DNA of 64,000 nt from Gemmatimonadaceae bacterium (lineage in GTDB: Bacteria > Gemmatimonadota > Gemmatimonadetes > Gemmatimonadales > Gemmatimonadaceae). The notes below the pieces were generated by a model, which searched no databases, was not told the DNA's origin, and saw nothing but the letters and a program-made list of their open reading frames with translations. Within the stretch, counting starts at the first letter, position 1. Every line of letters starts with the position of its first letter. Of this stretch, positions 1-64,000 are shown piece after piece. Location of the stretch: NCBI GenBank assembly GCA_019186945.1, contig JABAQJ010000006.1, positions 372,001 through 436,000 on the forward strand, given 5' to 3'. The position numbers were made by a program, and so were the translations under genes.

Positions 1-2
1 TG

Positions 3-647
3 GTCAACGACCAGTTGCGCGACGTGTTCTTGCGCTATGGGGTTCCGCTCGATCGGATTCGCCTGATCGCGCCGCACGCGATCGACGTGAACGAGATGGC
101 ATCTCAGCTCCCACCGAGGCTGGCGGCCTTCGCTGCCGTGCATCGCCCCCTGCTGCTCAGCGTTGGACTGCTGGAGCCGGAGTACGACATTCCGAGCCAA
201 CTTGCATTGCTCGGGCGCTTGCGCGAGCGCCAGATGGGCGCGGGGTTGGTGATCATCGGCTCCGGGTCGCTTGAGCCGTCGCTCCGGGAGCATATCGCGT
301 CGCTCAGCTACCGCGACCATGTCCTCCTGACGGGAGACATGCCACATGCGGATGCGTTGCGGGCGATTCGAGAGGCTGACGTGCTGCTGAGAACCACGCG
401 CTACGACGGCGATGCGGTGTCGGTACGAGAGGCCCTGTGTCTCGGTACTCCGGTGGTTGCCACGGACAACGGCATGCGGCCACACGGCGTCACACTCGTG
501 TCGGTGGAGGACTTCGACCGGTTTGACGCGGCGGTAGAGCGCGTGCTTGCCGACCCGGCCAAGCGACACATGCGCGAGGGACTGACGGGCGAGGAAAACC
601 TCACCGCTGTCCTCGCGCTGTACCGGGAGCTCGCCCAGCCGGAGTAA
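3..647 (+). CDS. Glycosyltransferase, GT-B fold, family 4-like, C-terminal part (5' end outside window)
   Basis: The reading frame is open through the left edge, so the true start lies outside the window; about 214 residues are visible. They match the C-terminal, nucleotide-sugar-binding half of a GT-B enzyme. A Rossmann-like strand (LLLSVGLLEPEYD) is followed by VIIGSGSLEPSL, the usual glycine-rich turn, and near the end comes EALCLGTPVVATD, the acceptor/donor motif of GT4 enzymes. The first acidic residue of the usual E-x7-E pair appears to be Asp (YDGDAVSVREA). The protein would be cytosolic and add a sugar from an activated nucleotide sugar to a growing lipid-linked glycan. It lies upstream of secreted glycan-related genes on the same strand. 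Donor and acceptor cannot be told from the sequence. Confidence 0.8.
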   Translation, partial: VNDQLRDVFLRYGVPLDRIRLIAPHAIDVNEMASQLPPRLAAFAAVHRPLLLSVGLLEPEYDIPSQLALLGRLRERQMGAGLVIIGSGSLEPSLREHIASLSYRDHVLLTGDMPHADALRAIREADVLLRTTRYDGDAVSVREALCLGTPVVATDNGMRPHGVTLVSVEDFDRFDAAVERVLADPAKRHMREGLTGEENLTAVLALYRELAQPE

Positions 648-1020
648 TCGGAGACTCGGTCACGTCGCCGTTCCGGTCTGAGTCCGCGCGGGGCGCCAGT
701 ACCGCTGCCGTTCGTCCCACCGCATGCGGCAGAGTGCGGCGAGCCCCGTCCCGGCGCTGGACGAATGCGGCGGCGAGGTGCCTTGGAGAGGTCCTCGGCA
801 GGCGGCGATGCCAGCCAACGAAAATTCGTTGCAGCCGGTGTGTCCAGGATCACAGACGGATTGCGCGTCGGGCGTATACTGGCGCCTTCGAGACAACGAC
901 GCGGGAGATCGTTGGCCTCTCGGGGATTGACGGTTGCCAGCCGGCTGAGGAAATGGCCGCAATTCCCCGGAATGCAACTCAGCTTCAATTCGGCAGGATC
1001 GCAGCCCTCATGTGAGGCAG
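648..1020. other. Intergenic leader region without a supported gene
   Basis: There is no convincing coding sequence between the end of the glycosyltransferase and the riboswitch-like element. Short open frames on both strands lack ribosome-binding sites and recognisable products. The stretch presumably carries the promoter for the riboswitch-led transcript, but I could not identify clear -35/-10 boxes. Confidence 0.5.
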
Positions 1021-1103
1021 CGACAAAGGCAGCGTCGGTGAAAACCGACTACGCAAAGCTTCGAGGCTACGACGCATCTGCGTTAGGCCGGTCGGGCCGC
1101 CGA
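1021..1103 (+). promoter_or_regulatory. GEMM-I (cyclic-dinucleotide-I) riboswitch, divergent variant
   Basis: The element keeps the family's layout. It has AAAGGCA, then a 6-bp helix (1034-1039 with 1044-1049) capped by a GAAA tetraloop, then TACGCAAAGC (1050-1059), then a short P3 hairpin (1072-1075 with 1080-1083), and finally GGCCGGTCGGGCCGCCGA as the 3' closing strand. It aligns segment by segment with the clearer copy at about 3884. It differs in the first junction, where the usual CAAACC reads CAGCGT. It ends about 30 nt before the ATG of the beta-helix lipoprotein gene, with the GAGGA ribosome-binding site (1121) just downstream, so it probably controls that gene. The base before GGCA, equivalent to position 20 of the Vibrio Vc2 aptamer, is A. 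Confidence 0.72.
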
Positions 1104-1134
1104 ACACATCACACAACCCAGAGGACTACCGCGA

Positions 1135-3483
1135 ATGAGCTTCCAGCTGCCGCGAAGCGTGGGCGTGATTGCCGCGACCCTGCTTCTGATCCTGCCCGCC
1201 TGTTCAGATCCGATCGCGATCGACAATCGGGCCAACGTTTCCCTCATGACGGATGAAGCGGAACGGCAGGCACAGCCGCCCGTCTCCATCGTCCAGAACC
1301 AGACACTCCAGCTGACCAGCCGGCTGGGTTGGTCGCCGAAGTTCAAGTCCATGGACACGGCGATCTTCCGCATCACACCGAAGGGCCGCGCGCGCGGAGT
1401 GCGGGTTGGCTCCGCGTGGGCCGTGGCTACCAACATTCTCGGCAAGAAGGACAGCACGTTGGTCAATGTGAGCGCGGCGACCGCGAGCACGATCACGGTC
1501 ACGATTCCCGATCAGAACCTGGCGCCGGGAGATACCTCACGTGCACACGCGGTAGTCTACGATGCTGCCAGCGTGAAGATCGTTGGCGCGCCGGTTACGT
1601 GGTCGTCGTCGAATGCAGCCGTGGCCACGGTGGGGAATGCCGGCCTGGTCACCGGAGTCGCGGGCGGTACGGCGACGATCACCGCCGCATCCGGTCAGGC
1701 GACTGCGAACGTGTCCGTCACCGTCTCCGGGTCGGGGCCGCCGCCGGTCGCGTCCGTCACCGTGTCGATGAGTTCTTCCACGCTTCTGGTCGGGCAGAGC
1801 CTGCAGGCAACGGCCGTGGCCAAGGACGATCTGGGCAACGTCATTCCTGGTGTGACCTTCACGTGGACGGTCAGCTCGACGCAGATCCTTACCGTTACCA
1901 CGAACGGCATGGTCACCGGTGTCGCGTCCGGATCGGCGTCCGTTGAAGCCGCGGCATTTGGAGTGACGGATAGTCTGGCCGTCGCCGTCGCGACGCAATC
2001 GCAGCCTGGCCCGAACGGCCTCACGACGCCGGCGGAACTGCCCCGTGTGTTCCTGAACTTCCCGTACACGCCACCGACCGGGCAGACGATCGTGGTGAAT
2101 GCCGGAGGAAACCTCCAGAACGCCCTCAACCAGGCGCAGCGCGGCGACGAGATCGTGCTTCAGGCAGGAGCGACATTCACCGGGAACTTCGTACTCCCCG
2201 TAAAGTCAGGCACCGTCGCGAACGGATGGATCACCATCCGCACGGACAAGCTCTCCCAGTTGCCGCCGATCGGGACGCGCGTCACACCGGCGCACGCCTC
2301 GCTCATGCCCAGGATCTCCACGTACAATGCGGCGCCGGCGCTGGCCACCGCGCTGGGCGCATCCGGTTGGCGCGTCATTGGCGTGGAGTTCACCGTACCG
2401 TCGTCGTGGACTGGCCCTCAGTACGCGCTCGTCAGGCTCGGTGACGGGTCGTTTCTGCAGAACTCGCTGTCGGAGGTGGCGAGTGACCTCGTCCTGGATC
2501 GCGTTTACGTCCACGGGCAGACCAACACCGACCAGACGCGTTGCATCTCACTCAATTCCGCGCGTACGCAGATCAGCGACAGCTACGTCTCCGAGTGTCA
2601 CGGACTCAACGGGATCGACAGTCAGGCGATCCAGGGGCATAATGGTCCCGGACCGTACAAGATCGTGAACAACACGCTGATCGGTGCGACCGAGAACGTG
2701 GTATTCGGCGGTGCCGATCCCGCGATCGCCGGCATGATCCCGTCCGACATCGAGTTCCGACGGAACTACGTGTATACGCCAGTATCGTGGAAGGGCGTCT
2801 GGCTGAGGAAGAATCTGTTTGAGATGAAATCGGGCGTGCGCATCCTGATCGAGGGGAACGTGTTCGAAGGTTCGTGGGTCGACGGCCAGACCGGTTGGGC
2901 GTTCATGCTGAAGAGCGAGAACCAGTCTGGTGGCTGCACCTGGTGCACGGTTTCCGATGTCACGATTCGATACAATCGCATCGCGAACGCGGGGGCAGGC
3001 TTTGCCATCAACGGCCGCTATGGCGCGCACCCGGTTGGCGCCCTGGCTGCGCGGTTCACGGTCCAGAACAACCTGCTGGAGAACATCAACGTCGGTCCGT
3101 ACCTCGGCGATGCCCGATTCAGCCAGGTGCTCGCCAACGCGCAGGACGTGGAATTCACCAACAACACGTTCACGTCCACCGGGCACATCGAGCAGTTCCT
3201 GCTCTTCGATCTGTATCCGTCGGCGACACGCGTGGCGTTCAACAAGAACGCATCGACCCAGGGTTCGTACGGTCTGTTTGCGAACTCGCTGGGCGAGGGC
3301 ACTGCGGCCTTCGGCGCCGTTTCCGGTGGCTGGCAGTTCAACGGCAACTACCTGATCGGGCAGGCACGGAGCGGGTATCCCTCCGGCACCAAGTGGGTAT
3401 CGTCGTTGTCCTCCGTGCCTGCGGGCACCGGTGCTGATCTGGCCACGCTGAATGCGATGATCGCCGGCATCGTCATTCCGTGA
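1135..3483 (+). CDS. Secreted lipoprotein with BIG2 Ig-like domains and a C-terminal parallel beta-helix (short paralog)
   Basis: This is a 782-residue protein. It begins with a lipoprotein signal (hydrophobic stretch 10-20, lipobox LPAC, Cys23). A degenerate Ig-like unit (about 40-112) and two BIG2 Ig-like units (about 113-203 and 204-290) follow. Residues about 295-782 form a right-handed parallel beta-helix of pectin-lyase type (FPYTPPTGQTIVV..., repeated strand-turn units). The helix carries Cys residues that recur in both paralogs: SLNSAR-QISDSY-SEC and CTWC. Such helices are used by polysaccharide lyases, epimerases and surface adhesins; no catalytic set could be assigned. The ATG at 1135 is preceded by GAGGA at 1121 and by a cyclic-dinucleotide riboswitch. 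Two larger paralogs lie downstream (3993-8180 and 11036-15313). An outer-membrane or surface location is inferred from the lipobox. Confidence 0.85.
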   Translation: MSFQLPRSVGVIAATLLLILPACSDPIAIDNRANVSLMTDEAERQAQPPVSIVQNQTLQLTSRLGWSPKFKSMDTAIFRITPKGRARGVRVGSAWAVATNILGKKDSTLVNVSAATASTITVTIPDQNLAPGDTSRAHAVVYDAASVKIVGAPVTWSSSNAAVATVGNAGLVTGVAGGTATITAASGQATANVSVTVSGSGPPPVASVTVSMSSSTLLVGQSLQATAVAKDDLGNVIPGVTFTWTVSSTQILTVTTNGMVTGVASGSASVEAAAFGVTDSLAVAVATQSQPGPNGLTTPAELPRVFLNFPYTPPTGQTIVVNAGGNLQNALNQAQRGDEIVLQAGATFTGNFVLPVKSGTVANGWITIRTDKLSQLPPIGTRVTPAHASLMPRISTYNAAPALATALGASGWRVIGVEFTVPSSWTGPQYALVRLGDGSFLQNSLSEVASDLVLDRVYVHGQTNTDQTRCISLNSARTQISDSYVSECHGLNGIDSQAIQGHNGPGPYKIVNNTLIGATENVVFGGADPAIAGMIPSDIEFRRNYVYTPVSWKGVWLRKNLFEMKSGVRILIEGNVFEGSWVDGQTGWAFMLKSENQSGGCTWCTVSDVTIRYNRIANAGAGFAINGRYGAHPVGALAARFTVQNNLLENINVGPYLGDARFSQVLANAQDVEFTNNTFTSTGHIEQFLLFDLYPSATRVAFNKNASTQGSYGLFANSLGEGTAAFGAVSGGWQFNGNYLIGQARSGYPSGTKWVSSLSSVPAGTGADLATLNAMIAGIVIP

Positions 3484-3488
3484 CGATC

Positions 3489-3520
3489 GAGCCGTGGGCG
3501 GCGAGTTCTGCCCACGGCTC
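3489..3520 (+). terminator. Stem-loop just after the first beta-helix gene, terminator-like without a T tract
   Basis: A perfect 11-bp inverted repeat (GAGCCGTGGGC / GCCCACGGCTC) with a 10-nt loop starts five bases after the stop codon. No run of T follows, so it may be a T-less intrinsic terminator or a 3'-end stabilising hairpin that separates this gene from the next riboswitch-led transcript. Confidence 0.6.
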
Positions 3521-3883
3521 ACGCGGACGATCGCCGGCCGCCGGCTCGCCGAGAGCTGCAACAACCTCGAGGCAGTAACGGCTGGCGCCTGTTGCGCACC
3601 GGCATTGCGGCGCGCTTCCCCGCGCAGCGCAGCCACTCGAGGCACCGCAGACCCAGGTGTGCGCCAGCGCACGATGCGAGCCGCGCTCGCCTCTTTGGAT
3701 GTGATCGCCGCCGTATCATCCCCGCGACAGCGTGACTTCGGTCACCAGCCCCGCGTGCCCTCGCGTGCGTCCGCGCTGTGCCATTCCACCGTTGTTACGC
3801 ACCCCGCCGAATCTCGTCGAACACGCGAGGGGACGGGGCTCCAAAGCCCGTCGCCTTCCCGAGGCCTCGACCGAGGCCCGCGA
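3521..3883. other. Intergenic region upstream of the second riboswitch
   Basis: No supported gene is seen. The region presumably contains the promoter of the transcript that begins with the riboswitch at about 3884. Open frames here lack a ribosome-binding site and resemble out-of-frame high-GC reading. Confidence 0.5.
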
Positions 3884-3970
3884 TAAAGGCAAACCCGGCG
3901 AAAGCCGGCGACGCAAAGCTCCGAGACTACAGCGCGTGTCAACGCGCCATGTCGGTCGAGTTACCGAACG
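3884..3970 (+). promoter_or_regulatory. GEMM-I (cyclic-dinucleotide-I) riboswitch, A20-type
   Basis: This is a near-textbook GEMM-I aptamer. AAAGGCAAACC opens it, followed by a helix closed by a GAAA tetraloop (CCGGC-GAAA-GCCGG, 3895-3908). The conserved GACGCAAAGC comes next (3910-3919), then CCGAGACTA, then a perfect P3 hairpin GCGCGT-GTCA-ACGCGC (3932-3947), TCGGTC, and GAGTTACCGA as the 3' strand. Aligned to Vibrio Vc2, the residue at position 20 is A rather than G; in this family that change is linked to cGAMP recognition. The element ends about 11 nt before a strong ribosome-binding site (GAGGAAGG, 3981) and 23 nt before the ATG of the 1395-residue beta-helix lipoprotein. Control at translation initiation is therefore plausible. 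Confidence 0.9.
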
Positions 3971-3992
3971 GACCCGTTGAGAGGAAGGTCGC

Positions 3993-6900
3993 ATGTATCC
4001 GCCGTACCGCTGGTCGAAGGCCCTCGCCGTGTGCGCTGCCATTGCTGCTATCGGGTGTTCCGGTTCGCAGGATGCCAGCATCGAACCGGAGCCGCCCGCT
4101 CCCGCCCCGGAAGTCCGCTACAGTGTCTCCGTGACACCGGAGCGCGATACGCTGCCCGTGGGCTTCTCCCGCCTGCTGGTCGCACGGGTGACGGATGCCG
4201 CAGGTACAACGCAGTTCGTTCCCGTGCAGTGGACGTCCTCGCAGCCGACCGTGGTCTCGGTCGCCGATGGGAACGTGACCGCCATCGCCGTCGGTACAGC
4301 CGACATCGTCGCCCGCTATGGATCGGCCGCGGATACCGCTCAGGTAACCGTGTCCCAGGATAACGTGCACCTTCAAGTGCTCCCGTCCGCTATCAGCGCC
4401 TCGTTAGGTGATACGGTTACCTTCCGGGCGCAGCTCGTCACGGAGCGTGGCGTTGCCCTGGGCGAGCAGCCTGTAACGTGGACGGCCAGCGACTCCGATG
4501 CCGTTGCTCTGGTCGGGGACGGACAGGTTGCCCTCCGCAACGTCGGCAACGCGGATGTCATCGCCTCCATCGGCGGCCTCACCGCGACCGCCTCCGTGAA
4601 CGTGTTCGCGTCTAATGTCGGCTCCGTCACGATCGCGCCGTCCTCGGCGTCGCTCGTGGTCGGCGCCAGTACGGACCTCGACGCCGACGTGCGGGGCCAG
4701 AATGGGCGTCCCGTGTTCTTCAAGAACGTCACCTGGAGCTCGTCGAACGCCGCCGTCGCCAGGGTGGATGGGAAGGGAACGGTCACCGGCGTCAGCCGTG
4801 GCGGTGCCATCATTACTGCTACGAGCGGAGGGAAGAGCGCGACCGCGACAGTCAACGTCGCTACGCAACCTGCCGTCAGCATCACCCTCGAGCTCGATCC
4901 GGACACAATCGTGCCCGGGTTCCAGTTTCAGGCCGTGGCGACGCCGCGGGATGCCAGCGGCAAGCCGGTGAGCGGTCGTACGATCGCATACCAGAGTTCC
5001 AATCCGGCCGTTGCCACCATCAACAATACCGGACTCGTCACGGGTATCGTCGCCGGAGCGACCAACATCAGCGCCATCAGCGACGGCAACATCGCCACCG
5101 TCAAGCTGGCGGTCGATATCCGGCGCATCGCATCGATCGCGATCGTTCCCGGCGCACCGTCCGTAACGCAAGGGTCCAGTGCCGCCCTGGTCGCCGACGT
5201 CAGGGACCAGCTTGGGCAGCCGCTGCCGGAAGCGGGCGTGAGTTGGTCCGCGGGTAATCCCGCGGTCGCCACGATCTCGCCCAGCGGTGTCGTTACCGGC
5301 GTGTCGCTCGGCACCGGCACCGTCAGAGCGGCCAGCGGTGCGGTCTCCAGCCAGGCGATCGTGACCGTGACGTCGCAGCCAGTGGCTTCCGTGCAACTGT
5401 CGCCATCCAACGCCTCGCTGGAAGTCCGTCGGACGTTGCAGTTGGCGGCGACCGCCCTCAATGCGAACGGCCAGCCCATCTCCGGAGCCAGCTTCTCCTG
5501 GTCGTCTGCCAATCCCGAGGTCGCGTCGGTCTCGTCGTTAGGTGTGGTGACCGGCAAGGCAAAGGGCGAGGCCATCGTGACCGTGTCGTCCGGCGGGAAG
5601 AGCGCTTCGGCCCGGATCGCGGTCACAGACCCGCCGCCGGCCGCGGTGGCAGCTGTCGCGGTCGCCGTCAACTCGGCGACGCTCAACATCGGGCAATCCA
5701 CGCAGGCGGTTGCCACGCTCTTCGACTCTGCGGGCAGCGTCCTTACCGGAAGAGCGATCGCCTGGTCCAGCGCGTCGTCGAGCGTCGCGAGCGTATCCGC
5801 CAGCGGCCTCGTCACGGCCATCGCCGCCGGTTCCGTTGCGATCTCCGCGACTGCCGAGGGCGTCTCCGGCATGGCGACCGTCACGGTCAACGCTCCGCCG
5901 CCGGCTCCGGTCGCGAGTGTCGCCGTCACGGCGCCATCCAGCATCGTCCTCGTTGGGATGAACACGCAGCTCTCGGTCGTCCTCAAGGACGCTCAGGGCA
6001 ATGCCCTGGCTGGCCGTAGCATCGCTTATAGCAGTTCAAACACGCGCTTCGCCACGGTCTCGTCCAATGGCCTCGTTCGCGGCGTTGCCCCCGGTGACGT
6101 CACCGTCAGCGTGACCAGCGAAGGCGTTACCGGTACGATCGCCCTGTCCGTGCAAGCGTCGGCTCCGCCGCCGGCCGGTGCCCACTCGGTTACCGTCACG
6201 CTCAACGCCAATTCGCTCAAGGTCGGACAGACGACTCAAGCGACTGCGGTGGTGAAGGACTCGTCAGGCAATCCACTCTCCGGACAGACGATCACGTGGT
6301 CGTCGTCCAATGCGGCCGTCGCCACGGTGTCGTCGTCCGGCCTCGTCACGGCGAACGGCGCCGGCAGTGCCGCCATCTCCGCCAGTACCTCGGGCAAGTC
6401 CGGGAGCAGCGTGATGAGTGTCAGCGCGCCGCCAACCGTGTCTTCCATCAGCGTCTCGATGAGCAGCACTACGCTGAACGTGGGCCAGAGTGCCCAGGCA
6501 ACCGCTGTCGCCAGGGACGCGCAGGGCAATGCCATGTCCGGCGTCAGCTTCAGCTGGTCCGTCAGCTCCACCTCCGTCCTCGGCGTCTCATCGGGAGGAA
6601 TGGTGTCCGGCGTCGGCGCAGGATCGGCACAGGTGAAGGCAACCGCCAGCGGCGTCACCGGAAGTCTCGCCGTAACGGTGAACGCTCCCCCCCCACCGCC
6701 GCCGCCCGGACCGAACGGACTCACCGTACCCGCGGAACTCCCTCGCGTGTTCCTGAACTTCCCGTATAAGCCGTCGACAGGAAAAACGATCGTCGTTGCG
6801 GCCGGCGCCAACCTGCAGAATGCCATCAACTCGGCCCAACGTGGCGACGAGATCGTGCTGCCCGCAGGCGCTACCTTCACCGGAAACTTCACCCTGCCGC

Positions 6901-8180
6901 CCAAGTCAGGGACCGTGGCGAACGGCTGGGTCACCATCCGAAGCGACAAGCTCGGCCAACTGCCGCCTGAAGGCACGCGCGTGACACCGGCCGACGCCCA
7001 CCTGATGCCCAAGCTGGTCACACCGAACTCGAACCCGGCGCTTGGCACGCAGTTGTCGGCCAGCGGCTATCGCGTCGTCGGTGTCGAAATCACCGTGGCC
7101 AGCGCCTACACTGGCCCGCAGTACGGGATCGTCTGGCTGGGCGACGGATCCTCAGCGCAGAACCAGCTCTCCAAGGTCGCCACCGATCTCGTCCTTGATC
7201 GCACTTACATCCACGGGCAGGTCACTACCGACACCCGCCGCTGCGTGTCGCTCAACTCGGCTCGCTCGCAGATCAGCGACAGCTACCTGTCGGAGTGTCA
7301 CGCGGCAGGGTTCGATGCCCAGGCCATCCAGGGCCACAACGGCCCCGGCCCGTACAAGATCGTCAACAACACCCTGATCGCGTCTACCGAAAACATCACA
7401 TTCGGTGGCGGCGATCCCTCGATCGCCGGGCTCAACCCTAGCGACATCGAAATCCGGCGCAACTACTTCTATACGCCGATCTCGTGGAAGGGAAAATGGC
7501 TTCGCAAGAACCTGTTTGAGCTGAAAGCCGGCGTCCGCATTCTCGTGGAAGGCAACGTGCTGGACGGCTCCTGGCAGGATGGCCAGACCGGCTGGGCGTT
7601 CATGCTGAAGAGCGAGAACCAGTCGGGTGGTTGTACCTGGTGCACAGTCTCCGATATCACCATCCGTTACAACTATATCACGAACTCCGGCGCGGGCTTC
7701 GCCATCAATGGACGGTACGGTTTGTATCCGGTCGGCGCATTGGCGGCGCGGTTCACGATCCAGAACAACGTGGTGGATAACATCAACGTCGGACCATTCG
7801 TCGGCGACGGACGCTTCAACCAGGTGCTTGCCAACGCACAGGACGTCGACTTCACCAACAACACGTTCACGTCGAACGGGCGCATCGAGCAATTCCTGCT
7901 GTTTGATCTGAATCCATCGGCGACCAGAGTCGCTTTCAACAAGAACGCGACGTTGCAAGGCGCCTACGGACTGTTCGCAAACTCGCGAGGAGAAGGCACG
8001 TCGGCCTTCGGAGCCGTCGACTCCGGCTGGCAATTCAACGGCAACTACCTGATCGGACCCGCGCGTTCCGGCTATCCCGCCGGTACCCAGTGGGTCTCGT
8101 CGCTCTCGGCCGTGCCTGCCGGCGTCGGCGCGGATCAGGCCACGCTCAACGCCAAGATCGCTGGCGTGATCGTCCCATAG
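3993..8180 (+). CDS. Giant secreted lipoprotein: about ten BIG2 Ig-like domains plus C-terminal parallel beta-helix
   Basis: This is a 1395-residue protein. It has a lipoprotein signal (hydrophobic 10-21, lipobox AIGC, Cys22). About ten BIG2 Ig-like units of roughly 85 residues follow (about 42-893); typical cores are ITWSSSNAAVATV followed by GLVT and a G-x-A-x-I pattern. A Pro-rich linker (PPPPPPPG, about 893-900) leads to a parallel beta-helix (about 905-1395). The helix is strongly conserved with the two paralogs in this window. The BIG2 stack would act as a stalk that projects the helix from the cell surface. The ATG at 3993 lies 4 nt after GAGGAAGG and directly downstream of a GEMM-I riboswitch, so expression probably responds to a cyclic dinucleotide. 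Whether the helix is an enzyme (lyase or epimerase) or a glycan-binding or adhesin module cannot be decided. Confidence 0.87.
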   Translation: MYPPYRWSKALAVCAAIAAIGCSGSQDASIEPEPPAPAPEVRYSVSVTPERDTLPVGFSRLLVARVTDAAGTTQFVPVQWTSSQPTVVSVADGNVTAIAVGTADIVARYGSAADTAQVTVSQDNVHLQVLPSAISASLGDTVTFRAQLVTERGVALGEQPVTWTASDSDAVALVGDGQVALRNVGNADVIASIGGLTATASVNVFASNVGSVTIAPSSASLVVGASTDLDADVRGQNGRPVFFKNVTWSSSNAAVARVDGKGTVTGVSRGGAIITATSGGKSATATVNVATQPAVSITLELDPDTIVPGFQFQAVATPRDASGKPVSGRTIAYQSSNPAVATINNTGLVTGIVAGATNISAISDGNIATVKLAVDIRRIASIAIVPGAPSVTQGSSAALVADVRDQLGQPLPEAGVSWSAGNPAVATISPSGVVTGVSLGTGTVRAASGAVSSQAIVTVTSQPVASVQLSPSNASLEVRRTLQLAATALNANGQPISGASFSWSSANPEVASVSSLGVVTGKAKGEAIVTVSSGGKSASARIAVTDPPPAAVAAVAVAVNSATLNIGQSTQAVATLFDSAGSVLTGRAIAWSSASSSVASVSASGLVTAIAAGSVAISATAEGVSGMATVTVNAPPPAPVASVAVTAPSSIVLVGMNTQLSVVLKDAQGNALAGRSIAYSSSNTRFATVSSNGLVRGVAPGDVTVSVTSEGVTGTIALSVQASAPPPAGAHSVTVTLNANSLKVGQTTQATAVVKDSSGNPLSGQTITWSSSNAAVATVSSSGLVTANGAGSAAISASTSGKSGSSVMSVSAPPTVSSISVSMSSTTLNVGQSAQATAVARDAQGNAMSGVSFSWSVSSTSVLGVSSGGMVSGVGAGSAQVKATASGVTGSLAVTVNAPPPPPPPGPNGLTVPAELPRVFLNFPYKPSTGKTIVVAAGANLQNAINSAQRGDEIVLPAGATFTGNFTLPPKSGTVANGWVTIRSDKLGQLPPEGTRVTPADAHLMPKLVTPNSNPALGTQLSASGYRVVGVEITVASAYTGPQYGIVWLGDGSSAQNQLSKVATDLVLDRTYIHGQVTTDTRRCVSLNSARSQISDSYLSECHAAGFDAQAIQGHNGPGPYKIVNNTLIASTENITFGGGDPSIAGLNPSDIEIRRNYFYTPISWKGKWLRKNLFELKAGVRILVEGNVLDGSWQDGQTGWAFMLKSENQSGGCTWCTVSDITIRYNYITNSGAGFAINGRYGLYPVGALAARFTIQNNVVDNINVGPFVGDGRFNQVLANAQDVDFTNNTFTSNGRIEQFLLFDLNPSATRVAFNKNATLQGAYGLFANSRGEGTSAFGAVDSGWQFNGNYLIGPARSGYPAGTQWVSSLSAVPAGVGADQATLNAKIAGVIVP
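4116..6680 (+). repeat. Tandem BIG2-encoding repeats (about ten units of about 255 bp)
   Basis: Within the 1395-residue gene, ten consecutive segments encode related Ig-like units. Each holds a V-x-V start, an L-x-V-G-x-T segment, the tryptophan core TWSSSN or a variant, and a G-L/V-V-T-G turn. The repeats are diverged at base level, so they are old protein-domain repeats rather than recent tandem DNA duplications. Units 7 to 10 resemble each other most. Confidence 0.8.
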
Positions 8181-8341
8181 CAGCCCGCCTGGGAGGGGGA
8201 GGAATGGCGTCGGGGCTCACGCTCCGGCGTCATTCTGCGTTCTGCCCCTGCCTGCCTCAGGATCTTCCGTGCATCGATTCGCGATGCGGCCTCTGCGGCC
8301 CGCAGGCGCAAGGGCTCACGAAGGCGCACCGGCGCCATACG

Positions 8342-9457
8342 CTATGCAGCCCCGCAGCCCAGCGAAGCGGCAACGACCGGAGCGAGCAGCCCGGCCATTC
8401 GCCCCGCGCCCCGATCCGTGAAATGCGAGAAGTCGGCGAAATAATCCTTCGCCCTGACTCCATGAAACGCCTGCCACGCATCCACCAGCGCGACACCCGA
8501 ATCCGCCGCGACACGTCGGATCCGGTCCGCCGTCAGCGAGTCCAGCTGCACCAGCGCCTCGCCCGTGGCCCGCGGGTAGAAACGCTCCCATGCACGCAGC
8601 GTGTTGCCTCCCATCGGCAGCGATCCGGAGAAGCCATTGGCATGCGTTACCAGTACCGGCGTTGCACCTGACGAACGAATCGATCCGACCAATGTCCGCA
8701 GATCGGCCTCGAAAGCATTCACGTGACCCTCCGGAATCGTGCGATACAACCAACTGTCTGGCTTCCCTGCGCGCTTCGCGGCTATATCGCGTCTACGCAG
8801 GAAATCGGAGACGAACGGCAGCATCGCCTTGAGCTGGTTGTACGCCCGGCTTGTGAAACGCAGTCGCCATGCCGGTTCCGGCGCCGTCGGCCGCCCGCTC
8901 GAATCCGGTATCACGGCGTGCGGGAGTTCCTCCGCGTACTGCTGCGGAGTCGGGTAGTACACGACGACGCGCGGCTTCAACCCCGACAACCGGAGTCGCA
9001 GATCCTGATCCACTGTCGGCAACGACATGCCGGGGAAACCGGCGTTCAGCACATCTGCCGAACACCCCAGACGCGCGAGCGTATCCGCGAGCTGCCGCGG
9101 ATACTCGGCATTCGGGCTCTCGTACAGGCCGAACGTCTCGGACGCACCCGCAACGATGACGCGCGACCCCACCCTGCTCGGGTCGGGCTCCGGACCTCGG
9201 GTACCGACGCTGTTGATACTCCACTTCTGGAATCGTCGTCCTGCCATAGGGTGCCGACCCGTTGCGTCGAGTATGCTTAGGTCCGACTGATCCCGGAGCG
9301 AACGGCCAAGCGGCGCGCGATAGCGCACCCAGTCCTCGACCCGGACCGTGACTTCAGCCGCGATCGCCACCAACACGATGAGACCGAGTACCGCGACGAC
9401 TTTCCGTGCCGTGACCTTGCTGCCAATGGCCCGATTCTCGCTCGACAATCGCGTCAT
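8342..9457 (-). CDS. Membrane-anchored SGNH/GDSL-type hydrolase or acyltransferase (AlgJ/AlgX-like partner of MBOAT)
   Basis: This is a 371-residue protein with one N-terminal membrane helix (about 18-38) and an extracytoplasmic SGNH domain. The nucleophile motif is GASETFG (Ser106). The oxyanion Gly/Asn block is NAGFPGMS (about 138-145). The C-terminal Asp-His pair is DFSH (Asp342, His345). It is divergently arranged with an AlgI-like MBOAT gene 44 bp away. In alginate, peptidoglycan and teichoic-acid modification systems, such a pair moves acyl groups across the membrane (MBOAT) and onto an extracellular polymer (SGNH protein). I infer O-acetylation of the local exopolysaccharide. It lies between two beta-helix lipoprotein genes. 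A plain periplasmic esterase is the alternative. Confidence 0.8.
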   Translation of the reverse strand: MTRLSSENRAIGSKVTARKVVAVLGLIVLVAIAAEVTVRVEDWVRYRAPLGRSLRDQSDLSILDATGRHPMAGRRFQKWSINSVGTRGPEPDPSRVGSRVIVAGASETFGLYESPNAEYPRQLADTLARLGCSADVLNAGFPGMSLPTVDQDLRLRLSGLKPRVVVYYPTPQQYAEELPHAVIPDSSGRPTAPEPAWRLRFTSRAYNQLKAMLPFVSDFLRRRDIAAKRAGKPDSWLYRTIPEGHVNAFEADLRTLVGSIRSSGATPVLVTHANGFSGSLPMGGNTLRAWERFYPRATGEALVQLDSLTADRIRRVAADSGVALVDAWQAFHGVRAKDYFADFSHFTDRGAGRMAGLLAPVVAASLGCGAA

Positions 9458-9501
9458 TTGCCTAACCGGCTTCGGGACATCGCCCTGCCTCCTGAGTCAG
9501 A

Positions 9502-10893
9502 ATGCTCTTTAACAGTTTCATTTTCCTGTTCCTCTTCCTGCCAGTCACGTATACGGTGTTCTGGCTGCTCAAGTCGGCACGCTCAAGGTACGTCTGGCTG
9601 TCGCTCACCGGCTATGTCTTCTATGGCTACTGGGACTGGCGTTTCTGTTTCCTGATGGCCTTTTCGACCATCGTGAGCTACTCGGCCGGACTCGGAATGC
9701 TCAAGTGGGACGCGGACCCACGCAAGCGGAAGCTCTGCCTGGTCATTCCGGTCACGGTCGATCTGGCGCTCCTCGGTTTCTTCAAGTACGCAAACTTCGG
9801 GCTGGGCGCATTTCGCGATGCCATGCACGCCGCCGGACTGGACCTCACGCTGCCTCACCTGGACATCATACTCCCGGTCGGCATCTCCTTTTACACGTTC
9901 CACACCATCAGCTACATCGTAGATGCTTATCGTCGACAGATCACCCCGACGCGCAACTTCTGGGAGTTCTCGTCCTACGTCTCCCTGTTCTCGCAACTCG
10001 TGGCGGGGCCGATCGTGCGTTTCAAACAGGTGCAGGAGGACTTCGATGGCATTGCCCATGCAAGCCGCACCCGCTGGCTCCGGGAAGGGTTGACCGTTTT
10101 TTCGGTCGGACTTGTGGAAAAGGTCGTGGTCGCCGATACGCTGGCGGCGTTCGTGAACCCGTTGCTGTCGCAGTGGCAGAGTGCCTCCGCCGCCGCTCTC
10201 TGGGTCGCGATGTTCGGCTACAGCTTCCAGCTGTACTTCGATTTCAGCGGCTATAGCAGCATGGCGGTGGGACTGGGATACCTGTTCGGCATACGTATCC
10301 CGCGGAACTTCAACTCGCCGTACAAGTCCCTCGATCCCTCGGAGTTCTGGCGCCGATGGCATATCTCGCTGTCCACGTGTATGCGGGACTACCTCTATAT
10401 CCCCTTCGGAGGGAATCGTGGCACGACGTTGCAGGTGTACCGGAACCTGATGCTGACGATGCTGATTGGCGGCCTGTGGCATGGTGCCGGGTGGACCTTC
10501 ATCATCTGGGGCTGCTATCATGGCGTCCTGCTCTCCGCGCACCGCGCCGCGGGTGACGCGTGGGATGCGCTCCCAGCCCGGCTCAGACAATTCGGGATGT
10601 TCTTCCTGGCCATGATCGGCTGGGTCTTCTTTCGCTCCGACAACCTAACGATGGCTGGAGGCGTGCTGTCGCGGATGTTCAGCGGGGTCACGGGAATCGG
10701 CGTGCCTCAGGAGGGGCTGTCGCTGATCGCACTGGCGATCGCTGCCGTTTGGGGCCTGTTCGGGCCCAATATCTACGATCTCGACTACTCGCCGAAACGG
10801 TGGAAGGCGATCGCTGGCGCCGTGGCGTTCGGCGTTGCGCTCGCCCTCATTGCCGGTGACCGGACCAGCCCATTCCTGTACTTCCAGTTCTAG
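9502..10893 (+). CDS. MBOAT-family membrane O-acyltransferase (AlgI-like)
   Basis: This is a 463-residue polytopic membrane protein beginning MLFNSFIFLFLFLPV, the characteristic N-terminus of AlgI/PatA-type MBOAT proteins. The family signature EFWRRWHISLSTCMRDYLYI (from Glu281) contains His287. The invariant catalytic His327 lies in GGLWHGAGW. IPFGGNRG follows the first motif as in alginate O-acetyltransferases. The length is normal for the family. Such enzymes take an acyl group from a cytosolic donor, usually acetyl-CoA, and pass it across the membrane for O-acylation of an extracellular glycan. The divergent SGNH gene (8342-9457) is the expected partner. The short 44-bp intergenic space implies a shared control region. 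The acyl group and target polymer are not determined. Confidence 0.92.
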   Translation: MLFNSFIFLFLFLPVTYTVFWLLKSARSRYVWLSLTGYVFYGYWDWRFCFLMAFSTIVSYSAGLGMLKWDADPRKRKLCLVIPVTVDLALLGFFKYANFGLGAFRDAMHAAGLDLTLPHLDIILPVGISFYTFHTISYIVDAYRRQITPTRNFWEFSSYVSLFSQLVAGPIVRFKQVQEDFDGIAHASRTRWLREGLTVFSVGLVEKVVVADTLAAFVNPLLSQWQSASAAALWVAMFGYSFQLYFDFSGYSSMAVGLGYLFGIRIPRNFNSPYKSLDPSEFWRRWHISLSTCMRDYLYIPFGGNRGTTLQVYRNLMLTMLIGGLWHGAGWTFIIWGCYHGVLLSAHRAAGDAWDALPARLRQFGMFFLAMIGWVFFRSDNLTMAGGVLSRMFSGVTGIGVPQEGLSLIALAIAAVWGLFGPNIYDLDYSPKRWKAIAGAVAFGVALALIAGDRTSPFLYFQF

Positions 10894-11035
10894 TCCCGCG
10901 CCGCGTCTCAGGTCAAACCCAGCCGCCTTGGACCTCGTCACCGTCTTGATGGTATCGCGCATGGCCGGTACAATGTCAGCGTGATGGAGATCACGCCGGT
11001 ATCGTGTCGCCAGTGGTGCGCTGGATCGCGCGCAT
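10894..11035. other. Short leader of the third beta-helix gene; no riboswitch seen
   Basis: Unlike the leaders at 1021 and 3884, this 142-bp gap contains neither the GAAA-capped helix nor the GCAAAGC core of a GEMM-I aptamer. The third paralog therefore seems to have lost or never had this control, or is co-transcribed with the MBOAT gene. Confidence 0.6.
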
Positions 11036-14000
11036 ATGACTTTCTTTCGCCGCTTCCGAATACCGTTGCCGTTGGATACGCCTTTTCGCAACCGTGGCCG
11101 AGTGCCAGGTACGCATCAGCTGAAGTGCGGTTACGCATCCGGTCGGCATCGCTCCACGCTTGCGTTGCTGAGCGCGGGCATATTGGCCGCAGCTGCCTGC
11201 GGTAAGGACGTCAGCCCGGCCACCTCGCCACAACCGGCGCCGCCTGGTAACACGTACGTTGTAACGCTCACGCCGGCAGTGGACACGCTGCACGTCGGCT
11301 TCGCGTCGACGCTGGAGGCGCGCGTTACCGATCGGGCAGGCGTTGCGCAGAACGTGGATGTCACGTGGATGTCGTTGCGGCCGGAATTAGCCAGCGTAAC
11401 GCAGGGCATCGTGACGGCAGTGGCCGCGGGCACGGCCGACATCGTCGCTCGCTTTGGGACCGCGGCCGACACAGCGCACGTCGTGGTGCTCGCGGACCCC
11501 GTGCAGTTGCAGATCCTGCCGACGGCAGTGAATGGCTTGTCGGGCGATACCGTCGCCTTCCGCGCGCGCCTCATCGCCGACACGGGCGCGACGCAGGACG
11601 CCCGGTCCGTCCAGTGGTCCGCCACCGACACGGCCGCCGTGGCCCTCGTGAGCGACGGGAAAGTCGAACTGCGCGGCGCCGGCGATGCCGAAGTCGTTGC
11701 AACTGTCGGCCAGTTGTCAGCGCGTGCGTCGGTGAGCGTGTTTACCGCGCGCATCGGCTCTATCGCCATCGACCCTCCCAACTCGACGTTGCGCACCGGC
11801 GCCAGCCTTCGACTGACAGCGCGCCTGCGCGACGAGACCGGCCGACCGATGAAAGCGGTTACGGCTCGCTGGGCCAGTTCCGACGATGCCATCGCCACCG
11901 TCGATGCTGACGGCTCGATCCACGGTGTCGCCAACGGAATGGCGGTGATCTCGGTTGTGAGTGGAGCCAAGCGAGCGACGGCGTCCGTTCGTGTGACGTC
12001 TGAACCGGCGTCGAGCCTGGCCATGAGCCTGCCACACGACACGATCGTGCCGGGGTATCGCGAACGAGCTCTCGCCGTACCGCGCGACGCCGAAGGACAA
12101 ACGATCGCCGGCGCCAACATCCTCTACGCGAGCTCGAATCCCGCCGTTGCCAGGGTGACTCCGTCCGGAGTCGTCATTGGCATTGCGCCCGGTCAGACCA
12201 CGATCGCTGCCAGCTGCGACGACCAGGTAGCCACCGTCAGCCTGATGGTCGAGGAACGGCGGGTGTCGGGACTCGACATCGTACCTGCTGGGGCCTTCCT
12301 GCCGATGGGCTCCGCGGCGACGCTGCGAGCGGAGGTGCGAGATCAGGTCGGGCAATCGATGCCGGCGGCGCCCGTCACATGGACTGCGCTCTCACCCGGC
12401 GTGCTGACGGTTACACCGTCGGGAATCGCGACAGGAGTCGCGCTCGGCATGGGGACGGTCGTCGCGTCGAGTGGCGGCCGGACGCGTCAGGCAGGCGTCA
12501 TGGTCACGTCGTATGCCGTGGGATCGGTACGAGTGTCTCCGGCAGCGGTTACCGTGGCGGTCGGGCGCACCGTAGCGCTGTCGGCCATCGGATACCATCC
12601 CAGCGGCTCGGCGCTGGAAGGAACGATTTTCGACTGGGACATCGCCGATAGTTCGATTGCCGTGGTTTCGTCGTCAGGCATGGTCACCGGAATGGCAAAG
12701 GGCTCGACGACCGTGACGGTGACGTCGGGTAGCCACAGTGCCTCGACTGTCGTGACGGTTGTCGACGCGCCACCGGCTCGCGCGGCCAAGGCGACGCTTT
12801 CGGTAAACGCGCCGACACTGGACCTGGGCCAGACGACGCAGGCGGTCGTCACACTGCTCGATGCCGATGGCAACCCTGTAGCCGATCGCCCGGTCGCCTG
12901 GGTCACTGACCAGCCGGATGTTGCCACGGTATCGGCTGACGGTGTCATCGCGGCAGTCGCCCCGGGCTCCGCGACGATCTCGGCCACCGCCGATGGCGTC
13001 GTGAGCCTGACGACAGTCACGATCGCGACCCCGCCGCGGGAGCCAGTGGCCGCGGTGACGGTCAGTGCGCCATCGCGCGTGCTCTCCGCCGGGCGCCGCG
13101 CGCAACTCACGACTGTCCTCGCGGATGCGCAAGGCAGACCGCTGAAGGGACGAAGCCTGTCATTCGCCAGTTCCAATCCGTCCACGCTGACCGTGTCCGC
13201 GGCCGGCCTTGTGCATGCGATGGCTCCGGGATTGGCTACCGTCAGCGTAACCTGCGAGGGTGTCACCGGAGATCTGTCGTTCACTGTGCTGGCAGGTCCT
13301 CCACCGCCGCCGGCGGTCCACACGCTGGCGGTGACGCTCAACGCCAGTGCGCTTCGACCAGGCCAGTTCACGCAGGGCACCGCAGTCGCCACCGACTCGA
13401 CCGGCGGCCCGATCCCGGGGATCGCGTACAGCTGGGCCTCGTCGAACGACAGCGTTGCCTCCGTGAACTCTGACGGACTGGTGAGCGCGTTGGCGCCTGG
13501 TGCCGTTACAATCTCTGCCAGCGCTGGCGGCAAGACCGGTGCAGCCGACCTCGTCGTCACCGCCGTGCCGCCGGCTGTCGCCAGCATCATCGTGTCGCTG
13601 GTCTCGGACACGCTGGCCGTCGGGGAACGGCAACAGGCATCGGCGGTGGCGCGAGATGCCCAAGGTAACGCGGTTGTCGGCGTACCCTTGTCCTGGTCCG
13701 TCAGTTCGACCTCGATTCTCGCGGTCTCTGCCAACGGTGAAGTCACGGCGCTCGCCGAAGGAACCGCGGACGTAGAAGCGACGGCAGGCGGAGTCACCGG
13801 CAGGTCGACGGTCATAGTCACCAGTCCACCGCCTGACGACGGGCCCAGTGGCCTCATCGCTCCGGCCGCGCTTCCGCAGGTCTACCTGGACTTCCCTTAC
13901 GCGCCACCGACGGGTCGTACGATTGCGGTGGCGACAGGCGGCAAGCTGCAGGATGCGCTCAACACGGCGAAGCGCGGCGACGAGATCGTTCTTCCGGCGG

Positions 14001-15313
14001 GCGCGACGTTCATCGGGAATTTTTCGCTGCCGGCGAAGCCCGGTTCGGCCTCCGACGGCTGGATCACGATCCGGAGCGACAAGTTGAGCCAGCTTCCCGT
14101 CGAAGGAACGCGAGTGACGCCAGCGCTGGCCTCGCTCATGCCGAAGCTGGTCACGCCCAACTCCGCTCCGGCCCTGGGAACGCAGTTGGGAGCCAGCGGC
14201 TATCGCATCGTTGGCGTGGAGTTCACCGTCGCACCGTCCTTCAATGGCCCGCAGTATGGCATCGTCTGGTTAGGCGACGGTTCGTCGGCGCAGAACGACG
14301 TCGCCAGGATCGCCACTGACCTCGTCCTCGACCGGGTCTACATCCACGGGCAGACGACGACGGACACACGACGTTGCGTGTCGCTCAATTCCGCGCGCAC
14401 TCAGATCAGCGATAGCTACCTGAGCGAGTGTCACTCGAAGGGCACCGATAGTCAGGCCATCCAGGGACACAACGGTCCCGGGCCGTACAAGATCGTCAAC
14501 AACACGCTCATTGCGGCCACAGAGAACATCACCTTCGGCGGCGGCGATCCATGGATCCCCGGCATGATTCCGAGCGACATCGAGATCCGCCGGAACTACT
14601 TCTACACGCCGATCGCGTGGAAGGGAAAATGGCTTCGCAAGAATCTGTTTGAGTTGAAGGCGGGACGGCGCATCCTGGTGGAAGGCAACGTGTTCGACGG
14701 GTCGTGGACGGACGGCCAGACCGGGTGGGCGTTCATGCTGAAGAGCGAGAACCAATCGGGTGGTTGCACCTGGTGTACGGTCTCGGATATCACCATCCGC
14801 TACAACTACATCCGCAACGCCGGGGCAGGGTTCGCCATCAACGGGCGATACGGAAACCATCCGGTAGGCGCACTCGCGGCCCGGTTTACCGTTCAGCACA
14901 ATGTGCTGGAGAACATCAACGTCGACCCGTTCGCGGGAGACGCACGCTTCGTCCAGGTGCTCGCTAACGCGCAAGACGTGGACATCAGCTACAATACCAT
15001 GACGTCCACCGGTCGCATCGAGCAGTTCCTGCTTTTCGATCTGTACCCGTCCGCAACGCGCGTCGCATTCAACAGGAACGCGACGACGGTCGGCAAGTAC
15101 GGACTCTTCGCCAACTCGCGAGGCGAGGGAGCACCGGCGTTAGGTGCGGTCGCTGGCGGGTGGGAGTTCAAGAGCAACTACCTGATCGGATCGGCGCGCA
15201 CAGGGTACCCTGCCGGGACATCATGGGCGTCCTCGCTGGCCGGCGTACCCCGGGGTTTCGGGGCGGATCAGGCGGCGCTCAATACCAGGATCGTCGGAGT
15301 GGAGATTCCGTAA
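11036..15313 (+). CDS. Giant secreted lipoprotein: about ten BIG2 Ig-like domains plus C-terminal parallel beta-helix (third paralog)
   Basis: This is a 1425-residue open frame. A GTG at 11102 (residue 23) would give a more normal signal peptide, and there is no clear ribosome-binding site at 11036, so the start is uncertain. The lipobox is LAAAAC (Cys55). About ten BIG2 units cover residues 74-935, co-linear unit by unit with the protein at 3993-8180; compare GTADIVARFGTAADTA here with GTADIVARYGSAADTA there. The C-terminal beta-helix (about 945-1425) repeats the same conserved Cys pairs and the CTWC motif. It lies downstream of the MBOAT gene on the same strand. The two long genes look like an old duplication of one ancestor. 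Function is as for its paralogs: surface-exposed helix on a long stalk, with unknown ligand or activity. Confidence 0.85.
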   Translation: MTFFRRFRIPLPLDTPFRNRGRVPGTHQLKCGYASGRHRSTLALLSAGILAAAACGKDVSPATSPQPAPPGNTYVVTLTPAVDTLHVGFASTLEARVTDRAGVAQNVDVTWMSLRPELASVTQGIVTAVAAGTADIVARFGTAADTAHVVVLADPVQLQILPTAVNGLSGDTVAFRARLIADTGATQDARSVQWSATDTAAVALVSDGKVELRGAGDAEVVATVGQLSARASVSVFTARIGSIAIDPPNSTLRTGASLRLTARLRDETGRPMKAVTARWASSDDAIATVDADGSIHGVANGMAVISVVSGAKRATASVRVTSEPASSLAMSLPHDTIVPGYRERALAVPRDAEGQTIAGANILYASSNPAVARVTPSGVVIGIAPGQTTIAASCDDQVATVSLMVEERRVSGLDIVPAGAFLPMGSAATLRAEVRDQVGQSMPAAPVTWTALSPGVLTVTPSGIATGVALGMGTVVASSGGRTRQAGVMVTSYAVGSVRVSPAAVTVAVGRTVALSAIGYHPSGSALEGTIFDWDIADSSIAVVSSSGMVTGMAKGSTTVTVTSGSHSASTVVTVVDAPPARAAKATLSVNAPTLDLGQTTQAVVTLLDADGNPVADRPVAWVTDQPDVATVSADGVIAAVAPGSATISATADGVVSLTTVTIATPPREPVAAVTVSAPSRVLSAGRRAQLTTVLADAQGRPLKGRSLSFASSNPSTLTVSAAGLVHAMAPGLATVSVTCEGVTGDLSFTVLAGPPPPPAVHTLAVTLNASALRPGQFTQGTAVATDSTGGPIPGIAYSWASSNDSVASVNSDGLVSALAPGAVTISASAGGKTGAADLVVTAVPPAVASIIVSLVSDTLAVGERQQASAVARDAQGNAVVGVPLSWSVSSTSILAVSANGEVTALAEGTADVEATAGGVTGRSTVIVTSPPPDDGPSGLIAPAALPQVYLDFPYAPPTGRTIAVATGGKLQDALNTAKRGDEIVLPAGATFIGNFSLPAKPGSASDGWITIRSDKLSQLPVEGTRVTPALASLMPKLVTPNSAPALGTQLGASGYRIVGVEFTVAPSFNGPQYGIVWLGDGSSAQNDVARIATDLVLDRVYIHGQTTTDTRRCVSLNSARTQISDSYLSECHSKGTDSQAIQGHNGPGPYKIVNNTLIAATENITFGGGDPWIPGMIPSDIEIRRNYFYTPIAWKGKWLRKNLFELKAGRRILVEGNVFDGSWTDGQTGWAFMLKSENQSGGCTWCTVSDITIRYNYIRNAGAGFAINGRYGNHPVGALAARFTVQHNVLENINVDPFAGDARFVQVLANAQDVDISYNTMTSTGRIEQFLLFDLYPSATRVAFNRNATTVGKYGLFANSRGEGAPALGAVAGGWEFKSNYLIGSARTGYPAGTSWASSLAGVPRGFGADQAALNTRIVGVEIP
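11255..13830 (+). repeat. Tandem BIG2-encoding repeats in the third beta-helix gene
   Basis: About ten Ig-like units of roughly 85 codons, co-linear with those of the gene at 3993-8180. The units match their counterparts in the other gene better than their neighbours. This shows that the whole multi-unit gene was duplicated after the units had multiplied. Confidence 0.75.
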
Positions 15314-15347
15314 CGACAGCCGTGCGGCGCCAGTCGCCCTGCGGACG

Positions 15348-16754
15348 CTACGCGATACCCATGTCGACGGCGAGCTTCTCCCCCGACTCGGCCATGGCCC
15401 AGAGAATCGCCAGCCCGATGTATGTGAACGGTCCGATGATCCACGTTCCGAACACCGCTGCAATACCCCACGAGATGAGACCGATTTCCGCCATCAGCAG
15501 TTGCTGCGCGTGCCGCGGCAACCGCTTTTCAAGACGCCTTCGCGCTCCGTCCGCCTTCTTCAGGATCATCAGGACGAACCCGATCCAGATCGCAAAGCCG
15601 ATCACCCCATACTCGGCCATCAGCGTGAAATAGGTCGAGTGCGCGTCCCGCAAGCCGCCGGCGGTATCCAGCACCTCCGGATCGCGCGCGGCAAAAACGT
15701 GCGCGAACGGATAGGATCCCGGGCCGACGCCAAGCACCGGGTGCTCCTTGATGACAATCGTGGACACTTTCCAGATCTCGAGGCGCTGCTCCATCGATCC
15801 CTCATCCACCGCCTGCGCCGCCGCACCCTTCGCACCGACCTGCTCCAGGGAGCTCATGCGCTTCCACAACTGATCCGGCGCTAGCGTCACGAAGACGATC
15901 GCGATCACGCCAGCCCCTACGAGCATCATCTTCTGCGCGCGCTTGTTCCGAAGGAACAACAATCCGGCGCCTGCAAGAAACGCCAGCATCGCACCACGGG
16001 ACTGCGCCAGCGCCAGCACGAACGGAATGAAAATGAGCGAGCCCATCGCGAGGAAGCGCAGCTTCTTGTTCCGCTCGACCGTCAGCAGGCCCAACCCCAG
16101 ACTCATCGGAAGGAGCAACAGGGCAGCAAGGTCGTTCGGATCAGCGAACTGCTGATTCCACACCGCCCTTCCTTCAACCGTCTCGTGGTAGATGAAATAG
16201 TTGAAGAGCGAGCCACGGATCGGATAGAACGCAAACGCAAACAGGTAGAAGAACAGGAAGAAGCGCAGCCGCTCCTTGCTGTCCAAAACGACCTGAGCCG
16301 ACAGGAACACCAACACCATCTTGGCCAGGTCACTGAGGATTTCGTTCGTGAACGGTTTCCAGTCGGACCCGGCGTACGATATCCCGCCGACGACCAGGAA
16401 CAGACACAGCATCACGCCGACGGGCGTGAGGCGCACGCGCTCTCCCAGAAAGCAGCCGAACAGCACGGCTAACATGGCGGCGGTGCCGATCGGCAGCGTA
16501 TAGGACGTCACGACGAAGACGTACGTCAGGAAGGCGATGTATGCGAGCGACCACCGCACGCCTACCCACGGCCACTGTGAGACGAGGTAGCGCTCGTCGA
16601 GCACGCCAGTCCCGGCAGGCTGCTCGCTGTTGACGCCCGGTGCCGCTCCGGGCGTCGCCGGTAACTGCTGAACGGCCAGCGACGGCGCCCCTGCCGTCGC
16701 CGGCGTTCCGTACCATCGAGCAGACCTCCAGCCAACGCTACGTACCCGCGCCAT
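15348..16754 (-). CDS. O-antigen ligase / Wzy-polymerase family integral membrane protein
   Basis: This is a roughly 468-residue polytopic protein (about ten to twelve membrane helices) with the long periplasmic loop typical of the Wzy/WaaL superfamily. In that loop, HPVLGVGPGSYPFAH matches the loop signature of this superfamily, which includes O-antigen ligases and bacterial O-oligosaccharyltransferases. A second conserved His lies in DAHSTYF. I place the start at 16754 because GGAGGAG precedes that ATG; an ATG 12 nt upstream overlaps the ribosome-binding site. The protein would join or polymerise undecaprenyl-linked glycan in the periplasm. It lies on the same strand downstream of the PHP and PAPS synthetase genes. 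Polymerase and ligase activities cannot be separated by sequence alone. Confidence 0.85.
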   Translation of the reverse strand: MARVRSVGWRSARWYGTPATAGAPSLAVQQLPATPGAAPGVNSEQPAGTGVLDERYLVSQWPWVGVRWSLAYIAFLTYVFVVTSYTLPIGTAAMLAVLFGCFLGERVRLTPVGVMLCLFLVVGGISYAGSDWKPFTNEILSDLAKMVLVFLSAQVVLDSKERLRFFLFFYLFAFAFYPIRGSLFNYFIYHETVEGRAVWNQQFADPNDLAALLLLPMSLGLGLLTVERNKKLRFLAMGSLIFIPFVLALAQSRGAMLAFLAGAGLLFLRNKRAQKMMLVGAGVIAIVFVTLAPDQLWKRMSSLEQVGAKGAAAQAVDEGSMEQRLEIWKVSTIVIKEHPVLGVGPGSYPFAHVFAARDPEVLDTAGGLRDAHSTYFTLMAEYGVIGFAIWIGFVLMILKKADGARRRLEKRLPRHAQQLLMAEIGLISWGIAAVFGTWIIGPFTYIGLAILWAMAESGEKLAVDMGIA

Positions 16755-16921
16755 CAACTCCTCCAATCATGCGGATCAGTCCGTCCCGGCGACGCCTCAC
16801 GGCATGGACGCATCACAGCACTATGACGAATGCGCCGACGATGCTGCAACCCTCCCATGCACGGCACAAGTCCCGAAATGTATCCGCGCGACGCCATTCG
16901 ACTGCGAACGCCCACTCGCCT

Positions 16922-17788
16922 TCACTTCACCGCGATGTGCCGAGCCCGGACGGCCATCGCCACGTTGAGCGCATCGACGTATGCGTATGGCAACCTGATC
17001 GTCCCCATTAGTCGACCCTCGTTCACGTCGCCATGGTCGTCGGATCCGCCGGTCACCAGCAGGCGATGTTGCTCCGCGAGTCCCAGAAAGCGCTCCGTCT
17101 GAGCGTCGTCGTGCTGGGGGTAGAACGCCTCGATGCCGTCCAGGCCTGACGCCACCAGCCCGACGATCTCCTCATCTGACAGCCGCGTTCGGCCGGGATG
17201 TGCGGCAACGGCCACACCGCCCGCATCGTGGATCATGACGATCGCTTCCTCCGGCGACACCTTCAACCGCTGCACGTAACAGCGACCTCCATCAAGAATG
17301 AACTCCTCGGTAAACGCCGACTTCACGTCCGGTACGACACCAGCTTCGACCATCGCCCTGGCCACGTGCGGTCGGCCGATGTTCTCGGTGCCGCCGGCGA
17401 TCTCCATCACCCGGTCGAAGCTGACGGTGTACCCGAACTCATTCAACTTCTGAACCATCCCCCACGCCCGCGCAAAGCGTCCGTCGCGAAGACTTCGCAA
17501 CGTATTCTCGAAACGGCGATCTGTAGTCGACACGCCGTAGGCCAGCACGTCGATCTGGCGCTCGTCGGCATCCAGCGTCGAGATCTCGCAGGCGGGGATG
17601 AGTTCCACGCCCAACGCGTCCGCAGTCCGTCGCGCCTCCGGGAGGCCCAGCAACGTGTCGTGATCGGTCAGCGCTACCGCGGCAAACCCCAAGGCGTGCG
17701 CCCGGCGGATCACCTCGCCGGGCGCATCGGATCCGTCGGATGCCGATGAGTGCAACTGCAGATCGGCATACCGCTCTGTCCGGGTCAT
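16922..17788 (-). CDS. PHP-domain phosphoesterase (TrpH/YciV-like), possible PAP or nucleoside-bisphosphate phosphatase
   Basis: This is a 288-residue PHP protein. Visible metal-site motifs are DLQLHSSASDG (about 9-19), LTDHDTL, the Glu in ACEIST, GRPHVARAM, AAHPGR and GGSDDHGD near the end, in the order expected for the TrpH/YciV branch. The first motif normally reads D-L-H-x-H; here Gln replaces the first His. The start ATG at 17788 follows the stop of the PAPS synthetase gene by two bases, so the two are translationally coupled. A characterised relative in Chromobacterium violaceum hydrolyses 3',5'-nucleoside bisphosphates, and other relatives are 5'-3' RNases. Given the neighbour, I infer clearance of PAP, the by-product of PAPS use. 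It is cytosolic. Confidence 0.8.
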   Translation of the reverse strand: MTRTERYADLQLHSSASDGSDAPGEVIRRAHALGFAAVALTDHDTLLGLPEARRTADALGVELIPACEISTLDADERQIDVLAYGVSTTDRRFENTLRSLRDGRFARAWGMVQKLNEFGYTVSFDRVMEIAGGTENIGRPHVARAMVEAGVVPDVKSAFTEEFILDGGRCYVQRLKVSPEEAIVMIHDAGGVAVAAHPGRTRLSDEEIVGLVASGLDGIEAFYPQHDDAQTERFLGLAEQHRLLVTGGSDDHGDVNEGRLMGTIRLPYAYVDALNVAMAVRARHIAVK

Positions 17789-17790
17789 GG

Positions 17791-19572
17791 CTATGCGGTA
17801 CCGGCGGCCGCCGCCTGCTCCTTGTATGCTTCCATCAGAATGCGCGCAAGTTCCGGTCGCGTGAACTCTGGCGGCGGCAGTTCGCCCGCCAGCAGCATCG
17901 AGCGCACCTTGGTGCCGCTCAGCGTCACGTGGTGCGTCTTGTCGTGCGGGCATGTCCGCGTGGACGCCATGTTGCCACAGGTCGCGCAAAAGAACGTGTG
18001 CTCGAACTTGAGCGGTGTAATCCCCAGTTCGTGTGGCGGGAACTTGTCGATCAGGATCTGCGCGTCGTAGGAACCGTAGTAGCTCCCCACGCCAGCGTGG
18101 TCACGCCCCACGATGAAGTGCGTACAGCCGTAGTTCTTGCGCGCGATCGCGTGCCACACCGCTTCCCTGGGTCCGGCATACCGCATCGCCGCCGGGAAGA
18201 CCGCCAGCTTCGCGCGGTTTCCGGGATAGTAGTGCTCGAGGATCGCCTCGTAAGTCCGCATACGAACGCTCGCTGCCACGTCGTCGGCCTTGGTGGCGCC
18301 CACCAGGGGATGCAGCAACAACCCATCGACGATCTCCATCGCCACCTTCTGCAGGTACTCGTGCGCCCGGTGCACCGGGTTCCTCGTTTGAAATCCGACC
18401 ACGCTTTTCCAACCGAGTTCATCGAACATCTGGCGAAGTTCGAGTGGCGTTAGGCGATACGACTGGAAGTCGCCATGCGAGGGACGATCGATTACCCAGA
18501 CAGGACCGCCGAGGTACACGTCGCCTTGCGTCATGACTCGCGCGACTCCCGGATGAGCCATCTCATCGGTCCCGTAACACTGCTTCACTTCGCGAACCTT
18601 GTCCGGCGTCCATTTGTCGGTCACCGTCATCACGGCCAGGATCCTACCCTCGCTATCCGTCAAGGCGATTTCCTGCCCTTCGCCGATCTCTCTCGCCCGT
18701 TCGATAGAAGTAGCGAGATTCACCGGCATGGCCCAGATCAACCCATCCGTCAGCCGCATCGAGTCGACGACCGTGTCGTAGTCCGCCTTTCGCATGAAGC
18801 CCACGAGCGGAGACAGGGCGCCATAGCCGATCATCTCGAGGTCGGCGATCTCCCGCTCGTCGAGCCCGAACTTCGGCAGAGACTTCGCCCGCTCCAGCGC
18901 TTCGAGTCGCGCCTTCCCCTTGAGTTCCCGATCAACCAGCACTCCGCCGTGCGGGACGGAAGGGCCCGGCGTCCGCTTCGCCTGCTCGACCTTCCGCGCG
19001 AGTTCGGCGCGATCGCTCGCCCCGGGAGCAGCCGAGCCTCCTTCACGTGGGATGTACCCCTTGTCCTCAAGCAGGGCGATCACCTTGGCCACACTCTGCT
19101 CGATCGTTTCGGCTGCTGTGTCGAGGATCAGTTCGGGATGCTCCGGCTCCTCGTACGGATCGTTTACGCCGGTGAATCCCTGGATCTCGCCCGCCATTGC
19201 CTTCTTGTACATCCCTTTCACATCCCGCTCGACTAGTACTTCCAGCGGGGTGCGCACATAGACTTCGAGGAAATCACCGATTTCATGGCGTGCGTTGTCT
19301 CGCATCTTCTTGTAGGGCGAGATGAAGCACGACAGCACGACAACGCCATTCCGCGTCAGGATTTTCGATACGAAGGTGACGCGCTCGATGTTCTTGTCGC
19401 GGTCTTCCTTCGAGAAGCCAAGATCACGGCACAGTGACTGACGGACGACGTCTCCGTCGAGGCGCTCCGACAGGATGTGGCGCGATTGCAGCACGTCATG
19501 AACCTGACGCGCGACAGTAGTTTTCCCTGAACCGGACAAGCCGGTAAACCAGACAGTAACGCCTTTACTCAT
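17791..19572 (-). CDS. Bifunctional APS kinase / ATP sulfurylase (PAPS synthetase)
   Basis: This is a 593-residue fusion. The N-terminal APS kinase (about 1-180) has the P-loop GLSGSGKTT (11-19), RLDGDVVRQSL and the FISPYKKMRDNAR segment. The C-terminal ATP sulfurylase (about 205-593) has QTRNPVHRAHEY, LHPLVGATKADD, GRDHAGVG and a Cys-rich C-terminal site (CATCG...TCPHDKTHH). The domain order, kinase first, matches animal PAPS synthetases rather than the reverse fusion known from Aquifex. The protein converts sulfate plus ATP to APS and then PAPS, in the cytosol. PAPS can feed sulfate reduction or sulfotransferases. No PAPS reductase is nearby, while glycan genes are, so sulfation is one possible use. 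It heads a minus-strand unit with the PHP gene and probably the O-antigen ligase. Confidence 0.93.
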   Translation of the reverse strand: MSKGVTVWFTGLSGSGKTTVARQVHDVLQSRHILSERLDGDVVRQSLCRDLGFSKEDRDKNIERVTFVSKILTRNGVVVLSCFISPYKKMRDNARHEIGDFLEVYVRTPLEVLVERDVKGMYKKAMAGEIQGFTGVNDPYEEPEHPELILDTAAETIEQSVAKVIALLEDKGYIPREGGSAAPGASDRAELARKVEQAKRTPGPSVPHGGVLVDRELKGKARLEALERAKSLPKFGLDEREIADLEMIGYGALSPLVGFMRKADYDTVVDSMRLTDGLIWAMPVNLATSIERAREIGEGQEIALTDSEGRILAVMTVTDKWTPDKVREVKQCYGTDEMAHPGVARVMTQGDVYLGGPVWVIDRPSHGDFQSYRLTPLELRQMFDELGWKSVVGFQTRNPVHRAHEYLQKVAMEIVDGLLLHPLVGATKADDVAASVRMRTYEAILEHYYPGNRAKLAVFPAAMRYAGPREAVWHAIARKNYGCTHFIVGRDHAGVGSYYGSYDAQILIDKFPPHELGITPLKFEHTFFCATCGNMASTRTCPHDKTHHVTLSGTKVRSMLLAGELPPPEFTRPELARILMEAYKEQAAAAGTA

Positions 19573-19877
19573 GATGGGATCCGAGGGGTAGCGAGGATGC
19601 TGCGGAGTGACTGAATATCTCGTGACGACAACGGTTTGAACCTAACCTGGACGCTCGAAGCATCAGAGACGTCATGAGCGGGTCGAGGTCTGTGCCCCCC
19701 AGACCCGGTTTCATTTCCATCCGGAAGAGCGTCTTGTAGGTGCGCTCTTCTTGCAATAGCGTTGCCTCGCAGTTGAGCGAAGCTGGTTTGCGGCCGTTTT
19801 TTCCGGTCCCACGGATTGGCTCGCTGCTGCCATCAAAGACGCGCCGATTTCGGCCTCAACTTACTGGAGCGTTCCTC
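19573..19877. other. Divergent intergenic region between PAPS synthetase and the small membrane protein
   Basis: This region should hold the promoters for the minus-strand PAPS unit and the plus-strand carrier-protein unit. It contains one perfect inverted repeat, given separately. No further coding signal was seen. Confidence 0.5.
19724..19750. promoter_or_regulatory. Perfect 8-bp inverted repeat in a divergent promoter region
   Basis: GAAGAGCG (19724-19731) and CGCTCTTC (19743-19750) form an exact dyad separated by 11 nt. Its position between divergent units fits an operator for a dimeric regulator, but a chance hairpin is possible. Confidence 0.35.
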
Positions 19878-20021
19878 GTGTATATCGGACCCGACACCCT
19901 GATGCCTGTCGCTTCGGCCTTCGCGGCGGTGGCCGGCTTCGTCCTGATGTTCTGGCGAAAGCTTGTTGGCGCGGCGAAGATGATCGCCAGCCGAGTCACG
20001 GGGATGTTCGCAAAGCGATAA
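19878..20021 (+). CDS. Small single-helix membrane protein (47 residues)
   Basis: The GTG at 19878 is preceded by GGAG with an 8-nt spacing, which fixes the start better than any upstream codon. The 47-residue product begins VYIGPDTLMPVASAFAAVAG, forms one membrane helix (about 9-27, ending VLMFW), and ends in a basic amphipathic tail (RKLVGAAKMIASRVTGMFAKR). The positive tail suggests that the C-terminus stays in the cytosol. I know of similar short 'Y-G-P-x-x-L/M-P' proteins near envelope genes but not their role. It precedes the acyl carrier protein and MBOAT-SGNH genes. A terminator-like hairpin about 75 nt downstream suggests it may form its own small transcript. Confidence 0.62.
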   Translation: MYIGPDTLMPVASAFAAVAGFVLMFWRKLVGAAKMIASRVTGMFAKR

Positions 20022-20438
20022 GGACCGCGCATCGGCGACTCGAGAGGGTTCGTAGTCGCCCCAATAGGTAAGACCGCACGGCGGCAGACTGCGTTTCAGG
20101 CGGGCGAGTTCGCGAGAGCTCGCCCGCCTGTGCGTCTTCCAAGCCCTTCGATCAGGTCGGGTCGGCCGGAAGGCTCCCGAGAGTCGAGCGGGTCATCCAT
20201 CGAGACGAGGCATTCCCGGTTTTGGCGGGGCACTATCTTGGTCGTGGCCTCAGACAGTTGCTGCTCCGGGAAGCAGGAGTTGCCAACCAAGCCGCTCAGG
20301 AGTCGAGCATCGAACTTGCACCTGAGCGAACCCACAGGTTCCCGTGCTGGCCGCTGCCGCTAAGTGTCGGTCGGCAATCCGGTTAGTGCGTGTGAAGATC
20401 CAACTCTTGAGGCCCGGGGAACGGGCGGAGCAGCGGTC
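20022..20438. other. Intergenic region upstream of the acyl carrier protein gene
   Basis: The 417 bp contain a strong hairpin (20097-20130) and otherwise no supported gene. The promoter for the carrier-protein/MBOAT/sulfatase-fold operon should lie in the second half (20131-20438), though I could not name its boxes. Confidence 0.5.
20097..20130 (+). terminator. Strong GC-rich stem-loop, probable terminator of the small-protein transcript
   Basis: A perfect 12-bp inverted repeat, CAGGCGGGCGAG / CTCGCCCGCCTG, encloses a 10-nt loop. The following bases (TGTGCGTCTTCC) are only weakly T-rich. It lies 75 nt after the 47-residue gene. Confidence 0.6.
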
Positions 20439-20699
20439 ATGGACCCGATTGTCGAGACGCTGAGGACCTACATTCACGAGGAGTTCGTGCCGGACATGAA
20501 CCCCGAGGAGCTGACGGCTACGACCCCCCTGATGCAAAGCGGTATCCTGGATTCTCTCGCGGCCATCGCGCTGGGACAGTTCATCGAGGAGCGCTACGAC
20601 GTGAAGATCGATCCGCATGAGGTGAACGCTGACAACTTCGGCACTCTGAACCAGGTCGCCACCTTCATCCGCGCCAAGCAGAACTCGGCGGTGGCATAA
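20439..20699 (+). CDS. Acyl carrier protein (dedicated, DltC-like context)
   Basis: This is an 86-residue four-helix carrier protein. The phosphopantetheine site is GILDSLAAIAL with Ser39, and the acidic helix (DVKIDPHEVNADNFGTL) is typical. The start ATG at 20439 has GGGCGGAG upstream; extending further would add unstructured sequence. The gene ends 10 nt before a fused MBOAT-SGNH gene. In the Dlt system, a carrier protein (DltC) delivers an activated group to an MBOAT protein (DltB) acting with an SGNH protein (DltD). The same three parts are found here, but no DltA-like adenylating enzyme is seen. It probably carries an acyl or aminoacyl thioester for transfer across the membrane. An unrelated fatty-acid or polyketide carrier is the alternative. 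Confidence 0.87.
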   Translation: MDPIVETLRTYIHEEFVPDMNPEELTATTPLMQSGILDSLAAIALGQFIEERYDVKIDPHEVNADNFGTLNQVATFIRAKQNSAVA

Positions 20700-20709
20700 G
20701 GCGCGCTGC

Positions 20710-23343
20710 ATGGCGGAACCAGTTGTTGGCGCCTCGGCGTCGAGTGCCCCGCAGTGGGGTGTCGTCGCTGGCTCGGAAACGGAGCGGGGCGCGAGTTCGT
20801 CACGGTGGCTGGTCCTTCCCGCGACGGGGAGCGAGTGGCTGCGGTTCGCAGGCCTTGTCGCGCAGGTGGCGTTTCTCGTGGTGTTGTGCCGTGGATTCAA
20901 CATCGAGAACACGGCATACACGCAGCGATTGCTCCCACTCATCCTGGTGGGATTCGTCGCCAACCACCTCCTCGCGCCAGCCCATCGCCTGACGCTGTTC
21001 GCGCTGTTGTCCGTCGCATCCGTCCCACTGGTGTTCGGCTGGTTGGAAGGGGCGTGGCTCCTCGCGATCGGCCTGGCTCTCATCGGTGTGTGCTACCTGC
21101 CGCTGTCGTGGGGCTGGCGTGCGGGACTGATGGCCGCGGCCGGGCTCGTGCTGGTGCCGTTGCGCGCCGGTCTGGTGTCCGTGCCGTGGCCGACGTCGAT
21201 CTGGCCGGTGCTGGGGTCGATGTTCATGTTCCGCATGATCATCTACATGTACGACACCAGGCATATGGGGAAGCAGGGATGGAAAGAGACTCTGTCCTAC
21301 TTCTTCCTCGTGCCTAACGTCGTCTTTCCCTTCTTCCCGGTCGTCGACTACCACACGTTCAAACGCGCGCACTACGCACAGGACGCCTTCGACACCTACC
21401 AGAAGGGCGTCCACTGGATGCTGCGAGGTATCACGCACCTGGTGATCTACCGACTCGTCTATCAGTTCGGGGTGATTTCACCGGCGGAGATCCAGCACAC
21501 GACAGACCTCCTCCGGTTCGTGACCGCGAATTTCATGCTGTACCTGCGGGTCAGCGGAATATTCCACATGGTGTGCGGGATCTTCTTTCTCTTCGGCTTC
21601 CATATGCCGGAGACGCACCGCTTCTACTTCCTGCCCGCCAGCTTCACGGACATTTGGCGCCGGATCAACATCTACTGGAAGGACTTCCTCCAGAAGACCG
21701 TGTACATGCCGGTCTTCTTCCGGTCACGCCGCAGGCTGGGCGAACTCCGCGCGTTGATCCTGGCGACGGCGCTAGTGATCGTCGCGACGTGGTTCTATCA
21801 CTCGTATCAGTGGTTCTGGCTCCTCGGGCATGGGCTCTGGAGTGTGACGGATGCGCTCTTCTGGGTCATCCTCGGTATCGCCCTGGTGATCAACGTGGTG
21901 CTTGAATCGCGCAAGGGGCGCGTTCGCCACGTGGCCGGCTTGCAGGCGCCGACGCATGCACAGGCGATGAAGACGGCAGTCCGCACCACGATCATCATGG
22001 TGCCGCTCGCCGTGTTGTGGGCCTTGTGGACGAGTCCGACGCTCGCGGGATTCTCGCAGATGTTTTCTGCGCTGTCGTTTCGGCCCGTCGACATCGTTGC
22101 CGTGGTCGCATCGGTCATGATGGTGCTGGCGATCGCGTACGGTGCGCAGCGTCTGTCGTTCGGCGTGCAGGGAGTGGCGCCAGAGCGGAAGGGGTGGTGG
22201 TCCAACCCGCTCGTTACCTCCGGTGTGCCTCTGGCGATCGCCTGGGGTGCGGGGCTTCCTGGTATCTCGGATCGTCTCCCAACCAGGGTGGCGGAGCCGC
22301 TGCGCGAGATGCGGGTGACGGAGTTGAGCCGCCGCGATACGCAAACCCTCGAGCGGGGCTACTACGAGAACCTCGTTGGCGTCAGCAGATTCAACGCCGA
22401 ACTCTGGGAAGTGTACAGCCGTCAGTCGCAATCGGACTGGCGCCGGCTGGACGAAATCGGGGTCGAGCGCCGCTTCGACGACCCGATCCACGCCGAGCTT
22501 CGGCCCAACCAGGGCGCGATCTTCCACGGTGCATCGCTTCGTACCAACCGCTGGGGCATGCGGGACAAGGACTATTCAAGGATCCCTGCCCCGGGAACCT
22601 TCCGCCTTGCGATGCTGGGTCCGTCGCATGCCATGGGCAGCGGTGTGGAAGACGATCAGACGTTCGAGTCGCTGGTCGAAAGCCGGCTGAATCGTGAACG
22701 GGCTGGTGCGCCCGCGACCCGCTACGAGATCCTCAACTTTTCGGTCGAAGGATTCGGACTCACGCAGCAGCGGATCCTGCTCGAGCGGCCGCGCGTGTGG
22801 GAGTTCCAGCCCGACGCCGTTCTGCTGGTTACGCATCCGGTCGAGTACTTCTTCATGGCGCGGTACATCGTTCAGGAGATCGAGCGGCGTGGCTGGCCCG
22901 AGGACTCGGCGATGGCCGACCTGGCGCAGAAAGCCGGTGTGAAGCGTGGGATGACGGACGAGCAGGTGCAACGCCTGATCAAACCGTTCGCGGATACGGT
23001 TATTGCCATCGAGATCGGGCGAATGGCCAACCTCTGCGTCACGCACAACGTTCGCTGTCTGTACGCGCTGGTGCCGACGCCAACGTGGGCTGCCGCCCGA
23101 GCCGCCGGACCGCCGATGGCCAAAGCGGCGGCGGAAAGCGGGTTCACGATCCTGAACCTGGATCACGTCTTCACCGGACGTGACGCAAGGCAGCTCACGG
23201 TGGCGCCGTGGGACTACCACCCCAACGCGAAAGCACACGCGTTGATCGCCGAAAGGATGTACGAGGAACTGACGGCGCAACCGGAATTGCTCGCTCCGCG
23301 TGCTTCACGCGCGGTCGCACCGGCGGCTGCGCCAGCAAGATGA
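20710..23343 (+). CDS. MBOAT-like membrane acyltransferase fused to an extracytoplasmic SGNH domain
   Basis: This is an 877-residue protein. Residues about 45-500 form a polytopic membrane domain with MBOAT-like features, including the loop PFFPVVDYHTFKRAHYAQDA and a candidate catalytic His364 in TWFYHSYQWFWLLG. Residues about 560-860 form an SGNH hydrolase domain. Its nucleophile motif is LGPSHAMG (Ser639), followed by NFSVEGFG, and the C-terminal catalytic motif is DYHPN (Asp835, His837). The usual two-protein MBOAT/SGNH pair is therefore present as one chain. It follows the acyl carrier gene by 10 nt and overlaps the next gene by ATGA. I infer transfer of an acyl group from the carrier protein through the membrane domain to Ser639 and on to an extracellular polymer. 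MBOAT membership is less certain than the SGNH domain. Confidence 0.8.
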   Translation: MAEPVVGASASSAPQWGVVAGSETERGASSSRWLVLPATGSEWLRFAGLVAQVAFLVVLCRGFNIENTAYTQRLLPLILVGFVANHLLAPAHRLTLFALLSVASVPLVFGWLEGAWLLAIGLALIGVCYLPLSWGWRAGLMAAAGLVLVPLRAGLVSVPWPTSIWPVLGSMFMFRMIIYMYDTRHMGKQGWKETLSYFFLVPNVVFPFFPVVDYHTFKRAHYAQDAFDTYQKGVHWMLRGITHLVIYRLVYQFGVISPAEIQHTTDLLRFVTANFMLYLRVSGIFHMVCGIFFLFGFHMPETHRFYFLPASFTDIWRRINIYWKDFLQKTVYMPVFFRSRRRLGELRALILATALVIVATWFYHSYQWFWLLGHGLWSVTDALFWVILGIALVINVVLESRKGRVRHVAGLQAPTHAQAMKTAVRTTIIMVPLAVLWALWTSPTLAGFSQMFSALSFRPVDIVAVVASVMMVLAIAYGAQRLSFGVQGVAPERKGWWSNPLVTSGVPLAIAWGAGLPGISDRLPTRVAEPLREMRVTELSRRDTQTLERGYYENLVGVSRFNAELWEVYSRQSQSDWRRLDEIGVERRFDDPIHAELRPNQGAIFHGASLRTNRWGMRDKDYSRIPAPGTFRLAMLGPSHAMGSGVEDDQTFESLVESRLNRERAGAPATRYEILNFSVEGFGLTQQRILLERPRVWEFQPDAVLLVTHPVEYFFMARYIVQEIERRGWPEDSAMADLAQKAGVKRGMTDEQVQRLIKPFADTVIAIEIGRMANLCVTHNVRCLYALVPTPTWAAARAAGPPMAKAAAESGFTILNLDHVFTGRDARQLTVAPWDYHPNAKAHALIAERMYEELTAQPELLAPRASRAVAPAAAPAR

Positions 23344-25154
23344 CGAAACCGCGAGATTCGATTCTGGCGTCACGTGTCCGCGGCATCGGGGATGTTGCCG
23401 CCATCGCTTTCTGGAGCGCTCTTGGGGTGGGGATCGCACAAGCGGCGATCACTGTCATAAACGCCGACCTCCGGCACAAGATCGTCTATGCCAGCCGGGA
23501 CGTCATCTGGATGGCGCCGCTCTCCTACCTGATGCTGTTTGCGGTGCTCGGTGCCGTTCTGACGATCGTCATTCTCATTGCGCCGCGCGTGATCGGGCCA
23601 ACCGTTGCCACGATCCTGTCGCTCTGGCTCGCGTTCTTCTCGCTGACTCTCCCATATGGCATGATCGCGCGATGGGCGGCCGCGGCATTGGCGCTGGGAG
23701 CCGCCGTGGTGATCGGTCGCTGGTTGGCCAGGGACGTGGGCTGGCCGCGGCGCGCCGCTCGTCAGGCGTTGGGCATGGTCGTCCTGATCTCAGTTGCCGC
23801 GGTCGGCACCCGGGGAGCGCGAGCCTGGTCAACACGGAGTGCGCTGGCAGCCCTCCCTGCGCCACGGGCCGACGCCCCCAACGTGATCCTGATCATCCTC
23901 GATACCATGCGGGCCGCGAACATGCGCTTGTACGGGTACGAGTGGGACAACACGCCGAAGATCGACGCTCTCGCACAGCAGGCGGCGGTGTTCGACAATG
24001 CCATCGCCCCGGCACCATGGACGCTGCCGTCCCACGCCTCGATGTTCACGGGGCTCAACCCGGATCAGCTGTCAGCCAACTACGTCGATCCGCTCGATGC
24101 CACGGCCCCTACCCTTGCCGAGCAACTCGCCGCCAAGGGTTATGCGACAGCAGGGTTCGTTGCCAATCATCATTACACTGGCTATGACAGTGGGCTGGCG
24201 CGAGGTTTCGCGAAGTACGAGGATTACAAGGTCACGATCAAGCAGGTGATGCGCACTGCGTGGCCAGTCCAGGCACTCTATTTCTTCGACCCGGTAGCTC
24301 TTGGCGGTGACGCCACCATCGTCAAGTCCGAGGACGACAAGGTGCTGCAGGTGCCGCCCAAATCGTGGGCGCATGCCAAGCGTGCCGCGGAGGTCGTCGA
24401 CGAGTTCCTGAAATGGGAGCGAGGTAGGAACGGGAGGCCGTACTTCGCCTTCCTGAACATGTACGACGCCCACGATCCTCGATATGCGCCTCGCGGTATC
24501 CGATCCCCTCTACGCTACAAGCAGCCGAACCTGGGCGTCTACGACGCCTCGATGGCGTACATGGACCGGGAGATCGGACGTATGTTGCGCGCCCTGTCGG
24601 CCGATGGTTCGTTGGACCGCACCGTTGTAATAGTTGCCTCAGATCACGGCGAGCTCTTCGGCGAGCACCAACTTTGGGGGCATGCCAACAACCTCTACCT
24701 CGACGTCTTGCGCGTGCCTCTCCTGATCCACTACCCGCCTCGGATTCCCGGCGGCGTTCGCGTACAGCGAACGGTTACGCTCCGTGACCTGCCCGCGACG
24801 ATCGCGGATCTCGTGGGCGTCCCTAAGAACGAATGGCTGCCCGGCGAGTCGCTCGTCCCGCTGATGAATGGCATAGCCGACGCTACGGCCAGCCCGGTCG
24901 TTTCGTATGCGCACCACACGATCAATTTGCCAAAGAAGTTCCCCGCGGCCCGTGGCGCGATGTACAGCGTCTTCGATGACTCGTTGCATTACATCCGGAA
25001 CCTGGGTGACAAGGCCGAAGAGCTGTTCGCCTGGAAGGTCGATCGGGCGGAAGCGACGGATCTGGCCCGGCAGCCGAACGCGCAGGCTGAGTTGCAGCGA
25101 TTCCGGGCACTCGCGCGTCCTGCCGATGCACCCACCGGAGGTTTGAGCAGATGA
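23340..25154 (+). CDS. Five-TM alkaline-phosphatase-superfamily ('sulfatase-fold') enzyme, Thr-type, paralog 1
   Basis: This is a 604-residue protein starting at the ATG that overlaps the previous stop (ATGA). It has about five N-terminal membrane helices (residues 15-170), with the motif SRDVIWMAPL between helices 1 and 2. An extracytoplasmic PF00884-type domain follows: NVILIILDTMRAANMRLYGY gives the first metal Asp, and APWTLPSHASMFTG puts Thr228 at the nucleophile position. FAFLNMYDAHDP and SDHGELFGEH (Asp435, His436) complete the metal site. True sulfatases need Cys or Ser in C/S-x-P-x-R for formylglycine formation; Thr cannot be converted. Thr nucleophiles are known in phosphoethanolamine transferases and lipoteichoic acid synthases, which also have five TMs. 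I therefore infer a phospho-transferase or phosphodiesterase. The C-terminal end still resembles sulfatases. Confidence 0.82.
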   Translation: MTKPRDSILASRVRGIGDVAAIAFWSALGVGIAQAAITVINADLRHKIVYASRDVIWMAPLSYLMLFAVLGAVLTIVILIAPRVIGPTVATILSLWLAFFSLTLPYGMIARWAAAALALGAAVVIGRWLARDVGWPRRAARQALGMVVLISVAAVGTRGARAWSTRSALAALPAPRADAPNVILIILDTMRAANMRLYGYEWDNTPKIDALAQQAAVFDNAIAPAPWTLPSHASMFTGLNPDQLSANYVDPLDATAPTLAEQLAAKGYATAGFVANHHYTGYDSGLARGFAKYEDYKVTIKQVMRTAWPVQALYFFDPVALGGDATIVKSEDDKVLQVPPKSWAHAKRAAEVVDEFLKWERGRNGRPYFAFLNMYDAHDPRYAPRGIRSPLRYKQPNLGVYDASMAYMDREIGRMLRALSADGSLDRTVVIVASDHGELFGEHQLWGHANNLYLDVLRVPLLIHYPPRIPGGVRVQRTVTLRDLPATIADLVGVPKNEWLPGESLVPLMNGIADATASPVVSYAHHTINLPKKFPAARGAMYSVFDDSLHYIRNLGDKAEELFAWKVDRAEATDLARQPNAQAELQRFRALARPADAPTGGLSR

Positions 25155-26998
25155 ACGTACCCGAGGAGTCGCTGCGTGCGGCGGCGGTGACCCCCCAGGT
25201 GACGGTTGACAGGGCGACGAGGATCAGGGAGATCCTGTGGCTCTGGTTCTTCGCGTCCATGGCCACGGCTGCGTTCTTCGTCAACAAGATGACGCTGAAG
25301 CAGTATGTGCTGCATCGGTTCACCTGGACGTCGCGGGACCTCATCTGGATGTCTCCGCTGGCCAACCTGATGTTGCTGGCGGTCCCGGCGTTGCTGCTGG
25401 TAGCACTGGCCTTCATCTCGCCGAAGTACGCCCCTCGCTGGCTAGCCGCGTTCGTTCTGGCGGTTCCGGCGGCGATCGGAATGGCCGTGATCGTGCGAGG
25501 GCTGGAAAACTACGCGATCTGGATTCTGGCGATCGGCGTCGGCGTGCAGGGGGCACGGATGCTGTCATCGTCCACTGGCGACGCATGGTTGCGGCGCATC
25601 AAGATCGCGACGATCGGTCTGGCTGCGCTATTCGCAGCCGTCGGGATCGTTCAGCGCGGCTGGCGAACAACCGCGGAGTGGCGCTGGCTTCGTCACGCTG
25701 CCCAGACGCCCAAGGACGCACCGAACGTGCTCATCCTCCTTCTCGATACGGTTCGTGCCGGACACCTCAGCCTCTACGGATATTCGCGACCCACATCGCC
25801 GACGATCGATTCCCTTGCGCGAGACGCGACGGTCTTCAACTCGGCCTACTCGACGGCGGGTTGGACACTGCCGTCGCATTGTTCGTTCTTCACCGGCCGC
25901 TACCCGGATGGCACCACGTGCGGTTGGGAGACCAAACTGGGGCCCTCGCCGCGTACCGTGGCCGAGATTTTTCGTGACAACGGCTGGCGCACTGGCGGTT
26001 TTGCCGGAAACCTGTTCTACGCCACGCACGAGACCGGGATCGCACGAGGTTTCACTACGTGGGAAGACTTCAAGGTCAGCTTCAAGCAGATCCTCAGTTC
26101 CTCGACTCTCGCGCAGGGAGGCGTGCTCCGGCATCTCTTCTGGAATCCCACTGGCCGCGACCGTCTGCTCGGCCTCAAGACGTTGGAGCTGAAGGGGGAT
26201 CCGAAGCCGGAAGTCGACCGTCGCCAGGCCGAGGATCTGGGAGCGCAGTTCCTCGACTGGGCAGACCGGGATCCCGAGCGTCCGTTCTTCGCGTACGTGA
26301 ACTTCTTCGACGCGCACGAACCGTACGAGCCGCCGGCGGCATTCCGCAACAAGTTTGTCGCGGAAGACCCCAAGGATCGCGACCGCTATGACGGTGGCAT
26401 TGCGTACATCGATCAGGAGGTCGGGCGCATTCTGTCGGGGTTGCAGCAGCGCGGTCGACTGGACAGGACGCTGGTCGTCATTGTCGGCGACCACGGCGAG
26501 CAGTTCGGCGAACATAACCTGACGACGCACGGAAACAGCCTTTACACGCAGTTGATCCACGTCCCGCTGATCATGCGCTATCCGTCGAAGCTGCCCAGCG
26601 GCGCGCGCGTCAACCGGGCCGTGTCGCTTCGCGACCTGCCGCGGACCATGCTCGATGTCGCGGGTATCGCGGACACCAAAGGGATCTTCGGCACGTCGCT
26701 GGTCCCAGCGGTCGCCGATTCCGCCCACGAAACCAGCGCGATCATCGCCGAAACGGAGCAGACACCGAAGTGGACGAAGGTTCCGACGTACAAGGGACCG
26801 ATGTCGTCGCTCATGGACCAACGCTATCACTACATCCGATCCGTTACCGGCACGGAGTGGCTTTTTGACTACCGGGCAGACCCCGCGGAACTGCAGGACC
26901 TCGTGAAGGATCCGTCGAAGGCAGACATCCTGGCGGCGTTGCGGGAGCAGCTGACGACGCATAGAAAGCCGTCGAACGCGGCGAGCGCCAGCAACTGA
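25151..26998 (+). CDS. Five-TM Thr-type sulfatase-fold enzyme, paralog 2
   Basis: This is a 615-residue protein overlapping paralog 1 by ATGA. It has five N-terminal membrane helices (about 22-185) with FTWTSRDLIWMSPLANL after helix 1. The catalytic domain shows NVLILLLDTVRAGHLSLYGY, GWTLPSHCSFFTGRYPDG (Thr239 as candidate nucleophile) and GDHGEQFGEH. A Cys pair flanks the active site (SHC...TTCGW); the same pair occurs in paralog 6 (35022-36821), as does the segment GDPKPE-x-DR-x-A. The two are thus sister proteins sitting in different operons. It is the last gene of the carrier-protein operon and ends 6 nt from a convergent membrane-protein gene. Role inferred as for paralog 1, with substrate unknown. 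Confidence 0.82.
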   Translation: MNVPEESLRAAAVTPQVTVDRATRIREILWLWFFASMATAAFFVNKMTLKQYVLHRFTWTSRDLIWMSPLANLMLLAVPALLLVALAFISPKYAPRWLAAFVLAVPAAIGMAVIVRGLENYAIWILAIGVGVQGARMLSSSTGDAWLRRIKIATIGLAALFAAVGIVQRGWRTTAEWRWLRHAAQTPKDAPNVLILLLDTVRAGHLSLYGYSRPTSPTIDSLARDATVFNSAYSTAGWTLPSHCSFFTGRYPDGTTCGWETKLGPSPRTVAEIFRDNGWRTGGFAGNLFYATHETGIARGFTTWEDFKVSFKQILSSSTLAQGGVLRHLFWNPTGRDRLLGLKTLELKGDPKPEVDRRQAEDLGAQFLDWADRDPERPFFAYVNFFDAHEPYEPPAAFRNKFVAEDPKDRDRYDGGIAYIDQEVGRILSGLQQRGRLDRTLVVIVGDHGEQFGEHNLTTHGNSLYTQLIHVPLIMRYPSKLPSGARVNRAVSLRDLPRTMLDVAGIADTKGIFGTSLVPAVADSAHETSAIIAETEQTPKWTKVPTYKGPMSSLMDQRYHYIRSVTGTEWLFDYRADPAELQDLVKDPSKADILAALREQLTTHRKPSNAASASN

Positions 26999-27004
26999 TC
27001 GTCT

Positions 27005-29032
27005 CTAGCGCGACACCGGATCCGGTTTCGGTCGAGTCATCCGTCGCGGGCCCGCCGGATCGCCCAAGGTCAGCGGGACGGTCACACGATCGAGCGTGTC
27101 GGTCGGCAGGTTGGCCGTAAGGGCGATGCAAGCACGATCTCGCGCCACGCCGGGAGGGATCGCATTGTCGGTGCGCCGGCACGCCAGCCACGGAAGGAAC
27201 GGCGTCCACGGATTCGGCCAGCGAATCGGCTCCCATACGCCATCGTCGAGAATGAATCCGTCGCCCACTCGGGACGGGTTTCGGAGCCGCAGGTTCGGCG
27301 CCGGGTGAGGCGTGCAGAGGAGAGGGCCGCGCCAACAGAGGTTATTGTCCTTCGGCACCGCCAGCTTGAGTCCTGATGATGTGGTGTAGCTGACGAGTAC
27401 CGGCTTCGGCATGGGGTGCAACCCGTGATCCGGACCGGGCAGGAAGACCAGTCCTCCGATTGCCTTTACTCCCCCTGCGCGTCGACCGGTCGTTCCTCCC
27501 TTGCTGAAGACCGCCAGTGCAACGATGGCCACCAGAGAGAACGCGGCCGTCGTTGCGCCGACGCGCCGCATCTGACGACGCCGGATTGCGTCGTCCCCCT
27601 GGATCGTCCGGAACCAGAGCGCCATCGTCAGGGCGGCACCCAGCCACATGGGACCCATCCCGAAACGCGGGTGCGGCGAAGCGAAGAACCAGAATGCGAC
27701 GCCAATACCCACCGGTATCATCAGCAGCCACGGCGACTCCGCAATCTCGTCACTCGGCGGTCGTCGCCGCCCGCGAACGAATGCCGCCAGACCGAAGGCG
27801 AGCGCGATCAAGAATGGCACTGGAACCAGGAATGCAAACCGAATGTCGGTCACGATCTCCTTCGCCCAAGGCACCAGCCAGTCGTAACCAGCCACGATCC
27901 GGTTGTGATTCAGCTCGTGGCCACTCATGCGGATCCATTCGGCCTCCGCGTTTGCCTGAACGACGGAAACCCGCCACGGTACCGACTGGCCGAGTACGGT
28001 GGCCGGATAGACCGGATATCCGCTCAGGATCACCCCACGTGCCATCCACACGATGCCCATCGCCACCGGAACGATGATCGCTCCCGCGGTCGCGCGTGCG
28101 TGCGTTGCGATGGCGTGACGGAAAACCGCGAGCGAAACGAGGAAGAGCACGCCGCCCAGTACGACGGCGCTCAACTTCACGCACACTGCAGCTCCAAGCA
28201 GCAGGGCCACCGCGGCGAAGTGCCAGCGATTCAAGTCGGAAGTGCTGCCCGCACTGGTCATCGACCTGTGTATCCTGGACGCCGCCAGAAGCAGAATGAG
28301 GGCGACGGGGACGTCTGTCTCGAGTGAACTGATCTCCCCGCCAACCAGCACCGCAAGTACCGGGAGGAACAGCACCGCGTCGAAGGCGTCCGCTGCTTGC
28401 GGCCGGCTCCGTGCGGACACGAGTCGCGTCCACGCCAACACCGCTTGCAGACCGAACATCACCAGCAACAGGCTGTTGGCGACATGAAACGACCGCCCGC
28501 TCCACGGACCGTGATCGATCAGTGCGGCATACAGCAGACTGGCCGAGTTGAACGCGAGGCGTCCGTGCAGGTTCGCCAGTCCGGGGACGATCGCGTACTC
28601 TTTCGACCACTCCAGTACCGGAATGTGGTACATCCCGCTGTCGTAGTGCGCGATCGGTCCCGTCGATCGATTGGCCGCCCAGGCAAGGAGTGCAAGTGTC
28701 AGCAGCACGCCAAGCCGCCATCCATGCCACGGACGGGCGCGAATCCATGCGAGGAGCGAAGCCCGCTCGAGCGCGATCCCCAGGAAGCCTAACGCCGCCA
28801 CAACAGCGACCGCCGCTGCATTGACAGCGAATAGCAGGTGCCAGACTTGAAGGACCAGGAGCAGGCCGGCAAAACCTGTCCAGAATGCCAGCAGCATCTC
28901 TTGGGCGTCGAGTTCCCTGGGCGTGAAAAACCGGCGGTAGAGCAGGCCAATACCGGTGAGCATCAGCGCCACAAGCGCCCATGTCGCGATAATGGCCGAG
29001 TGCGACGCGATGAGCAGGGAAATCGAGGTCAT
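27005..29032 (-). CDS. LIC_10190-like polytopic membrane protein (GT-C-like glycosyltransferase candidate), copy A
   Basis: This is a 675-residue protein with about a dozen membrane helices. A conserved extracytoplasmic segment (about 145-190) contains HYDSGMYHIP, then W-S-K-E, then PGLANLHGRLAFNS, close to the corresponding part of the protein at 38610-40469 (LYDSGMYHIP, PGLGNLHGRLGFNP). The family is known to me as LIC_10190-like and has no firm biochemistry. An acidic residue in the first loop (YDSG) and the overall helix pattern suggest a lipid-phosphosugar-dependent GT-C enzyme. The C-terminal tail has four Cys in CWRGPLLCTPHP and ACRRTDN. It converges on the first sulfatase-fold operon. 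The function is unproven. Confidence 0.7.
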   Translation of the reverse strand: MTSISLLIASHSAIIATWALVALMLTGIGLLYRRFFTPRELDAQEMLLAFWTGFAGLLLVLQVWHLLFAVNAAAVAVVAALGFLGIALERASLLAWIRARPWHGWRLGVLLTLALLAWAANRSTGPIAHYDSGMYHIPVLEWSKEYAIVPGLANLHGRLAFNSASLLYAALIDHGPWSGRSFHVANSLLLVMFGLQAVLAWTRLVSARSRPQAADAFDAVLFLPVLAVLVGGEISSLETDVPVALILLLAASRIHRSMTSAGSTSDLNRWHFAAVALLLGAAVCVKLSAVVLGGVLFLVSLAVFRHAIATHARATAGAIIVPVAMGIVWMARGVILSGYPVYPATVLGQSVPWRVSVVQANAEAEWIRMSGHELNHNRIVAGYDWLVPWAKEIVTDIRFAFLVPVPFLIALAFGLAAFVRGRRRPPSDEIAESPWLLMIPVGIGVAFWFFASPHPRFGMGPMWLGAALTMALWFRTIQGDDAIRRRQMRRVGATTAAFSLVAIVALAVFSKGGTTGRRAGGVKAIGGLVFLPGPDHGLHPMPKPVLVSYTTSSGLKLAVPKDNNLCWRGPLLCTPHPAPNLRLRNPSRVGDGFILDDGVWEPIRWPNPWTPFLPWLACRRTDNAIPPGVARDRACIALTANLPTDTLDRVTVPLTLGDPAGPRRMTRPKPDPVSR

Positions 29033-29459
29033 TCCGGGCGAAAGCCGTTTCGACGTTGTGAGGACTACCGGGGTGCTGTTCCCACGGGCAACCGCCGCGC
29101 TCGCCCGTTTTGCAAGCTGTGTTCCTGCACGGTTGGCCCAAACTCGACAACACGCACTAGGTTAAGGACATAGGTACGGATTGCGAGTGACGGCAACGGC
29201 TTTGGCAGCGTCCATCGGCGGATCCCCGGTCGCATGGCAGCAAATTGCGGCAACGGCGCAACATAATTCGCTCGACCGAACGTGACCACGTCGGCCCCGC
29301 GGACCGAAACATGCAGTCCGCGACACGCCTGCCTTACACCTCACCCTCTCGCTGAACGGATGAGTATCTTGGGACAGATGCCGGCCTGCGTCGCCAACGG
29401 AAAACGACTGAAACGGCGAATGGCTCGGTACGGCCAGCGCGCGGGAAGGGTCGGCTCGC
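29033..29459. other. Divergent intergenic region, 427 bp
   Basis: This lies between a minus-strand membrane-protein gene and the second sulfatase-fold operon, so promoters in both directions are expected. I saw no coding region, riboswitch or strong hairpin. GGGAAGGG near the 3' end (29447-29454) serves as ribosome-binding site for the gene at 29460. Confidence 0.5.
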
Positions 29460-31319
29460 ATGTCTGAGATGACGCCGGTGGCTCAATCACGGGGGCGGGT
29501 GGTTGACGTCCTACTCCCGGTGATGGCCATGGCGCTGGTGTCGACTGCGATCTACCTCGGCGTGGCCGCGCACCGGCATTTCGTTGCCCATCTCTTTGTG
29601 CCCATGAGCCGCGATGGCGTGTGGATGTCCCCGCTTTCGCACCTCACGTTCTTCCTCGCGCCTGCGATTCCGCTCGCGCTATACGCCCGCCGCCTGACGA
29701 GGACGGGTGCGCTTCGCGCGGGAACCTTGCTCGCCGTGTGGCTTGCCGTGTTTGCGATCCTGCTTCCGGAGACCCAGATCCATCGTGCCGCAGCGGCGCT
29801 CCTCGCGGCTGGCGTAGCTACCGTGGTCGGCCGCGCCGCCGTCCGGTTCGAAGCCACGACGCGTCGGCTGCTGTGGCGCTCGACGATCGGCTTGGGCGCG
29901 TTGCTGGCGTGCATTGGCGTCTCCGTACCGGCGTGGCGCGCAGTCGCGATGCGCCGCGCCTACGCTGCCCTTCCAGCGTTAGGCGGCCGCGACGGCGATG
30001 CTCCTCCCAACGTGCTGCTGATCATTCTCGATACGGTGCGTGCCGCGTCAATGAGCCTCTATGGCTACGGTCGCGCAACAACGCCGCAGATAGATGCGTT
30101 CGCCACACGCGGCGTGACATTCGACTGGGCCATGGCCGCGTCGCCATGGACGCTGCCGTCGCATGCCTCGATGTTCACGGGTCAGTATGCCGGCCGCCTG
30201 TCCACCGGATTCACCCAACCGCTGGATACGTCGACGCCAACCCTCGCCGAAGTGTTCCGCGACCGTGGGTACGAGACGGTTGGCTTCGTCGCCAACCAGC
30301 ACTACACCGCGTGGGACTCGGGACTCGATCGGGGTTTCGTCCGCTACTTCGATTTCCCACGCACCTTCGTCCAGATGCTCAAGAGTTCCTGGTATGGGCA
30401 GACGATGATGGCCAACGAACTGTACCGGGCCCGGAACCGGGATGAGGTCGTTCGCGTGCTCAAGGCGTTCAAGCTGTTCGTGCCCCCGAAACCGGAGGGT
30501 GACGCCAACTCCGCCGAAGAACTGACGGACCGCATGCTTCGCTGGCAGGAGACTCGTAAGGAACGCCCGTTCTTCGCCTTCATGAACTATTACGACGCGC
30601 ATACTCCATATGCGCCGCCTCCCAAATGGCGGCGAACGTTCGCCGCCAGACCGAAATCGAAGGATCTGTACGAAGCGGAAATCGCCTATATCGACGACCA
30701 CGTGGGCCGATTGCTGCGCACGCTCGAAGCGCGTGGAGCGCTCGCCAACACACTCGTCATCGTCACCGCCGACCACGGCGAGCAGTTCGGTGAGCATAAG
30801 TTGTTCGGACACGGGAATAGCGTGTATCTCCCGCTGCTCCATGTGCCGTTGATCGTCGTGCAGCCGGAGCGCGTGCCCGCGGGCAAGCGCATCGGCCAGA
30901 CTGTTTCCCTCCGCGATCTGGCCTCGACCATTGCATCGCTGACCGGGACCGATTCCGTAGCGCGCTTTCCCGGTGTGCCACTGTCGTCGTTCTGGACGGA
31001 CTCGTCCCCGAGCGGCAGCGTGGCCCTGGCCGAGTTGTATCGCGCGGACTCAGCCACGCGAACGGACGTCGTCGATCGCTCGCGCCAGTGGGCATTGTTG
31101 GACGAGGAGTGGCACTACGTCTCTCGCCCGGACACGAAGCCGGAGCTGTACGCCTATCGACGAGACACGTCCGAGTCCCTCGACCTCGCGGATTCTGCGT
31201 CGGTTGCAGGGAGCGCGAAGGTCGCCAGCATGCGACAGCGCATCGTCGACGAGGTCCGGCGCGACACGCTCACCACGACACGAAAAACTCAGAGACGCCT
31301 GACGATGGAAGACCGATGA
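29460..31319 (+). CDS. Five-TM Thr-type sulfatase-fold enzyme, paralog 3
   Basis: This is a 619-residue protein and the first gene of the second operon. It has five N-terminal membrane helices (about 18-170) and the loop motif MSRDGVWMSPLSHL. Catalytic features are NVLLIILDTVRAASMSLYGY, SPWTLPSHASMFTG (Thr231 at the nucleophile position), FAFMNYYDAHTPY and ADHGEQFGEH. The insert between the active-site halves (WYGQTMMANELYRARNRDEV) resembles those of paralogs 4 and 5, so these three form one subgroup. The C-terminus has the sulfatase-like end ELYAYRRDTSESLDLA. It is translationally coupled to the next gene (ATGA). A phospho-transferase or phosphodiesterase acting on an envelope polymer is inferred. 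Confidence 0.82.
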   Translation: MSEMTPVAQSRGRVVDVLLPVMAMALVSTAIYLGVAAHRHFVAHLFVPMSRDGVWMSPLSHLTFFLAPAIPLALYARRLTRTGALRAGTLLAVWLAVFAILLPETQIHRAAAALLAAGVATVVGRAAVRFEATTRRLLWRSTIGLGALLACIGVSVPAWRAVAMRRAYAALPALGGRDGDAPPNVLLIILDTVRAASMSLYGYGRATTPQIDAFATRGVTFDWAMAASPWTLPSHASMFTGQYAGRLSTGFTQPLDTSTPTLAEVFRDRGYETVGFVANQHYTAWDSGLDRGFVRYFDFPRTFVQMLKSSWYGQTMMANELYRARNRDEVVRVLKAFKLFVPPKPEGDANSAEELTDRMLRWQETRKERPFFAFMNYYDAHTPYAPPPKWRRTFAARPKSKDLYEAEIAYIDDHVGRLLRTLEARGALANTLVIVTADHGEQFGEHKLFGHGNSVYLPLLHVPLIVVQPERVPAGKRIGQTVSLRDLASTIASLTGTDSVARFPGVPLSSFWTDSSPSGSVALAELYRADSATRTDVVDRSRQWALLDEEWHYVSRPDTKPELYAYRRDTSESLDLADSASVAGSAKVASMRQRIVDEVRRDTLTTTRKTQRRLTMEDR

Positions 31320-33154
31320 ACGAGGCTGTGACGATCGGGCGAAAACTTCGCGACGTGCTCTGGCTTGCCTCTGGCTGCGCGATGGTCGCCACCGTCTATT
31401 TCCTCGTGCGTGCTGGCGGCTACCTCACTCTGGCTGGGGGCTTTGCTACCGTCAGCCGTGACGTGCTTTGGATGGCGCCGCTCAGTCACTTGTTCTTCTT
31501 TGGCGTGTTGGCGCTGCCCGTATTGGCTGTCGCGTCTCTGGTGGGGCGCGCGGCAGCGGTGCGCTCGGCGGTCGTCGTCTTCATGTCGCTCCTGTTCTTC
31601 GGCGTGTTGATGCCGTGGACACAGCTCTCGCGCTTTGCGGCGCTGGTTCTGGCGATAGGTGCCGCGGTTGCGGCGCACCGGCGGCTACCTGCCGATCCGG
31701 ACCGTCTCGTGGCCTTGTCGAGGCGGGTTGCGCTTACGATCGCGACGCTGTGCGCCGTGTTTGCGACGGTGTCCGTTGCATGGCGTGTCGTGACCAGGCA
31801 GCGGGCGATTGCTGCGATGCCGGAGGCGCCAGCCGGCGCGCCTGATGTGCTGCTGATCATCCTCGATACCGTTCGGGCCTCCGCGTTGAGCCTGTACGGA
31901 TACGGACGGGAGACGACCCCCGAACTCGATGAATTCGCCAAGGGCGGAGTGGTGTTCGAGACCGCGATCGCTCCAGCGCCGTGGACGCTTCCGTCGCATG
32001 CCACGATGTTCACCGGCCGTTACCCGGCCTGGCTCAACGTGGATTTCCAGCAACGCATGAACCGAGCGGAGCCGACGCTGGCCGAACTCCTTCGTGCCAA
32101 GGGATATTCGACCGTGGGGATAGCCGCGAACACGGGGTATGCGAGCTGGGAATCCGGCCTGGCGCGCGGCTTCACCGAGTACCACGACTACCCGGTGAAC
32201 CTGGAGCAGGTCATTCGTTCGTCGCTCTACGGAAGCTCGACTATCGCGGACAAACTCTATCGGGCGCGAACCAGAGCCGAAGTCATCAAGCAGGTGATGG
32301 CGCACCGTTTCGACGTACCGCCGAAGCCCGAACATTACCTGATGACTGCCGCGGAGGTCACCGACCGGTTTCTTGACTGGCAACGTTCGCGCGATTCTCG
32401 CCGCCCGTATTTCGCTTTCCTGAACTATTACGACGCGCACGATCCGTACACGCCACCCGATAGCCTGCGCAGGAAGTTCGCGAAACCGCCGAAGCCTCGC
32501 GACCTGTATGACGCCGAGATCCTTTACATGGACCACCACCTTGGACGTCTGTTCAAGTCGCTCGAGGCAAGTGGTGCGCTCCGGAATACGGTGGTGATCG
32601 TGGCCGCGGATCACGGCGAACAGTTCGGCGAGCGCGGCCTGAAAAATCATGCGAACAGCGTATACACGGCTCTCGTCCATGTACCTCTGGTAGTACGATT
32701 CGATGGTCGCGTGCCCGCGGGGACGCGCGTTGCGATGCCAGTGTCGTTGCGTGACCTGGGCCGCACCATCATCGATGTCGCCGGAATCGGGAAGGACGTA
32801 GCGTTCCCCGGTCGCTCCCTGGCGAGCGCGTGGAGACGGACTGCAACGCCGGATTCCGTGAGCGCTCCCCTGGCGTTGCTCGAGCGGGTACGTGAGGACG
32901 ATCCGTCGTCTCCTGCTACCGATTCCACCATGATCGCGGCTTTCGACGATCGCTGGCACCTGATTCGGATGACCCGTCGAAAGATCGAAGAGATGTTCGA
33001 CTACCACGTGGACTCGGCCGAGGAAACGAACCTCATCGGGTCGGACGCGGCACGCGATGCGCTGCCAAGGTTACGCGACCTGATGCACAGCGCCCTTGTT
33101 GCCGACATACCGCCGGGATTCAAGGCGGCTACGCCGCAAAAGGATTCGCCATGA
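31316..33154 (+). CDS. Five-TM Thr-type sulfatase-fold enzyme, paralog 4
   Basis: This is a 612-residue protein. The start at 31316 is the ATG overlapping the previous TGA; the upstream open extension lies inside the previous gene and is not used. Five N-terminal helices (about 15-170) include VSRDVLWMAPLSHL after helix 1. The catalytic domain has DVLLIILDTVRASALSLYGY, APWTLPSHATMFTG (Thr224), FAFLNYYDAHDPYTPP and ADHGEQFGERG. The insert LYGSSTIADKLYRARTRAEV resembles that of paralog 3. In the usual G-H-G-N-S-x-Y stretch after the DHG motif the His is preceded by Asn (KNHANSVY) rather than Gly. It overlaps the next gene by ATGA. Predicted role as for the other paralogs. Confidence 0.82.
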   Translation: MNEAVTIGRKLRDVLWLASGCAMVATVYFLVRAGGYLTLAGGFATVSRDVLWMAPLSHLFFFGVLALPVLAVASLVGRAAAVRSAVVVFMSLLFFGVLMPWTQLSRFAALVLAIGAAVAAHRRLPADPDRLVALSRRVALTIATLCAVFATVSVAWRVVTRQRAIAAMPEAPAGAPDVLLIILDTVRASALSLYGYGRETTPELDEFAKGGVVFETAIAPAPWTLPSHATMFTGRYPAWLNVDFQQRMNRAEPTLAELLRAKGYSTVGIAANTGYASWESGLARGFTEYHDYPVNLEQVIRSSLYGSSTIADKLYRARTRAEVIKQVMAHRFDVPPKPEHYLMTAAEVTDRFLDWQRSRDSRRPYFAFLNYYDAHDPYTPPDSLRRKFAKPPKPRDLYDAEILYMDHHLGRLFKSLEASGALRNTVVIVAADHGEQFGERGLKNHANSVYTALVHVPLVVRFDGRVPAGTRVAMPVSLRDLGRTIIDVAGIGKDVAFPGRSLASAWRRTATPDSVSAPLALLERVREDDPSSPATDSTMIAAFDDRWHLIRMTRRKIEEMFDYHVDSAEETNLIGSDAARDALPRLRDLMHSALVADIPPGFKAATPQKDSP

Positions 33155-35007
33155 CGAATGCCCCCGACGGCCCGACGGTGCTGCCAGCCGGGTGGGGGCC
33201 GAAGGTTCGCGCGTTTGCGACGCTGATCGTCGCGGCGACGCTGATGTCGGCCGCGGCATTCGGACTCCGTGCGGCTTGGTTGCTCACCGGCGGGGGAGGG
33301 TTCGCGGGCGTCAGCCGCGACTTTGTGTGGATGTCGCCGTTGGGTTATCTCGCGCTCTACGTGTTGCTGGCGATTCCCGTGGCGCTGGTGGCGCTGCTCG
33401 TGTCGACGCAACGAATGTTGTATCTGGCGACCTTGCTGTTCGCGGCGTTCTTCGTGTTCGACGCGCTGCTGCCATTCACGGAGATTGCGCGCCCGGCTGC
33501 CGCCGTTCTGGCGATCGGACTGGGCACCGTGTTGGCGCGGTGGATCGGCGCGAACCCGGAACGAGGGCTCCGAACGTTCCGCCGGATGTCGGCGACCTGC
33601 GCCGTGCTCATTGCCATCGGCGCGGCCGCAATGGCCGGGGCGCAATGGCTGGGACATCGTCGCGGCGCACGACAGACGGGCGCCGCCGCTGCCGGCGCAC
33701 CCAATGTGCTGTTGATCATCTGGGACACGGTGCGTGCGTCCGAACTGTCGGCGTATGGCTACGACAGGCCGACGACGCCGTTCCTCACGACGCTCGCCGG
33801 TACCGGCGCGCTCTTCGACGCGGCGATCGCTACCGCCCCGTGGACGCTGCCATCGCACGCGTCGATGTTCACGGGACGCTACCCACAGCGGCTCAGCACC
33901 GATCTGCGGGCACGTCTCGACGGGCGCGAGCCCACGGTCGCCGAGATCTTCCGGAAGGCCGGATACTCGACTGTCGGCATTGCCGCCAACACGTTCTACA
34001 CCAGTTGGGAATCGGGATTGAACAGGGGGTTCACCGACTACCGCGACTATCGGCGGGACCTGCAACAGGCGATGCGTGCCTCGCTATTCGGTCAGTCTCG
34101 CTTCGTCACGGACCTGTTCGAGGCCAGGACCAGTGCCGAGTTGAAGAAGGCATTCAGTCCGCCGATGCTGCTTACGCTGCCGAAACCGGCGCGTGTGGAC
34201 ATGATGCGCGGGACCGAGGTCACTGATCGCTTTCTCCGCTGGGAACGCCAGCGCCCGCAGTCGCGACCGTACTTCGCCTTCCTGAATTACATCGACGGCC
34301 ACCGGCCGTTCGATCCTCCTGCCGACTTGCGTGATCGCTTCGTAACGAGCCGGAAACGGAATCCGAAGGAACTGTACGATGCGGAGATCGCACATCTTGA
34401 CCGCGAGCTGCAACGTCTCATATCCGAACTGGACAAGCGTGGACAGCTTGGGAATACGCTCGTCATACTCACGGCCGACCATGGCGAGCACTTCGGCGAA
34501 CGGAACCTGCAGGGCCACGGCAACAGTGTCTATGCACCAGCCGTGCACGTACCGCTCGTGATGCGGTTCGACGGACGCATCGTTCCGGGAACGCGCGTCT
34601 TTCCGGCGGTATCGCTCCGTGACCTCGGCGCGACGATGTTGGAGCTGGCTGGTATCCGGTCGGCCTTCCCGGGCTCCTCGCTCACCCGCTACTGGACGAC
34701 GGCTTCCGATTCGGGAAGCGCCGCCATCGCCCTGCTGGGCAGGGTGCAGTCGAAGGATCCTTCGATTCCATCGGTGGAGAACGCCGAGGTGGGCGTGTTC
34801 AGCGATCGATGGCACCTGGTGCGTTACGGCCTGCGCCCCATGGAAGAGCTGTTCGAGTACCGCTCGGATCCTCTGGAAGCGCACGACGTCCAGGGGTCGG
34901 CGGCGGCGAGTGTCGCCACCGACAGCCTGCGCCAACTCCTCAAAGCCGCGTTCCTCGAGGACCGTCCGGGCCGACGGCAGGCGCAGTCAGCGAGCGCCAG
35001 TCGCTAG
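33151..35007 (+). CDS. Five-TM Thr-type sulfatase-fold enzyme, paralog 5
   Basis: This is a 618-residue protein overlapping paralog 4 by ATGA. Five N-terminal helices (about 20-175) carry VSRDFVWMSPLGYL after helix 1. The catalytic motifs are NVLLIIWDTVRASELSAYGY, APWTLPSHASMFTG (Thr232), FAFLNYIDGHRPF and ADHGEHFGERN. The segment after FAFLNY reads IDGHRP, where most paralogs have YDAHxP, so one substrate-pocket residue differs. It ends with a basic tail (DRPGRRQAQSASASR). There is a 14-nt gap before the next gene, the largest in this operon. Same predicted type of activity, with a possibly different substrate. Confidence 0.82.
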   Translation: MTNAPDGPTVLPAGWGPKVRAFATLIVAATLMSAAAFGLRAAWLLTGGGGFAGVSRDFVWMSPLGYLALYVLLAIPVALVALLVSTQRMLYLATLLFAAFFVFDALLPFTEIARPAAAVLAIGLGTVLARWIGANPERGLRTFRRMSATCAVLIAIGAAAMAGAQWLGHRRGARQTGAAAAGAPNVLLIIWDTVRASELSAYGYDRPTTPFLTTLAGTGALFDAAIATAPWTLPSHASMFTGRYPQRLSTDLRARLDGREPTVAEIFRKAGYSTVGIAANTFYTSWESGLNRGFTDYRDYRRDLQQAMRASLFGQSRFVTDLFEARTSAELKKAFSPPMLLTLPKPARVDMMRGTEVTDRFLRWERQRPQSRPYFAFLNYIDGHRPFDPPADLRDRFVTSRKRNPKELYDAEIAHLDRELQRLISELDKRGQLGNTLVILTADHGEHFGERNLQGHGNSVYAPAVHVPLVMRFDGRIVPGTRVFPAVSLRDLGATMLELAGIRSAFPGSSLTRYWTTASDSGSAAIALLGRVQSKDPSIPSVENAEVGVFSDRWHLVRYGLRPMEELFEYRSDPLEAHDVQGSAAASVATDSLRQLLKAAFLEDRPGRRQAQSASASR

Positions 35008-35021
35008 CGACGAGAGTCCGC

Positions 35022-36821
35022 ATGCACGCTCCTGACGCAACCACCGCACGACCCGCACGCCCCGCGGACGTGTTGTGGCTGGCGTTGGCGACCGCTGGCA
35101 TCGCCGTCGTCGCACATGTCTCGGCCGTTGCGATCCGCAGACACGCACTCCACCAGTTCACCTGGACCACATCCGACCTTCCGTGGATGTCGCTCGTCGG
35201 CAACACGATCGTATTCCTTGGCATGGCCGTGGCCGTGTGGGTGCTGGGCATAGTCGTGGCGAGGCTGCGACGTCTGTCAGCCGTAGTGGCGATCTTCGGC
35301 TGCCTGGCGGCACTGTGCGTATTGCTCCTCGTCACCGGGATCTGGCAGTATGCATCGCTGGCCTTCGCGCTGGGTTTGGCGACCGTGCTGTCGCGCGCGG
35401 CGAGAGACGAGCCGGACAGTTTCCTCAGGTACACGCGGCGTGTCGCCCTCGCCACGCTTGCCGTCGGTGCCGCGATGGCCGGCCGCGCACTGCAGAGCGA
35501 CGGATCGCCTCCAGGAAGCGCCAGTGGCGCAAGCGGCATGCCTAACGTGCTTCTCATCATATTCGACACGGTGCGCGCGTCCAGCACCAGCCTCCACGGT
35601 TACTCGCTCAGGACCACCCCGGTCCTGGACAAGTTGGCGCGCGAAAGCGTCGTCTTCGATCGGGCGGTCGCGACCGCGCCGTGGACCCTGCCTTCCCACT
35701 GCTCGTTCTTCACCGGGCGAGATGCACAGGACACGTCCTGCCGATGGGCGGCCCCGCTCGATTCGGAAGGAACGACGATCGCCGAAGTACTGCGTGACCG
35801 CGGGTACCGGACCGGCGCGTTCGTGGCCAACGTATTCTATACGACGCGTGAAACCGGGCTCGCTCGTGGCTTCGACACGTGGATGGACTTCCGGCGCACA
35901 TGGAAGGAGGTCTTCTGCAGCACAGTGATCGCACAGACAGGAATCGTCCGCAACGCTGTCTGGGGGGGCTCTCTTCGGGAGCGGATCAGTGGCCTGGTGC
36001 GCCTCCGGTTGCGAGGCGATCCCAAGCCTGAGCACGATCGCAAGCGTGCGGAGATCGTCAACGCCGACCTGCTGAAGTGGGTCGACGAGGACTCCGGGCG
36101 CCCGTTCTTTGCCTTTCTGAATTACTTCGACGCCCACGATCCCTACCGCGCTCCCCCGCCGTACGATCGCGCCTTTCCCACGGCGCCGCACAGCCGCGAA
36201 CAGTATGACGGCGCGATCGCTTACATGGATGCGCAGTTGGGCAAGCTGCTGTCGGAACTGCGGCGACGCGGGCTCCTGGACCGCACGATCGTCGTCGTTG
36301 CCTCCGATCACGGGGAGATGTTCGGGGAGCACGAACTCTACGGCCATGGCAACTCCGTCTACTGGCCGCTGCTCCATGTGCCGCTCGTGTTGCGATACCC
36401 GGCGGAACTGGCAAGCGGAGTGCGCGTCTCCACGGCGGTTTCGCTGAAGGACCTCCCGGCCACGCTGCTCGATCTTGCCGGAGCGGACGACCTTCGGATC
36501 GGTGGCGTCTCGCTTGCCAACCTCGTGCGGGATTCGAGCGCCGTTCGTCCGAGTGCGGCCCTGTCGTTCGTCGAACAGGGCAGGAACTGGTGGGCGAATG
36601 AGCCTGCCCGCGTCGACTCGCTGCGCTCCATCGTCGTGGGCTCGGAGCAGTACGTCCACGCGTACGGCGGCAGAGAGCAGCTGTTTGACCTGGCGAAAGA
36701 CGTTCACGGCCTCCGGGATGTTGCCGCCGACCATGCGGATCGGCTACCTGCGATGCGCGAGGCGCTGGAGCGCGCGGTCGCCCGTCCCACGGTCGCAAGA
36801 CCGCCTCGCGCGGCACAGTGA
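35022..36821 (+). CDS. Five-TM Thr-type sulfatase-fold enzyme, paralog 6
   Basis: This is a 599-residue protein; the ATG at 35022 lies 14 nt after the previous stop. Five N-terminal helices (about 16-160) have a looser loop motif, FTWTTSDLPWMSLVGN, where Arg of SRD is replaced by Ser. The catalytic domain has NVLLIIFDTVRASSTSLHGY, APWTLPSHCSFFTGRDAQ (Thr222) and SDHGEMFGEHEL. The Cys pair (SHC...TSCRW) and the segment GDPKPEHDRKRA are shared with paralog 2 in the other operon. It overlaps the next gene by GTGA. The sister relationship suggests that the two operons arose from duplication of a shared set. Confidence 0.82.
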   Translation: MHAPDATTARPARPADVLWLALATAGIAVVAHVSAVAIRRHALHQFTWTTSDLPWMSLVGNTIVFLGMAVAVWVLGIVVARLRRLSAVVAIFGCLAALCVLLLVTGIWQYASLAFALGLATVLSRAARDEPDSFLRYTRRVALATLAVGAAMAGRALQSDGSPPGSASGASGMPNVLLIIFDTVRASSTSLHGYSLRTTPVLDKLARESVVFDRAVATAPWTLPSHCSFFTGRDAQDTSCRWAAPLDSEGTTIAEVLRDRGYRTGAFVANVFYTTRETGLARGFDTWMDFRRTWKEVFCSTVIAQTGIVRNAVWGGSLRERISGLVRLRLRGDPKPEHDRKRAEIVNADLLKWVDEDSGRPFFAFLNYFDAHDPYRAPPPYDRAFPTAPHSREQYDGAIAYMDAQLGKLLSELRRRGLLDRTIVVVASDHGEMFGEHELYGHGNSVYWPLLHVPLVLRYPAELASGVRVSTAVSLKDLPATLLDLAGADDLRIGGVSLANLVRDSSAVRPSAALSFVEQGRNWWANEPARVDSLRSIVVGSEQYVHAYGGREQLFDLAKDVHGLRDVAADHADRLPAMREALERAVARPTVARPPRAAQ

Positions 36822-38605
36822 CAGCGACGAGGGTCTCCCCGCGCGCCCGGATGCGCTGTGTCGTCTACTGGACGACCACGGCGGCTCTGACCGCCGGCAC
36901 GCTCCAGGTTGCGATTGCCATGGTGCGTCGATTCGCGTTTGACGAATTCATCTGGGTCAGCCGGGATTTCGTGTGGATGGTGCCGTTGGCGTACCTGGTC
37001 GTGTTCGGAGCGTGTGCCATCCCGCTGGCCGCGCTGGCTCTGGCGACGCCGCGGCTCATTCCGGAGCGTGCCGTTGCTTTCTTCCTGATGTCTTTGGCTG
37101 GCTTGGCGGTGATGCTGATGTTCCCCAGGCTGCATCCCTTGGCGGCGCTTGCCGTGGCGATCGGCGGCGCGGTGCGAGTTACTTCGCTGCTGCCGTCAGC
37201 TGATACCGGCGAGCGCCCATGGGTGTCGCACTGGACGCTGCTGGCCGGGACGGCGCTGGCGGTACTCGCCGGCGTGCGCGAGGTGACGCATCGGCGTGAG
37301 GAATCGACTGCGCTCGCCGAGTTGCCACCGGCACGCAGCGGGGCGCCCAATGTCCTGCTGATCATCCTCGATACTGTACGTGCTGCCAGCATGAGTTTCA
37401 TGGGTTATCCGCGCCTGACGACGCCCGGGATCGCCCAGCTTGCCAAGGAGGGAGTGACATTCGACCACGCCTACACCGTTGCGCCGTGGACGCTGCCGTC
37501 GCATGCCGGGATCTTCACGGGGCTCTATCCGTCGGCGCTCTCCGTGGATTGGCGCGTTCCTCTGGACGAGCGATCTACGACGCTGGCCGAGGCGTTGTCC
37601 AGTGCAGGATACGTGACGGCTGGATTCGCCGCCAATCATTTCTACACGAGCTGGGAGTCCGGCCTGACGCGCGGCTTCGCGCACTACGAGGACTATCGCC
37701 GCACGTGGAAGCAGGTATTGCTCAGCATCCCGCCGTTCCAGACCAACCTCTTCTGGTCGATCGTGCACGACCTGCGTCCTGCGAATGTATTCACGCAACT
37801 GCGGCGTTTCGATCTGCGCACGCAAACGATGTGGACGAGCGATAGAAAGCTGGCCAGCGCCGTCACGGACGACTTCCTCGACTGGGAGCGAAGCCGGGGC
37901 GGGCGCCCGTACTTCGCCTTCTTGAACCTGTACGACGCGCACTTGCCATACGATCCGCCGGACGGGTGGCGCACCAAGTTCGGCGGCGAGGCTAACGACC
38001 TCGATCGCTACGATGGGGCGATCGCGTACATGGATCATGAACTGGACCGCTTGGTGTCCGAGCTGCGCCGACGAAATGCGCTCGACGGCACGATCATGAT
38101 CGTCACATCGGATCATGGCGAGGGATTCGGCGAGCATGGACTCCATGGGCATGGGAACTCGCTCTACCGACCGGAGCTGCACGTTCCCCTTGTCATCCGC
38201 TTTCCCGGCCTGGTACCGCCGGGCCGGCGTGTGGATCGGCCCGTATCGCTCCGCGATCTTGGCGCCACGATTTTCGATCTGACGGCGGTCAGCCCGGGTT
38301 CGTTTGCGGGTGTATCGCTGGCGGCGGCATGGCGGAGCGCCAGCGCGACGGTGAGCCCGGTGGTGTCCGAGGTGAGCGCTGGGATCAATACCGAGCCGTC
38401 GGCGCCGGTGAGTCGGGGAGCGATGCGGTCGCTCGTGGATTCGACGGCGCACTATATCCGGAACGGCGATGGCGCAGAAGAGCTGTACGATTTTCGCGGC
38501 GATCCGGCGGAGCAGACGGACGTTGCGGCAACGGATACCGCGCGCGTGGCATCGATGAGAACTGCTGTCCAGCGTGTCGTCGGCCCACCATTGCCGCGGC
38601 GTTAG
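36818..38605 (+). CDS. Five-TM Thr-type sulfatase-fold enzyme, paralog 7
   Basis: This is a 595-residue protein starting at the GTG that overlaps the previous stop. Five N-terminal helices (about 15-150) carry IWVSRDFVWMVPLAYL after helix 1. Catalytic motifs are NVLLIILDTVRAASMSFMGY, APWTLPSHAGIFTG (Thr225), FAFLNLYDAHLPYDPP and SDHGEGFGEHGLHGHGNS. The insert between catalytic blocks (about 295-350) is unlike those of paralogs 3 to 5 and closer to that of paralog 1. It is the last gene of the operon, with a compact hairpin at its stop codon. Predicted extracytoplasmic phospho-transferase or phosphodiesterase. Confidence 0.82.
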   Translation: MTATRVSPRARMRCVVYWTTTAALTAGTLQVAIAMVRRFAFDEFIWVSRDFVWMVPLAYLVVFGACAIPLAALALATPRLIPERAVAFFLMSLAGLAVMLMFPRLHPLAALAVAIGGAVRVTSLLPSADTGERPWVSHWTLLAGTALAVLAGVREVTHRREESTALAELPPARSGAPNVLLIILDTVRAASMSFMGYPRLTTPGIAQLAKEGVTFDHAYTVAPWTLPSHAGIFTGLYPSALSVDWRVPLDERSTTLAEALSSAGYVTAGFAANHFYTSWESGLTRGFAHYEDYRRTWKQVLLSIPPFQTNLFWSIVHDLRPANVFTQLRRFDLRTQTMWTSDRKLASAVTDDFLDWERSRGGRPYFAFLNLYDAHLPYDPPDGWRTKFGGEANDLDRYDGAIAYMDHELDRLVSELRRRNALDGTIMIVTSDHGEGFGEHGLHGHGNSLYRPELHVPLVIRFPGLVPPGRRVDRPVSLRDLGATIFDLTAVSPGSFAGVSLAAAWRSASATVSPVVSEVSAGINTEPSAPVSRGAMRSLVDSTAHYIRNGDGAEELYDFRGDPAEQTDVAATDTARVASMRTAVQRVVGPPLPRR

Positions 38606-38625
38606 GCCATCAGCCGCCTGATGGC
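38606..38625. terminator. Compact bidirectional hairpin at a convergent gene junction
   Basis: GCCATCAG-CCGC-CTGATGGC is a perfect 8-bp stem with a tetraloop. It begins at the base after the stop of paralog 7 and covers the stop codon of the convergent gene at 38610. It could act as a terminator or 3'-end barrier in both directions. There is no T tract. Confidence 0.5.
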
Positions 38626-40469
38626 GGCATCACGAGATCACGACAGGCTGCTTCACGTGCATCCCGGCCAGTAGCACCACCGTCCCGAACGCATCGCCAG
38701 TAGGCGAGGAACGGGATCCACGGGTTCGGGAACCAGAATGGCTGCCACTCGCGGGGCGCACGGAACCCGCGTGCTGCCTCGCCTGGCGATCGCATGGCGA
38801 GCGATGGCGACGGGTGAGGTGTGCACAGCAACGGTCCGTTCCAACAGCTGTTATCGACACGCGGCACGGCGAGGTCGATGCCGTTCGGCGTCACGTACCG
38901 CAGCAGGTCGGGTGTCGGCATCGGGACCAACCACCCGCCCGCGGATCGTTCGGCACCTAACGAGACAAGGACCGCTCGGATACGTCCGCCCGGCGCTGCC
39001 CGGACCCACTCGCCCGCGGCCACGCGACCCGCCAGAAGTCCGAACAGCGCCGCGCTTCCGGCAAGCAAACGGAGTCGCTCTCTGCGCGTCAGGCGAACGT
39101 GTCCTCCCACCGCACACGCCATCGCTGTCGCCGCGAGGAGCCAGAACGGCCCTTGCGCCATCCTCGTATGCGGTGCCGTCATCCACCACACAACCACGGC
39201 AACTCCGATCGACGGCACCATCCAAACGCCGGCACGCCATGCTACCGGTTCCGGCCTGCGCCTCGCAAGAAGTCCCGCCGCCAGCACACAGACAAGGAGG
39301 GGCGCAACCATGTGAGCGAACAGGTCGCCGCGGGTCAGGACAAGGCGGATCCAGTTCTCCAGCCACGAGGCGCTCGTCTCGATCACGTTCGTGTTCAGGT
39401 TCCGCGCGCTCATCGTTACCCACGCAGCCTCAGCGTCCGCCTGCTCCGCGTTCACGCGCCAACCCACCGGGAGCGATAACAGTCGCGACGGATAGAGAGG
39501 GAAGCCCGTGAGGATCGCTCCGCGCACCAGCCACGTGGTTACCAGAATCGCGGGGATCGCGACCGCCTTTAGCCAGCGGACGCGACTGCGAGTGCGGAAG
39601 TGTGCGATCGCTCCCGTCAGCGCCGCGGCAGCCGCGAACGGAGCGGCCGACAGCTTCACACAGAGAGCGGCGCCACAGAGTGCGAGCAATATCATCAGCC
39701 GTCCGTCCGGCGTCGTAGGCTCGCCAGGCTCCACCAACAGCTCAAACAGGATGCCTCCGACCACCGCAAGGATCACGAAGACGGGCAGGTCAGTCGACAG
39801 AGAACGGACGTCCTGCCGCAATGCCGTGAACAGGATGGCCGGCAGCATTGTCAGCTCAAACGCGGTCCGGGAGCGCAGCGGCACCGGTGGCGACGCCGCT
39901 GCCAGGCGTGCGATCGCGTGCGTGGCGAACGCGGCCACGAGGAAACTGTTCGCAATGTGCTGCGATCCATCGGTCCACGGCCCGACGTCCACCATCGCTG
40001 CTACCAGTAGCGATGCCGGGTTGAATCCCAGGCGGCCGTGCAGATTCCCAAGCCCCGGCACGATGGAGTACGTCTTCACCCAGTTCACGAACGGTATGTG
40101 GTACATCCCGCTGTCGTACAGCGTCACGCCACCCATCGACCGCACTGCGATCCAGCAGGCAACCGCCAACGCCGCCAGACCCCACCAGCCGCGGAGATGG
40201 CCCAGCCCCCACGCGGCACGATACCGCCAAGCGAGCACGACGCCGCTGGCGATGACCAGCACCGTCGTCAGACCGGTGATCGGCAGCAGCAGATGCCAGA
40301 GCTGCAGGAAGAGCATCGTGACTGCGTAGCCGAGCCAGACCGTGTCGCCGACGACTCTCGGATGGGCGCCCGTGTACCAGCGCAGGGCCGCGGATCCAAT
40401 TCCGACCAGCGAGACAAAGAGCGCCGCCCAGGTCGTCAAGATGGAAACCACGGTAGCGACCAGTGTCAT
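38610..40469 (-). CDS. LIC_10190-like polytopic membrane protein (GT-C-like glycosyltransferase candidate), copy B
   Basis: This is a 619-residue protein with about a dozen membrane helices, paralogous to the protein at 27005-29032. Shared features are the loop LYDSGMYHIPFVNW, PGLGNLHGRLGFNP, the segment WVTMSARNLNTNVI (WIRMSGHELNHNRI in copy A) and the C-terminal Cys motif CWNGPLLCTPHP. The conserved acidic residue in the first external loop and the helix count suggest a GT-C-type sugar transferase using a lipid-linked donor, but activity is not established. Like copy A it faces the end of a sulfatase-fold operon, which points to a repeated functional block. Confidence 0.7.
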   Translation of the reverse strand: MTLVATVVSILTTWAALFVSLVGIGSAALRWYTGAHPRVVGDTVWLGYAVTMLFLQLWHLLLPITGLTTVLVIASGVVLAWRYRAAWGLGHLRGWWGLAALAVACWIAVRSMGGVTLYDSGMYHIPFVNWVKTYSIVPGLGNLHGRLGFNPASLLVAAMVDVGPWTDGSQHIANSFLVAAFATHAIARLAAASPPVPLRSRTAFELTMLPAILFTALRQDVRSLSTDLPVFVILAVVGGILFELLVEPGEPTTPDGRLMILLALCGAALCVKLSAAPFAAAAALTGAIAHFRTRSRVRWLKAVAIPAILVTTWLVRGAILTGFPLYPSRLLSLPVGWRVNAEQADAEAAWVTMSARNLNTNVIETSASWLENWIRLVLTRGDLFAHMVAPLLVCVLAAGLLARRRPEPVAWRAGVWMVPSIGVAVVVWWMTAPHTRMAQGPFWLLAATAMACAVGGHVRLTRRERLRLLAGSAALFGLLAGRVAAGEWVRAAPGGRIRAVLVSLGAERSAGGWLVPMPTPDLLRYVTPNGIDLAVPRVDNSCWNGPLLCTPHPSPSLAMRSPGEAARGFRAPREWQPFWFPNPWIPFLAYWRCVRDGGATGRDAREAACRDLVMPPSGG

Positions 40470-40625
40470 CCTGCTTGGTGTGGGCGGTGGCGGCTATGTT
40501 TCAGACTTCTGACGTCGAGTGTCTCTCGGAGACGGAAACTACCTGTTTGGCTGAGCCTGCGGGGAGCGTGGCCGCGTGTGGCCCGCCTCCTGCAGGCGAC
40601 TACCAGTCCTTGCGATCCGGAGCAC

Positions 40626-42296
40626 ATGACCAGCGACCCGAACTCTGTGGTGGTGTCGAAAATCGTGCCAGAATCGGGCTCGGATCTGTTGAATTGGTCG
40701 GGCATGTTCAGGCTGATCCCGCGCTGGGTGTGGCTGATTGGCACCATCGCCGCCCTCATGCACATGACGCCGTTCTGGCATGCGAAGTGGAGTGCTCGTG
40801 GCGACTGGTCGTTCACGGGTAACCTGACGATCTCCCCGGACTACATGCAGTATCGGGTCTGGGAACGGCAAACACGTCGTGAGGGCCCGATCGTCTCCAA
40901 TCGCTTCACGACCGAACCGAATTCGCGTCACCTCCCCGTTTTCTACTACTGGGCAGTCGGCGGCCTGGCTCGCGCGACAGGTGTGTCGCCGGAGGCTGCA
41001 TATGCCTACAGCGGCGCTCTTCTCGCGGTCGCCCTCGTTTTGCTCCTGTACGGAGTCGTACGAGCATTTCTTCCAGATCCGTCACACCACGTCTGGACAC
41101 TCGTCGCGCTGGTGTTCGGCGGCGGGCTGGGCGCTTACCTGAAGGTGATGTCGGCCCTCCCGGTCATCGGTGCGAGTTCGATAGTGACCGGGTTGGTGTC
41201 AGGACCGCTGGAGAGCTGGCCCGTGTTCGAGGATTACCGGTCGCATTACATCGTGCACACGCTGTACGATTCGCATTTTCTGCTGCTATGGGTAGTTTGC
41301 GTTGCCGCGGTGGCCGCGTTGTACCTGTCGATAAGGCGATGGACTCCCGCTCGTGCGGTCGCTGCCGCCGGGCTGTTCGCCGTTGCCACTGTGCTGCACG
41401 TGTACGAAGGCGTGACCCTGGTCGCGATCGCCATCGGTGTGGCGATCGCTCTCAGGCACGACGGACCCGAGGGGCAGAACGCGCGCCGGGCGGCGTGGCT
41501 CACGGCGGCGGCCGTAGCCGTGTGCTATGCCGCGTTAGGCCTGCTTTACCGTAGTTCCGGGCTCCCGTTCCCGCCGTGGCGAGCGATCAACATCCTTGCA
41601 GCGACGCTGGCGATTGCCTTCCCCGCCAGCTGGGCGCTGATAGCCATCGGTGGTGCGCGCTATTTTCGGGAGGGGGGCGTACCTGCGAGATTCATCATCG
41701 GATGGGCAATGGCCTGCACCGTTGTCACTTTGAGCGGACCGTTCTTCCCGTATCCGGATCGCGGAACGATGACGCTGCAGGTGCCGCTGACGATCGCCGC
41801 GGTCGCCATCTTCTTTGCCCGTTGGGGACGGATGACGGCAAAGGCCGCAATCGTGGCGGTCGTGCTACTCGGAGCCACGCCGGCAAGGCTGGTGGCCCGA
41901 TCCTGGTACTACACGGGCTTCAGGTCGGACGCCCCGTTCATGCTGATCAATGGCGACCATCGCACCACACTGAAGGCGCTTCGCCAAGCCGCGGACACGA
42001 ACGACATCCTGCTCGCCGAACCACGCGATCTTCTGTGGCTGGCTCCCGACTTCCCCGGGCGGCTCTACGTCGGACATTTCTTTCTGACGGTCGACTACCG
42101 GGCAAAGAACGAGGCCCTGACGCGCGCCATACAGTCGCCCGACTCGATGCCCGCGCTCCTCAGTCGATCCGGAAGTTCGCTGCTGTTCGTCAACGCGGAT
42201 CGGGACGCGGCCCGCTTCTCGGCCCTGCCAGACCTGTCGGTCGTCAGCGCGACGAAGGTGGGAACCCTGTTCAGGGTGCGGGATGTTCGACGCTGA
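40626..42296 (+). CDS. Polytopic membrane protein, GT-C-like, unknown function
   Basis: This is a 556-residue protein with about ten to twelve membrane helices; the ATG at 40626 was chosen, and Met27 (MFRLIPRWVWLIG) is an alternative start. The first large external loop holds ISPDYMQYRVWERQTRREGP and later NRFTTEPNSRHLPVFYYW, reminiscent of the donor/acceptor loops of GT-C glycosyltransferases. A second loop has DYRSHYIVHTLYDSHFLLLW. The soluble C-terminus (about 455-556) resembles the end domain of such enzymes. I do not recognise a named family. It overlaps the next gene by 14 nt and is the first of four membrane-protein genes, probably one operon. Confidence 0.65.
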   Translation: MTSDPNSVVVSKIVPESGSDLLNWSGMFRLIPRWVWLIGTIAALMHMTPFWHAKWSARGDWSFTGNLTISPDYMQYRVWERQTRREGPIVSNRFTTEPNSRHLPVFYYWAVGGLARATGVSPEAAYAYSGALLAVALVLLLYGVVRAFLPDPSHHVWTLVALVFGGGLGAYLKVMSALPVIGASSIVTGLVSGPLESWPVFEDYRSHYIVHTLYDSHFLLLWVVCVAAVAALYLSIRRWTPARAVAAAGLFAVATVLHVYEGVTLVAIAIGVAIALRHDGPEGQNARRAAWLTAAAVAVCYAALGLLYRSSGLPFPPWRAINILAATLAIAFPASWALIAIGGARYFREGGVPARFIIGWAMACTVVTLSGPFFPYPDRGTMTLQVPLTIAAVAIFFARWGRMTAKAAIVAVVLLGATPARLVARSWYYTGFRSDAPFMLINGDHRTTLKALRQAADTNDILLAEPRDLLWLAPDFPGRLYVGHFFLTVDYRAKNEALTRAIQSPDSMPALLSRSGSSLLFVNADRDAARFSALPDLSVVSATKVGTLFRVRDVRR

Positions 42297-43944
42297 AGTC
42301 GAAGTTGCGCCGGTTCGGGCGCGTGAAGCGTGGTGGGTCGCCGCCCTCACCGTGCTGGCACTCGGGCTCCGGGCATGGCAGCTACAACACGCTGGATTGT
42401 CCCAGTTCGATGAAGGTGTGTATGCCTTCAGCGGGTTGGGGCTGAGCGACCCCACACAGCCGCACCGGCTTTTCCCCGACCAGGAAAAGTTTTCGCCCCC
42501 GGTCTACTTCTCCCTGGTTGCCCTCTCGTTCCTGGTCTTCGGCGCCGCCGATCGGTCGGCGATTCTGGTCAACGTACTGCTGGGAACGGCAACAGTGCCC
42601 GCCGTCTGGTGGATTGCCCGGCGGTGGGTTGGCGCTCCCGCCGCGCTTGCCGCCGCGTTGATGCTGGCGACCCGCGGCGGTCACATCCTTCTGTCGCGTT
42701 CGGCGCTCACCGACGTCACGTTCGCACTCGTCTTCCTGATCGCGTTAGGTGTGGTCGCAGTCGCACTCGATCGCGCTGACCGAACCTCGGGCGTACTGGC
42801 GGGACTCGCCGTCGGGCTCGCATGGAATACGAAGTACCACGGCTGGTTCGCGCTGGTCATCGCCGTGCTTGCCATCGGCGCGAAGTGGCGCATCGAACGG
42901 CAATCTCTCGACTCGCTCAAGCCGGTAATCCGCACATGGATCGTCATGTCAGTGGTTGCCGCGGCCTGCTACCTCCCGTGGACTGTGTTCGTCAATTCGC
43001 AACCCGGCGGGTCAGCCGGATGGGCGTCGTACTTCGCGACCATGCTCCGCATCGACTGGTTCGGCGGACTGGCCAGCTATTCGCGCCAGTTCTGGCTACT
43101 GGAGGGACCTTGGTCAAGGTCGTCAATAGCCCTCGCGATCGTGATCGCCGGATTGTGGCGAGCCCGAGCTGCACAGGGCGGCGTGTCGCCGAGGCTCCTC
43201 GTGCTGGGACTCGTCGGGGCGCTCCTCGGGTCCGAAGGGACGGCGGTCGTGCTAGCCGTCCTCGCGGTTGTTCGTCGACTTCGTTCTCGCACGCCGATTG
43301 CCTACGGCGTCTGGTGCATGATCGCGCTCGTGGCACTCTGGGTGGTGATGGCGCCTCTGTATCAGCCTTACTTCCGCCTCATGGTCCCCTTCTCGATAGC
43401 GACGTTCATTCTGGCGGGCGACGAACTCGCGTATCGTCTGCGAGGCCCGGCCGAACCACGACCTCTGCTGGCGATGGGTGTGCTGGGCGCGGCTGTGTCG
43501 ATCGCAATCCTGATTCCGCGCCACACGCAGTGGTGGCGTGACAACCGATCCCTGGCCATGGTCGCCGCAGGTGTCGATCGCTCGATTCCGGCAGGCGCAC
43601 CGATCGCGGTGATCGGGGAGCCACCGCTCGCGTTCTACCTGCACCTCCTCGGGCATGCCGCGTTCGATCGCGTGACTCTCAAGGAACTGGACGGTGGTGC
43701 CGTGCCGGTGTATGTGATCGCCGGTCGATACGCCCAAGCCGCGCGGAGCCTCCGTGATGGCCTGCGGGAGCGGGCTTCGGTGCTCGATACCCTGGGCCGT
43801 TTCCCGATGGTACCATCTGATCTCCGACTGCTCGACGACTACGGACCGTTCCGGGCGCCAGCCTACCGCGCACATCCCGATTCGTCGTACGACCTCGTGC
43901 TGTTCCGGTACGATCCGGCGCGCCGGGTCGTGGATCGGCGGTGA
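42283..43944 (+). CDS. Glycosyltransferase family 39 / ArnT-like (PMT_2) membrane protein
   Basis: This is a 553-residue polytopic protein. The first external loop holds SQFDEGVYAFSG (Asp43, Glu44), the acidic motif used by GT-C enzymes of the PMT/ArnT group, and KFSPPVYF farther on. SRSALTDVTFAL and NTKYHGWFAL are further typical blocks. It would transfer a sugar from a polyprenyl-phosphate donor to an acceptor on the outer face of the inner membrane. It overlaps the previous gene by 14 nt and the next by GTGA, indicating translational coupling. The acceptor is unknown; a local glycan or lipid is likely. Confidence 0.85.
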   Translation: MFDAEVEVAPVRAREAWWVAALTVLALGLRAWQLQHAGLSQFDEGVYAFSGLGLSDPTQPHRLFPDQEKFSPPVYFSLVALSFLVFGAADRSAILVNVLLGTATVPAVWWIARRWVGAPAALAAALMLATRGGHILLSRSALTDVTFALVFLIALGVVAVALDRADRTSGVLAGLAVGLAWNTKYHGWFALVIAVLAIGAKWRIERQSLDSLKPVIRTWIVMSVVAAACYLPWTVFVNSQPGGSAGWASYFATMLRIDWFGGLASYSRQFWLLEGPWSRSSIALAIVIAGLWRARAAQGGVSPRLLVLGLVGALLGSEGTAVVLAVLAVVRRLRSRTPIAYGVWCMIALVALWVVMAPLYQPYFRLMVPFSIATFILAGDELAYRLRGPAEPRPLLAMGVLGAAVSIAILIPRHTQWWRDNRSLAMVAAGVDRSIPAGAPIAVIGEPPLAFYLHLLGHAAFDRVTLKELDGGAVPVYVIAGRYAQAARSLRDGLRERASVLDTLGRFPMVPSDLRLLDDYGPFRAPAYRAHPDSSYDLVLFRYDPARRVVDRR

Positions 43945-45977
43945 GCGACACATCGGACATGGCGCGCTGGCGACGAACGCTTGCGCTTCTTGCGGCAGCG
44001 AGCGTCGCCGCCGTTCCTCTGCAGGGAACGGTCGGACGCGCCTCCGCGCTCACGCAGCTCGCCGACGCCGATCCCTGGCTGGTTGGCCCGCACGTTGGAC
44101 TGGTGTACCTGCTCGTGCCGATGTCGATCCTCTCGGCGAGCGTACTGTTCCTCGCGCCTGGGTTGATGCTGGCGGTGATCGCGCGGCGCGCCACGAAGCT
44201 GACCACCTGGTTCGTTACCGGACTCGCGTTGTCCATGCCGGTAGTCAGCCTGCTCGCGGGCGTCGCCACCCGAGTGGCTGCCCGTCCGGTGACCGGCGTG
44301 TGGTTCGGGGTACTGGTCCTCGCTCTGGCCATCGTCCTCGGTTTCGTTGCCGACTTGCAGGTACGGCGCGGCAGATCACGGCCGCCCGAGATGACTCGCG
44401 AGGATCGGTTCGCGATCGGCCTCATGCTGGCGCTGGCGTGCGTCACGTGGGCTGCGTTGGCGCCGAAGTTTCTGTGGGAGAGCCTGAATGGCGATGGCGC
44501 ACATGCTTTCGAGTCGTCGCGATTGCTGGTCCGCCATGCGTGGCCATTCTGGCCGCCGGAGGCAGGACCGGTGTCAGGCTTCCCGGGCATGACATCGATG
44601 CTCTTTGCGTTCCCGAACGGCTGGTTTCTGCGGCTGTTCGGCGATGTCGACGCCGCTGTCCGGGCTCCCTTCCTGCTGTATCTCGTCGCGCTCTTCGCGT
44701 CACTGCTCTCGTTAGGGTTGGACGGAGTCCGTCGCGTTCCGCCACGCGTTCAGGTGGCGGTAGCGATCGGCCTGGCGGCGTACGCGCTCGCGATGGCATT
44801 TAGCGCTACCTACAACCCCTACAGCGCTGACATCGCACTCCCGGCAACGCAGGACACGCTGCTGATGGTGTGCTTCCTTGGCGCGGTCGACGCGTGGTGG
44901 CGTGGCGAGTGGGGGTGGCTGGGGCTGTTTGCCGTCCTCACGTACGTCTCGCTGCCGAACGGGCTCATCCTCCTCGGCTTACTGCTCGTCGCGGACATGA
45001 GTGTAACGCGGCCGATCTCCTGGCGCCGCATCGGCAGGTTCGCCGCTATCGTTGCCGGCTGCGTCGTCGTCGTCGGACTCGTGCCGCGAGCGCTCTCCGC
45101 GTCAGGAGTGCCCGAGCCAGGTGGGGAATATGGGCTTGCGGGCACTTTGCGCTACTTTGCCTTCCTGCAGTTCACGGACTGGTCGCGCCTGCTCTACATC
45201 GCGATCCCGTCAGGCATCTTTCCGTTCTTCCATGCGTTTCGCTGGCCAACCCACGATCGACGCGCGCGCATGCTGCTGCTGCTGGCGTTGGCCTATTTCC
45301 TGTTCTTCTTCGTTCAGGCACATATCGCGCTCCATCACTTCGTTCCCGCCATGCTGCTTCCGGTTGCCGCCGCTTTACGCGCACCGATCGGGCAGCCTGG
45401 TGTGGAGCGACGGTGGGTGCATGCCTGGTGGGCCGCAGCGACGATCGCAGTGCTCCTGTCCCTGCCTCGTGCATTGTCGGTGCATACCGATGGTCGCCGC
45501 GTCGCGAAGGCCATCAGCATCGACGCCGGGGACTACGCCGCCTCCAGTGCCGAACTGTTCCGGCATTCCACACTCCTTGACAGGCTGTTCCCCTACGACT
45601 GGGATCCGCGAGTTCCGTACGAATCGTATGGCGGCTCGCCCCTGGTCTGGAATCGTTATGCAGTGCATGGTCCGCTCACGGCGTCCGCAAACTATCGACT
45701 TCAGAGGGCTGACATGCCGCCACCGGCCGGGATGACGCGCCTGGCCTCGGATAGCGGCGCCGTCCTGTACGTCCGCGACACGACGCGGTGGGTCGCCGAC
45801 CGCGCGCGACGACCACGTACGCCCGCGGGAAGCTTTGCCTACTTCGTGCCGAGGAGCGTTCTCTTCCGAGGTATCCCCGATTCTGCGGGTCCGCCGATCG
45901 TCGACGTGGTGGCGACGCTCGAACGCATGGGCATCGACATGACGCCGATTCTCGCGCGCCTCGGTATCAAACGTTAG
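43941..45977 (+). CDS. Large polytopic membrane protein, unknown (GT-C-like candidate)
   Basis: This is a 678-residue protein. The GTG at 43941 overlaps the previous stop. About a dozen membrane helices are visible. A candidate active loop is WESLNGDGAHAFESSRLLV followed by GFPGMTSMLFAFPNG, which places acidic residues between helices as in GT-C enzymes, but the sequence fits no family I recognise. The soluble C-terminal part (about 530-678) carries RVPYESYGGSPLVWNRY and ends in a short helix. It is part of the four-gene membrane-protein operon and is followed 2 nt later by the flippase-methyltransferase gene. Confidence 0.62.
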   Translation: MSDTSDMARWRRTLALLAAASVAAVPLQGTVGRASALTQLADADPWLVGPHVGLVYLLVPMSILSASVLFLAPGLMLAVIARRATKLTTWFVTGLALSMPVVSLLAGVATRVAARPVTGVWFGVLVLALAIVLGFVADLQVRRGRSRPPEMTREDRFAIGLMLALACVTWAALAPKFLWESLNGDGAHAFESSRLLVRHAWPFWPPEAGPVSGFPGMTSMLFAFPNGWFLRLFGDVDAAVRAPFLLYLVALFASLLSLGLDGVRRVPPRVQVAVAIGLAAYALAMAFSATYNPYSADIALPATQDTLLMVCFLGAVDAWWRGEWGWLGLFAVLTYVSLPNGLILLGLLLVADMSVTRPISWRRIGRFAAIVAGCVVVVGLVPRALSASGVPEPGGEYGLAGTLRYFAFLQFTDWSRLLYIAIPSGIFPFFHAFRWPTHDRRARMLLLLALAYFLFFFVQAHIALHHFVPAMLLPVAAALRAPIGQPGVERRWVHAWWAAATIAVLLSLPRALSVHTDGRRVAKAISIDAGDYAASSAELFRHSTLLDRLFPYDWDPRVPYESYGGSPLVWNRYAVHGPLTASANYRLQRADMPPPAGMTRLASDSGAVLYVRDTTRWVADRARRPRTPAGSFAYFVPRSVLFRGIPDSAGPPIVDVVATLERMGIDMTPILARLGIKR

Positions 45978-45979
45978 GC

Positions 45980-47560
45980 ATGCGCGCTCGTTTCCGTCCG
46001 CTCTGGTATCTCCTGCCACTGGCACTCGGCGCGGCGCTCGCGCTCGCCTGGGTGCGGGTAACCGGCGGTTCCACGCTCGCCTTCACCCTTCGCCAGGCAT
46101 CCCCGGCAATAGTTGCGACGATGCTGGGCGCGACCGCTGCCTGGCTGGTGCTGCGGTTCCTCCGCTGGCAGTTCCTGCTCAGACGAATCGGTGTACGGCT
46201 TCCCATTCGGCCGACTCTCGCCAGCTACATCGCAGCCCTTCCGGGTACGGCGACGCCCGCCTACATCGGCGAGGTCGCGCGGGCGATCTTCCTGCGGCGG
46301 CGTTTCGGTACGCCTCTCCGGCCTGTCATCCTTGTCCTCGTCCTCGAGCGACTGTACGACGTGGCAGCCCTGGCTCTGCTAGCCCAGGCTACTGGCGTCG
46401 GCATCGGACTGCCGTTCCTCGTGGTGGCGATGGCAGGCGCTGCACTCCTGGTAGCGGTCGCGCGGCGCGCGGGCGTTGCCCATTCAGCGATCCAACGTCT
46501 CCGGTCCCCCCTCGCCGTTGCGGCAGCGCTGAGCGCGTCGATGATCGCGTGGACGATCGCCGGCATCCTGTACGCACTGGCGGCGGCTGCCCTTGGCAGT
46601 CAGCTGGCCGCTTCCGATGGCATCGGCGTATTCGCTCGCTCGACCCTCCTCGGTGCCGTGACGCTGTCGCCTGCCGGCGTTGGCGCGACGGGGTCGATCG
46701 CCATCGTGCAGCTGCAATCGCTCGGCCTTGCAGTGGGTCAGGCGGTGAGCATCGTGACGCTCGTCCGCCTCGCCAGCACCGGAGCGGCCCTGGCTGTCGG
46801 CAGTGCGTTCCTGTGGCGCGAGCTCCGCGGCAAGACCCGTCCTGTCGAAGAAGGCGTCGCACACTTCGACACCATTGCCAGCGAGTATAACGCGCAGTGG
46901 TCTCCACATGTCTGGGATCTGCTGCTCGATCGGAAACTGTCGCTGATGGCAAGCGCGCTTCCGTCACCGCCGCAGGCGGCCGGTATTGGAGTGGATCTGG
47001 GGTGTGGTCTCGGCATCCAGACGGCGGAAATGCGCCGTCGCGGCTTCCAGGTGGTCGGGTTGGAGCCGTCGGTGGGACTCCTCATGCAGAATCGGGCCGG
47101 CGGTGCCCCCGTCGTTGCCGCGGATGCGCTGAACATCCCGCTGAGAACCGCATCCGTCGACTTCGTGTTCGTGATCGGCGTGCTGCATCACCTTCCCGGG
47201 CAACCAGCGCAAGACTCCGCGCTCCGCGAGATCGCTCGAGTGCTCAGGCCAGACGGTATTCTTCTCGTCCACGAAAGCAACCCCCGTAATCCGCTCTTCC
47301 GGTTTTACATGGGATACCTGTTCCCCATCCTCAAGAGCATAGACGAAGGGACCGAGTGGTGGATCGATCCTGGGCGCTGGCGGAACGTCGACGGGCTCAC
47401 CCTCGCGACTGTGAGGTACTTCACCTTCCTGCCGGACTTCACACCGCGCTTCCTGATGCAGCCGGCCATCGCCATCGAGCGGTGGCTGGAGCGCGGTCCC
47501 ACCCGCGGGTTCTCGGCGCACTATCTTGCCGTCCTTCGTCGGGGTCGCGATGCTGTCTGA
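45980..47560 (+). CDS. Fusion of a flippase-like (LPG synthase TM / UPF0104) domain and a class I SAM methyltransferase
   Basis: This is a 526-residue protein; the start ATG at 45980 lies 2 nt after the previous stop. Residues about 1-290 form eight or so membrane helices of the lysylphosphatidylglycerol-synthase-TM / UPF0104 group, with ATPAYIGEVARAIFLRRRFG and LSPAGVGATGSIAIVQ as its two usual conserved loops. Residues about 300-526 form a class I methyltransferase with VDLGCGLG (338-345), LEPS after strand 2, and FVFVIGVLHHLPG with IARVLRPDG. The usual arrangement is separate proteins. The fusion suggests methylation of a glycan or lipid that the membrane part handles or moves. There is no frameshift at the junction. 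Confidence 0.85.
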   Translation: MRARFRPLWYLLPLALGAALALAWVRVTGGSTLAFTLRQASPAIVATMLGATAAWLVLRFLRWQFLLRRIGVRLPIRPTLASYIAALPGTATPAYIGEVARAIFLRRRFGTPLRPVILVLVLERLYDVAALALLAQATGVGIGLPFLVVAMAGAALLVAVARRAGVAHSAIQRLRSPLAVAAALSASMIAWTIAGILYALAAAALGSQLAASDGIGVFARSTLLGAVTLSPAGVGATGSIAIVQLQSLGLAVGQAVSIVTLVRLASTGAALAVGSAFLWRELRGKTRPVEEGVAHFDTIASEYNAQWSPHVWDLLLDRKLSLMASALPSPPQAAGIGVDLGCGLGIQTAEMRRRGFQVVGLEPSVGLLMQNRAGGAPVVAADALNIPLRTASVDFVFVIGVLHHLPGQPAQDSALREIARVLRPDGILLVHESNPRNPLFRFYMGYLFPILKSIDEGTEWWIDPGRWRNVDGLTLATVRYFTFLPDFTPRFLMQPAIAIERWLERGPTRGFSAHYLAVLRRGRDAV

Positions 47561-47575
47561 GGGTCAAGACATCGC

Positions 47576-49327
47576 ATGAGCCTCCTGTCTGACGCCTGCT
47601 CGACGATGATCCATCCGGCTTTCACGATCGGTTTGGAGCGAGGTGTGCGGTCGCGCCCGCGCTTGACGGGACTTCTCGCGCTGGCCCTGCTGGGTTCGGC
47701 GTGCGGAGGCGGAGGCAAGGGCCCGGACATCACGTTGACTCCGCCGACGCCGACGCGCATCGACGTGACTCCGGCCGCCGTCACCCTCGACGTCGGGGGG
47801 TCGCAGCAACTGGGTGCAACGGTCTACGACCAAAACGGTCAAACCATGTTCGCTCAGACACCGGTGTGGTCCAGCTTGAACACAGGGGTGGTGTCGGTCA
47901 CCGCGAGCGGTTTCGCCACGGCTGTCGGCGCAGGCGCTACAAAGGTCTCGGCGACGGTTGGCGCCGCCATCGGGACCGCGTCATTCACCGTCAACCAGCC
48001 CGTGGACGTGATTCCGTCACAGACGTTTCAGACTATCGTCGGCTGGGAGGGAACGGGATCGATCGGTGAGGTCGAATGCAACCAGACGGCGTTCCAGAAC
48101 TACAAGGTCACCGTACTGAATCGTCTGTCCGGCGAACTTGGCGTGAACCGTGTTCGTCTTCAGGTCCGAAGCGGATACGAGAGTCCCGTGGACTACTTCC
48201 AGCAGTTCCGCTCGGGGCAAATCGATTACGCCACGTGGCAGGCCACGTGGTACACGCCGGTGAACGACAACGCCAACCCCAACGTCACTGATCCATCGAA
48301 GTTCCAGTGGGGGTGGCTGGACTATCAGATCGACGAAGTAGTGCTGCCGTTGATGCAACGACTGCAGGCACGAGGCGAGAAGCTGTACGTCAACCTCAAC
48401 TACATCGACTTCAAGCAGAACAAGCTCAAGAATTTCATTCCGGAGAAGCAGCCGGCGGAGTACGCGGAGTTCGTTTTGGCTGCCTTCCAGCACATCACGC
48501 AGAAGTATGGATGGTCGCCGGATGCACTGGAGATTCTTCTGGAACCGCAGAACGCGGGTGACGTGAATACCACGGTGACTGGCGCCGACCTCGGCGCGGC
48601 CATCGTTGCTGCTGGGAGCAGGCTGGCGTCGGCTGGCTACCACCCTGACATCATAGCGCCGTCGGACGCCTCCATGGCGAACTCGATCGCCCTGTACGAT
48701 GCCATGATCCAGACGCCGGGAGTCCTCCAGTACCTGAAGGAGTTCTCCTATCACCGTTATCAGGGGGTCTCGCTCGCGAACCTGCAAGCCATCGCCCAGC
48801 GTGGCCAGCGCGATCGTGTGCGTACGTCCATGCTCGAATGGAACCAGGGAGTGAGCATCGAGACGTTGCTGGAGGATCTGACGGTCGGCAACGTGTCCGC
48901 GTGGCAGCAGTTCAGCATGGCGTTCTGCTCCAACAATACGGACGCCACGCGAACGGGGATCTACTACCAGATCAATCAGTCCAATCCCGGCAATCCGATC
49001 GTCACGACCACGAACAATGCCCGGGATTACCGGCAGATCTTCAACTATGTCCGCGCGGGAGCGGTACGCATCGGAGCCGCCAGCGGCAACGCGCAGCTTC
49101 TGTCTCCGGTCGCTTTTCGCAACGCCGACGGTCGCTACGTCGCAGTCGTTCGTACCCAGGCTGCCGCCACGTTCGCGTTGCGTGGTCTTCCCGCCGGCAC
49201 CTACGGCGTCAACTACGGTGTTCAGCAGCCCTTCAATGTGGACCTCCCCGATGTGGTCGTCGTTGCAGGGGTGCCCATCAGCGTTGGCATCCCGGCAAAG
49301 GGCGTGATCACCCTGTACCAGCGATGA
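47576..49327 (+). CDS. Secreted glycosidase-like protein: BIG2 domain plus (beta/alpha)8 domain, copy A
   Basis: The open frame is 583 residues from ATG 47576; a GTG at 47645 (residue 24, GGAG upstream) would give a tidier signal peptide. A hydrophobic stretch ends at LLGSAC, a lipobox-like site with Gly at -3 (Cys43). One BIG2-like Ig unit (about 57-142) precedes a TIM-barrel-like domain (about 145-480) and a small beta domain (about 490-583). GH-A features are QTIVGWEGTG, ILLEPQNAG (Glu323 as acid/base candidate), SYHRYQG and MLEWNQG (Glu421 as nucleophile candidate). The layout most resembles GH30-type enzymes, but the family is not certain. It is probably secreted and acts on a glycan, perhaps the polymer made by this region. 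It overlaps its paralog by ATGA. Confidence 0.75.
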   Translation: MSLLSDACSTMIHPAFTIGLERGVRSRPRLTGLLALALLGSACGGGGKGPDITLTPPTPTRIDVTPAAVTLDVGGSQQLGATVYDQNGQTMFAQTPVWSSLNTGVVSVTASGFATAVGAGATKVSATVGAAIGTASFTVNQPVDVIPSQTFQTIVGWEGTGSIGEVECNQTAFQNYKVTVLNRLSGELGVNRVRLQVRSGYESPVDYFQQFRSGQIDYATWQATWYTPVNDNANPNVTDPSKFQWGWLDYQIDEVVLPLMQRLQARGEKLYVNLNYIDFKQNKLKNFIPEKQPAEYAEFVLAAFQHITQKYGWSPDALEILLEPQNAGDVNTTVTGADLGAAIVAAGSRLASAGYHPDIIAPSDASMANSIALYDAMIQTPGVLQYLKEFSYHRYQGVSLANLQAIAQRGQRDRVRTSMLEWNQGVSIETLLEDLTVGNVSAWQQFSMAFCSNNTDATRTGIYYQINQSNPGNPIVTTTNNARDYRQIFNYVRAGAVRIGAASGNAQLLSPVAFRNADGRYVAVVRTQAAATFALRGLPAGTYGVNYGVQQPFNVDLPDVVVVAGVPISVGIPAKGVITLYQR

Positions 49328-51039
49328 CGCTGCGAATCGCACGGGCACTCGTCTCGCCGGCACTGCTGGCGGCGCTTCTGATCGACTGCAGGCCCGAAGA
49401 TTCGGACATCGCGCCCGATCTCCGGTCACGCGCACGAGCGACTGCGGATGCCCCGGTCGCGTTCCTCGACACCGATCGCGAGGCTGTGGTCCTCGCGCCG
49501 GGCGCGGCTGCCCGCTTGACGGCGACCGCCTACGACTCGCTGGTCGCGCCCCTCACCAGCCGGCCGGTCAACTACAGGACGCTCGATCCCACCGTAGCCA
49601 CCGTCGGGGCCGATGGTCTCGTCCGCGCCATCGCCGGCGGACTCACCGCCATCGTAGCGGAAAGCGGGGCGGCGGCCGACACGATACCGGTAAGGGTTGC
49701 CCATGACGGTGGCGAGGAGATACGTGTCGAGATTTTCCCCGCACGGTCGTTCCAGCGTATCGATGGATGGGAAGCTCATCACCAGTCCGGCGAACTCGAT
49801 TGCCAGCCGAGCAACTTCGTGCGGTATCGCGACGAACTGTTCGATCGCGCTGTCACGGAACTCGGCATCAATCGCGTACGCCTCGAAGTCCGCAGCGGCA
49901 TGGAGGCTCCGAACCTGCATGCCCCAGGAGGAAACGAGCCGCAATCGACGGCCGTTTCGTTCGGAACGCCGTGGTTCTCCCCGCAGAACGACAACGACGA
50001 TCCCTTCGTCGCGGATTCGTCAGGCTTTCAGTTCGGCTGGTTCGACTACAACGTCGCCCAAAGTGTTGTCCCCCTCCGCGACAGGCTCGCCGCGCGTGGC
50101 GAACGACTCTACCTCGTGCTGACCTACGTCGATTTCTTCCGCACGACGCCGTACGAGCAGATGGAGAACCCGGAGGAATATGCCGAGCTGATAGCCGTGA
50201 CCTTCGAGCACCTGCACCGGCGATTCGGCTTCGTCCCGGATGCCGTCGAAGTCATCCTCGAGCCGGACAACACGCCGTGGACGCCCGAACAGGTCGGACG
50301 AGCGCTGGTTGCGGCTGGCGACAGGCTGCGAGCGTCCGGATTCCATCCCGAATTCATAGCACCGTCAACGACCAACCTCGCCGAGGCCGTCAGATCGTAC
50401 GATCGGCTGCGGCTGGTCCCGCGCGTCGGCGAGTACCTCACGGTACTCTCGTACCACCGCTATTCTGGCGTCTCGTCGCCGGCTCTGCACCAACTGAAGC
50501 TGCGCGCGCGACGGGATGGGTTGCGGTTGGCGATGCTGGAGCACACGGAGGGCACGGCGAGCGAACTCCATGATGACCTCACACGGGCCAGCGCCAGCGC
50601 GTGGGAGCGCTTTGCGCTCGCCTTCTGCGGGGCAAACGCCAATCCCGACGCTACCGGCGTCTATTATCAGGTACAACTTCGCGCAGGCTCCCCGCCACGA
50701 CTGGTCTTCACCAACAGTGCCCGCCTGTTGCGCCACTACTTCGCCTTCGTGAGGCACGGAGCCGTCCGTATCGCCGCAGCTTCGTCCGATGGCGCTGTCA
50801 GTCCCGTGGCCTTCCGCAATACCGACGGCGGCACCGTAGTAGTGATTCGGACGAGCAAGAAGTCAGGATTTGCCATCGGCGGCCTGCCAGCTGGACGCTA
50901 CACGGTGCTGTGGTCACTCGATCGGGCGGTGCGTTCGGAGCGCTTTACGACGGACTTGGGCGCCGGCGCGCTCCTGCAGGGCGCCATTCCTGGCTCCGGA
51001 TTCGTGACGATCTACGCACAGCGAGCTGAATCCGAGTAA
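49324..51039 (+). CDS. Secreted glycosidase-like protein, copy B
   Basis: This is a 571-residue protein; the ATG at 49324 overlaps the previous TGA. It has an N-terminal signal-like stretch (6-20) with Cys22 but no good lipobox (LLIDC), a diverged Ig-like unit (about 45-130), a TIM-barrel-like domain (about 138-465) and a C-terminal beta domain. Motifs parallel copy A: FQRIDGWEAHH, VILEPDN (Glu313), SYHRYSG and MLEHTEG (Glu406). Both candidate catalytic Glu residues are kept, so it may be active, while GWEAHH replaces GWEGTG near the barrel start. A tandem duplication with divergence is likely. It is the last gene of the 40.6-51 kb operon. Confidence 0.74.
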   Translation: MTLRIARALVSPALLAALLIDCRPEDSDIAPDLRSRARATADAPVAFLDTDREAVVLAPGAAARLTATAYDSLVAPLTSRPVNYRTLDPTVATVGADGLVRAIAGGLTAIVAESGAAADTIPVRVAHDGGEEIRVEIFPARSFQRIDGWEAHHQSGELDCQPSNFVRYRDELFDRAVTELGINRVRLEVRSGMEAPNLHAPGGNEPQSTAVSFGTPWFSPQNDNDDPFVADSSGFQFGWFDYNVAQSVVPLRDRLAARGERLYLVLTYVDFFRTTPYEQMENPEEYAELIAVTFEHLHRRFGFVPDAVEVILEPDNTPWTPEQVGRALVAAGDRLRASGFHPEFIAPSTTNLAEAVRSYDRLRLVPRVGEYLTVLSYHRYSGVSSPALHQLKLRARRDGLRLAMLEHTEGTASELHDDLTRASASAWERFALAFCGANANPDATGVYYQVQLRAGSPPRLVFTNSARLLRHYFAFVRHGAVRIAAASSDGAVSPVAFRNTDGGTVVVIRTSKKSGFAIGGLPAGRYTVLWSLDRAVRSERFTTDLGAGALLQGAIPGSGFVTIYAQRAESE

Positions 51040-51224
51040 GTTTCTTGTCATGGTGCAACGTTCATCGCCCATGACGTCTTTCTCAGGCGCTGACTCACGA
51101 CAAGTACGCTGCCGGTGACGCCAGCTCCCCAGGCCGTCCCAAGAATGCCGCGCGCCGGTTGCGGTGCGCCCGGTCAGGCCCTCGTTTGCGATGCCATGGG
51201 CGGTTCACGGGCCTCGGACCGCGA

Positions 51225-52220
51225 ATGAGCAAGTCAGTTCCGGCTAACCGTGCCGGGTTCCGTGGTGCGCACGTGCTTGTGCTTGGTGCGACTGGATTCC
51301 TGGGCCGGTGGGTAGCCCGTGCACTCAGCCAAGCGGGAGCGGAGTTGACGCTGGTGTCACGCAGCGCCGCTGCGGCGCCGATCCTGGAGCAATGGGGCGT
51401 CAGCGGCGTCCTGCGGATCGCGAACCTTCAGGATAGAGCGGAAGCACGTCGTGTGGTCACCGAAGTCGCGCCCGATGTGGTGTTCAATCTTGCTGGCTAC
51501 GGCGTTGACCGCGCGGAACGCGACGCCCGGGTGGCGCATGCACTGAACGCTCAGCTCCCGATCCAGCTTGCCGAGGCGGTCGCGATGCTTCCAGCGACCG
51601 AATGGCGAGGCGCGCGCTTGGTGCACGTCGGCTCCGCGCTGGAATACGGTGTGGCTGAGGGTGACCTGCGTGAGGATTCGGTGGCCTTGCCGACAACGGT
51701 CTACGGGCGTACGAAGCATGCTGGTACGGTCGCCGTCACCCGGATCGCGCGGGAAAAGCAACTGCGCGCCGTAACCGCGCGGCTGTTCACCGTTTTCGGG
51801 CCCGGCGAGCATCCCGGCCGGCTCTTCCCCACGCTCGTGCGGGCGGCTGGCTCCACCGGAGGTGTGGCGCTCACGGACGGGATTCAGCGCCGCGACTTTG
51901 CGTTCGCTGGCGACGTTGCCGACAAGCTGCTGCAGCTGGCGATGGTCGACGCCTCGCCGGGGGAAGTCATCAACCTCGCCAGCGGCGCCATGCATCCGGT
52001 CCGCGACTTCGTCACGGTGGCGGCCTCCACGCTGGGCATCGCGAGAAAACGGTTGAACTTCGGCACCGTCGAGGTCCTCCCCGATGAGATGGCGCATTCG
52101 AGCGTGGTCGTCGATCGGTTACAGACGATGACGGGTGCGGCGCTCTCCACCGATCTCGCCGAAATCATCGGACGTGCGGTCGGAGCGGCCAAGTTGCTTC
52201 GCTGGCGACCCGAAGCCTAA
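51225..52220 (+). CDS. NAD-dependent epimerase/dehydratase (extended SDR)
   Basis: This is a 331-residue protein; the start ATG is at 51225. The N-terminal Rossmann motif is GATGFLG (21-27). The catalytic motif YGRTK (Tyr160, Lys164) is preceded by GSALEYG, which supplies the serine region. NLAGYGVDRAERDA is the typical NAG-like block. Such enzymes epimerise, dehydrate or reduce nucleotide sugars in the cytosol. It ends in a 4-bp overlap with a convergent gene. The substrate cannot be named; a nucleotide-sugar precursor for the local glycan is likely. Confidence 0.87.
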   Translation: MSKSVPANRAGFRGAHVLVLGATGFLGRWVARALSQAGAELTLVSRSAAAAPILEQWGVSGVLRIANLQDRAEARRVVTEVAPDVVFNLAGYGVDRAERDARVAHALNAQLPIQLAEAVAMLPATEWRGARLVHVGSALEYGVAEGDLREDSVALPTTVYGRTKHAGTVAVTRIAREKQLRAVTARLFTVFGPGEHPGRLFPTLVRAAGSTGGVALTDGIQRRDFAFAGDVADKLLQLAMVDASPGEVINLASGAMHPVRDFVTVAASTLGIARKRLNFGTVEVLPDEMAHSSVVVDRLQTMTGAALSTDLAEIIGRAVGAAKLLRWRPEA

Positions 52221-53749
52221 CGGCGACCGGCCGATAGTGCGCGGCGCGTCATCAGGAACCAAGCCAGCGCCAGTCCATATGCGAGCAACGATGGCAACAG
52301 GAACTTCTTGAAGTCGCTTGCGTGTGGCCAAACCGTCCACACGAGCAATGGATAGGGCATCGCCAGCGCCAGTCCCGCGGCCCAGCGGCCGTACCCGCTG
52401 AGCGGGACGACGGCCGCGAACGCAACGAACCACAGGACGTACCACGGCCAGGCATGCGACGATCCGACCAGCAGCATGGCCAGCATGATCGCAGTCGAGG
52501 CTTCGGTCAGACGCGCCGGTCCGCCGTCTCGCACCAGGCGGTAAAGTGCCACGATGGCGATGACTGGGAAGACGCCTGCCGCCACGTATGCCAGCGGCAC
52601 GAGCGGAAGGTGCAGTATGGAACCGATAGCGAGCACCGCATCTGATGGCAGGAAGAATCTCCCGCCGTGTACCTCTGCGGTCGACACAAAGAAGTCGGTG
52701 CCCCGGTACACTGGTAGAAAAGTCACCACGCTCAGTGCAGCCGCCACGATCGCCCTCGGCAGGTAGCGCTGGACGACGGCACGTGCCTCGCGCGATTCGT
52801 CGGGTTCGCGATACAGCAGGTCGACGAGGAAGAGCGGAGCGCTGGCGTACTTGAAGAGGACTGATGCGGTGAGTGCAATCGTGGCGGCCATTGGCCGTCC
52901 CGTTCGCCGCAGGTGAAGCCAAAGCAGTGCGCACACGACCATCGCAACGTCATTGTGTCCGTCGGCAACGGTCTGCAGCACGCCGATCGGCAGCCACCCC
53001 ACGAGCAGGACGGCCACGATTTGCGCCAGGAACGGCAGATCCCGGACCATGATGCGCACCAGGCAAATCAGTGCGACCCAGAGCGCCGCCAGCACGATCT
53101 TGAAGCCCAGTGCGCCCCACAGCGCATGCCCACCCGTCAGCTTCATTAGTGCGGCGGAGACGTACGCCCACATTGGACCGTACGTCATCTTCATGATCGG
53201 CGCGTCGAGCGGCAGCCAGCTCGTCGCCGCCGCCGGCACCTCGTAGTAAGGGTTGATCCCTGCCGCCAGCGTTCGACCCCAGGCCACCGACAGCCAGAAA
53301 TCGGGCACAAGCACGGGCGCCGCGAGCACACAAGCGACTGCGTAGGCGACGGTCCATCGCCATGCCTGTCTCACGTGGTGTTCTCCCAGGCTCGCTCGGT
53401 GTCGCACGGCCACCGCTGCCACACCTAACGTGCCGAGTGAGGCAAGCAACAGCGGGAGCGCATAGCCGGCGATAAACGACTCCGGCGATGCGAACAGTCC
53501 CCGTCCGCGCAAGGCCAGCTGTACGCCGAAGCGCCACGCGCTCAGGCCGTCGTAAGCCCGTCCCTGGATCCATGGGATTGCGTCGGCGATGCGCGCGAAG
53601 AACTCGTACTGCCCATACGGTCGTTCCTCGAAGGTCGCCAGCGGCGCCAGCAGCCACGACAGGAACATGGCGGCCGCGTACGCCAGAGCGCACCAGATGC
53701 CGCCCCAGAAGATCGCTCGCCTGACGAGCCTGTCGGCTCCGTCAGACAT
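52217..53749 (-). CDS. Polytopic mannosyltransferase-like membrane protein (GT87/MptB-like)
   Basis: The protein has 510 residues from the ATG at 53749, which overlaps the upstream stop; an in-frame codon at 53779 would add ten residues. It has about ten to twelve membrane helices. SVAWGRTLAAGINPYYEVPA followed by YGPMWAYVSA is the hallmark loop of polyprenyl-phosphomannose-dependent alpha-mannosyltransferases (GT87, MptA/MptB-like). GHNDVAMVV and FKYASAPLF are further family blocks. It would add a sugar from a polyprenyl-phosphate donor on the outer face of the membrane. It is downstream of, and coupled to, the gene at 53742-55355. The actual sugar is unknown. Confidence 0.78.
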   Translation of the reverse strand: MSDGADRLVRRAIFWGGIWCALAYAAAMFLSWLLAPLATFEERPYGQYEFFARIADAIPWIQGRAYDGLSAWRFGVQLALRGRGLFASPESFIAGYALPLLLASLGTLGVAAVAVRHRASLGEHHVRQAWRWTVAYAVACVLAAPVLVPDFWLSVAWGRTLAAGINPYYEVPAAATSWLPLDAPIMKMTYGPMWAYVSAALMKLTGGHALWGALGFKIVLAALWVALICLVRIMVRDLPFLAQIVAVLLVGWLPIGVLQTVADGHNDVAMVVCALLWLHLRRTGRPMAATIALTASVLFKYASAPLFLVDLLYREPDESREARAVVQRYLPRAIVAAALSVVTFLPVYRGTDFFVSTAEVHGGRFFLPSDAVLAIGSILHLPLVPLAYVAAGVFPVIAIVALYRLVRDGGPARLTEASTAIMLAMLLVGSSHAWPWYVLWFVAFAAVVPLSGYGRWAAGLALAMPYPLLVWTVWPHASDFKKFLLPSLLAYGLALAWFLMTRRALSAGRR

Positions 53750-55355
53750 CGGCCTTGATCGATGCGTTTCGCCAGACAAGCCACAGAAAGCCGGCGGTGA
53801 TGGCGTACACCGCCCAGATCGTCCACCACGGCAGGAGCACCGAGTATCCGCTTGCCATCTTGTCCAGCACCACGATCACGGGCAATGTCGGACCGCCAGT
53901 GGCCACGAGACTCAGCGCCGTCGGGATGTCCTCGCGTGTCATCGTGACGGCCAGCGAGATGACCAGTGAACTCCCGACCAGCAACCATCGAAGCGCGACC
54001 GGGGAGCGCCGGAGCACCGGAACGGCTGCCAGGAACAGCAACGGCGCTGCCGGCACCATGTATCGCACCCCCGTGTTCCACTGCAGGTTCGCAAACTGGT
54101 TGGCGCAGCTGAACAGATAGAGCGCGGCGCACGAAGCCAGCGACCAGACTAGCGCGCTCGATCCGGGTCCGGCCCACCATTCGCGCCTGCACAGGAATGG
54201 CGCGGAAAGCGCCGCCAGTAGCAACGGACTGTAGGCGAACAAGCCGTAGCGTGAGTCGAACAGATTCCCCCACGCCAACTCCGCCGTCGGCATGGTGAAG
54301 CCGAACCAACCCTTCACGCTGTACTCGGTCGGCGGCATGTAACGCTGCGCCGGGAACCATGGGCTGCCGAACGCGATCCACTGGTATGCCAGGAGCAACA
54401 GGATCGGGCCGAGTGCCCCGGCGCCATAGGCCAAGCCAAGCCGCACCGCACCCTTGAGCCCCGCCAACCGAAAACCCTCGACAAGAATCCACAACCCGAA
54501 GACGACGAGGAACGGGACGGCGCTGTAGTCGTTGAGCAATCCGATACCGAGCAGCAGTCCCACGAAGAAGCGTCGACGCGTCCTGCGATTGACGTCCGAT
54601 ACGGGATCGTCATCGCTCGACGTCGCTCCCGTGCCTGACCGCAATCCCTCCTCACCAGTCATGAGGAGGTAGCTCGTCAACGTCAGAAACGCGATGATCG
54701 CATTCTGGTTCAGGAACGCGGAGCGAAAGAACAGCGGAGTTGCGAACGCGTACACCAGCGCCCAAAAGAGTGCCTCACGATGATCCCCGATACGCTGCCG
54801 TAACCGACCCCAGACGAGTACCGCTCCGAGTGCGCCTAACGGCGCCATGAGAAGAACCTGAATGCCGATGGCCGCGAGTCCGAGCGTAATGTCCACGCCG
54901 CGAGCCCGGGCGGCGTTCATGAAACGGGTCCGGTTCGGGCGCGGATCGTCGTACTGAGCTGGTGGCTTGGGATCGGCGATCTGCGGCCTGAGCGTCACGG
55001 CGAGCGCGATCGCCGGACGGACGAAGAAATAGGCAACGCCTCCCAGCATGGAAGCGCCCGGATTGTTGTTGATGTAGCTCCCACGCCCTGGAATCTCGAA
55101 CAAGTCGGGATGCAAACCGAGGAACTCGTCGACGCGAACCGACGCATGCCCTCCCAGGGCAATCGCCAGGTACGTCTCGCGCACCACGTTGGTGGTCGCG
55201 TGAAGCGCATAAACCACCCAGACCGTCAGAAAGAGTCGTACCTTCACGCTTCGAGAATTGAGCTTCAGAGGGGGGGCCAAAACGCCGAAACTTAACGATT
55301 TCGACTGCCGTGAACCCACCGGACGAGCCGGCCGGGCATCCTCGCGGACTTGCAT
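53742..55355 (-). CDS. Polytopic membrane protein, GT-C-like, unknown function
   Basis: The open frame gives 537 residues from 55355. A GTG at 55247 (residue 37, VKVRLFLTVWVVYALHATTN) starts just before the first membrane helix and may be the true start. About ten to twelve helices are visible. The first external loop is long and carries HPDLFEIPGRGSYINNNPGAS; a second holds PTAELAWGNLFDSRYGLFAY. The Asp/Arg-rich insert (SSDDDPVSDVNRRTRRR) lies in a cytosolic loop. I see no named family, though similar proteins are often listed as hypothetical glycosyltransferases. It is translationally coupled to the mannosyltransferase-like gene. Confidence 0.65.
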   Translation of the reverse strand: MQVREDARPARPVGSRQSKSLSFGVLAPPLKLNSRSVKVRLFLTVWVVYALHATTNVVRETYLAIALGGHASVRVDEFLGLHPDLFEIPGRGSYINNNPGASMLGGVAYFFVRPAIALAVTLRPQIADPKPPAQYDDPRPNRTRFMNAARARGVDITLGLAAIGIQVLLMAPLGALGAVLVWGRLRQRIGDHREALFWALVYAFATPLFFRSAFLNQNAIIAFLTLTSYLLMTGEEGLRSGTGATSSDDDPVSDVNRRTRRRFFVGLLLGIGLLNDYSAVPFLVVFGLWILVEGFRLAGLKGAVRLGLAYGAGALGPILLLLAYQWIAFGSPWFPAQRYMPPTEYSVKGWFGFTMPTAELAWGNLFDSRYGLFAYSPLLLAALSAPFLCRREWWAGPGSSALVWSLASCAALYLFSCANQFANLQWNTGVRYMVPAAPLLFLAAVPVLRRSPVALRWLLVGSSLVISLAVTMTREDIPTALSLVATGGPTLPVIVVLDKMASGYSVLLPWWTIWAVYAITAGFLWLVWRNASIKADV

Positions 55356-55568
55356 CGCCGGCGCGAGTCACGAGGCACCGGACGATTGCAAGATTGATGC
55401 GCCAACCACGATGCTCCCCACGGTATCGTGTTGCGCGGTGCAACAGTCGTCTTCCAGCCCTCGCATCGTTATTCTGCCAGCGGGATTACCGGACGTTCGT
55501 CGCCTTCCGGCATCCGATCTGCAGTTGGTTGAGAGGCTATTCCGACCCCAAGCTCACATCACCGACCA

Positions 55569-56633
55569 ATGGCTTCAACTACAGGCACACTTCGCTTCGG
55601 TCTGATCGGATGCGGCGACATCGGCAGACTCCGTGTCGATGCGCTGGCGCGCTCTCCCGGCTGCAAGCTCTCCGTCGTCGCTGACGCCGACCAGAATCGC
55701 GCCCGCTCCTTCGCGCAAGGCTCCGACGTCGCTGTCGCGGACGATTGGCGTGCCCTGGTCGCTCGTGAGGATGTGGACGCCGTACTTGTCTGCACGCCGC
55801 CAAGACTCCACGCTGAGATGTGCATTGGGGCCGCCGAGCACGGGAAGCACGTCCTCTGCGAGAAGCCCCTGGCTTTCGACGCTGACGAAGCCCGAAGCAT
55901 CGTTGCGGCAGGGGAGCGGTACGGAGTGCGCATCGCCACCGGTTTCAACTACCGCTTCTATCCGTCGTTCGCGAAGGCGAAGGCAATCCTCGCCGATGGG
56001 CGGATTGGCCGCATCGACCACATCCGGAGCTTCGGCGGTTACTCGGCCACGTCGCACAACCAGGCATGGGTGCACGACGTCAACACTGTGGGCGGCGGCG
56101 CGATGCGCGACGTCGGCATCCATCTGCTCGACCTGACCCGCGACATGCTCGGCGATGTCGTGGACGTCCAAGGCATGAGTACCGACAGTGTGTGGCAATA
56201 CCCCGGCTGCGAGGACAACGGGTTCGCGCTCCTCCGCAGTTCGACCGGCGTGGTCGCGACCGTGCAGGCCAGTTGGACCGAATGGCGAAAGTACCGCTTC
56301 TCGATCGATGTGTACGGCTCCCTCGGATGCCTGCGCGCGACGTGCTTCCCGATGATGACTGACGTACGCTGGTCGACAACCGTGTCCGGCACGATGCGGA
56401 AGGAGACCGACTACTTTCCGCGCAGCATCGTGAACGAGAAGCTGCATTCGTACCGTCGCATCGTCGTGGACAGTTTCGTACTCGAACACGCCGCTTTTCG
56501 CGACTATGTCGCTGGCCATCCATCGCGCATTGCCTCGGCGCGCGACGGGCTGCGTGCCCTCGAGATCGTTGAGGCTGCAACCGGGATCGCACCGCTTCCT
56601 GTCGAGGCGTATCCAGCGAACGGAGCGTCCTGA
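55569..56633 (+). CDS. Gfo/Idh/MocA-family NAD(P)-dependent oxidoreductase
   Basis: This is a 354-residue cytosolic protein. An N-terminal Rossmann domain (1-125) has GLIGCGDIG (11-19). The family signature CEKPLAF (Glu98-Lys99-Pro100) is present. The C-terminal alpha/beta domain (about 128-350) holds GGGAMRDVGIHLLDL with the catalytic-region Asp and His. These enzymes oxidise or reduce sugars and nucleotide sugars, often at C3 of a UDP- or GDP-sugar. The start ATG at 55569 is the first good one; about 200 bp of non-coding sequence precede it. The stop abuts the next gene's ATG, so it is in one operon with the GT2 and flippase genes. Confidence 0.9.
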   Translation: MASTTGTLRFGLIGCGDIGRLRVDALARSPGCKLSVVADADQNRARSFAQGSDVAVADDWRALVAREDVDAVLVCTPPRLHAEMCIGAAEHGKHVLCEKPLAFDADEARSIVAAGERYGVRIATGFNYRFYPSFAKAKAILADGRIGRIDHIRSFGGYSATSHNQAWVHDVNTVGGGAMRDVGIHLLDLTRDMLGDVVDVQGMSTDSVWQYPGCEDNGFALLRSSTGVVATVQASWTEWRKYRFSIDVYGSLGCLRATCFPMMTDVRWSTTVSGTMRKETDYFPRSIVNEKLHSYRRIVVDSFVLEHAAFRDYVAGHPSRIASARDGLRALEIVEAATGIAPLPVEAYPANGAS

Positions 56634-57566
56634 ATGTCCACCACACCCGACGATACGCCGGAGCTGTCCGTTTCCGTAATCTGTTTTACGACACCGGCGC
56701 ACTTGCGGCGTTGCCTGGAGGCGCTGCTCGTCAGCTCGGAAGGACACGTCGTTGAGGTGATCGTGCCGCACGATGCAACGCTGTCCTCAGCCGCGGCGCT
56801 CACCTCCCAGTTCCCCGGTGTGTGGTTCCTCGATGCCGGGGCAAGGGCGACGCCGGCGGAGCTCCGGGCTCGAGCTGCATGCGCTTCTCGAGCGCCACTG
56901 ATGGCGTTTCTGGAGGATCATTGCATGCCCGCAGCCGATTGGGTGGACCGTGTTCTCGCGGCTCACCGTGCCGACCTGGCCGGAGTTGGCGGCAGCGTCG
57001 AGAAAGGCTTTCCACCGGGTCGCTCGACAGACTCGACGCTGAACTGGGCCGTTTACCTTACCGACTACAGTCGCTACATGCTGCCGATGGCGGCTGGTCC
57101 GGCCTTCGGGCTCAGCGACTGCAACGTGTCGTACCGGCGAACTGCCCTCGAGTCCGTGCGTAGCGCCTGGAGCACGGAGTTTCACGAGAACGTCGTGCAC
57201 GATGCCCTCCGCCGCGAGCAGGCAACGCTCTGGTTCGATCCGACGATCGTCGTCTACGAACAGCGGGATTTGACGTTAGGTGCCGCACTTCGCGACCGCT
57301 TTTCCTTCGGGCGCCTGTTCGGCAGCAGTCGCGTGTCCGGGGCGTCCCTGAGCAGGCGTCTGGTCATGACCCTGGCCGCGCTGTTGATGCCGCCCGTACT
57401 CGTATGGCGTGTGGCGAAGAACCTCTTCGAACGGCGGCGATACCGCGGGCAACTGGTACGCTGCCTGCCGCACCTGGTTCTGGTAGCCACTACCTGGATG
57501 CTGGGAGAATCCATCGGGTACCTGTCGGGACGCGCCGGGAAGTCGCTGTCGCACCGGACGGCCTGA
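56634..57566 (+). CDS. Glycosyltransferase family 2
   Basis: This is a 310-residue protein whose ATG directly follows the previous stop. The GT-A domain opens with SVSVICFTTPAHLRRCLEAL. The acidic metal or nucleotide motif is LEDHCMPAADWVDRVL, in place of the common DxD, and a His-rich block WSTEFHENVVHDALRR follows. Residues about 238-300 form two membrane-associated hydrophobic segments. It transfers a sugar from a nucleotide donor on the cytosolic side of the membrane. Its neighbours (oxidoreductase, flippase) suggest assembly of a lipid-linked repeat unit. Confidence 0.84.
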   Translation: MSTTPDDTPELSVSVICFTTPAHLRRCLEALLVSSEGHVVEVIVPHDATLSSAAALTSQFPGVWFLDAGARATPAELRARAACASRAPLMAFLEDHCMPAADWVDRVLAAHRADLAGVGGSVEKGFPPGRSTDSTLNWAVYLTDYSRYMLPMAAGPAFGLSDCNVSYRRTALESVRSAWSTEFHENVVHDALRREQATLWFDPTIVVYEQRDLTLGAALRDRFSFGRLFGSSRVSGASLSRRLVMTLAALLMPPVLVWRVAKNLFERRRYRGQLVRCLPHLVLVATTWMLGESIGYLSGRAGKSLSHRTA

Positions 57567-57569
57567 CGA

Positions 57570-58988
57570 ATGGCTGGAACGCCGCGCGGTTTCTTCACGC
57601 TGGCTGGCGGAGAAGCAGTTGCGCGAATCGTCGCGTTCGGAACGACCATCGTGCTCGCGCGTGCGCTCGGTCCCGAGATGTATGGCGCGGTGGCCGTGGG
57701 GATGGGTCTGCTGTTGTACTTGACGCAGCTTGCGGATGGCGGAGTTGAGCTGGCGGGAATGCCCGTCGTCGCGCGCGCTCCCGAAGACGCCGGGGCCATA
57801 GCGACGGCCGCTCTGCGCCGACGCCTCCTGGTGGCTGCTGCCATCATGCTCGCCGTGGCGCCAGTCGCGCTCGGGCTCATGCCGCGGCCCGACGGCATCG
57901 TGCTCTTCATTCTCAGCCTCGGACTACCGTTTACGGCGCTGAGCGTCCGCTGGGTGTACCTCGGACTCGAACGGCCTGCCACGGTTGCGCGTTCGCGTAT
58001 CGCCGGAGATCTCGTCACCGCGCTGCTGGTCGTCGCACTGGTCCGCGGACCGGACGATGTCCGGCTCGCCCCCATGGCCACGGTGCTCGGGACGGCGCTG
58101 ACATCGGTAGTGATGCTCGTGGGCCTTGCGCGTCTGGGAGTGAGGCTCCAACGGACAGGCGCGGCGCCGCCGATCGTTTCGATGCTCGAGCGCGGCAGGC
58201 ACCTCGTGCTCTTCACGATCCTCGGTCTGTTGATGTACAACATAGACCTGATCATCCTGCGCTATGCGAAGGGGGAGTTCCTCGCCGGGCAGTACGGCGC
58301 CGCGTATGTGATGATCTCCTTCTGCGCCAACATCGCCGTGGCGTATGCGCACACGGTAATGCCGTCGCTGGCCCGGGGTGCGGGTTCCTCTGCCGATGCC
58401 GCGGTGTCGCCCGTTCCGGCCTCGGACGTCTATGCGTCGGCGCAGGTCGCCGCGGTGGCCGTTTCGCTTCCCGTCGCCGTGGGAGGCGCGATCGTTGCCC
58501 CGGCCCTGGTGGCGATGCTCTTCGGTGCGCAGTACGCATCCAGCGCCATCGCACTGCAGATCCTGCTCGTATCCGTACCGCTTTCCGCGCTCCGCGAACT
58601 GGCGATCGCCTCTCTGATTGCGCACCATCGCGAGCGAGATCTGCTGCGCGTGAACGCCATCTCCGCGGTGGTGAACATCGGTTTGAACCTGGCCCTGATA
58701 CCGCCATTCGGTCTTGTTGGAGCAGCCATCGCCACGCCGGTCGCCGAGGTGGTGCGATTGCTCCTCGCGGCCCTCGCCGCGCAGACGGACCTGCAAGGCG
58801 CGGTGCCGGTGCGCCGTCTTGGCCGTTGCGGTGTCGCCGCCGCGGGCATGTGGCTCGTGATTGAACTGACGGGCGTGGGATCGCTTGCCGCCACGATCGC
58901 GCTCGGCGCCGTCACCTACGGACTGCTGTTGATCCTCCTTGGCGCCATCAGACTGGGTGGCACCCTTCGCCCCCAATGGACCGGGTGA
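57570..58988 (+). CDS. Wzx-like polysaccharide / lipid-linked oligosaccharide flippase (MOP superfamily)
   Basis: This is a 472-residue protein with about twelve to fourteen membrane helices. The first helices read FFTLAGGEAVARIVAFGTTIVLAR, and GPEMYGAVAVGMG is the typical start of the polysaccharide-transport domain. The middle holds GLLMYNIDLIILRYAKGEF, the usual helix-7 signature. It would flip an undecaprenyl-linked repeat unit from the cytosolic to the periplasmic leaflet, where the O-antigen-ligase-like protein at 15348-16754 could act. The start is 3 nt after the previous stop, so it is translationally coupled. Confidence 0.9.
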   Translation: MAGTPRGFFTLAGGEAVARIVAFGTTIVLARALGPEMYGAVAVGMGLLLYLTQLADGGVELAGMPVVARAPEDAGAIATAALRRRLLVAAAIMLAVAPVALGLMPRPDGIVLFILSLGLPFTALSVRWVYLGLERPATVARSRIAGDLVTALLVVALVRGPDDVRLAPMATVLGTALTSVVMLVGLARLGVRLQRTGAAPPIVSMLERGRHLVLFTILGLLMYNIDLIILRYAKGEFLAGQYGAAYVMISFCANIAVAYAHTVMPSLARGAGSSADAAVSPVPASDVYASAQVAAVAVSLPVAVGGAIVAPALVAMLFGAQYASSAIALQILLVSVPLSALRELAIASLIAHHRERDLLRVNAISAVVNIGLNLALIPPFGLVGAAIATPVAEVVRLLLAALAAQTDLQGAVPVRRLGRCGVAAAGMWLVIELTGVGSLAATIALGAVTYGLLLILLGAIRLGGTLRPQWTG

Positions 58989-59049
58989 CGCGCGACACCA
59001 TCGGCGCCGCCCCGGGTGCCCATGGCCGATCAGGAACCGGGATCGCCAG

Positions 59050-60054
59050 ATGCAACTCTCGCTGAGGTGCCCGCGCTGTACCGCGCCGTTGACGGACGCA
59101 CGACCTGTGTGCTGCGCGACATGCGGGACCGAGTGGCCGGAGGTAGCTGGCATCGTCGACTGGCGATTCGACCAGCCGGACCCGTACCTGACGCTGGAGA
59201 AGGATCGTGCCGCCGCCGAAGCGCTTGCCTCGCGTGCGGCTTCGCTCGATTTCCCTGCGCTGCTCGCATCCTACTACGACGGGAACGCACTCGTGCCGGC
59301 CGCGCAGGCGCGGGCGATCGTCCGCGGAACCCTCGCCGCACCGGCGCGCGCCGCCGCGTTCCTCGATCAGTCACTCGGCCAGCTCAAACGCCGGCTTGCG
59401 CCCGGCAGCAAGGTGCTGGACGCCGGTAGCGGGACCGGTCCGCTTGCCGTCGAGCTGGCCCGGCGCGGTATGGACGTAATCGCTGTCGATATCGGCATGC
59501 GCTGGCTGACGCTTGCCGAAGCACGTGCCAGGGCAGCTGGCGTCCGCATCGCCATCTGCTGTTCCGGAATACATCGCCTGCCGATCGCCGATGCGCAGGT
59601 CGACGCGATCATGGCGGAATCGCTGCTTGAAGTCGTACCGAGCCAATCCGCGATGCTTCGCGAACTGTTTCGCGTGCTGAGACCGGGAGGTGAGCTGGCG
59701 CTTTCCACGCCCAATCCATGGTCGCCCGGTCCCGACCCTCACACGGGGGTTCCGTTCACAAGCTGGCTGCCGCCCGGTGGCGTGAACGCTCTCGCGCGGA
59801 TGCGTGGCATCGTGCCGCCCAGACGGACGTTCGTCTCCCGAAACACCTTGCGCGACCTCCTTGCCAACGCTGGCTTCGCGGACATCCGCATCTCGCCTGC
59901 CGAAATCCCTGCTGGCTTCGCCGAGGGTAAACCCGCATGGCTGAAAGCCGGGATCGTCGGGTATCGCCTGATTACGACGGCGCCGGGCCTGCGCGCGATC
60001 GCAGCCGTATTCGGTCCCGTCCATGTCGCCACCGCACGACGACCTGAACGTTAG
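59050..60054 (+). CDS. Class I SAM methyltransferase with N-terminal zinc ribbon
   Basis: This is a 334-residue protein. The start ATG at 59050 begins the zinc-ribbon segment CPRC...CCATC (Cys7, Cys10, Cys22, Cys25), and an upstream in-frame extension has no such support. The SAM-binding motif is VLDAGSGTG (122-130), the acidic motif is VIAVDIG, and FRVLRPGGELALSTPNPW is the post-IV loop of the UbiE-like group. It probably methylates a glycan or lipid intermediate. It ends 10 nt from the convergent flippase-like gene. The substrate is unknown. Confidence 0.85.
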   Translation: MQLSLRCPRCTAPLTDARPVCCATCGTEWPEVAGIVDWRFDQPDPYLTLEKDRAAAEALASRAASLDFPALLASYYDGNALVPAAQARAIVRGTLAAPARAAAFLDQSLGQLKRRLAPGSKVLDAGSGTGPLAVELARRGMDVIAVDIGMRWLTLAEARARAAGVRIAICCSGIHRLPIADAQVDAIMAESLLEVVPSQSAMLRELFRVLRPGGELALSTPNPWSPGPDPHTGVPFTSWLPPGGVNALARMRGIVPPRRTFVSRNTLRDLLANAGFADIRISPAEIPAGFAEGKPAWLKAGIVGYRLITTAPGLRAIAAVFGPVHVATARRPER

Positions 60055-60064
60055 GCGCAGGACG

Positions 60065-61072
60065 TCAACGTGCCGGCGCCTTCTGGCCTTCGAGGCGAAT
60101 AGCGGCCCCGCTGCGCCGTCCGAGGATCCAGGCAAGTGCGCCGCCCGACAGGCCACCGGCAATGATCACGACTTCGAACACCAGGCCAGTGGCTACGGCC
60201 TTGACAGCAGACACGCCGAACGGCGCGAAGAGCGCGGCCTGCGCCGCCTCGCGCACGCCAATCCCGCCCTGCGTCACCGGCAGGAGGCCGGAGATCTTCG
60301 CCAGCGGCCAAACGAACAACCACACGTACAGGGGGATTGAAATGCCGATGACGATCCCCAGCCAGTAGTTCAGCACGACCAGCGACGACTGCAGCATCAT
60401 GCCGAGCAGGAACGCAGCGGCCAGCGCGTGTGGATTCCCTGCTGTTGCCCGTACCGCCTGGCGGATCTGCACGAGTCTGCGACGAAGCCTGAACGGCAAC
60501 CGGCTGACCGGCAGCAGCACCACGCCAATCGCGACTCCCGCTGCGGCGATCGCCAGCAGGGCGCCGAGCCCGAGGAAGATGCGCCGGCTCTGCGGGTCCA
60601 AGGCACGCGGAGAGAGAACAGCGCCGATGCCTGCTACTGCGGCCATGCCGACGATGTCCAGCAGGCGATCGACGAGGCTCCCCAGTACCAAGCCGCTCTT
60701 CGACCGGGCCGCACTCATGGCCACGCCCGCCTTCACCACGTCGCCGCCCACGATCGAGGGAAGAAAGGTATTACCGAACAGCCCCCAGTAGTACGCTCTC
60801 GCACAGGTCGTGAACGGGAGCGCCGCGCCGGCAGCGTTGATCAACAGGCGCCACTTGGCGACGCCGATCATGTGCAACGCCATGTATACGCCGAGTGCGA
60901 CCGGCCAGACGAACAGGGGTACTCGCTGCAATGCCGCCTTCATTTCCGCGAAGGGCAGAACGATCAGCAGCAGGGCGAGGATGACGGCGCTTCCGCCGAT
61001 CCGGAACGCGGGGTGACGCCACATCGGCCGTCTCTCCTGTCGCGGCGATCGGCCGCCCGTGGCCGCAGACAT
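60065..61072 (-). CDS. Flippase-like lysylphosphatidylglycerol-synthase-TM (UPF0104) membrane protein
   Basis: This is a 336-residue protein with eight or so membrane helices. The start ATG at 61072 overlaps the stop of the upstream GT2 gene by one base. Conserved blocks are GNTFLPSIVGGDVVKAGVAM and PVTQGGIGVREAAQAALF, as in GtrB-linked or MprF-like flippase-like proteins. It probably moves a lipid-linked sugar or lipid across the inner membrane. Together with the GT2 and GT39 genes upstream it forms a three-gene unit of the kind that builds and uses polyprenyl-phosphate sugars. Confidence 0.85.
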   Translation of the reverse strand: MSAATGGRSPRQERRPMWRHPAFRIGGSAVILALLLIVLPFAEMKAALQRVPLFVWPVALGVYMALHMIGVAKWRLLINAAGAALPFTTCARAYYWGLFGNTFLPSIVGGDVVKAGVAMSAARSKSGLVLGSLVDRLLDIVGMAAVAGIGAVLSPRALDPQSRRIFLGLGALLAIAAAGVAIGVVLLPVSRLPFRLRRRLVQIRQAVRATAGNPHALAAAFLLGMMLQSSLVVLNYWLGIVIGISIPLYVWLFVWPLAKISGLLPVTQGGIGVREAAQAALFAPFGVSAVKAVATGLVFEVVIIAGGLSGGALAWILGRRSGAAIRLEGQKAPAR

Positions 61073-62076
61073 CACCTGGCTTCCTCGTCGTCCATGCGAG
61101 AGAGCGCGGGTGCCTCCCATCGGCGCTCTCGCGCGGTGTCGGCCTCGAGCCGACGCAGGCGGTACACCGTCTCCTCGGCGATCTGCCGGTTGAAACTGAT
61201 GAGGTCCGCGATGACGCCGAAGAGCAGGATCTGGAATCCGACAATGATGAAGATCGCCGCCATGATCAACGACTGCACGTGCCCGACCTTCTCCACGAAG
61301 AAATACAAGTACAGGAAGCGCACGCCGGGCAGGATGCCGATCGCGATGAACAGCAACCCCATCGAGGTGAAGACCCGGATCGGCCGATACATCGTGTAGG
61401 CCCGCAGGATCGTCAGACTCGATTTCCTGATATAATGCGGAATGCTCTTCATCAGGCGCGACGGACGGGTCTGCGCATTGATGCCGATGGGAACGAACGA
61501 CACGGCGGCGCGCCGCGCGCCTGCCTGGATCAGCGACTCGAGGGTGTACGAGTAGTTACTCAGGATCATCGTGCGCAGGGCGCATTCTCGCGACAGAGCG
61601 CGAAATCCGCTGGTGGCATCGGGCGTCTCCAGCCCTGCCGCCCGTCCCAGAACCCAGCTTCCCAGAACCTGCAGTCGCCGTTTGAGCCACGAGAAATTCG
61701 GCAGCGTTCCGACACCGCGGTCGCCAACCACAAGTTCCGCTCGCCGGTCGAGGATCGGCTCCACGAGCTTGGCGATATCGTCCGCCTGGTACTGGTTGTC
61801 TGCGTCGGTGTTCACGATGATATCGGCGCCGGCACGGACGCTCGCCTCGAGCCCCGCGATGAATGCCGCCGCCAACCCGCGGTTCCGCTCGAACTGCACG
61901 ACATGGCGGATACCTAACGACCGCGCCACGTCAGCGGTTCCGTCGGTGCTCCCGTCATCGACGATCAGAATCTCGATGGTGTCGATCCCCGGCAGGGACG
62001 CGGGCAGGGCCGCGACCGTCGCCGGCAGTGTCGTGGCTTCGTTGAGGCAAGGTATTTGGATGATCAGCTTCGTCAT
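61072..62076 (-). CDS. Glycosyltransferase family 2, polyprenyl-phosphate sugar synthase type
   Basis: This is a 335-residue protein; the start ATG at 62076 overlaps the upstream stop (ATGA). The GT-A domain shows IPCLNEATTLPAT, IVDDGSTDGT (Asp40-Asp41) and NTDADNQY with the DxD metal motif (91-93), then TSGFRALSRECA. Two C-terminal membrane helices (about 232-290) anchor it, as in ArnC/GtrB-like polyprenyl-phosphate glycosyltransferases. It makes a lipid-phosphosugar donor on the cytosolic side. The donor would be used by the GT39 enzyme encoded just upstream, after flipping by the UPF0104 protein. Which sugar is used is unknown. Confidence 0.9.
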   Translation of the reverse strand: MTKLIIQIPCLNEATTLPATVAALPASLPGIDTIEILIVDDGSTDGTADVARSLGIRHVVQFERNRGLAAAFIAGLEASVRAGADIIVNTDADNQYQADDIAKLVEPILDRRAELVVGDRGVGTLPNFSWLKRRLQVLGSWVLGRAAGLETPDATSGFRALSRECALRTMILSNYSYTLESLIQAGARRAAVSFVPIGINAQTRPSRLMKSIPHYIRKSSLTILRAYTMYRPIRVFTSMGLLFIAIGILPGVRFLYLYFFVEKVGHVQSLIMAAIFIIVGFQILLFGVIADLISFNRQIAEETVYRLRRLEADTARERRWEAPALSRMDDEEAR

Positions 62077-63968
62077 GTTCGGGTCAGCCGGCAGACGCTG
62101 ATGTCGCCCCCACCCACTGTCCCAGGGAACGTCCGGACGTTGTCCGCCGTGCACTCCCGGCGCACGTACGCCGCGAGCGGGGCATCGAGCTTCTCGATGT
62201 ACCGAGGAAACGTGTACAACAGCCATACGATCCCGGTGCCTGCCGCAGCCGAACTGTCGGCCAGCGGCCGCCGCAGGATCTCGAGCGCGGATACCGACGA
62301 CACACGCGCCCATGGCTTCCGATAGTAGGGTCCGTACACGCTGGCCGTCACATCGGTCACCGCGATCACGTCCCCTGCCGCCGCGGCGCCCTCGACGTAC
62401 GTCATTGCCCCAAGAAAGTCCTGCTTGGGAAGTCTCCAGTTCAGCGGGATCGAGAGTGCCGACAACAGAATCACGAGCGCTGCCAGCCCGGCCCCCATCC
62501 GTTGGCCGACGCCTTCACTCCAATGCATACGCCTCGCTGCCCACGCCGCGGTCGCGAATACGCCGCGCATGCCACAGAGCAATGCCAGTCCAGCCAACAT
62601 GAAGAAGAACCGAGGATACATCGTGCCGCGCGCCGTCAGAGCACCGAGGAGCGTAACGCCTGCCGGCAGGCACAACAGGAGCGCCGTCCTCATGCTCTGT
62701 CGTGCATAACTCAACACACCCACGACGCCGATCGCTGCACCCGCCGCCACGACTGCCACGCCGATTCCGAACATCCCTCCGAAACCCACACGCAGGACAC
62801 GTATTGCCTCTCCGAGTGCCCACCCCGGCGACGAGATGCCAAGGAGGTTCGATTGCTTGTGAAGGAAGAACGCCACGACCTGGGACAGCATCGGCAGGTA
62901 CAGTGCGAGCGTAACTGCGGCGGAGAGAGCGAATCCTGCGATTGGCGCGCGCCAGCCGAGTCGGCGCTCGCGACGCGGCCATCCGAAGATCGCCAGCGCC
63001 ACCACGAGGAACTGCGCGACCACCGCAAACACGAACGTCAGGTGCGTGTAGGCGCCCAGTCCAGCCGCGATCCCGTACCAGATCCATGGCTGGATCCGGT
63101 TACTCTCGCTGGCCCTCAGCAGGAGCAGGGTCGTCAATACCGCAAAGAAGGCCAGCATCGAGTAGCCGCGGGCGTTCTGCGAGAACCAGACGTGATGATA
63201 CGAGAGTGCGAGGAGCGCCGTCGACGCCAGGGCTTCCATCCGACTCGTGATGCGGCGGCCCAACGCATAAAGCAACGGGATCGTCGCCACGCCGAAAAGA
63301 ATCGCCGGAAGGCGTACTGCCCACGGCGTCTCGCCAAACACGGACAGCGCCACATGCGCCAGCAACGCGTACAGCGGGTGCTTGTTGTCCCCGGGGAAGA
63401 TCGCGAGCGTCTGTGGGAACGGTGTCCTGAACGACTCCATGACGGCGTAGACCTCGTCCGCCCACAATTCACTCCCGGCTCCTGGGAGTCGGACGATCAG
63501 CCCCAGCGCGGTAACCGATGCGACGATCGCCCAGAATCCCCGCCCTGGTGCTTTCGTGGCAGCATCCGTCAGCTGCATCCTGCTCGTCCGATGATGGTCG
63601 CCGGTGGACGCGCTCTCTGGTGAGTCGAGTGGCGCCGAACGATGACGTCGTTTCCCTGCGGGGCCCGGGTCACTGCCGCCGCGTGGCACCGGCGGTGCGT
63701 TGCGTGAGCGAACCTGCCGCGCCTCGCGCGATCGTGCTGGTTGTCCTGCGCCCGCGTGCGGGATCACCGGCGTCGCATCATCCGAGTCGGATCCAGCGGC
63801 GTTCTCGACGGTTTCGCTGCGCGGACGTCGTCCCCCACGCGAACGGCGCCTCCGACGCTTGCGTTCGGCGCTGCCTTCGGGACCGTCAGACACGCTGTCC
63901 CCACGGCCGCTGTCATCGGCCGGCTCTCGCGGCAGACCGCTCCCTGAGTCCGAAGGACGTGCCTCCAT
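62073..63968 (-). CDS. GT39 (PMT_2/ArnT-like) membrane glycosyltransferase with basic N-terminal extension
   Basis: This is a 631-residue protein. The ATG at 63968 has GGAGG four nt upstream, so the long extension is probably translated; Met131 of this frame (63578) is the alternative start. Residues 1-130 are low-complexity and strongly basic (ERKRRRRRSRGGRRPRSE). The membrane part (about 140-520) has SELWADEVYAVMES (Asp171, Glu172), the GT-C acidic loop motif, then DNKHPLYALLAH and SQNARGYSML. It transfers a sugar from a polyprenyl-phosphate donor to an extracytoplasmic acceptor. It is the first gene of a minus-strand operon with the GT2 and flippase-like genes, with an ATGA overlap. Confidence 0.85.
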   Translation of the reverse strand: MEARPSDSGSGLPREPADDSGRGDSVSDGPEGSAERKRRRRRSRGGRRPRSETVENAAGSDSDDATPVIPHAGAGQPARSREARQVRSRNAPPVPRGGSDPGPAGKRRHRSAPLDSPESASTGDHHRTSRMQLTDAATKAPGRGFWAIVASVTALGLIVRLPGAGSELWADEVYAVMESFRTPFPQTLAIFPGDNKHPLYALLAHVALSVFGETPWAVRLPAILFGVATIPLLYALGRRITSRMEALASTALLALSYHHVWFSQNARGYSMLAFFAVLTTLLLLRASESNRIQPWIWYGIAAGLGAYTHLTFVFAVVAQFLVVALAIFGWPRRERRLGWRAPIAGFALSAAVTLALYLPMLSQVVAFFLHKQSNLLGISSPGWALGEAIRVLRVGFGGMFGIGVAVVAAGAAIGVVGVLSYARQSMRTALLLCLPAGVTLLGALTARGTMYPRFFFMLAGLALLCGMRGVFATAAWAARRMHWSEGVGQRMGAGLAALVILLSALSIPLNWRLPKQDFLGAMTYVEGAAAAGDVIAVTDVTASVYGPYYRKPWARVSSVSALEILRRPLADSSAAAGTGIVWLLYTFPRYIEKLDAPLAAYVRRECTADNVRTFPGTVGGGDISVCRLTRT

Positions 63969-64000
63969 CAATCCTCCACGACGTGAGAAGCGAACGCCTG

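Follow-up and report, generated by a model that had tools for sequence, protein, structure and literature searches.

Closest described systems

Proteins of the PF00884 family that carry threonine at the active site are widely annotated as sulfatases. According to the SulfAtlas authors, Thr occupies this position in 30 of the 59 Pfam seed sequences of PF00884, its oxidation would yield a ketone and not formylglycine, and uncharacterised Thr proteins are not to be considered sulfatases without evidence (PMC5066984). Two 'sulfatase' labels have been revised in archaea: VNG1056C and VNG1057C of Halobacterium salinarum, annotated as alkaline-phosphatase-domain/sulfatase proteins, were renamed Agl30 and Agl31 once deletion and expression in Haloferax volcanii had shown that they sulfate sugars of the N-glycan (PMC11980604), and Agl7 contributes to the sulfation of dolichol-linked hexose (PMC3871713). 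Among phosphoethanolamine transferases, the ligands of MCR-1 are Glu246, Thr285, His395, Asp465, His466, and His478, and Cys281-Cys291 flank its nucleophile helix (PMC5031297, PMC5175174).

A tandem family of Thr-type genes in Gemmatimonadaceae

The window analysed here is a stretch of 64,000 nucleotides from a Gemmatimonadaceae bacterium. An earlier note on this DNA had listed seven tandem 'sulfatase' reading frames at 23340–38605, each with a WTLPSH active-site motif; on re-checking, all coordinates and every residue number are correct. All seven genes, here called S1 to S7 (not to be confused with the S1 sulfatases), lie on the forward strand. S1 (23340–25154; 604 aa; Thr228) starts within the stop of an upstream gene at 20710–23343 and is followed by S2 (25151–26998; Thr239), S3 (29460–31319; Thr231), S4 (31316–33154; Thr224), S5 (33151–35007; Thr232), S6 (35022–36821; Thr222), and S7 (36818–38605; Thr225). 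Overlaps of four bases between stop and start occur at five junctions (the 20710–23343 gene/S1, S1/S2, S3/S4, S4/S5, and S6/S7), so that the genes read as two coupled runs. Between S2 and S3 these are separated by an opposite-strand gene for a LIC_10190-family membrane protein, a probable GT-C glycosyltransferase (27005–29032, reverse strand; NF047510, E 4.8e-63), and a second member of that family follows S7 (38610–40469, reverse strand; NF047510, E 9.4e-60).

Each of the seven proteins matches Pfam PF00884 (E 1e-44 to 1e-50); Pfam matches to PF01663 were also obtained. Their pairwise identity is 33–48%, and WTLPSH has therefore been kept despite divergence. They fall inside one Gemmatimonadota clade of old paralogs (support 100), in which S4 and S5 are sisters, S6 groups with S2, and S7 has orthologs in two other genomes, at L010 and L011 (support 100). 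The whole source genome (3.95 Mb, rated 100% complete) encodes 18 PF00884 proteins: the seven in tandem, four with TLPSH, one with SLPSH, four with CxPSR, one with CTVSR, and one MdoB/LtaS-like protein. The Thr-type family thus has five further members beyond the window (the four TLPSH proteins and the SLPSH protein).

The surrounding genes resemble a locus for a surface glycan. The gene overlapping S1 (20710–23343, forward strand) encodes an 877-aa membrane protein with an SGNH-like C-terminal part that appears MBOAT-like by eye and has no Pfam match; its relatives (40–41%) in L010 and L126 are encoded next to genes of the Thr type. Downstream are two GT-C/PMT-type membrane proteins (42283–43944 and 43941–45977) and a flippase-like plus methyltransferase protein (45788–47560), all on the forward strand, and this 42283–47560 block is conserved beside Thr-type genes in L125 (genome G028). 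The earlier suggestion that so large a family may act on several related substrates of one polymer would agree with such a glycan locus and with paralog lineages that are old and have each been conserved separately.

Other genes of the window and of related loci were also recorded. Near the locus lie genes for three secreted proteins (1135–3483, 3993–8180, and 11036–15313) that are related to one another; they contain Big_2 Ig-like domains, with eight matched stretches in the largest, and share a C-terminal beta-helix-like part. A tandem pair of secreted GH30-like proteins is encoded at 47576–49327 and 48838–51039; in both L125 and L022, homologs of this pair neighbour genes of the Thr type. 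In L010 the Thr-type tandem adjoins two tryptophan-halogenase-like flavoproteins, and in L126 acyl-CoA dehydrogenase and AMP-binding genes lie beside the Thr-type cluster; the contexts of L010, L011, and L126 suggest a link to a lipid or specialised metabolite.

Sulfatase hallmarks are replaced

The earlier note had argued that these proteins cannot be formylglycine sulfatases, and both the sequences and the genome bear this out. We aligned 105 Thr-type relatives with 20 Cys/Ser sulfatases. At the nucleophile position the former have Thr in 101 and Ser in three, versus Cys in 19 and Ser in one of the latter, although the selection of the 80 loci itself accounts for some of the conservation of Thr and PSH, as WTLPSH was one of the search patterns. 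The Arg of the sulfatase motif, present in all 20 Cys/Ser-types, is replaced by His235 in 98 of the 105 Thr-types; GKWH occurs in none of them versus 15 of 20; DN becomes DH; and where sulfatases have Lys/Arg next to the position, all 105 Thr-types have His451. The genome's own CxPSR genes combine CxPSR with DN, and with GKWH in three of the four, while its Thr-types have neither. A distinction between DD and DT was dropped as a diagnostic of Thr-types, because the Cys-type YidJ also has DT, and a literature search on the TLPSH/WTLPSH/TxPSH motif found nothing relevant.

Neither FGE (PF03781) nor anSME (TIGR03942) had a match at E<=0.001 in this genome rated 100% complete. FGE is missing from four of the six Thr-type genomes of the order, a weak correlation (FGE in 2/6 versus 35/53 genomes; p 0.18) for which reason the maturase argument is restricted to the source genome. 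That S1–S7 are formylglycine sulfatases after all, which their S1-like overall sequence and fold might suggest, is highly improbable, given the loss of Arg, GKWH, and Lys, a Thr that would be oxidised to a ketone (PMC5066984), and the undetected FGE and anSME.

The same genome encodes four CxPSR sulfatases (C4:185300–189173 and C5:285971–286984; loci L001 and L008) and a CTVSR relative on C7, yet FGE and anSME are undetected; genomes G011 and G023 likewise have strong sulfatases without FGE. Either another maturase exists or these proteins stay unmodified.

A metal site like that of EptA and MCR-1

Aligned by HHalign with Escherichia coli EptA (E 2e-13), the family matches it ligand by ligand: Asp191 (S3 numbering) pairs with Glu in VGE, Thr231 with the second Thr in CGTAT, His381 with His in GSH, Asp438-His439 with SDHGE, and His451 with His in LHG. 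Since Cys281-Cys291 lie around the MCR-1 nucleophile helix, Thr285 corresponds to the second Thr of the motif, and the set Asp191/Thr231/His381/Asp438/His439/His451 matches that of MCR-1/EptA, a Thr-nucleophile metalloenzyme pattern. His381, Asp438, and His439 occur in 105 of 105 Thr-types and Glu441 in 104; His381 and His451 are invariant even though they lie outside the search patterns, which indicates that the sites are maintained. Thr as the nucleophile, as the earlier note had proposed, is thus likely from this alignment. Two haloarchaeal pairs, L146 (G064) and L147 (G188), retain the Thr with an altered PSH (ATPESM and PTIASM), so in the wider family the His that follows the nucleophile is dispensable.

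The conservation also bears on the idea that S1–S7 are sulfatase relatives that have lost catalysis and serve in binding or as scaffolds. YejM/PbgA, a membrane protein of the alkaline phosphatase fold with a regulatory role, offers a precedent, but metal and His ligands that are essentially invariant in 105 bacterial and archaeal relatives make this reading very unlikely.

Fold, topology, and phylogeny

The AlphaFold2 model of S3 (mb0441769bdd4; pLDDT 92.7, pTM 0.92) has helices at residues 6–42, 53–76, 81–101, 109–129, and 131–169, followed from ~180 by an alkaline-phosphatase-like domain. The N-terminus and the fourth loop are the most positively charged, and prediction favours a topology with the N-terminus in and the domain out. 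The model and the loop charges together support the previously noted layout of five transmembrane helices plus an extracytoplasmic domain, the outside location being probable.

A structural comparison with LtaS, EptA, and sulfatases, put forward earlier as a check, confirmed the alkaline phosphatase fold and did not discriminate further: scores against the model lie at Z 34–40 for S1 sulfatases, LtaP, and PbgA alike, with the S1 sulfatase SpAS2 on top (Z 40.2), LtaP at Z 34.4, and PbgA at Z 34.0; EptA is not among the structure matches listed. The top Foldseek match is a phosphonate monoester hydrolase (PMH).

In a quick tree of 85 sequences with long branches, the 20 Cys/Ser-types cluster together (SH-aLRT 96) with the Thr-types outside the cluster, and EptA/OpgB/LtaS-like proteins are separate from both (SH-aLRT 96), so that the Thr-types stand beside the Cys/Ser S1 sulfatases and not with EptA/LtaS. 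As a single group the Thr-types have a support of only 54, and they may therefore be the stem of the formylglycine sulfatases. Judged by sequence, S1–S7 are EptA-like at the active site, yet they are not members of the EptA branch. The earlier placement among phosphoethanolamine transferases or LtaS is consequently not supported, as the proteins join the S1 sulfatases in the tree, at a distance from EptA/OpgB, and have no Cys pair of the MCR-1 type.

These results cut both ways for the serious rival to our interpretation, in which S1–S7 are EptA/LtaS-like phosphotransferases whose Thr moves phosphoethanolamine or glycerophosphate from a phospholipid to the glycan. The ligand-by-ligand match to EptA/MCR-1, the five-helix layout, the fold scores of LtaP and PbgA, and the presence of phospholipid donors outside the cytoplasm all speak for it, whereas S1 sulfatases and phosphonate monoester hydrolases are closest in both fold and sequence, the tree parts Thr-types and Cys-types from the EptA/OpgB/LtaS-like proteins, and the co-occurrence with PAPS synthesis and a sulfotransferase (below) would be left unexplained. 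We regard phosphotransfer as possible, though the less probable of the two.

Co-occurrence with sulfate activation

A PAPS synthetase consisting of an APS kinase fused to an ATP sulfurylase (PF01583, PF14306, PF01747) is encoded upstream of the tandem genes (17791–19572, reverse strand). We surveyed 59 genomes of the order, six of which have the Thr-type family. Of the six, five encode a full-length PAPS synthetase, which the remaining 53 genomes all lack (Fisher 1.2e-6; genomes of one family are not independent), and in 5/5 genomes the enzyme's gene shares a contig with Thr-type genes, mostly <20 kb away. The sulfurylase part finds a 57% match in genome G007, which also encodes a separate APS kinase, and the island in G028 includes a Na/sulfate symporter and a second APS kinase. 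One orthologous PAPS-type sulfotransferase (PF00685) shows the same distribution (5/6 versus 0/53; Fisher 1.2e-6, again for non-independent genomes); its gene, G000:C3:155693–156814, lies far from the window and encodes an N-terminal hydrophobic segment. G002 has a weak PF00685 match that is not orthologous to the sulfotransferase common to the five genomes.

Across genomes and gene neighbourhoods, the PAPS synthetase, the sulfotransferase, and the sulfate symporter speak for sulfate activation rather than for phospholipid head groups. However, the PAPS genes could serve assimilation instead, and common descent within a single family confounds the co-occurrence.

Beside the PAPS synthetase is a PHP-domain phosphoesterase (16922–17788, reverse strand; PF02811, E 1.7e-11), and the two adjoin in L022, L126, L128, and L130. 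The phosphoesterase is a possible candidate PAP phosphatase; a literature search found no support for a PHP protein in this role.

In other phyla the commonest neighbours of Thr-type genes are PF01663 phosphodiesterase-like genes, also found in haloarchaea and Gemmatimonadaceae. They make up 11 of 116 neighbour genes and are present at 16 of 87 loci, frequently right next to the Thr-type gene. The two families may form a two-component module across bacterial phyla and haloarchaea. PF01663 'GLDG' genes stand beside Thr-types in L012, L014, L016, L018, L020, L024, L059, L061, L067, L068, L069, L072, L126, and L129. No sulfate genes were among the 25 commonest neighbour families outside Gemmatimonadaceae in this neighbourhood scan, so the link to sulfate rests on Gemmatimonadaceae and the Halobacterium experiments.

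These neighbours, together with the PF01663 matches of S1–S7 themselves, would suit phosphodiester or sulfate-ester hydrolases with a Thr nucleophile, similar to the NPP type, that trim or remodel the surface polymer or its lipid-linked precursor. We consider this rather unlikely, as a set of seven paralogs tethered to the membrane, with glycosyltransferases interspersed among them, looks biosynthetic, and the archaeal sulfatase-fold proteins encoded in a glycan cluster act as transferases (PMC11980604).

The Thr-type family is found in 138 of 146 Halobacteriales genomes, in up to 11 copies. The aglB cluster of Haloferax mucosum (L068) has three Thr-type genes, all encoding the Thr and the His ligands. 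Clusters in G064, G188, G202, G136, and G114 were not identified as encoding Agl30/Agl31, as no aglB motif lies beside them.

A proposed role in glycan sulfation

Taken together, the data suggest that S1–S7 add charged groups, most likely sulfate, to a surface sugar polymer and do not remove sulfate. We tentatively favour the interpretation that they are extracytoplasmic, Thr-nucleophile group transferases that modify a glycan, the group probably being sulfuryl. They would be active, metal-dependent members of the alkaline phosphatase superfamily, held in the membrane by five helices and with an extracytoplasmic catalytic domain, and each would modify its own sites on a surface glycan that the locus produces. 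The Thr would attack a donor, forming a covalent Thr-O-X intermediate from which a glycan hydroxyl takes X, most likely a sulfuryl group. We infer the topology, the Agl30/31-like action, the sulfuryl identity of X, the glycan acceptor, and the donor. The covalent intermediate of choline sulfatase breaks down through cleavage of the formylglycine hemiacetal, which releases the sulfate (PMC5870055); a Thr ester, having no such exit, must pass to an acceptor, and the change from Cys to Thr would thus favour transfer over hydrolysis.

Two further points weigh against a sulfuryl group. Metal sites with two His are usually associated with phosphate. PAPS, moreover, is cytosolic and not expected outside the cytoplasm, so that an outward-facing domain would need a secondary sulfated donor, and we know of none for such a sulfuryl-transfer domain. 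A carrier sulfated by the PF00685 enzyme would solve the absence of PAPS outside. In such an extracytoplasmic relay, which we put forward as speculative and on balance unlikely, sulfate would pass from PAPS via the membrane-anchored PF00685 sulfotransferase to a carrier (for example a lipid), then to the Thr-type enzymes and finally to positions on the glycan.

Should the Thr-types prove to be sulfotransferases, the annotation of a large class of proteins would have their chemistry reversed, sulfation of glycans in bacteria would be commoner than annotated genomes imply, and there might be a new extracytoplasmic sulfation route. The Halobacterium precedent and the co-occurrence data make the sulfotransferase reading directly testable.

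Comparison with known systems

In overall sequence and fold S1–S7 are nearest to S1 sulfatases and phosphonate monoester hydrolases, but the Cys/Ser, Arg, Lys-Trp-His, and second Lys of those enzymes are all replaced, and a maturase was not found in the genome. With LtaS, LtaP, and OpgB they share the fold (LtaP Z 34.4), the Thr nucleophile class, and membrane anchoring; the tree branch is separate, however, and a glycerophosphate-specific context was not found around S1–S7. The likeness to EptA/MCR-1 extends to the Thr nucleophile, a D/E-T-D-H metal site plus two His, and five transmembrane helices before the domain. Unlike EptA/MCR-1, S1–S7 have Asp and not Glu as first ligand and no Cys pair flanking the nucleophile (Cys281-Cys291 in MCR-1), and the TLPSH helix is missing from EptA, which also occupies a separate branch. 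The relay, if true, would be a sulfate counterpart of the use of phospholipid head groups by LtaS/EptA.

Agl30/Agl31, by their published description, share with S1–S7 an alkaline phosphatase/sulfatase fold, the 'sulfatase' label, a place in a glycan cluster, and several paralogs, which serve separate sugars in Agl30/31 and may do so in S1–S7; S1–S7 have the alkaline phosphatase core fold, a glycan cluster, and a host that encodes PAPS synthesis. The aglB cluster with Thr-types in Haloferax mucosum is of the kind that encodes Agl30/Agl31 in Halobacterium. Agl30/31 are cytosolic or have a single transmembrane helix, whereas S1–S7 have five and a domain predicted to lie outside. By this analogy, in which Agl30/31 are known to us by description and not by sequence, membership of S1–S7 in the Agl30/31 subfamily is a strong lead.
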